Source of the DNA: a virus
IMG/VR virus record: IMGVR_UViG_3300032053_013224
Span: 1-26,024 of that record
DNA: 26,024 bases
Direction: 5' to 3' (one strand)
The translations under genes were made by a program, and so were the position numbers. Shown piece by piece: positions 1-26,024 of this stretch. The notes beneath the pieces were generated by a model that did not search any database, had not been told where the DNA came from, and worked only from the letters and a program-made list of their open reading frames with translations. Position 1 is the stretch's first letter. Each line of letters begins with the position of its first letter.

Positions 1-2853
1 TATACTCCCCTCAACAGCCTCCCATGTATCACCAAAGAATTTTTTACGAATCTCTTTTATAGCTTTGGAATTAGAAGAAAGTAGTTGTCCTTGTGCCCAA
101 TGTGCTCCGTCTATTTTCCGCCAATCACCCTTAACCTGCCAAAAGGCTTGACTCCCAGCCTCTGAAACCATCCACACTCTAGTATGTCCACCATCAGGAG
201 AAAACCACTTTGCATCAAGAGGTAGAGCGTCAGTTCCAGCTGTCTTACTAAAAGCCTTCACAAAACCAGTAGATTTGTATTTTTTATCAAAATCATTGTG
301 TAAATTGTAAATTTGATTAGCACTAATCGTCCTATTTACTTCAACTTTTATTTGTGCTTCCTTATCAACTGGTGTATCTAATGTGTCTCTGTATTCATTA
401 TTCAATTCACGCCTAAGATGATTAAGCGTTATTTCTTGACGATTTCTTTCCTTTAGAGGTTGGTCTCTATCTTGAACTTCTTGATCTTTCCCCTGCATAG
501 AGTTAGTAAGTATATCTTTAACTTGTGTAAAACTGTTCACACGTGCTATCTTCTCCTTGCCATTCTTTGAATATTTTACAATAAATTCTAGAATTTGTAT
601 ATCAGGTTCCATCGGAGCCATAACTTCTTCTATAAAAGTAGCTCTCGAGTAGTCTGACAATAATTCTTTTTCAATTAATGTTTTTTCTAACTTTTCAAAT
701 TCAATGCCTTCAGCTGAATTAATTCTCATGACCATTTTCACAACCTCTTCACCTGGTTGCATCTTATTACACTCCTCATCTGACGATGTCCACGATAAAA
801 CTCCTTCAAGAGACTTAGACCAAGAAGAATAAGAAGGAGTTGTTGGATGCTTATATTGTCTTATTGACCGCATTAACGAACCCACGTTAGATATTTCTAA
901 AAATTCGCGTCCAGGCATTTCAATGCTTCTATGTAGATTTCCTTTGAATATTGCTTCAGGTATAAACTTTTTAATTAAAATAAAGATAGCAGCAGGAACG
1001 GAAGAAGTGGATTCGTGATATTCACCATCTTGCCACTTATCAGCAAAGTCAGCAATAATAAGTAAAGCCTTCTCTTTATCCATTAATGCTTCTTTATGAA
1101 ATCCCCTTAACAAACCTTGTGGAAACATCTTATTCACTACTTCGGCTGACTCTTGTTCTGCAACACCTTCACCACCAGGAAAGCCTTTTTCGGGATCATA
1201 ATCTAAAACATGTCCCTTTTCATGAGAAACAACTTCAACAATAGCTTGCTTGACTGCTTCCTCAAACATCTCACGATGCTCTGGATTGTTAGAATCAAAA
1301 TTAGATCCTAAACGATGTTTTACATCATTCTTTATGCGCTGAACATTTAAATGAATAATGGAAGAATCGTCGGAGCTAACTTGCCCATAAGGACCACTAT
1401 GTAATGCTACAATCTTTGAGATACCCTTGAAATAACCAGGATCAGAAGCCGTAAGCTGTTGCACTGCATCTTGGATTTCAGCTCGAATTTCAGGCTCAAT
1501 TTCTACTCTTGGTGAGTCTATTAAAGATTGTACATTGGGAGAGGTTACAGAGGGAGACACTAATAAAGAGCCAGGCTGAACTTGAGACTTTTTCTTCAAC
1601 TCATTAAGAGCTTCTTGTCTACTTAAAGATATATACATTTGAACATCGTATACAACTTTTGGTGATCTATCACCCTTCTGATAGGCCTCAAGTGAAGGTT
1701 TATAAATCTCTTCAATATTTTTAGGTTCTTTTTCAATATTAGGATCGATTTTAGCAGCTACCCTTTCGGTAAGTTTGAGACTGTGAAACAAATTTACAGC
1801 AGCACTAAATGGGTCAGAAATATTGCCAAACGTCCAAGGTCCAAACTTATTAGATGAGTAACCCCAATCATCATCAACGTGTCCCCAAACGCTCTCCTTT
1901 TGTTTATTTAGCACTGTTCCAATGAACTCATTCTTATAATATACTAAACGCATATTTTCAGAAGAAGAGGGAACAATGGTAATGTGCTTTGAAAAAATCT
2001 CTGATGCTTTTGTGAGACCTTTAAGGGCATTGCTTTCAATTGAACTCTTTTCTAATTTAACCAGCTGCTCCTCTACTATCCATTGACTTTCTGTACTTTT
2101 ATTCTTATAATCAATAACTCCATGTTCATCGGGCATATTAAATGCAATTAAATGCCACATTTCACCAGCATCCTTTTGTGTCTTACCTGTATATATACCC
2201 TTTTTATTTGGATCGTCTATTAATCTAACAAGATCGCCCTTTTGAAAAGTCTCTTGTGCTGTTTTTGTAAAGCTCTTAATGTTAGCTACGTTTTCAGGAC
2301 CCCACCATCTCTTAAAAACCTCTTTATAGTCTACCTTATGTTCCATAGTTGGGATGCTGAATATTTGCTCAAACGTATAACCTTTATTTTTAAGATACTT
2401 AAACTGCTCTTTGTAGGCACGTTCTTCTACTGGATTATTTGGATATTGCCCTGATGTATCTTGTGAACCAAACTGGTGGTGTGCCTTTTCGTGAACCATC
2501 CAGCCAGCCGGATCGGAAGCCGAATCATAATCTTCTCTTACTCTTATTGTTTTATTATCAAAATCATATTCAGTTGGATCTTCTTTTCCTCGAGCCCATT
2601 CATTTTGGGGTATTATTTTCACTATTGGTGTTTGCGAATGCTTCACAAAACCCTTCAATGCACCTGTGGGGGCATTGTTTTGATAACCAAAAGGAGCAGG
2701 AATAAAAGAAGCAGGTAGACTGGTAACTTGAGTCTGAGTGCTTTCGCTTTCTCGTCTTACATTATCATACTCCACAGGAGCGATTTTATTAGGATAAAGA
2801 ACCTTTTTCTTTTTTCCCTTTTCATCGTCCTTCTTTGCAAAATCCTGAATCAT
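1..2853 (-). CDS. Very large virion-associated protein with two zincin (HExxH) motifs, 3'-truncated by the window
   Basis: This is one uninterrupted minus-strand frame of 951 codons that runs off the left edge, so the C-terminus is missing. Its ATG shares one base with the terL stop (TAATG), suggesting translational coupling. Two separate metalloprotease-type motifs are visible. HEKAH is at residues 121-125, followed by NPVEERAYKEQF with E143/E144 as possible third zinc ligands. HEKGH is at residues 544-548, followed by FPGGEGVAEQESAE with E566, E568 or E571 as candidates. HExxH plus a downstream Glu is the gluzincin pattern. Around residues 205-260 there is a beta-rich SH3-like stretch (KGDLVRLIDDP). 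Short KGF/KTA-type segments recur, for example K197-Q200 and near residue 870. Size, position after terL and protease motifs suggest a virion protein, perhaps ejected or involved in maturation. That role is inference; the reading frame and both motifs are seen directly. Confidence 0.85.
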   Translation of the reverse strand, partial: MIQDFAKKDDEKGKKKKVLYPNKIAPVEYDNVRRESESTQTQVTSLPASFIPAPFGYQNNAPTGALKGFVKHSQTPIVKIIPQNEWARGKEDPTEYDFDNKTIRVREDYDSASDPAGWMVHEKAHHQFGSQDTSGQYPNNPVEERAYKEQFKYLKNKGYTFEQIFSIPTMEHKVDYKEVFKRWWGPENVANIKSFTKTAQETFQKGDLVRLIDDPNKKGIYTGKTQKDAGEMWHLIAFNMPDEHGVIDYKNKSTESQWIVEEQLVKLEKSSIESNALKGLTKASEIFSKHITIVPSSSENMRLVYYKNEFIGTVLNKQKESVWGHVDDDWGYSSNKFGPWTFGNISDPFSAAVNLFHSLKLTERVAAKIDPNIEKEPKNIEEIYKPSLEAYQKGDRSPKVVYDVQMYISLSRQEALNELKKKSQVQPGSLLVSPSVTSPNVQSLIDSPRVEIEPEIRAEIQDAVQQLTASDPGYFKGISKIVALHSGPYGQVSSDDSSIIHLNVQRIKNDVKHRLGSNFDSNNPEHREMFEEAVKQAIVEVVSHEKGHVLDYDPEKGFPGGEGVAEQESAEVVNKMFPQGLLRGFHKEALMDKEKALLIIADFADKWQDGEYHESTSSVPAAIFILIKKFIPEAIFKGNLHRSIEMPGREFLEISNVGSLMRSIRQYKHPTTPSYSSWSKSLEGVLSWTSSDEECNKMQPGEEVVKMVMRINSAEGIEFEKLEKTLIEKELLSDYSRATFIEEVMAPMEPDIQILEFIVKYSKNGKEKIARVNSFTQVKDILTNSMQGKDQEVQDRDQPLKERNRQEITLNHLRRELNNEYRDTLDTPVDKEAQIKVEVNRTISANQIYNLHNDFDKKYKSTGFVKAFSKTAGTDALPLDAKWFSPDGGHTRVWMVSEAGSQAFWQVKGDWRKIDGAHWAQGQLLSSNSKAIKEIRKKFFGDTWEAVEGSI

Positions 2854-4697
2854 TAGTGTCTACCTCTCATCATTCCAGTCCTTGCAATTGGTTTTATGGT
2901 TCCACCGCCAGGTAATGGCATAGTTCTATTGCTACTATATGTGGGTTGATTAAACCCTGTAAACCCTTGTGTCTTTTGAAACATATATCCAACGTAAGAA
3001 TAAACCAAGGCGCACGCACCATCTATGGGTTTTGTGGAGCTTTGCTTATGATATTTCTTTTTAATCTGTCCAGATCCAGCGATGGTAGCCTCTATTTCCA
3101 CATTGCAAATGTGTTCCATTAACCACTCAACACGAGCTGGTTCCTTATATGGAAAAGCAAAAGATTTCTGATCTAAGAGCAGGTCATAAACCTCTTCAAA
3201 AGCTCTGTGTTTATCTATAGTAATTTGATGAGTAGCCCTGTCATACCTATAAGTGGTTTTACAATTAGCACTAGAAATAACCTCAACAAGCCTATCGGGA
3301 TATTTCTCTTTCAAGACCTGATTCTGTACATGTCCAGCACCAAAGTCGCAAGCTACCACCTTACAATTATACTGTCTAATCCAATCGACAATATTTTGAA
3401 TTTGTCCCTGATCACCCATTACTTTTGATTGTTCCATTCTATGGGCAAATTCTAAACGAAACTTACCTTCTGCTAATCTAGATAAAACAATAAATACAGT
3501 GTAGCCACCTGCACCTTCGTCATCTTCACCACTGATTCTTTGACCCCAGTCAACACCTGCCCATGTCATTCTATCAGTTACAGCAGGATTAAATCGCCAT
3601 TCATGTGTATTGGGGTCTTTTGTGGTAGCCTCAACAATCTCACCAAAACTAGGCCCCGTCTCACGACCTGAATAAAACTCACCCATAACTTCATTAGCAA
3701 AGGCACGAGCTGTCTTATCTCTTAACTTATCATCTAAGGCTTCACGAGTAATATTGGGTACTATAAGTTGACTAATATAATAACCACGACGAGGAGCGTT
3801 AGCATCACCTTGCGATACCCATTTCCCTCCCTTTACAGCTCGTCTCTTATCCATCTTTTGACGACACCCCTTGCCCTCATGATCGCGACACTCTACAAGA
3901 AACCCTTCTACTAAATTTGTATCTTGCACTTCTTTAGATGAGGAAAACTTATAATACAATGGGAAAAGGTGTCCACAATGTAAGCACTTTAAATAATATT
4001 CTCTCCTATCTGATGCTACCCATAAATCATAAAAATCTGAATTAGCATCTTTGGGAGTACCGAAATCTAGTTCCAAACCAAATCCAGGGGGGCCAAATTT
4101 ACTATGTGACATGGCTTCTTGTGTATTCTCACGAGCTGACTTTGCTAAATCTTGGATCTCATCAAATAGAGCATAATCAAGTGGCAATCCTCTCAATCTG
4201 TCACCCTGTTCACCAGCACCTTCAATTAGAATAAAATTTCCACTTTTGAATGGTTTTTGCGTTACAGATCCATCATTCTCTAATAAATTCCTAAGACAAC
4301 CATTGGTAGACTCTGTAATTGCTGGAGAAAATGTAACCTTACTATAACGTCTAGCTTGCTCAATTTGAGGAAATGTGTGTAATCCTCTAATGTGGTCATA
4401 CGTACCACCACAAGCCATATATAACGAAATAGCGCATGCAGTAGTTGTCATTTCAACCTGACGACCTTTCTTAACAACAATTGGCTTACCCTTAGATCCC
4501 ACAGCTTCTAGGCAAATATAGCGATAAATTTCATGTAAATAATCACGTCCACAATCTATGAGTTGAAACGGCTTACCATCAATAGACATTGTTCTAGAAA
4601 CAAATTCTATAGGATCCATCAGAGTAAACTCTGAAATTAAATCACCTGTTAAAAATCCATCAGTACTTTTTACTTGTACTCTTCTCTTTCGACTCAT
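2853..4697 (-). CDS. terL: Phage terminase large subunit (DNA-packaging ATPase-nuclease)
   Basis: This is the motor protein that pumps DNA into proheads and cuts the concatemer. About 614 residues. The ATPase half has a deviant Walker A (GRQVEMTT, residues 78-85, without the usual GK[ST] lysine). It also has Walker B (YALFDE, D179-E180) and a coupling motif FGTP (T214-P215). A Cys4 knuckle follows (C238, C241, C270, C278), as seen in GpA-type terminases. The C-terminal RNase H-like nuclease shows three acidic positions in order: GVDWG (D383), ACDFGAG (D451) and PIDGACA (D559). I chose the ATG at 4697 because GAGAG lies five bases upstream; an in-frame ATG at 4709 has no good ribosome site. 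The gene follows a terminator-like hairpin and overlaps the next gene by one base. A candidate small subunit lies about 10 kb upstream, not adjacent. Assignment is secure; the exact terminase subfamily is not. Confidence 0.95.
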   Translation of the reverse strand: MSRKRRVQVKSTDGFLTGDLISEFTLMDPIEFVSRTMSIDGKPFQLIDCGRDYLHEIYRYICLEAVGSKGKPIVVKKGRQVEMTTTACAISLYMACGGTYDHIRGLHTFPQIEQARRYSKVTFSPAITESTNGCLRNLLENDGSVTQKPFKSGNFILIEGAGEQGDRLRGLPLDYALFDEIQDLAKSARENTQEAMSHSKFGPPGFGLELDFGTPKDANSDFYDLWVASDRREYYLKCLHCGHLFPLYYKFSSSKEVQDTNLVEGFLVECRDHEGKGCRQKMDKRRAVKGGKWVSQGDANAPRRGYYISQLIVPNITREALDDKLRDKTARAFANEVMGEFYSGRETGPSFGEIVEATTKDPNTHEWRFNPAVTDRMTWAGVDWGQRISGEDDEGAGGYTVFIVLSRLAEGKFRLEFAHRMEQSKVMGDQGQIQNIVDWIRQYNCKVVACDFGAGHVQNQVLKEKYPDRLVEVISSANCKTTYRYDRATHQITIDKHRAFEEVYDLLLDQKSFAFPYKEPARVEWLMEHICNVEIEATIAGSGQIKKKYHKQSSTKPIDGACALVYSYVGYMFQKTQGFTGFNQPTYSSNRTMPLPGGGTIKPIARTGMMRGRH

Positions 4698-4720
4698 TGT
4701 ATCTCTCATTCCATAAAAGT

Positions 4721-4748
4721 AAAAGGTGAGGCTTTCACCCCACCTTTT
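4721..4748 (-). terminator. Rho-independent terminator-like hairpin before terL
   Basis: On the minus strand AAAAGGTG pairs with CACCTTTT. The stem is extended inward by one G-U and two G-C pairs around a TGAAAG loop, and is followed by ACTTTT. The arms are A/T-flanked, so the hairpin could work on either strand. It sits in the 112-base gap between the 153-residue protein gene and terL, 24 bases before the preferred terL start. It could reduce read-through into terL, or act as an mRNA processing or stabilising hairpin. Confidence 0.6.
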
Positions 4749-4821
4749 ATAAGAAAATCGATACTTTTGACTTTAAATAGACCCTAAGTACATTTTTAAA
4801 TTATGTCTTAAGGTTCTAAAA

Positions 4822-5283
4822 TTACTGCTGAGTCTCTTCGTTAATTATCTGATCAATAAGGTCAGCCTCTTCTGTAAGACCTTTCTCATCAAGTTTTGTA
4901 GCAATATCTGCTAATTTCTCAAGATAAGCTGTCTTCGCTGTCTTAGTGACTGTCTTTTCAGCAGCACCTTGAACACCCTTAGGCTCTTTGCGAGCGACTT
5001 CTTCAACTACATCGTGAACCTCATTAATGGTCTCAACGTAGCCATCAGCGTTAGGGCCCGTAGCCTTTACATCTGTGGACTTCACATCGTAAACACCTTC
5101 ACCACCTTTACCAGGTGTGACAACTGTTGTGCAGGTTCCACCTTGAGGATGGGCAACTTTTACTTCATCCTGTGTTGGTCCCATCTTACTCTTATCCCAA
5201 TACTGATCCTTATCAAGAGCTTCTTTAATAAGCTTTTGTCCATGATCAGTCTCAAAAAACGCCTTAATAACATTCCAATCCAT
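4822..5283 (-). CDS. Small acidic protein with C-terminal helical module
   Basis: I do not recognise the family. The product is 153 residues. The start at 5283 is preferred because a near-perfect AGGAGG lies six bases upstream; an in-frame ATG at 5310 falls inside the previous gene. The middle is hydrophilic and rich in Gly, Thr, Val and Asp. Residues about 95-115 look helical and charged (INEVHDVVEEVARKE). A KTVTKTAKTA stretch leads directly into the shared two-helix module at residues 121-153 (LADIATKLDEKG, then LTEEADLIDQII), which forms the C-terminus. This is the cleanest copy of the module in the window. The gene lies 10 bases after the 557-residue protein gene and is the last one before the terminator-like hairpin. 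A head-core, scaffold or accessory virion role is possible from context but not shown. Confidence 0.85.
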   Translation of the reverse strand: MDWNVIKAFFETDHGQKLIKEALDKDQYWDKSKMGPTQDEVKVAHPQGGTCTTVVTPGKGGEGVYDVKSTDVKATGPNADGYVETINEVHDVVEEVARKEPKGVQGAAEKTVTKTAKTAYLEKLADIATKLDEKGLTEEADLIDQIINEETQQ

Positions 5284-5293
5284 ACTTAACCTC

Positions 5294-6967
5294 CTATGGT
5301 TGTTGATCAACGTCTTTAATTAAGCGCTCGATAATATAACGGGCTGCATCGTCTACCATACTGGCTTCTCGATGACATCCTTTATTATCTAATTGATTAG
5401 CAATACGCACCAATTTAATTATATGTTTTGCAGCAAGTACCAACTCCTCTTCTGGAACCTCTACCCCTTCGGGAGGTAGAGCGTCTGCAATCTCTGGCTC
5501 TATTTCGGGAGCAAAAGAAGGTAGAGGAGATTTTGGACCTGTTGTTAGATCTTTTTCTATGATCTTTTCTAAGATTTCCTTAGCATTAGACATTCCCTTT
5601 TGTTGTGCATCGTTCTCATATTCATGTAGTAAATCGTCCATAGAATCGTACATATTACCCTGGTCATCAACCCACAAGTCACTCATATCAGCTGTTTCTT
5701 GTGCAAAAATCTCTTGTAATGAGTGTGCAAACAAATTCTTAGAGGGTGGTAACGATTCTGTTTTAAAACGGTAGGTGGGCTTTTCCTCTTTTTGTGGTGC
5801 TTTTTCTACCTGCTTAGGAAGACCACTCTTAGGTACCCAAAATAATCCACCATCTTCTTTTTTAGTTAAATCGCGCTCATCATCATTAATATCAAAACCT
5901 TCACCCTCGCGACCTAACATAAGAACACTAATACCTGGAGCGATTGTCTTATCTTCAAATCCAGGAGACTGTTCTAATACATTTTTAGCAAGAAAAGCGT
6001 TCTCAAACATTGACTGTTTCTGCAAATCCATAACTTTTTGTTGTAATTTTTTCTTAGTTTCTGTTTGCTTTAAGGCCTCATTTTGAGCAATAGACATAAA
6101 ATCGTAATCAGGATTTTGCTCATTCTCTACATAGATAACAATGTTGCCAGACAATGTATAGCTAGAAACTCGGTCAAATGTTTTCTTAGCTCCCAACACT
6201 GCCTTTCCTTTTATAGGACTATCGGGCGTATTACCGTTGGGGTAATCCTTAACAATTTGATCAGGATTAGATGTAGGGCGAGCTTTCAAATAAGGATATG
6301 AATCCTTCATGAGATAAAAGGTCAACAACCTATTAGGACGCATTGTGCCACCAGCATAAGATTTGCCTGTGTAATATCCACCAGAGCCCTTACCCAATTT
6401 ACCCTCTAAGTCAACATATTTAATATCTACAACTCTTTCTAGAAATTTCTTTTGAAGAGCAGGAAAGGCCTTTAATCCACTATAGAAAGCTTTTACAACC
6501 TCTTCGGCAGGAGAGCGTTCACGCGCTCTTTGCTTTTCCTTTCCCTGTTCAAGGTGTTGTTTTAATTCTTCACGTAAACTTTGGTGCTCGTAAACACCCT
6601 TACCAAGTAGCGCATTTACAGATAGGAGAATCTGTTCAATCTGAGGATTGGTATTTGCTTGGGCTTGTAGTTCAGGATAAATCTCTTCCAGACCACGTGT
6701 ATATGTATCAATTAGTCCTTCTTTTTCTTGCATGATTAGATCGTTAAGAATAGTCTCAAAATTCCTAACACTAGAGCGCCAAACGGTACACTTTAAAGGT
6801 ACTTCACTTAAAATGGAGGAACCAGATCTTTCACTTCCGCCTCGACCAATCCCCATCGTCTTATTCCACACTTGAAAAAATCGACGTGATGCAGCCTCTC
6901 TGGTTTCTGATTCCCAACTTTCAACTGGTTTAACCCACTCTTTTGCTTCTTGTGCTCGTTTTTTCAT
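5294..6967 (-). CDS. Unrecognised virion-like protein with C-terminal helical module
   Basis: The product is 557 residues with no family I can name. The start at 6967 is supported by AGGAG seven bases upstream and by the TAATG junction with the preceding gene's stop; a longer form from 6988 lacks a ribosome site. The N-terminal third is charged and helical. A central Gly/Tyr-rich region (GKGSGGYYTGKSYAGG) precedes a beta-like segment (SGNIVIYVENEQNPDYDF). An acidic, Pro-rich linker near residues 455-500 separates this from the end. The C-terminus (about 515-557) carries a variant of the shared module: LVRIANQLDNKG, then CHREASMVDDAARYII. Charged linkers with a terminal module resemble the neighbouring 153-residue and split-gene products, which suggests all are cargo or partners of one assembly. 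Function unknown. Confidence 0.85.
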   Translation of the reverse strand: MKKRAQEAKEWVKPVESWESETREAASRRFFQVWNKTMGIGRGGSERSGSSILSEVPLKCTVWRSSVRNFETILNDLIMQEKEGLIDTYTRGLEEIYPELQAQANTNPQIEQILLSVNALLGKGVYEHQSLREELKQHLEQGKEKQRARERSPAEEVVKAFYSGLKAFPALQKKFLERVVDIKYVDLEGKLGKGSGGYYTGKSYAGGTMRPNRLLTFYLMKDSYPYLKARPTSNPDQIVKDYPNGNTPDSPIKGKAVLGAKKTFDRVSSYTLSGNIVIYVENEQNPDYDFMSIAQNEALKQTETKKKLQQKVMDLQKQSMFENAFLAKNVLEQSPGFEDKTIAPGISVLMLGREGEGFDINDDERDLTKKEDGGLFWVPKSGLPKQVEKAPQKEEKPTYRFKTESLPPSKNLFAHSLQEIFAQETADMSDLWVDDQGNMYDSMDDLLHEYENDAQQKGMSNAKEILEKIIEKDLTTGPKSPLPSFAPEIEPEIADALPPEGVEVPEEELVLAAKHIIKLVRIANQLDNKGCHREASMVDDAARYIIERLIKDVDQQP

Positions 6968-9666
6968 TACTTCACTCCTAAGCGGCATAGAATGCGCGCT
7001 CTTCTTATAAATCTGCGTAATAAGTCAGACCTTGTTTCAGGCTTTTTCTCTTTAGTGTAACGATCAACAGTGATAGCCTCAAAACCACTACATCCCACTG
7101 TAGCTATTTTCATCGATAACTTTACACGATTATGTCGACGCGATGCTACATCTATCTTCTTAATGTCCTTACTTGTCACCTGTGTTGCAATAGGTGCTTC
7201 AGCTTCTAGCCATCCCAAATGCGGAAAATTAATTACTTGTTTTCCAGCACCCTCATTAATAACATCTACTTTCACTGTTTTATCTTCATTGATGGTTATA
7301 TTAACCACTTTGTTGTAACCTTGAAGATTGGGGTCTTTTGAACTAACAAAAGCCACTTGACCCTTAAGGTCTTTTACTTTAGCTTTTCGTTTATCATTCC
7401 AATCAACCCAAGCTAAAGAACCTTCAACATATACCACACGACCATATTTATCTGGCTCAATTACTGAAACAACCTGTTCACCAACCTGAACTGGTAAGTT
7501 CCACTGTTCCGCTGATGGTTCTGGTTCTTCGATTTCAGTATGAATTTCACGTTCAGCTCTCTTTAAGTTCTTAACAAATCGACTATTACCTACAGACTTA
7601 GCTCCATCTCCAATTTTGTTCTCATCACAATGAACAACATATACTTTAGTTCCACCCAAATCACCCTCATTAGGGTCTCTTACAACATACCAATGTTGTT
7701 CACCACATTGTGAGCACTTCCAATCACCTGCCTCATTGTTAACCATTAAAACTTCACGATAAACACCACAATTTGGACAAGTAGCTGAATTGATAGCTAA
7801 TTTATTGTTATCTACATATACCGTAGCTGACTGACCACAATTCCAACAAGTGCGTCCACCAGTCACCGATATCTTTACAGGAACCATATCTTTTTCCCGT
7901 AATCTCTCCCTAATTTCTTTCTCACTTGGCGTATGACCAAGCTCCTCAGCCAACTCTTCAACTACATCTTCTTTACGTAGTTGTTTAAATCTCTTCTGCC
8001 TCTCTACTTCTCTTTCAGTGCTAGTCCAGCGTCTCTTCTGTCTCTTGGTAGGTGGTTTAAAATCAGAGAAAGACCCTCTATATTCATTTGTAACGTTTCC
8101 TATTTCTTCTCTAAAGGCTCTATGGAAAGCCTCAAAAGGAATCTTTACTAGTTTACCAATCTCTGGCAATTTGCCCTCTGTTGGCTCACCTAGTGCCTCG
8201 GGGAACTCTTCATTAAGTCTTTCTTTAATTTTATTGAGTGTTTCCCTTGCAAGTTCTTCTGTGGTTTTGTCATCAGGATCAACACCAAATCGTCTAAATT
8301 GATATAAAATCATATCTGTCAAAGTTGTGTCAGAATAATCAAGATCCTTCTCAGTCTCCGTGGCAACATGAGGTGGATGCAATTGAGGCTGATCAATAAC
8401 CTGGGTAGCTATTCTTTCTACCATTGAAGCCAATTCTTGCTCGCGACTTTGTAGCGCAGCTCCAGGATACATTTTTAAATAAGAATTAATTATTTCTTCA
8501 CGGTACTTAGCACGATCCGTTTCTGTTAAATCAATATCAGTTAACAATATATCTGAATGCTCTTCTATGTGCTTAAAGGGTAATATGCTAGGATTAGAAA
8601 CATTAATCCAGAATTTACCTTGACCATCACACACCATGCACTTCACATAGTCACCCAGCTCATCACTATATCCCTGTGAGGGTCGATGATACGTCTTTCC
8701 ACGAAAAGTAGAAACTGCTGTATCAAACAAGTGTTGCAATCCTTCAGGACTTAAGCGTCTAAGAGCATTTGCACGATCCTTTTCATTCCCTCCTAAGTTC
8801 CTATAAAAACCACTTAAAAAGGTAGTGTCATTTACTAAAGCTTTGTTTCTAGGTGACTCTAACTCTTTCTTGTGCTCTTCCTTAAAGCGAAGGTCGGCTA
8901 ATTCGCCACTGATCTCGTTGATCTCAGATTCAACATCTATCTTAGAGCGTCTCTCTTCTTTTGTTAAATCTTTACGATATTTTGGTTGAGATATTGATCC
9001 ACCTGGATCCATATAGTGCTTCACAAGTTGGGTTTGCAATTCTTGAATCTGAAGAAGCAGTTTCTTTTCTTTTGAAACCTTGCCACCTGGACTCTTTTTC
9101 TTGTCCTGAGGTTTAACAAACCTAAGTGGGGCTGTAGGTTTCTTTTCTTCCTTCTCAAGTTTTTCCCACTCGTCCTCAGCTGCCTCAATAATAAGACCTG
9201 AACTCACATTAGAGGTAACGTCTGCAACTGCATCAGCGTCTGAAGAACCTGGAGCTTTTTGTTGAGCATTGTCTTCAACCTCTCTACGAGACTCTTGTGG
9301 TTCATCAAACTTGGTTTTCTTAAAGGGTTGCTTACGTTGCTCTTTAATCTTCTTAGCTTCCTCACTTCCTGGTTTCACACCAGGAAGAATGGCGGCAGGG
9401 GCTTGACCTCTTTCAATCTGCTTTAGATCGTCTTCTAAATTCAATTTGGGCATATCTAAGGCAATCTTCACAAATACTTGTCGACGAAGTGCTCTTTTTT
9501 GAGTGTCTGACAATCCTGTTCGACTTGCAAAGTCCTCTAGAGCCTCCTCAATATTAGCATAGGAGTTGCGCCCTTCAGTCTTAAGTTTAAGATGACCCAT
9601 ATAGTTAGCAAGAACAATTCGCTTTACTAAACGTGAATTAATAAATTCGTCAAGCCAATTACTCAT
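6967..9666 (-). CDS. Large multi-domain protein: zinc knuckles, HTH-like segment, SH3/KOW-like segment
   Basis: About 899 residues, family not recognised. The first two codons are both ATG; AGGAG lies five bases before the second (9666) and two before the first (9669), so I use the second. Visible parts in order: a helical N-terminus, a charged linker with a short coiled coil (about 200-220), a CMVCDGQG knuckle (C343, C346), and a helical segment EELAEELGHTPSEKEIRERL (about 570-589) that resembles a sigma-factor region 3 helix-turn-helix. Three CxxC pairs follow (C607/C610, C630/C633, C651/C654). Next comes a beta-rich SH3/KOW-like segment (GEQVVSVIEPDKYGRVVYV, about 729-770). The C-terminus is very basic (LLRRFIRRARILCRLG). 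The make-up hints at nucleic-acid contact, but the gene sits among virion-like genes. Its start overlaps the end of the intron-split gene by 8 bases. Confidence 0.85.
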   Translation of the reverse strand: MSNWLDEFINSRLVKRIVLANYMGHLKLKTEGRNSYANIEEALEDFASRTGLSDTQKRALRRQVFVKIALDMPKLNLEDDLKQIERGQAPAAILPGVKPGSEEAKKIKEQRKQPFKKTKFDEPQESRREVEDNAQQKAPGSSDADAVADVTSNVSSGLIIEAAEDEWEKLEKEEKKPTAPLRFVKPQDKKKSPGGKVSKEKKLLLQIQELQTQLVKHYMDPGGSISQPKYRKDLTKEERRSKIDVESEINEISGELADLRFKEEHKKELESPRNKALVNDTTFLSGFYRNLGGNEKDRANALRRLSPEGLQHLFDTAVSTFRGKTYHRPSQGYSDELGDYVKCMVCDGQGKFWINVSNPSILPFKHIEEHSDILLTDIDLTETDRAKYREEIINSYLKMYPGAALQSREQELASMVERIATQVIDQPQLHPPHVATETEKDLDYSDTTLTDMILYQFRRFGVDPDDKTTEELARETLNKIKERLNEEFPEALGEPTEGKLPEIGKLVKIPFEAFHRAFREEIGNVTNEYRGSFSDFKPPTKRQKRRWTSTEREVERQKRFKQLRKEDVVEELAEELGHTPSEKEIRERLREKDMVPVKISVTGGRTCWNCGQSATVYVDNNKLAINSATCPNCGVYREVLMVNNEAGDWKCSQCGEQHWYVVRDPNEGDLGGTKVYVVHCDENKIGDGAKSVGNSRFVKNLKRAEREIHTEIEEPEPSAEQWNLPVQVGEQVVSVIEPDKYGRVVYVEGSLAWVDWNDKRKAKVKDLKGQVAFVSSKDPNLQGYNKVVNITINEDKTVKVDVINEGAGKQVINFPHLGWLEAEAPIATQVTSKDIKKIDVASRRHNRVKLSMKIATVGCSGFEAITVDRYTKEKKPETRSDLLRRFIRRARILCRLGVK

Positions 9667-9927
9667 CATTTCTCCTCAGTAAATTAATTATTTCCCCCGC
9701 CTCTTCCCCAAGACCTTTTTCTAAAAGAGTAAGAGCAAATCTTTGAAGTCTTTGTGCTAAGCTGCTCTTTTTACCAGGAAAGCTTTTAAAAACACCACCT
9801 GGACCTCTTGTCATTGCATCCCAATCTGGAGGATGTGGAAATTTACGAAGTGCTTCTGGTACCCACCAAAATTGTGGATTTCCTTTAAGAGACTCCTGAA
9901 TACAAAACGAATATTGATCACCAGAGT
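9659..9927 (-). CDS. Downstream exon of an intron-split virion-like gene
   Basis: This 3' exon has no start codon of its own. Read from 9927 it gives about 89 codons: SGDQYSFCIQESLKG, FWWVPEALRKFPHPPDW, GPGGVFKSFPGKKSS, and then RFALTLLEKGLGEEAGEIIN near the C-terminus. The stop is TAA at 9659-9661, and the 3' end overlaps the next gene. The last 30 residues are another copy of the shared module (ALTLLEKG, then LGEEAGEIINLL). An in-frame TAG lies a short way upstream, inside the intron, so it needs splicing to the exon at 11026-11503. Under the tentative junction used here the phases match and the spliced product is 248 residues. Codon use and content look fully coding, so this is not decay. 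The splice point may be off by a few to about ten bases. Confidence 0.75.
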
Positions 9928-11025
9928 CCCAACCCTTCGGTTTATCCTATGGCTTTCACCATAAGCCGGACTATACCACTATCTCTTCGAGATACCTCTT
10001 GGTAGTCTCTGGGGCCCACTTACATGTGCCTGCTGATTGTCCATTGTTTACATCCTTTGAATTTTCACACTTCGGTACCAAAGGCTTTAGGAGTTTCCAG
10101 CATATTCGAGGTTTGCTTACCATATCACTATGGTAAGGGGCAAGATTATTTACCCAAAATATCATTAAAACTAAATTTTTGCATACCTCCCCCTATTAGC
10201 TATTTTATAAAGCATTGAACTTTCTATATAGGGTGTAATTAAATCGATAAGTTTCTCAGCCTCAGCTACTAGAAACTTAGTATAAGGATATCTTTTACCA
10301 TTTTTATATTTGGAAGTGTATTCAATTTTACAATTTACATTCCATTTTTCCTTAAAATATTGAATAATAATATCATGTTCTTCAACAGAAAAGTCACAGG
10401 TCATCAACCTAACACCACCACACTGCACTTTGTGGGCATCATCTTGATACCAAATTGCAATACTCAATAATGTTAACTTATTTAAGTTATTCCAAGATAC
10501 ATGCTTCTTGTCAGTGTAAAACTCTCTACGAAGAGCCTCTAAAACTTGAAAAAAACTTGTATTTATACGACACTCTGTCTTACTAGTCTTTTTACTTATT
10601 GGATAAGAAAAATGAGGCTGTAATCTTTGTAGACCTTTTGCTTTCCATTTAAGATACTGCTCTTGCTTTATTCCATGTCCTTCAATAAAGTTAGCGGTAA
10701 CATTATTTCTTGTATACAAACCACCATCGCCTAGAATACTACCTCTGATTATTTGCTCTTCTTCTTGAGTAAGACAATCGTCAATCAAATCAAGATTGTG
10801 GCCAACTCTGATTCCCTCACTTACACTTCTGATTTGAATTCCATACTTTTTCATCCATCTATGAATTGTCAAACCACTAATTTCCATTTCTTTGCCTATT
10901 TGGTGAGTTGATTTCCTATTTTGAGTATACTCTTGCTCCAAAAAAACCTCAATTGGTAGCCCTACTCTCTCTTCAATCTGTTTGACCTTACGCATACCTT
11001 TATATTTATTATACATCCTCAATCC
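9928..11025 (-). ncRNA. Group I self-splicing intron
   Basis: All four conserved core elements occur in order on the minus strand. P (ATGCTGGAAACTCC) is within 10083-10103. Q (GGACAATCAGCAGG) lies at 10029-10042. R (CAGAGACTACC) is at 10001-10011. S (GGTATAGTCC) is at 9968-9977. TGCTG/CAGCA gives P4 and GACTA/TAGTC gives P7. Two P9-type hairpins follow: TTATGG...CCATAG, then AACC-GAAG-GGTT. The core is at the 3' end, so the endonuclease ORF sits upstream of it, in the P1-P2 region. Boundaries are tentative. A short P1 (exon ATATT with intron GATGT) places the 5' site after 11026, and a 3' G at 9928 restores frame through a TAC codon. An alternative 3' G at 9919 is possible. Presence of the intron is secure; the ends are not. 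Confidence 0.88.
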
Positions 11026-11034
11026 AATATTCAT
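10171..11034 (-). CDS. LAGLIDADG homing endonuclease with N-terminal HTH, intron-encoded
   Basis: A 287-residue double-motif LAGLIDADG enzyme that would cut an intronless allele and promote intron spread. An N-terminal DNA-binding helix-turn-helix covers about residues 27-66 (EVFLEQEYTQNRKSTHQIG, then LTIHRWMKKYG). The first LAGLIDADG helix is IRGSILGDGGLY (96-107, acidic D103) and the second is SIAIWYQDDAH (191-201, D198/D199). The pattern matches the LAGLIDADG_2 type of intron endonuclease. The ATG at 11034 has GAAGG five bases upstream but lies in the end of the upstream exon, in another frame; an in-frame ATG at 10995 would be wholly intronic. Splicing would remove the gene from mRNA if the upstream start is used, so expression would come from unspliced transcript. 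Both catalytic acidic positions are present, so the enzyme looks intact. Confidence 0.92.
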   Translation of the reverse strand: MNIGLRMYNKYKGMRKVKQIEERVGLPIEVFLEQEYTQNRKSTHQIGKEMEISGLTIHRWMKKYGIQIRSVSEGIRVGHNLDLIDDCLTQEEEQIIRGSILGDGGLYTRNNVTANFIEGHGIKQEQYLKWKAKGLQRLQPHFSYPISKKTSKTECRINTSFFQVLEALRREFYTDKKHVSWNNLNKLTLLSIAIWYQDDAHKVQCGGVRLMTCDFSVEEHDIIIQYFKEKWNVNCKIEYTSKYKNGKRYPYTKFLVAEAEKLIDLITPYIESSMLYKIANRGRYAKI

Positions 11035-11503
11035 TATCGCCTTCAGAACTTTCCAGTACCCCCAGTTGTTGTAGTTTCTTCAAAAACCTACTCTCTTTAT
11101 AAAGATTTAACTTGTGACGAGTAGTAATCTTACGAAAGATTAGATTAACATCAGGATTAATCTCTCTACGACATCTCTCCAGAAATTCTTCGGACAAGGA
11201 ATTATAAAAAGAAGAATCGTCTGAAGAAGAAACAGCAAAGGATCCTATAGCATATAGGGCACCTTGCCCCGCTAAAGTGCCCGGTTGCTCTACATAAGAT
11301 GCAACAATTATATTAGACCGAGAGAGTTCATCATAAAAAACATTGGCATAAATCAATGCTTCATTATAATTCTCTGTTAAGTGACTAAACCCCTTAACAA
11401 TATCTCCCTGTTGATCTGATACTGACACCTTGTAATAGAGTGTCTTTGCATCATCACAAGCTTGTAAATTAACTGTATAATCTGGATTGCCTGAATTAAT
11501 CAT
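11026..11503 (-). CDS. Upstream exon of an intron-split virion-like gene
   Basis: This exon starts with ATG at 11503, three bases after the previous stop, and encodes about 159 residues before the proposed splice site. The same frame continues into the intron and stops at 11009, so an unspliced message would give a 164-residue truncated protein. The N-terminal two thirds look like a compact alpha/beta fold (KTLYYKVSVSDQQGDIVKGF, EALIYANVFYDELSRSNIIV). The last part is charged and helical (FRKITTRHKLNLYKE). I do not recognise the family. Joining to 9659-9927 through a TAC codon gives EGDNEY-YSGDQYSF, a 248-residue product ending in the shared helical module. It follows the 220-residue protein gene and precedes the 899-residue protein gene. 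Confidence 0.72.
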
Positions 11504-11506
11504 AAA

Positions 11507-12169
11507 TTATGCAAAATACTGCTTAATCATATCGTAGGAACCTTCGTCACCAACGAAAGATCCTGCAATCGGATATCCCATATCCCTCATTATTTGTTTT
11601 AAAGCAAACTTCTCTCTATCATTAATACTAAATCTAGAAGCTAACTTGGTAAATACATCTTCAATATTTTTACCATTAGATATCTTAGCATTAATACAAA
11701 GACGTGCAATGGCAAATAAAAATGGGTCAACGACATAAACGAACCCTGCTGACTTGGAGGCTGTTTTTAATATGTTAGTTCGACTAGCAGCAATCTGAAT
11801 CTGTTCACGTATAGTGTTTAGATTCTCCTCTGTATTGTCGAGAACCTCTAATTGGTCCATACTAAGCTCAGCCTGTTCTGCATCAGCGGTGGCTCCTTTT
11901 ATAATAGTTTTCTCTAATCTATCATAATAAGCAACAGCGCGTCGTAAACTATTAAGGTTGTCTGCCTTAATCTGAGGGGCGGACCGTAAAGATGCTGTAC
12001 AATATTTTACAAAATCATTAGGATTAGTCCACGCCTCAACCTCCATAGGTTGAAGAGCGTTTTCTTCTGTTTCATCAACTAAAATCATATCATTAGTAAT
12101 GCTGTCCTCATCGACAACCATATCGTTTGATTCCAAAATTTCATTTTCATTAACTTCAAAATTATCCAT
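11507..12169 (-). CDS. Unrecognised virion-like protein with acidic N-terminus
   Basis: The product is 220 residues. AAGGAG lies about ten bases before the ATG. The first 45 residues are strongly acidic and low in complexity (NENEILESNDMVVDEDS). A helical middle follows (NLNSLRRAVAYYDRLEKTI). The segment ILKTASKSAGFVYVVDPFLF resembles the short KTA-type segments in neighbours. The C-terminal half looks like a compact helical domain (DVFTKLASRFSINDREKFAL) ending in a Gly/Asp-rich tail. There is no clear copy of the shared helical module. The gene lies between the duplicated 419-residue protein and the split gene, with only 3 bases to the latter, so all three probably share a transcript. No function can be assigned. 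Confidence 0.85.
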   Translation of the reverse strand: MDNFEVNENEILESNDMVVDEDSITNDMILVDETEENALQPMEVEAWTNPNDFVKYCTASLRSAPQIKADNLNSLRRAVAYYDRLEKTIIKGATADAEQAELSMDQLEVLDNTEENLNTIREQIQIAASRTNILKTASKSAGFVYVVDPFLFAIARLCINAKISNGKNIEDVFTKLASRFSINDREKFALKQIMRDMGYPIAGSFVGDEGSYDMIKQYFA

Positions 12170-12189
12170 AATAATTATACTCCTTGTCC

Positions 12190-13449
12190 CTATTGTTTCT
12201 TATTTTGCTTCCTATACTCATTTATAAGACTCATTATATGTTGACGTTGTTGAGGATTTAAATTTTTAAGATTTGGCCTTATTGCTTCAGATGTGCCACC
12301 CTTAGGTACTACCCCTGGTGCTGCTCCTGGTGCTGCTCCTGACTGCTCTTCAACTGAAGGTTGAACCTCTGGTGTAATAGCCTGAGGTGTTGTGGTGGAA
12401 GTGGGTTGGATGGGTTGTTGTTCTTGCTGGGGTTGTTGTCCTTGCGCTGGCTGTTCAGGAACCTGTGCCACAATCTGCCCTAGTTGTTGTATTGATTGAA
12501 GAACGCCACTCAAATCTTGTTGAAAGGCATCTATTTCAGATAAAAACGTATCAACATAAGAGTTGGCATCTGTTATATTCTGACGAGAGGATTGTAGTCG
12601 TCCATATGCGATGTTTAATTTATCCATAAGATCCCAATGAATTTTAGAGACATTCTTATCATTAAATACTGTATCTTGAGCTCTGCTCCACCACTCACTT
12701 GCTGGAGGTAATGCAGACAGACGTCGTAACGATGCAGCCATTTCTTGTGCTTGCTTAATAAAAATACTATCAACCTCATGAGCTAATACTGTTTCGCCTT
12801 GACCCTCTAAGTTGTTTGCTATTTTGAGCAATTTCTCTAAGAAATTGATACTACTAACAGGATTGATCGCCTGAGTTTCTTCAGGGTCAAATGGCTTTTG
12901 ATCTGAAGCAGGCTTGGGAACAGACTGTTGTTGCTGCTGAAATTGCTGTTGCATTGTACGAGCTGCTTCACCTGCCTGCTTAGCACTCATCATGGCCTGT
13001 GCTAAATCTCTTTGAAGATAACGAATTACATTCTTAAGATCTCTAGTGTATTCGGGCTTACCCATATTCTTCCAAACATTACTTAACATTGTGCGAGCCG
13101 AATTGATTTGTTTAATTAAATTCCAATGATTTTGTCTGAGTGAAGTTAAGTGCTTACGAAACTCTGGATTTGTTTCTCTTTCAGTTGAAAACCAATCCTT
13201 AAGTTGTTGTCCTTTTTCCTTAATCCACTGCCATTGTGCTTCTTTAATTAAAGTGTTATCGAGAGATGTAGCCTCTGCTCTGAAGCCAATCTCGTCAAGA
13301 GAGTTAGCCAATGTAACAATCTGTTGAATAATGTCAGCGTGTTTCTCTTTTTTAAGACCTGTTGATGTTTGACAAATTGCGAAAGCCTCTGATTCTGATT
13401 TGCCAGAATCCATTACTTTCTTAATGCAATCCATTAACTTCTTAGGCAT
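12190..13449 (-). CDS. Virion-like protein with two module-headed repeats
   Basis: About 419 residues from the ATG at 13449, which has AAGGAG four bases upstream. A longer start at 13467 lies inside the previous gene and has no ribosome site. The N-terminus (KLMDCIKKVMDSGKSESEAF, then AIC) matches a short Cys-containing motif often seen in phage proteins of unknown role. Two copies of the shared module follow, at about 38-72 (VTLANSLDEIG, then FRAEATSLDNTLIKEAQ) and 203-235 (LLKIANNLEGQG, then HEVDSIFIKQAQ). Each is followed by a similar helical domain with a W-x-L start (HWNLIKQINSARTML; HWDLMDKLNIAYGRL) and a later Q/R-DL pattern. A Gln-rich linker (about 165-185) joins the repeats, and a long Pro/Gln/Ala tail (about 330-395) ends in a short basic helix. 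Repeat architecture is clear; function is unknown. Confidence 0.87.
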   Translation of the reverse strand: MPKKLMDCIKKVMDSGKSESEAFAICQTSTGLKKEKHADIIQQIVTLANSLDEIGFRAEATSLDNTLIKEAQWQWIKEKGQQLKDWFSTERETNPEFRKHLTSLRQNHWNLIKQINSARTMLSNVWKNMGKPEYTRDLKNVIRYLQRDLAQAMMSAKQAGEAARTMQQQFQQQQQSVPKPASDQKPFDPEETQAINPVSSINFLEKLLKIANNLEGQGETVLAHEVDSIFIKQAQEMAASLRRLSALPPASEWWSRAQDTVFNDKNVSKIHWDLMDKLNIAYGRLQSSRQNITDANSYVDTFLSEIDAFQQDLSGVLQSIQQLGQIVAQVPEQPAQGQQPQQEQQPIQPTSTTTPQAITPEVQPSVEEQSGAAPGAAPGVVPKGGTSEAIRPNLKNLNPQQRQHIMSLINEYRKQNKKQ

Positions 13450-13459
13450 CTCTCTCTCC

Positions 13460-14152
13460 TTACCCATATAAACTATAATAACTGAAATCGTGATATTGTT
13501 GATAAGAACGATCTAAATTAATTGTATTAAAACCTTCAAACAACCTTGGATAAATAGGAGACCCTCGATATAGCTTGGGCACTTCTCTAGCCCCTATTTC
13601 AGTTCCAAATGTGCAATTTACTGCTTCTTGATCTGACAAAACCTGAGCAGCAAACGGACACTGACTACCAGTTTTATATTTCTCATAAACCCTTTTATTG
13701 TGTTTCATTTCAGGACCACGAGGCTCCATGTCTGTAACAGCTGTACCCACATCTTGACATGCTTGAGGAATATTGAGACCAAAAGGACACTTGTCAGAAG
13801 TATTATCTTTTCTTATGTCTGCTTGCTTACAAAAACTACAAGCACTTGCAACGGTATGTCTTCTTCTGTAGGAATCTAAAATAGCATCAAGGGCACTTTT
13901 TTGCTCTAATGCTTCTAATTCTATTATCTTATCTATCTTGTTAGATAACACACTTAATCCTTGGCAATCTAAATTGTCAGCTATTTTAATTAAATCATCA
14001 ATGGGTGTGCTATAATAACTTATTGCTTCATTAAGATTCATTCCACTAGCCTCTGCACTAATTTGAGTTAATTGTGTAATCTGATCAGCAAGGGAGTGCA
14101 ATCCCTTGGCATCTACTATATTGGCTAGTTGAATAAGTTTTTCTCTGCTCAT
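13460..14152 (-). CDS. Cys-rich virion-like protein with two N-terminal helical modules
   Basis: The product is 230 residues and its ATG overlaps the preceding stop as TAATG. Two shared modules lie at the N-terminus: residues 1-35 (LIQLANIVDAKG, then LHSLADQITQL) and 51-85 (LIKIADNLDCQG, then LSVLSNKIDKII). After these comes a Cys-rich region: CSFC (C105, C108), CPFGL (C122), C132, CPFAA (C165) and CTFG (C180). The repeated C-[PT]-F-[GA] pattern could bind zinc or an iron-sulfur cluster. The C-terminus is aromatic (YQQYHDFSYYSLYG), like many phage structural proteins. I cannot name a family. Position between two other module-bearing genes supports membership of the same assembly. Confidence 0.87.
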   Translation of the reverse strand: MSREKLIQLANIVDAKGLHSLADQITQLTQISAEASGMNLNEAISYYSTPIDDLIKIADNLDCQGLSVLSNKIDKIIELEALEQKSALDAILDSYRRRHTVASACSFCKQADIRKDNTSDKCPFGLNIPQACQDVGTAVTDMEPRGPEMKHNKRVYEKYKTGSQCPFAAQVLSDQEAVNCTFGTEIGAREVPKLYRGSPIYPRLFEGFNTINLDRSYQQYHDFSYYSLYG

Positions 14153-15033
14153 TATACACCAGGTTGCGCGGGTCTCTGTTGTATCCGTGGTTCTGTGGTT
14201 TTTGTCACCCTTGCTTTCATGGGTATTTGACTTAGAGTTGTATATAACTCTACTAACTTCTTATGAATACCATCGAGATCATCTAAATCTTTCTTAATAA
14301 TATCAACTACCATACTAGCTTCTGAATTGTGATTCAAACCAATTAGTGTATTTCTGATTTGCATCATTTTATCTAGATGAATACCATAATTAAAAAGATC
14401 TATTTCTTCTTTTATGAGGACTAAAGCTTGATTAAGGCTGGGACCCTCCTGTGCAGTCTTAATTATTTTCTTGTCACTAAAACTTCTAATAACAGAAACA
14501 CTACCTAACATAATGCTTGACAGTTCAACCAAACCTGCTTTACGAAAAATCTCTCCTGCTCTCTGATGACGCGCTTCCATTAATTGAGGACGCTTGAGCA
14601 TATTAACTTCTTCCTTGAGCTTCTGTAGAATGCGACCAATATAAAGTCCCTTATCGTCACTTCCACTTAGCAAACCTTCATCAAGTATCTTATTTAAAAT
14701 GCGTTCTGCTGAGTTAATTCGGCTTCTAAGCTTTTTCTTGAGGTCGTCCAGTTGCCTTTCTTTATCAGCTACATTATAGTCGTAGGCTACTTTTTGCATA
14801 TTCATATCTTGTTGTCCTCGTTTAGTCTGATTGTAGTGCCACCACTTATGAAAACTTTCTCGCTCCTGATAGTCCCACTTACGAGTAAAATACTCAACAA
14901 GTTCCTTATCGGAATATTTTGGATAATCATGAGCTGCTATTTTCATTTTAGTAGCCACATCTCTCCATTTTTCTAAATTGAAGGGAGACTTTGTTGGGCT
15001 TCTAAATCCTTGTGGGTACGCTTCTTTGTCCAT
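14152..15033 (-). CDS. Helical virion-like protein with internal module variant
   Basis: The product is 293 residues, almost entirely predicted helical by eye. TAAGG lies seven bases before the ATG, and the gene follows the 247-residue protein gene with a 2-base gap. The N-terminus is Trp/Lys-rich (KWRDVATKMKIAAHDYPKY; FHKWWHYNQTKRG). A charged coiled-coil-like stretch follows (about 90-150). KKIIKTAQEG (189-197) is one of the short KTA segments shared with neighbours. A divergent module sits at about 219-250 (LDKMMQIRNTLIGL, then NSEASMVVDIIKK). The tail is rich in Pro, Gln, Arg and Thr. Function is unknown. Module similarity is weaker than in other copies but keeps the EA and the hydrophobic-Asp-hydrophobic spacing. 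Confidence 0.85.
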   Translation of the reverse strand: MDKEAYPQGFRSPTKSPFNLEKWRDVATKMKIAAHDYPKYSDKELVEYFTRKWDYQERESFHKWWHYNQTKRGQQDMNMQKVAYDYNVADKERQLDDLKKKLRSRINSAERILNKILDEGLLSGSDDKGLYIGRILQKLKEEVNMLKRPQLMEARHQRAGEIFRKAGLVELSSIMLGSVSVIRSFSDKKIIKTAQEGPSLNQALVLIKEEIDLFNYGIHLDKMMQIRNTLIGLNHNSEASMVVDIIKKDLDDLDGIHKKLVELYTTLSQIPMKARVTKTTEPRIQQRPAQPGV

Positions 15034-15035
15034 TC

Positions 15036-15779
15036 TTAAGCCTTAATGTTTATATTTACCTGACCTTCAGAGTCTATCTCATCATTACCCGATTCTGACA
15101 TTTCAGATATGTGAGCTGCCTGTAATTTTTCCTTAAGCTTATCCATAAAAACAGGCCACACTTCAGGGCATACTTCGCTAATCGTTTCTCGAACAGCCAT
15201 CTTAAGGAGCTGCATCTGTTGAACAATTCTACCAACATCAATATTAATATTGGTCTGTTCACCATCCTTAAGTGTTTGCTCCATATCGAAAGCATCTTTG
15301 AGTATATCTTTCATTAAACGAATCTGCTCAAGAATTACCTTCTCATTAAGATGATGTGTCTTTTCACCTTCCATTATACCCAAGTGCTTTTGTAAATTCA
15401 AATAACACTCTTCCAATCGTTGATTAGTATTGGAAATTTGAAGAGCAAGGCCTTGAACATATTCAGCCTTAGCTACTTGATAATTCTCTGAAGAATGTGC
15501 AACCTCAACAGCACGACGTTTTCGGTCTTCTGATATTTTAACTGATCTCTCTTTTTTAAGTTCAGCTAGTACATCGCCATCTAAATTCAAATAGTTTTTA
15601 CGATAGGCTTGTAGGGTCATCTTACCAACTTGCAGTTTAGGTTGACGACCAAAACGCTGTTTCACCCATGCAGCAACCGACTCAACTGACTCGCCTGCTA
15701 GTAATCTTTCGTCTATTTCAGACTTATTAGGATGCTTCAATAAAGAGGCACCTGTTGAACCACCATTATTACTTGTCAT
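15036..15779 (-). CDS. HTH and coiled-coil protein, candidate small terminase subunit
   Basis: The product is 247 residues. TAAGG lies six bases before the ATG. The N-terminal domain (about 20-65) looks like a helix-turn-helix: LLAGESVESVAAWVKQRFG, then KLQVGKMTLQAYRKNYL. A basic patch (SEDRKRRAVEV) and a long coiled-coil region (about 95-170) follow, then a helical segment and an acidic tail. An N-terminal HTH, oligomerising coiled coil and acidic C-terminus match the layout of small terminase subunits, which bind the packaging site. It could instead be a transcription regulator. It sits inside the virion-like cluster about 10 kb upstream of terL, unlike the common side-by-side order. The HTH call is moderate and the terminase call is inference. 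Confidence 0.8.
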   Translation of the reverse strand: MTSNNGGSTGASLLKHPNKSEIDERLLAGESVESVAAWVKQRFGRQPKLQVGKMTLQAYRKNYLNLDGDVLAELKKERSVKISEDRKRRAVEVAHSSENYQVAKAEYVQGLALQISNTNQRLEECYLNLQKHLGIMEGEKTHHLNEKVILEQIRLMKDILKDAFDMEQTLKDGEQTNINIDVGRIVQQMQLLKMAVRETISEVCPEVWPVFMDKLKEKLQAAHISEMSESGNDEIDSEGQVNINIKA

Positions 15780-15787
15780 GTTTTACC

Positions 15788-17416
15788 TTACTTCTTAGGG
15801 GGCAATCCTATTTCCTTTGATAACTCTTCCTCTGTAACTTCTATTTCATCTTGTGATGGTAATGAGGAGGGTGGTGCGACAGGAGGAGGTGCTACCACGG
15901 GAGGAGGTGTAGCTGCTTGAGCTTTCTCTACGAAAGAATAAGCTTCACGAACAGCTTCCATAAAGGGCTTACCTTTAAATACGCCATCCACTACTAAACC
16001 AATAATCTTTTTGGAATTTTCTTCACCTCTTAGGGCTAGATCTAAATCGCGAGCAAAACGATACTCAAGATTGTAAGCTTTCTTCTCAAGAGAAGAAGTT
16101 CTCATACCTGAGCCTGCTAGGAGTGATTGCCACAAATAAGCAATCAACCGCTCTACCGTGGATTGACTCTGTGTCTTAGCAATCATTTGTGCTTTAGTTT
16201 TGGGATTAATCTTAGTAGATTCAAGAAAGTTAATTGTTTCCTTCTGAGCGTCTTCAAGAGGTTTGTCCTGACCCCAACTCTTTGTTTGTTCCATAAATCG
16301 TTCTAGTGCTGACTTTTTCTCATATTCTGGTGTAGGACTTAATTTAACTGGCTGAAGAGCTGTTTTCATAAAACCCTTCACACTACTCTTACTTAGAAAT
16401 GGATGTGGGCTTTGATAAAAATCAGGCCTATCAGGTGTCATTTCCGAAATACTACCACCATTATGCTCTACACCATCTTGTGTTGTAAAGCCTTCTGCAT
16501 AATTGTACACAGACCTGTCAAGTGGACACTGATAAACATAATCAGCGATACGATAAAGAGAAGTACCAGGATGATCTGGACAATAACGACTATTTAATGT
16601 TGTCTTGCCAAAATACCCCTCTTCAGCCTTCTTTGTAAGACTAGCCTCTGCGTGCAACTCAACTGCTGATTTGAAGTTTGTATCTTCGTTCTTCTTATAA
16701 GAAGGAAGCTTCTTCTTTGAATCCTCATCATATGTACCACCACTAGCGCGAGTGGTTTGTTGATTAGGGGTGTCAAGAAAGGTCTTTTGAGGAAAGGTGG
16801 TGTTCCAATTGCCTGTTGTTTGGTTTTGAACACCAATCTTGTGCTCAACTTCATGTCCACCAGTATAAGTGAAGGTTCCACCTTCAATTGGACACTGATA
16901 AATTCCATCGGAAACCCTACGAAGCATTACGCCAGCATGTTCTGGACAATAGCGAGTCCATTCTTCTGGTGCAACATAAGTAGTATGATGACGCTCTGGA
17001 AGAGGACCATAAACTGTATCAGCTGTCTTTGTTTGTTTATTGGTAGAGCCAATTGTATATCCTTCACCCTTTGCTTTGTTTATTTCTGTCAAAGGATTAG
17101 GATAATCGACACCTACAACACGACTACCATTGTAGTCAACCCAATTAGCTACAGCCTCGGCACCTGCTTTGATGGCTCCATCACCAAACTCTAGGGTTCT
17201 AAAGCGATTGTCTTTCATCCACTTCTTTACCCATTGAATGAAAGCGGGTCCAACTGGGATACCATCTGGAACTCTAGGATTAACTTGAGGATTCCAACGT
17301 TCACGTGCCTGTTGAAGCCAGATTGTGCCAATCTCAGCAACAAGTGAGTCTTGAGGATCCACCTGGGCTAATTTCCGCCTTTTCTCAGCACGAACCTGTA
17401 ATTGCTGTTTATCCAT
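15788..17416 (-). CDS. Virion-like protein with duplicated CPxH zinc-binding repeat
   Basis: The product is 542 residues. AAGGAG lies six bases before the ATG. Two near-identical zinc-knuckle repeats are visible: RYCPEHAGVMLRRVSDGIYQ with CPIEGG (C157, H160, C175), and RYCPDHPGTSLYRIADYVYQ with CPLDRS (C279, H282, C297). They are 122 residues apart. Each has three obvious metal ligands; the fourth is not clear. Between them are polar Thr/Asn/Gln-rich stretches typical of extended virion parts. KGFMKTALQP (347-356) is one of the short motifs shared with neighbouring proteins. The C-terminal part is helical and ends in a Pro/Val-rich linker and an acidic tail. No family recognised; probably structural from size and context. 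Confidence 0.87.
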   Translation of the reverse strand: MDKQQLQVRAEKRRKLAQVDPQDSLVAEIGTIWLQQARERWNPQVNPRVPDGIPVGPAFIQWVKKWMKDNRFRTLEFGDGAIKAGAEAVANWVDYNGSRVVGVDYPNPLTEINKAKGEGYTIGSTNKQTKTADTVYGPLPERHHTTYVAPEEWTRYCPEHAGVMLRRVSDGIYQCPIEGGTFTYTGGHEVEHKIGVQNQTTGNWNTTFPQKTFLDTPNQQTTRASGGTYDEDSKKKLPSYKKNEDTNFKSAVELHAEASLTKKAEEGYFGKTTLNSRYCPDHPGTSLYRIADYVYQCPLDRSVYNYAEGFTTQDGVEHNGGSISEMTPDRPDFYQSPHPFLSKSSVKGFMKTALQPVKLSPTPEYEKKSALERFMEQTKSWGQDKPLEDAQKETINFLESTKINPKTKAQMIAKTQSQSTVERLIAYLWQSLLAGSGMRTSSLEKKAYNLEYRFARDLDLALRGEENSKKIIGLVVDGVFKGKPFMEAVREAYSFVEKAQAATPPPVVAPPPVAPPSSLPSQDEIEVTEEELSKEIGLPPKK

Positions 17417-17430
17417 GACTCACTCCTTCA

Positions 17431-19086
17431 CTATGTAAGACGAATTTGATTAGTTACAATTGCTCCCTTATATGAATCATCGTGCTGCTTGTTCCAATCA
17501 AGATGAGCCCTTACACAAACGCCACCTTGTCGAACAACACCACTACACTGAGTGTGTAATAAATTGCAATAATCTGTTGAAGACTGGCGCACTGCACGAC
17601 CAGACGATGTAATGATTGTACCCCTTGGCTTATAGTAAGCACAACAATTGCAACGTTCACTAAAATTAACTGAGGCTTGCTCAATCCAATTCTGATAATC
17701 AGATACTGCAGTATTGTGTGCATCTGAGCCAAACTTGTCTTGAACTAGATTTAAGGCCTCACGTGCAATAGAATGCTTGTGATCAAATGCAGCTCTGTGA
17801 ATGATCTTACGAAGCTCATTGTATGACATGTCTATAAAGGCTGCACTATAGCGAGGTACTTCAATTAACTCTTCTTTGTTTAACATAGCTTCAACTTGAG
17901 GGCGATCCATCTTCCGAACTTCACCATCATCAGCTATGAAAAGGGAGGGAAACATTACACTGCCTTCCTCTACTTCAACTGGCACTGAAACCTCAACCTT
18001 ACCCTTTTTCGTCCAAAGAGTAGAGTCAAAGGTCATTCCCCTGTCGTTATCGCCAGCAAAACGCGTATCACATTTAAATCCAAGCTTTTTGAATTCATCG
18101 GTAATTAATTCGCGACCTACCTTTATGGTCTGCTCAGGATAACGAGAAGCCTTACGAATAACAGCATCTTCTAGAATGGTATCAATATTAGCCAACTCTG
18201 GGCTTAGTTGACTAAGTTTTTGAGGAACAATATCCTTTATATAGGCTTCAACTTCATCAACCTCTAGTGAATTAGCTTGTTTAATCTCTCTGGTGGTATC
18301 AGAAGTTAAATTACCACGAATAGCATTGGCTGCTGTTAGATCACTCTTATCTTTTGAATTATCTACAAGTAGTTGCTCTATTCCATCCTCATTAAATGCA
18401 TAAAGCTTATCTCCTGCCAGATCTGCAAAGACGTCAGGCACCTCTGGTAGGCCATCTTTTACAGCTACAGGGACATTGATATGTGTAGTTCCCTTAGTTG
18501 TAGGAAATGAAGCCAAATAGAGTAGTGCTGCCTTTGCACAGTGTTTCAGTGAGGTGCGAGCCCCTTTGCATCCAATAGACTCGAGTTGAGTTCGCACTAA
18601 TTCACTACCAGCTTTCACTAGTTGTGGATTATGAGCAGCAAAGCTAACTGGGCTACCAATTCCCAGTGCCTCAACAGCTTGATCTAGAGCCTCTTCATGC
18701 TCATCAACCTCAATGGATGCTCGCTTAGCTGTAGACAGATCCCTATCCATCTGATCATAAGGAATACGCTCAAGAACTGTCTTCTTTAAGCTTTCCTCTG
18801 TGGGTGGCAATAAGTCTGCAAAAACAGACTTAAAGGAGCTTTGTGGATTTAATCCCGCAAAGCTATTATAAAGACTATAAACCTCCTCAGCACTAACCAT
18901 GCGATTAGGTTCCTGTGCTGCCATTCTTTCAATCGCTCCACCCACATTACGAATAACGGGGTCGTGACGATGTGTGTTTTCCACACCAGCAAACCGTTGC
19001 ATTAGATCACTTACAGCGAAAACTCTGAAAGTGTCCACAGCCAACAGATCAGCCAAACCTCGGATGATCTCATTCATGTTATCCAT
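17431..19086 (-). CDS. Virion-like protein with internal domain duplication and Cys-rich C-terminus
   Basis: The product is 551 residues. A strong AAGGAGG lies seven bases before the ATG. The centre is duplicated: residues about 120-241 and 268-405 align. Matching pieces are IEVDEHEEALDQ with LEVDEVEAYIKD, VKAGSELVRTQLESIGCK with IKVGRELITDEFKKLGFK, INVPVAVKDG with VSVPVEVEEG, and FNEDGIEQLLV with MDRPQVEAMLN. The C-terminus (479-524) has six cysteines (C479, C481, C482, C507, C514, C524) in a basic region, suggesting metal binding. The N-terminus is helical (IIRGLADLLAVDTFRVFAV). I cannot assign a family. The size, the duplication and the flanking genes suggest a virion or head-core component. 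Confidence 0.87.
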   Translation of the reverse strand: MDNMNEIIRGLADLLAVDTFRVFAVSDLMQRFAGVENTHRHDPVIRNVGGAIERMAAQEPNRMVSAEEVYSLYNSFAGLNPQSSFKSVFADLLPPTEESLKKTVLERIPYDQMDRDLSTAKRASIEVDEHEEALDQAVEALGIGSPVSFAAHNPQLVKAGSELVRTQLESIGCKGARTSLKHCAKAALLYLASFPTTKGTTHINVPVAVKDGLPEVPDVFADLAGDKLYAFNEDGIEQLLVDNSKDKSDLTAANAIRGNLTSDTTREIKQANSLEVDEVEAYIKDIVPQKLSQLSPELANIDTILEDAVIRKASRYPEQTIKVGRELITDEFKKLGFKCDTRFAGDNDRGMTFDSTLWTKKGKVEVSVPVEVEEGSVMFPSLFIADDGEVRKMDRPQVEAMLNKEELIEVPRYSAAFIDMSYNELRKIIHRAAFDHKHSIAREALNLVQDKFGSDAHNTAVSDYQNWIEQASVNFSERCNCCAYYKPRGTIITSSGRAVRQSSTDYCNLLHTQCSGVVRQGGVCVRAHLDWNKQHDDSYKGAIVTNQIRLT

Positions 19087-19098
19087 TGAAAACCCTCC

Positions 19099-20463
19099 TT
19101 AACTAGAAGATGTTATTCGTTGTACCAGTTTACAACGCTTTTGTTGTCTTACCTTAATGCCCAGTCTTTCTAAAGCTATATTTTTTCTAGCCTGTTGGCT
19201 AGGTTTTTGTTGTTCTTCTTCTCTTTGCTCTTGCAAATACTGTTTCCACGCCTCTTCTTCTTTTTGTTCTGCTTCTTTTTGTTCTGCTTCTTTTTTTTGC
19301 CGTTCAATTATCCACTCTAATCGTTGTTCCCATTCTTCTGTGGTTGCTGGTATGGGTAACTTTTTTGGGTGTCCATGCTCCTTTAGGTAATCTAGCTCCT
19401 CTTGCTCCCGTTGAGCCTTCATTTCTGCTTTCATTCTTGGATAATCGACCTCTTCCCATTGCTTTTGCTTAATTTTCAATTGTCGAGCCGCTTCTTGCTT
19501 TTCACGAAGAAACTCAAGATCCTCTGCCTTACTCAGCTCATCTTGTTTTTCACGGAAATCCTTTTTCTGTTGAAAATTTTGTTCTATATCTTTGAGAGCA
19601 CTAGGAGTCAAAGTTGATTGAAATAATAGTTCCTGTATCTTTGTCATTGCCTTCTGTAGAGCGTGAGCTGATGGCATTAGAAATGCATTACCACCTAGAG
19701 ATATTAAACGTCCAGGCTGTGTGTCAACACCAAACAAATTTTCTACCATTTGGACTTGATCAGACAAGGCTGACCTTGTTGTTCTATCTTTCTCTTTCAT
19801 TTCCATGTTCCTTACTTTTTTCAAAAGAGCATTAGAATGTTCAAGAATAGAACTATCTGCACTAAAATATTGTTGATACACATGTAAAACCCGATTGTGA
19901 ATATCTTGTAATTGTTGAGCAACTGTTTCTATATCAAAAGTGGCTCTTTTCTTTAATCTTAAAGAACTTACCTTAATTTCTTCCTCAGGCTCAAAATCTT
20001 TTTTATATAATGTTTCTGGACGTAAACGATAATGTTCATATTCTTTACGCCGACGATCTTCTTCATATTGAGCAGGAAAATGTTCCCTATACCATTTGGT
20101 ATCTTTGAGAACGCTCATCAATTTTCCCCACCACGTCTTCTCTAATTTTCTAGATATATCACCACTACCTCGAATAACCGCTATAAAACGTCCAAGATGG
20201 TTATGAGATCTATTTAGTTCTGCAATAGATTCATCTATATCCCCTATTAGCATTTCTCGCATGGAAATCTCACTATCTTGATCTTTTATTGGTTCTTGTG
20301 CTTGTAATCCCGAAAGAGATTGGGCAACCAACTTTTCTTTATTGTTCTCAATATCTCGAACAACCTCACCAATGTCGGCTTGAATCTCCTCCAAGTTAAG
20401 TTGGACTTCTTCAAGTACTTTAGTTAGGGATCCAGATGCTTCTTTCTTTATATTATAAATCAT
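19099..20463 (-). CDS. Long coiled-coil, highly charged protein
   Basis: The product is 454 residues, dominated by heptad-like helical stretches (VLEEVQLNLEEIQADIGEVV near the N-terminus; Lys/Glu/Gln-rich from about 295 to 430). A small less-charged patch near residues 250-275 (PGRLISLGGNAFLMPSAHAL) may be a globular element. The C-terminal region is low in complexity and contains an exact 15-base tandem repeat encoding EAEQK twice. The basic end (IKVRQQKRCKLVQRI) could touch nucleic acid. The start overlaps the preceding gene by 11 bases, with AGGGG about ten bases upstream. A scaffold-like, tape-like or core role is compatible but not supported by any specific motif. The shared helical module is absent. 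Confidence 0.85.
   Translation of the reverse strand: MIYNIKKEASGSLTKVLEEVQLNLEEIQADIGEVVRDIENNKEKLVAQSLSGLQAQEPIKDQDSEISMREMLIGDIDESIAELNRSHNHLGRFIAVIRGSGDISRKLEKTWWGKLMSVLKDTKWYREHFPAQYEEDRRRKEYEHYRLRPETLYKKDFEPEEEIKVSSLRLKKRATFDIETVAQQLQDIHNRVLHVYQQYFSADSSILEHSNALLKKVRNMEMKEKDRTTRSALSDQVQMVENLFGVDTQPGRLISLGGNAFLMPSAHALQKAMTKIQELLFQSTLTPSALKDIEQNFQQKKDFREKQDELSKAEDLEFLREKQEAARQLKIKQKQWEEVDYPRMKAEMKAQREQEELDYLKEHGHPKKLPIPATTEEWEQRLEWIIERQKKEAEQKEAEQKEEEAWKQYLQEQREEEQQKPSQQARKNIALERLGIKVRQQKRCKLVQRITSSS
19261..19290 (-). repeat. Exact 15-base tandem repeat, two copies, in the coiled-coil gene
   Basis: The plus-strand unit TTTTTGTTCTGCTTC occurs twice back to back; on the coding strand it reads as EAEQK-EAEQK. 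The unit is a multiple of three and keeps the frame, so copy number could vary without disrupting the protein. Similar GAA/CAA-rich sequence continues on both sides. Confidence 0.9.
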
Positions 20464-21901
20464 AATTCAATAACCCCTGAAAGGTTTTCAAGATTCTATC
20501 AAAGGCTTGCTCTGTTGTCTCATCACCTCTGACTCCAGGTGTGAGTGTATAATGCAATGTTTGAATTAAACGAGATATGGATCTATCGTACCACTCTTCC
20601 CAAATTACACTATCACGTGTAGAAGACCTGTATCCCGAATGCTGAAGTTGAACATCTTGAGTTTGTTTAACCCCCCCTGCAATACGATCAATGTCAGACT
20701 CAATTTCACCTTTAAGATCTGTGATATTACGTTGATTATTGTCAATAAACTTTTGAGTCCTTTTCTCATCAGTTCCCTTACTTATATACATACCAAAAGA
20801 AATTCTTTGTTTCAAGATAGCATCCTGAGTATAATTGTTTACCCATCTTTCTAAGATATTAATATCACCCTCTATTTGATTGAATTTACGATCCATATTT
20901 CTATAATTATAAATATCGGGAGGTTTACCAGGGCTCTCAAGAGCACTATATTCAGCTCTCGTTAAAGGTGAATTGGTTTGAATATCAACTTGATGTATGT
21001 TTTTAACAATTACATCAAAACGCTCTTCCAAACTCTCTATTCGATCATAAAGTGCCTGCCTTTTGGTTAACTCAGTCACTAAAAACTTTTGTTGTGCAAG
21101 GGATTTTTCTAAGGCTGAAACAACGTCGGGAGCCATTCTGTCTATTGTTTGCTCCTCAACCTCCTTTGTGCCCACAAAGGGTAATAAGCCATCTGTGTAG
21201 GCCTTACATAGTAAGGAATAAAAGGAAGACTTAGGAGACAAACTGCGCGGGAAAAGAGCTTTGAGTTTTTTAATTCCCTCCTCAACATCATCTTCATTAA
21301 ACCTTTTAATGGCACCTTCTATATCGCTAAGCACCTTCACACCTTGTCTAATTGTCTTCTCTATGTCCACATTAGAGGAAGATCTACCTTCTTCTCTGAT
21401 TTTTGCATGTACCGCTAGTTTACCAAGAGTTCTCTTTACCTGTTCTATGGCTGTCAATGCCTCTCTAACACTTTGTTGTTCTGTGTGGGCTGGCAGCAAT
21501 CCTGACAACGAGCGTGACAACTCTTGTACTTCTTCAATGAAACTACGATAACGCGTTTCGTATTTTGTCCCTTTATATCTCGTATTCAAAGTTGGTATTA
21601 AATATTGTTCAATGTAAGCATTAAAATGCTTTTGTAACTCTTCAATAGCACGTTGCCTTGTCATGCCAAACAAAGGAGTTCCAGATATTGGAAAGCTAAT
21701 GTCTACACCTTTTATTAGATCACTTGGCTTAAACTTCTCAAGCACCATTACAATCTTAACTAACTGAGCTATCATTGGCTTCTCTTTAAGGGCCAAAAGT
21801 TGAGCTTTCTTTTCTATTAATTTATCAATAGTGTTGGCTTCCCTTTGAAGCCCCAAAAAGTCAAGCTCATCAGCTATATGTAAAAGCTCAGTAATGTTCA
21901 T
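20453..21901 (-). CDS. Helical virion-like protein with N-terminal helical module
   Basis: The product is 482 residues. The ATG is one base after the preceding stop. The N-terminus is a strong copy of the shared module (residues 1-34: LLHIADELDFLG, then LQREANTIDKLIEKKAQ), ending in a KKAQ segment like those after other copies. The rest is mostly helical, with several coiled-coil-like stretches (EALTAIEQVKRTLGKLAV; FLVTELTKRQALYDRIESL) and an aromatic C-terminal part (SVIWEEWYDRSISRLIQTL). No catalytic motif is visible. Having the module exactly at the N-terminus suggests a detachable targeting or docking tag. That is inference from its mixed placement across proteins. Confidence 0.86.
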   Translation of the reverse strand: MNITELLHIADELDFLGLQREANTIDKLIEKKAQLLALKEKPMIAQLVKIVMVLEKFKPSDLIKGVDISFPISGTPLFGMTRQRAIEELQKHFNAYIEQYLIPTLNTRYKGTKYETRYRSFIEEVQELSRSLSGLLPAHTEQQSVREALTAIEQVKRTLGKLAVHAKIREEGRSSSNVDIEKTIRQGVKVLSDIEGAIKRFNEDDVEEGIKKLKALFPRSLSPKSSFYSLLCKAYTDGLLPFVGTKEVEEQTIDRMAPDVVSALEKSLAQQKFLVTELTKRQALYDRIESLEERFDVIVKNIHQVDIQTNSPLTRAEYSALESPGKPPDIYNYRNMDRKFNQIEGDINILERWVNNYTQDAILKQRISFGMYISKGTDEKRTQKFIDNNQRNITDLKGEIESDIDRIAGGVKQTQDVQLQHSGYRSSTRDSVIWEEWYDRSISRLIQTLHYTLTPGVRGDETTEQAFDRILKTFQGLLNYDL

Positions 21902-21902
21902 A

Positions 21903-22385
21903 TTACTTATTGCAATCGCACCTTATCTCGTTAAGCCCAATAGACTTAGGCTGCTTACCACAATTGGGACATTTATTAGTTATAAAAGCATAAAGACTCT
22001 TCACAAAGGAAGGTTCTTCAACTTTTTTCATTATATATTGCTTAAAATCGCCAATTGACCCCTTATTAAAACCAAAATCTTGACCTGCAAATTTATAAAT
22101 TGGCACCCCACGAAAAGCCACAGTTAGTGTTTCTGCTGTGACATCTGAGTGAGTAGTCCAGGGATTGGTTTCAACTTCTGATCTTATTATGTAATCTGAA
22201 CCATCATCACCTTTTTGAATAGCCCAGATACAATTGTCAACTTGATCTCTAAAAAGATTAATGCCAACTTGGGCAAAGCGAGGATTAGATAAAGCCTCTT
22301 TTAAAGCAATTTTATTTCTAGAAGCATGTCTTATCATCATGGCACCCAGAAAAGTGAGATCTAACTCTATGTCCCTTTGAGGCAT
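21903..22385 (-). CDS. Small protein with C-terminal zinc ribbon
   Basis: The product is 160 residues. AAGAAGGAG lies six bases before the ATG. The N-terminus (DLTFLGAMMIRHASRNKIAL) is helical, the middle is alpha/beta (DNCIWAIQKGDDGSDYIIRS), and the end is a CPNCGKQ...RCDC knuckle (C139, C142, C156, C158). It is the first gene after the 152-base gap and so opens the virion-like cluster. The family is not recognised. Short zinc-ribbon proteins are common in phages and often bind nucleic acid or act structurally, so the fold does not decide the role. Confidence 0.85.
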   Translation of the reverse strand: MPQRDIELDLTFLGAMMIRHASRNKIALKEALSNPRFAQVGINLFRDQVDNCIWAIQKGDDGSDYIIRSEVETNPWTTHSDVTAETLTVAFRGVPIYKFAGQDFGFNKGSIGDFKQYIMKKVEEPSFVKSLYAFITNKCPNCGKQPKSIGLNEIRCDCNK

Positions 22386-22537
22386 CTCTAACTCCTTCTT
22401 AAATCAAGATTTAACACCTATCAAGGAAGTGTGTCTTCACAAATCATATTGAAATCCAATACTATTGATTATTATCGATAGTTATATCAATCAATCTCAC
22501 TTTTTTTTAGATTTAAGAATTGAATTAAAAAGAAAAT
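22386..22537 (-). promoter_or_regulatory. AT-rich intergenic gap with imperfect palindrome, possible regulatory site
   Basis: No gene is seen here. It separates the nucleic-acid module from the virion-like cluster and is the longest non-coding gap outside the intron. ATTGATT (22464-22470) and AATCAAT (22489-22495) are inverted arms with partial pairing inside, and TATCGATA (22473-22480) is a palindrome within them. On the plus strand the structure is followed by eight T residues starting a few bases later, but the stem is AT-only. It could be an operator, a phage promoter region or a weak terminator. No confident -35/-10 pair was found. Confidence 0.35.
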
Positions 22538-23104
22538 TTAAATTGGATAAGGGGCATCACGGTCACGATTTTCATCATAACCTATAAACCAATCGTCAAA
22601 ATTCTTTAAATAAGTAATGGCAATATCAACGTCATCTCTCTCTAAAGACTTAAGATCTTTTAAGACCTGTTGACATATTGAATCTCTAAGGCATAATTTT
22701 TGCAACTTACGCTCAATACCACCGTGATGCTTACCATGTCTCCTACTCTTAATGCCTTTTATAGCGTAGGCTATGCTGGTGTATCCTGACCTATCACTAG
22801 AATATTGTTGACCTAATACTGTTGCTATCTCTTGATAAGTCTTACCTTTACGCATTAAAAAAAGCACTTTCTTTTGATGATCTGTAAAATATTGACCAGT
22901 AAGAGCAAGGAGACGTTGGAATAATTGATGACGAGCCTTTTCACGGGCCTCACCAATGATAGCATTTTCTTCAGCCCTATAAAGGTTCTGATCAGCCCCC
23001 ACACGATTATTTAAGTCTCTAGGGTCACAACAAATTTCTCTCCACTTATGTTGTCCATAAAATTCATTCTCGTCACCTGGATCGAAATGAGGACTCTTAA
23101 CCAT
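22538..23104 (-). CDS. Sigma-region-4-like helix-turn-helix protein
   Basis: The product is 188 residues. GGGAGGG lies six bases before the ATG. Residues about 66-120 look like sigma region 4: LTGQYFTDHQKKVLFLMRKG, then KTYQEIATVLGQ, then YTSIAYAIKGIKSRR. A basic HGKHHGGIERKLQKLC segment follows. This combination, with a Gly-Gly-Ile/Leu plus Lys-Leu-Gln-Lys tail, appears in phage-encoded sigma-like or HTH regulators. The protein lacks visible region 2, so it is not a full sigma factor. It is the last gene before the regulatory gap, so it may control the virion-like cluster. That is positional inference. A small terminase role is an alternative for such HTH proteins. Confidence 0.85.
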   Translation of the reverse strand: MVKSPHFDPGDENEFYGQHKWREICCDPRDLNNRVGADQNLYRAEENAIIGEAREKARHQLFQRLLALTGQYFTDHQKKVLFLMRKGKTYQEIATVLGQQYSSDRSGYTSIAYAIKGIKSRRHGKHHGGIERKLQKLCLRDSICQQVLKDLKSLERDDVDIAITYLKNFDDWFIGYDENRDRDAPYPI

Positions 23105-23105
23105 T

Positions 23106-23834
23106 TTATTCCCTCCCTACAGATTCTGCCAATAAATCTAGATAAACTTCCTTACCATAAGATTGAAGTAGAGAATCTACATCTTCTCCATCGGGTAAGC
23201 TAACAGTTCTAATGGAAATATCATCCCACTCTTTTTGTTTTGCCTTTTCGGTTGCCTTTTGACCAGCTGCATCACCATCAAACACCACAATAATCTCTTT
23301 AGCAAATCGTGCTAATATCTTAATATGCTGTGTGGTCAATGCTGTGCCACCTACACTAACGGTGTTTGTAAAACCAAATTGATGTGAAATAATTGTATCA
23401 AACTGCCCCTCAACTACTATCACCTTTTTGTGTTCACGGATAATGGGGATAGCTTTATTTAATCCATATAAAAAAACATTCTTTTCAAATGAAGTATGCC
23501 AATATTTTCGTAGATTTTTTGCTTTGATTACATCGTTTGATTGCATAGGACGAAAGGATATCGAGACGATATCCTCATATTGATTTATAAAAGGAAAGGC
23601 GATAGAATTGCGGATAAAACAACGAAGATCACCTTCATCTGTTTCAAATATAATTCCATCTTGTATTAGATTACTACGCCCCACTGCTATTACTAGATTG
23701 TCAACATCAAAGGGGCAGTGTCCCAACCTAAAGTCCTGGATTGACTCTTCAGTCACTCCTCGAGAACTAAGATATTCTCTTGAAGCCTTATTTAACTGCC
23801 TTTGACAATATTCAGCAATAGCTTGCAATGTCAT
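23106..23834 (-). CDS. Toprim-domain DNA primase, short DnaG-like core
   Basis: The product is 242 residues; the start at 23834 forms an ATGA overlap with the upstream gene. DnaG-type landmarks are present in order: YLSSRGVTEESIQDFRLG (21-38), RNSIAFPFINQYEDIVSISF (75-94), and RKYWHTSFEKNVFLYGL (109-125). The Toprim motifs follow: VVEGQFD (E142), GGTALT (162-167) and VVFDGDAAG (D186, D188). It would make RNA primers for phage replication. It lacks an N-terminal zinc-binding domain and a helicase-binding C-terminus. The upstream gene encodes two zinc ribbons, so the zinc-binding function may be supplied separately. A frame open to 23912 adds 26 residues but overlaps the previous gene without a ribosome site. 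The call is confident; activity without its own zinc domain is uncertain. Confidence 0.92.
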   Translation of the reverse strand: MTLQAIAEYCQRQLNKASREYLSSRGVTEESIQDFRLGHCPFDVDNLVIAVGRSNLIQDGIIFETDEGDLRCFIRNSIAFPFINQYEDIVSISFRPMQSNDVIKAKNLRKYWHTSFEKNVFLYGLNKAIPIIREHKKVIVVEGQFDTIISHQFGFTNTVSVGGTALTTQHIKILARFAKEIIVVFDGDAAGQKATEKAKQKEWDDISIRTVSLPDGEDVDSLLQSYGKEVYLDLLAESVGRE

Positions 23835-24151
23835 GATTGATAATATCCCAAATCCTTCATAGTTTGTCGCATGAGAGAAGATACTTGCATCTCCTCTCCA
23901 CATGTTCCACAAACTACCTTAACACCATCTCGTGCCACTAACCCCTGCTTACGCTCTTTACACTTATCGCACTGAAACGCAAAGCTTTGTTTACTCTCTT
24001 CGAGATACTCTCTCATGTTCCTCAATGCATTGATTGTTTGTGGAGTAACGGCTGTGATTTCTTCACTACAATTCATACAGATAACTTTTCCCGTTTTCTT
24101 ATTAAGACGAGCATCTGTAGTGTTGTTACACCTATTACAAAGAATTAACAT
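23831..24151 (-). CDS. Double zinc-ribbon protein coupled to primase
   Basis: The product is 106 residues. GGAGGAG lies four bases before the ATG. Two similar zinc ribbons are present: CNRC...CMNC (C5, C8, C25, C28) and CDKC...CGTC (C61, C64, C81, C84). They are separated by a helical linker and followed by a short helix, so the protein is an internal duplication. The stop TGA overlaps the primase ATG, a typical translational coupling junction. It could act as the separate template-binding zinc module of the primase, or as an unrelated nucleic-acid binder. Primase partnership is inferred only from the coupling and from the absence of a zinc domain in the primase. Confidence 0.88.
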   Translation of the reverse strand: MLILCNRCNNTTDARLNKKTGKVICMNCSEEITAVTPQTINALRNMREYLEESKQSFAFQCDKCKERKQGLVARDGVKVVCGTCGEEMQVSSLMRQTMKDLGYYQS

Positions 24152-24163
24152 ACAACTCCTCCT

Positions 24164-25243
24164 CTATTCTAGTTTTAAAAAGTTTTCATCAGCACCTGGT
24201 TTATCATCATCGGACGACCCTTCTCCTTCAGGAACAGAGGCAGCTGTCTTAACACCTTCTCGCATTGCTTTCATGACTTGCTGTTCAAGCTCAGCAACCA
24301 CTTTAGGATTTTCAGTCAAAAAATCAGTAAGAGCCTTAGCACCAATTATCTTTTCTGTTCCAACTACATAAGTCTTATTGTTGGGTCTCTGAATTGCTCC
24401 ACATTGAATTCCAACAGAAATGACCTCATCAATCTTATCAATACCCTCAGTATACTTAACAGTAAACTCAACTGCGATGCCCTGAGCTGTTGAAACTTTA
24501 TTTTTCTTTACTCTAGCCCTAATCTTGTGACCAATCACTCTATCTAGTTCATCTTTAATCTCAGAGCTACCAACCTTACTTACTCCGACTCTTACACTAG
24601 CGAAATGCTTCAGTGCACGACCACCAGGTGTTGTTTCTGGGTTGCCATACATTACACCAATCTTGTCACGTAATTGATTAATAAATAAACCCGTTACCCC
24701 ATTCTTGTGAAAAATAGGCGTCATTTGACGTAAGGCATTAGTAAGGACCTTAGCGTGAACACCCACTGATGCCTCACCAATATCCTTACCTGACTCACTC
24801 TTTGTGGGGGAAGCAGCAACACTGTCCCAGACAATCAGCCCCACCTCACCTGTTTTAGCTAAGATAAGGATTTGATTTAGAGCATCTTCAAAAAACTCTG
24901 GCTTTGTAATAATAAGCGACTCATCAACCTTAATTCCAAGGCGACCTGCCCAATTGGGATCGAAAGTGTGCTCTGAGTCTACATAAGCACAAGTTATACC
25001 CTTCTCTTGAGCCTTCTTGATAGCTATGAGGCACAAGAAGGATTTTCCACCTGACTCAGGCCCTGAAACCTCAACTATGCGTCCCTTAGGATAACCACCA
25101 ACTAAAAGAGCTGCATCTAAAGCTAGACTACCTGAGGATATAACCTCTACATTAGCTATGATCTTTTCATCTGCTTTAAATACGGTTGTCTCACCGTATT
25201 TTTCTTTCATCTTCCTTAACGCTGATTCAAGTTCTTTACCCAT
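24164..25243 (-). CDS. recA: RecA-family recombinase
   Basis: Full-length RecA homologue (359 residues; cellular RecA is typically about 350) for homologous strand exchange and recombination-dependent replication or repair. GAGGAG lies seven bases before the ATG. Walker A is GPESGGKS (61-68) and the catalytic Glu lies in DSEHTFDP (E91). Walker B is LIVWDS (D140). An L1-like region follows (about 151-165), then FINQLRDKIGVMYG with GNPETTPGG (L2 region, 189-208). The C-terminal domain ends in an acidic tail (EGSSDDDKPGADEN). All ATP-binding and DNA-loop landmarks are intact, so it should be active. Within a phage it probably serves genome replication and recombination. It heads the recA, zinc-ribbon, primase and HTH gene series. 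Confidence 0.97.
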   Translation of the reverse strand: MGKELESALRKMKEKYGETTVFKADEKIIANVEVISSGSLALDAALLVGGYPKGRIVEVSGPESGGKSFLCLIAIKKAQEKGITCAYVDSEHTFDPNWAGRLGIKVDESLIITKPEFFEDALNQILILAKTGEVGLIVWDSVAASPTKSESGKDIGEASVGVHAKVLTNALRQMTPIFHKNGVTGLFINQLRDKIGVMYGNPETTPGGRALKHFASVRVGVSKVGSSEIKDELDRVIGHKIRARVKKNKVSTAQGIAVEFTVKYTEGIDKIDEVISVGIQCGAIQRPNNKTYVVGTEKIIGAKALTDFLTENPKVVAELEQQVMKAMREGVKTAASVPEGEGSSDDDKPGADENFLKLE

Positions 25244-25356
25244 CTTATTACTCCTCTATTATATTGTTTGTAAATTTCACTTAAGCATTTTCCCCTTAAG
25301 AGTATAGATACTTTTTTATCCCATTTTGTCACTATTTTTCTTTTAATCTTCTACAA
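25244..25356 (-). promoter_or_regulatory. AT-rich leader before recA, possible promoter
   Basis: This 113-base non-coding stretch lies between a membrane-peptide gene and recA. A TATACT hexamer (25301-25306 on the minus strand) is a fair -10. The best -35-like GTGACA (25327-25332) is 20 bases away, longer than usual. Two CTTAAG sites (25280-25285 and 25295-25300) form an inverted pair with a 9-base loop, downstream of the -10. A recA promoter here is plausible but weakly supported. Confidence 0.3.
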
Positions 25357-25449
25357 TTAGTCGATTTGCGTTAGACAATACAACACGTAAAGGACCATAC
25401 TCCCAAAAAGTGCCAAAGCTAAAAATCCTAGACATCCAATTGTTTTCAT
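25357..25449 (-). CDS. 30-residue single-span membrane peptide
   Basis: This small gene starts with ATG at 25449 and ends with TAA at 25357. Its ATG overlaps the upstream TGA (ATGA junction), and GAGG lies seven bases upstream, so translation is well supported for its size. The peptide is MKTIGCLGFLALALFGSMV followed by LYVLYCLTQID: one hydrophobic stretch of about 22 residues with a short charged start. It could be a small phage membrane protein or accessory lysis factor. No family can be assigned from such a short sequence. Two cysteines (C6, C25) flank the span. Confidence 0.6.
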   Translation of the reverse strand: MKTIGCLGFLALALFGSMVLYVLYCLTQID

Positions 25450-26024
25450 TGTTTTTCCTCTTTAATAACTCTTTTTTCCTGTAACTGCTTGTAAGTAACT
25501 AATTTGTCACAATGAGGGCACTTCATTATGACATCTTCAGAAGTGTCTCGCCACCATTGAACTGAAGCTTTAAATTCAGGAGATACTTCGTCAGAAATTC
25601 CGTGTTCCAACCTATGCATCTTACCATAAAAATGACAACATTCAAGGTTGGTTAACCTAAACTTATTCTCTTTGTACCACACTGTCAATGAGGTAATGTC
25701 AATTGCTGAGTTGATAAAATCCATAGGCTTAATGGCCTTGAGGGGACCTCTCTTTAAAATCAAATCAATAAGGCGAGCGAATGAGGTAGCCACAAACATT
25801 TCATTATAATCTTTCCACAAAAAAGTAAGTGGATCCTCTTCTTCTATCCAAGAGCGATGAAATGTAAATCGTGTAGCACCTACAGCTTCGTATCTAGGTA
25901 TGTCAATCTTGTAATCAGAATTTAACACTTGATATACAGAACTTGTCACTAAGGCATAGTGGTCACTTCTGCCAAATGCAAAGACTATAAATTCATCATT
26001 AGTAAAGTCAACTTTTTCAATCCA
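25446..26024 (-). CDS. Zinc-ribbon protein, 5'-truncated by the window
   Basis: The frame is open to the right edge, giving at least 192 residues with the N-terminus missing. An internal GTG at 25949 is only a possible start; in-frame coding (FIVFAFGRSDHYALV) continues above it. The visible part is alpha/beta with aromatic stretches (FTFHRSWIEEEDPLTFLW), a helical middle (ATSFARLIDLILKRG), a paired cysteine (LECCHFYGKMHRLEHG), and a C-terminal CPHC half-knuckle (KCPHCDKLVTYKQLQEKR). Two more ligands could come from the CCH region. It ends in a basic tail and overlaps the membrane-peptide start. Family not recognised. Confidence 0.8.
   Translation of the reverse strand, partial: WIEKVDFTNDEFIVFAFGRSDHYALVTSSVYQVLNSDYKIDIPRYEAVGATRFTFHRSWIEEEDPLTFLWKDYNEMFVATSFARLIDLILKRGPLKAIKPMDFINSAIDITSLTVWYKENKFRLTNLECCHFYGKMHRLEHGISDEVSPEFKASVQWWRDTSEDVIMKCPHCDKLVTYKQLQEKRVIKEEKQ

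Follow-up and report, generated by a model that had tools for sequence, protein, structure and literature searches.

A helical hairpin module repeated on otherwise unrelated phage proteins, a possible capsid-targeting tag associated with an h-x-K-x-A motif

The viral contig studied here (IMG/VR record IMGVR_UViG_3300032053_013224, analysed over all its 26,024 nucleotides and below called the window) raises the question of why proteins that otherwise look unrelated should carry the same short helical element. Its predicted genes lie on the minus strand and include a GpA-type terminase, a DnaG-like primase and a RecA-like ORF, all gene starts in this study being first-ATG guesses. The original prediction was that a module of about 33 residues recurs nine times in seven proteins, and all nine stretches are open in the proposed frame, on the minus strand and within seven proteins, with the spacing LxxIAxxLDxxGxxxEAxxID as described (Table 1). 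A profile trained on the nine copies would re-find them trivially, so we built an independent HMM on 32 copies taken solely from other viral contigs, with the window and its two close relatives left out. This HMM clearly re-found five of the nine copies, at 18-47 bits, compared with a top score of 10.9 bits among 100 shuffled window proteomes, and these repeats are real. An early concern was that such a profile might match random helical proteins as well as these; the outside-contig profile does not match shuffled proteins equally well. With an enriched alignment (A2; 35 rows, six of them from the window), seven of the nine copies pass E<=0.01.

Table 1. Module copies and other features of the window, with positions in the whole stretch.
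Feature	Position	Strand	Evidence
Module copy, C-terminus of ORF 4822-5310 (YLEKLADIATKLDEKGLTEEADLIDQIINEETQ), TVTKTAKTA before it	4828..4926	-	Independent HMM 47 bits; A2 E 2.6e-15
Module copy, C-terminus of ORF 5294-6988, behind variable acidic P/E-rich linker	5330..5425	-	Independent HMM 31 bits; A2 E 1.6e-14; orthologue alignment
Divergent module copy, C-terminus of frame 9662-9946	9662..9751	-	Independent HMM 5 bits, non-significant alone; pattern kept in orthologues of two contigs
Internal module copy, ORF 12190-13467, end FIKQAQ	12742..12846	-	Independent HMM 10.5 bits, borderline; A2 E 8e-15, but copy in training set
Near-N-terminal module copy, ORF 12190-13467, end LIKEAQ	13231..13335	-	Independent HMM 24 bits; A2 E 5.7e-14
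Second module copy, cysteine-rich ORF 13460-14152	13907..14005	-	Independent HMM 18 bits; A2 E 3.1e-14
First (N-terminal) module copy, ORF 13460-14152	14078..14143	-	Independent HMM 6 bits; A2 E 1.7e-4
Very divergent candidate copy, ORF 14152-15033, unproven	14284..14379	-	Missed by independent HMM
N-terminal module copy, ORF 20453-21901, end IEKKAQ	21800..21898	-	Independent HMM 38 bits; A2 E 1.1e-15
GpA-type terminase large subunit, immediately downstream of two carriers of the module	2853..4709	-	PF05876 E 6e-12
Large ORF cut by contig end; repeated [KR][GSA]FxK[TE]A motifs between segments	1..2853	-	Sequence motifs
Zinc-ribbon-like ORF, module-free, three h-x-K-x-A motifs (SVKGFMKTA, ASLTKKA, SSLEKKA)	15788..17416	-	Sequence motifs

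The two closest contigs, with terminases 68-71% identical to that of the window, have orthologues that retain most of the module copies in the same genes. In the orthologues of ORF 5294-6988 the protein body and the module are conserved, whereas the P/E-rich linker between them is variable. Such orthologues are also the main support for the copies at 9662 and 14048; the former corresponds to RFADNLTEQGYSEEAEQ and KFANILTERGYQEEAVQ in the two contigs, and its frame, which lacks a good start codon, probably represents the 3' portion of a split gene. The candidate at 14284 has a single orthologue, MMKIRGHLIALGRNSEADTILDII, in which the G and EA are present and the A and D absent, and it is a possible member. 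The observation of the repeats is confirmed, though not for all nine copies alike: five are clear, 12745 is borderline, and two come mainly through orthologues, so that, judged from the sequences, five or six copies seem safe and eight likely, while 14284 is unproven.

Outside the window, we searched viral contigs and a collection of bacterial and archaeal genomes with the degenerate, DNA-encoded pattern IAxx[LF]DxxGxxxEAxx[IL]D. It gave 35 stretches in the viral contigs as compared with 19 in the 257 billion bases of the genome collection; by eye, about 30 of the former belong to the module family and nearly all of the latter are unrelated to it. When whole records were scanned with the A2 profile, a homologous family was identified in 31 of 34, with several copies in most of them, 18 in one record and 21, the highest number, in a related 223-kb phage. 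The module profile thus marks a family larger than the nine window copies. The pooled set, non-redundant at 80%, comprises 163 copies in 150 reading frames of mostly unrelated sequence, in agreement with the suggestion of a portable, often terminal tag on otherwise unrelated proteins.

That no named family was recognised at the outset is in line with the database searches, where Pfam, PHROGs, NCBIfam and the PDB gave no convincing match to the module. No convincing member emerged from tblastn searches of 50,697 isolate phage records, a natural copy as query yielding two chance matches only and the consensus peptide zero matches, the latter perhaps through low-complexity masking. We found no description of the hairpin module in the literature that we searched.

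The position of the module within its carriers is far from random, with 84 N-terminal, 24 C-terminal and 55 internal copies, as compared with about 19, 19 and 124 expected for random placement of 163 copies. This preference for terminal positions bears on the hypothesis that the module lacks a shared function and is a selfish or passively spreading domain, a short DNA segment duplicated among genes. On average, two copies from one genome resemble each other more than do copies from different genomes (mean likeness 0.47 versus 0.38), as such spread would predict, a difference that is driven by one phage, G008. However, positions A10, L13, D14, G17, A22 and D26 are conserved at 89-97% among copies that are only about 38% alike, partly by construction since the seed pattern fixed several of these columns, and orthologous copies have been kept while the linkers around them diverged. 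We consider passive spread very improbable.

The module was proposed to consist of two helices joined by a conserved D-x-x-G turn, and this is borne out by an AlphaFold (AF2) model, itself a prediction, of a helical hairpin with helices at residues 2-15 and 19-34 (pLDDT 96.7); for a 564-aa carrier the pLDDT was 38. In the model, two near-invariant polar residues, D14 where helix 1 ends and D26 within helix 2, suggest a binding surface. A hairpin of this kind invites comparison with the tetratricopeptide repeat (TPR), and one hypothesis is that the module is a single TPR-like, peptide-binding unit. The predicted hairpin length is alike, the L, A, L, G and A of a TPR unit are spaced as in the module, and Foldseek aligned hairpins of the TPR proteins OGT and SycD to the model at 0.4-0.9 A. 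These alignments had E values above 1, however, and Foldseek returned generic hairpins only, none at E<=0.001. The module also differs from TPRs in being solitary, with no tandem arrays seen, and in its extra near-invariant aspartates, as D14 and D26 lie outside the TPR signature. Membership in the TPR family is unsupported, the module profile scoring -3.3 bits on the TPR consensus and a weak TPR_10 match (E 0.11) occurring in 1 of 35 members, and we regard a TPR-like origin as quite unlikely.

What, then, are the proteins that carry the hairpin? Most carriers have no known family. Weak or good matches were obtained to Dps/ferritin-like proteins in two phages, to an SprT-like metalloprotease in one carrier and to a GYF domain in another, and weak matches to peptidoglycan-binding-like and glycine-zipper proteins. 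A pooled scan of the carriers also named an ArdC N-domain and Erv1/Alr, not tied to single proteins. One carrier is a tRNA nucleotidyltransferase and not obviously a virion protein. Since both these carrier types and the gene order, with portal, maturation protease, capsid and terminase, fit, it is plausible from the sequences that the carriers are virion proteins.

The gene order can be seen in the related contig G002. Its head cluster comprises an ORF judged by eye to be portal-like, a head maturation protease (phrog_18299, E 9e-16) that forms the front of a 1108-aa protein, and the major head protein (phrog_2522, E 1e-70), and module carriers are interleaved with these genes. Among the 32 records examined, the capsid family phrog_2522 was identified in ten and the protease family phrog_18299 in fifteen, and module carriers lie directly upstream of the terminase in seven of the nine records in which a GpA-type terminase was found. 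Starting instead from the capsid, modules were identified in 20 of 24 uncultivated records of the capsid lineage, and no modules were found in its isolates phage G, I3, SKa-4 and HRDY3. In phage G, a Bacillus phage, the capsid is 51% identical and the protease homologous (E about 1e-49). We also considered whether the presence of the module goes with the length of the protease. The evidence is not decisive: two module-free phages have short proteases, of 300 aa in phage G and 529 aa in G003, but two module-free fragments have long ones. We also dropped the idea that the N-terminal helix of the capsid protein is half a module, for which the HMM gave about 0 bits and hhalign a probability of 1%.

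In the giant genomes, the tagged genes are scattered, and among 47 loci that span 10 kb or more around the capsid gene only 10 contain a copy, a dispersal that would not be surprising for a tag carried by many proteins. In the phage richest in modules, G008/G012, the capsid and protease families were not found, the deeper profiles having covered part of G008. The DnaJ, IscU-like and cytochrome-like ORFs of G008 raise the concern of a bacterial origin; we have kept it, without proof, as a giant phage for its tail-fibre-like and replication-type ORFs and its tmRNA and tRNA genes, recognised by eye. The scattered genes, together with the short carriers and the tRNA nucleotidyltransferase, would suit a signal that directs proteins elsewhere than to the head, to a compartment of host or phage, or that is regulatory, in protease delivery or the control of turnover. 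Against this, the carriers of the smaller contigs cluster with the genes for terminase, portal, protease and capsid, and the Dps-like, peptidoglycan-binding-like and glycine-zipper carriers resemble, through weak matches, packaged or ejected proteins. Targeting away from the head is in our view unlikely, and is one of two main rivals to the hypothesis that the module is a docking tag of the head.

Two observations go beyond the original prediction: the family recurs far past the window contig, and the module often terminates in [IL]-x-K-x-A where the protein continues beyond it. The K-x-A tail occurs in 67 of 139 N-terminal and internal copies versus 3 of 24 C-terminal copies (Fisher p=0.0013), and is accordingly absent from half of the former. 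Outside the modules, which were masked, the broader motif h-x-K-x-A is about twofold over-represented in the proteins of most module phages. In the neighbourhood of the capsid gene in 16 lineage phages, 15 of which have modules detected by the whole-record search, it was observed 362 times as compared with 132 expected (2.7-fold, z 18.8; modules masked), whereas permuted motifs were near expectation around the same capsid genes and a bacterial control gave 15 observed versus 22 expected; these shuffle tests take no account of shared ancestry or helix composition. C-terminal modules are not generally preceded by the motif (5 of 20, near background), although a few are, among them that of ORF 4822-5310 (TVTKTAKTA). 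Domains similar to the zinc-ribbon-like ORF of the window are elsewhere directly followed by the module.

Phage G offers a comparison with an isolate. Here the motif is enriched at 0-20 kb, in the portal and protease cluster (z 6.3), and weakly so at 20-40 kb, where the capsid is located (z 2.0); the remaining 360 kb scanned showed no enrichment. A short leader, for example MKRLIKKA or MSKKISRLKKTA, opens several phage G proteins. Since the motif is present here without the module, the two are separable.

Because the K-x-A tail favours N-terminal and internal copies and the motif is enriched near head genes, h-x-K-x-A may be a recognition site of the head maturation protease. The other main rival is that the hairpin is a permanent docking or oligomerisation domain that stays on the protein and binds either a shared partner or further hairpins, with h-x-K-x-A representing the last turn of helix 2 and its occurrence elsewhere being unrelated. 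The absence of the tail from so many N-terminal and internal copies is consistent with such a domain, as is the AF2 helix, which continues through residue 34, and the two or three copies found in some carriers would suit multivalent binding, although self-oligomerisation, one of the roles first suggested for the module, found no support in this analysis. It does not readily explain why K-x-A is much rarer in C-terminal copies of otherwise the same sequence pattern, nor why the motif is independently enriched outside the modules and, in phage G, only near head genes. Judged from these patterns, the association of module and motif points towards a targeting signal that can be cut off, not a structural element that stays, and we hold the permanent domain to be somewhat unlikely.

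We tentatively favor, as a possible reading still short of probable, the hypothesis that the module is a docking hairpin for capsid targeting, in many cases with a maturation-protease site behind it, because the carriers interleave with portal, protease and capsid genes and adjoin the terminase, and because terminal placement exceeds the random expectation and 20 of 24 capsid-lineage records carry modules. The sequences themselves establish the family and its dispersal, its bias to protein ends, its predicted hairpin, its association with one capsid and protease lineage, and the motif enrichment in head regions; what we infer is docking, a partner, packaging and cleavage. The 33-residue helix-turn-helix hairpin would serve as a docking tag on many proteins and bind a common partner in head assembly, either the capsid shell or, in the very large maturation protease, the scaffold-like tail; the tagged protein would thereby enter the prohead. 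Where the protein continues past the hairpin, the maturation protease would often remove the tag at h-x-K-x-A after docking; tags at the C-terminus would mostly be without this site, and candidate sites would also lie between the domains of at least one giant polyprotein. Several observations count against the docking tag: the N-terminal and internal copies that have no K-x-A, the scattered carriers of the giant genomes, the tRNA nucleotidyltransferase, the capsid and protease families not found in G008/G012, and the motif without module in phage G.

There are precedents for parts of such a device. The capsid targeting sequences of phage T4 represent a short head-targeting element shared by several proteins (PMC9026906). 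The module is likewise short and common to unrelated proteins, with about half of its copies N-terminal. The phages concerned have a head maturation protease, for which a candidate site often lies at the module end, much like the propeptides of IPI-III that are cut by gp21. It differs in being a 33-residue hairpin at the N-terminus, at the C-terminus or internally, whereas the T4 sequence has about 10 residues, is N-terminal and has another cleavage motif; the two have no sequence relation, and the targeting role of the module would be an inferred one. In phage P22, a hairpin formed by residues 271-300 of the scaffolding protein gp8 binds the coat protein (PMC9965877). Both it and the module, as predicted, are two-helix hairpins of about 30 residues, that of P22 being U-shaped and docking a protein inside the procapsid. 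The P22 hairpin, however, belongs to one protein, is C-terminal and makes basic contacts to acidic coat residues, whereas the module occurs on many proteins and has the near-invariant acidic D14 and D26. No match to a scaffolding protein family was found in PDB, Pfam, PHROGs or NCBIfam. In the giant phages phiKZ and SPN3US, the prohead protease recognises one motif common to several head and ejected proteins and cuts them there (PMC10052503), and here the propeptides mostly have 111-254 residues, the cleavage motif differs and a shared hairpin is unreported. By analogy, the T4 and P22 parallels show that such a device can exist. Membership in a T4 or P22 family is not supported by the sequences, with no relation to P22 found, and the module would resemble the T4 targeting sequence and the P22 scaffold hairpin in function, not by homology.

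A broader proposal, which we regard as possible but doubtful, is that the large, mostly uncultured lineage related to phage G by capsid and protease has a two-part head address system. It would consist of the docking hairpin and a cleavable h-x-K-x-A linker that also separates the domains of giant polyproteins, so that dozens of enzymes could be loaded and released inside one particle. If true, the hairpin profile would flag head-internal proteins, which are otherwise hard to predict, and would provide candidate cargo or ejected proteins, mostly unnamed, for dozens of uncultured large phages, and a compact tag usable at either protein end could help to load phage heads with foreign cargo. The maturation cleavage sites predicted from h-x-K-x-A would be testable at once in Bacillus phage G, an isolate. 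As for the polyproteins, a 2192-aa ORF in contig G002, of which the window ORF at 1..2853 is a probable truncated orthologue, has about seven occurrences of [AGS]x[LV]K[SGR]F[TC]KxA, and its 5'-nucleotidase domain begins right after FTKIA.

The complete maturation protease genes of this lineage (L097-L127; for example L102:11893-15237 and L127:9138-11981) mostly encode 950-1770 amino acids and have a long, acidic, scaffold-like tail, whereas the protease of Bacillus phage G, gp19, has just 300. In many of the lineage proteases an AY[FM]QG motif is repeated twice. By eye, a segment aHPxGG ... dAHiETv is common to the protease tail at L102:11893-15237 and the small module-carrying ORF at window 4822-5310: a link between the carrier and the protease. 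Intein-like insertions were also noted by eye in the protease gene L115:3806-9136 (record G016) and the portal-like gene L102:18820-19998 (record G002).

In phage G (L134, L259 onward), h-x-K-x-A enrichment is confined to the head-gene region, and short N-terminal leaders occur, such as MKRLIKKAS, MSKKISRLKKTA and MKRLISKTAA. These are candidate cleavage sites, open to testing in this isolated phage.

In many phages (L237:1297-2274, L230, L234, L254) the hairpin module comes immediately after a zinc-ribbon-like domain (STRYSPDRVGVQA...DPYTNKIYDYNEGF); the window protein 15788-17416 has a similar domain, but without the module directly after it. Two contigs of a Rickettsiaceae MAG (G032, L044) also have module copies, and a 2309-aa ORF in an Armatimonadetes MAG (G033, L049) carries one at its C-terminus; these may represent prophage or binned phage DNA.

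Probable split-gene region and possible polyprotein ORFs
Feature	Location	Strand	Content
Probable split-gene region	window 9662-11503	-	LAGLIDADG_2 ORF and start-less 95-codon frame
2192-aa ORF	L103:6544-13122		repeated SLKxFTKxA motifs separating domains
Probable orthologue of the 2192-aa ORF	window 1-2853		

The window region 9662-11503 is probably a gene interrupted by an intron; Rfam found no known intron family there. The LAGLIDADG_2 ORF (10171-11034, E 4e-28) lies upstream of the 95-codon frame, which lacks a good start. Its orthologous frames (L104:1839-2171, L105:8472-8759) are start-less too, and both have LAGLIDADG-like ORFs nearby. The 2192-aa ORF, whose separated domains include a 5'-nucleotidase, and its probable orthologue in the window are possibly phage polyproteins.
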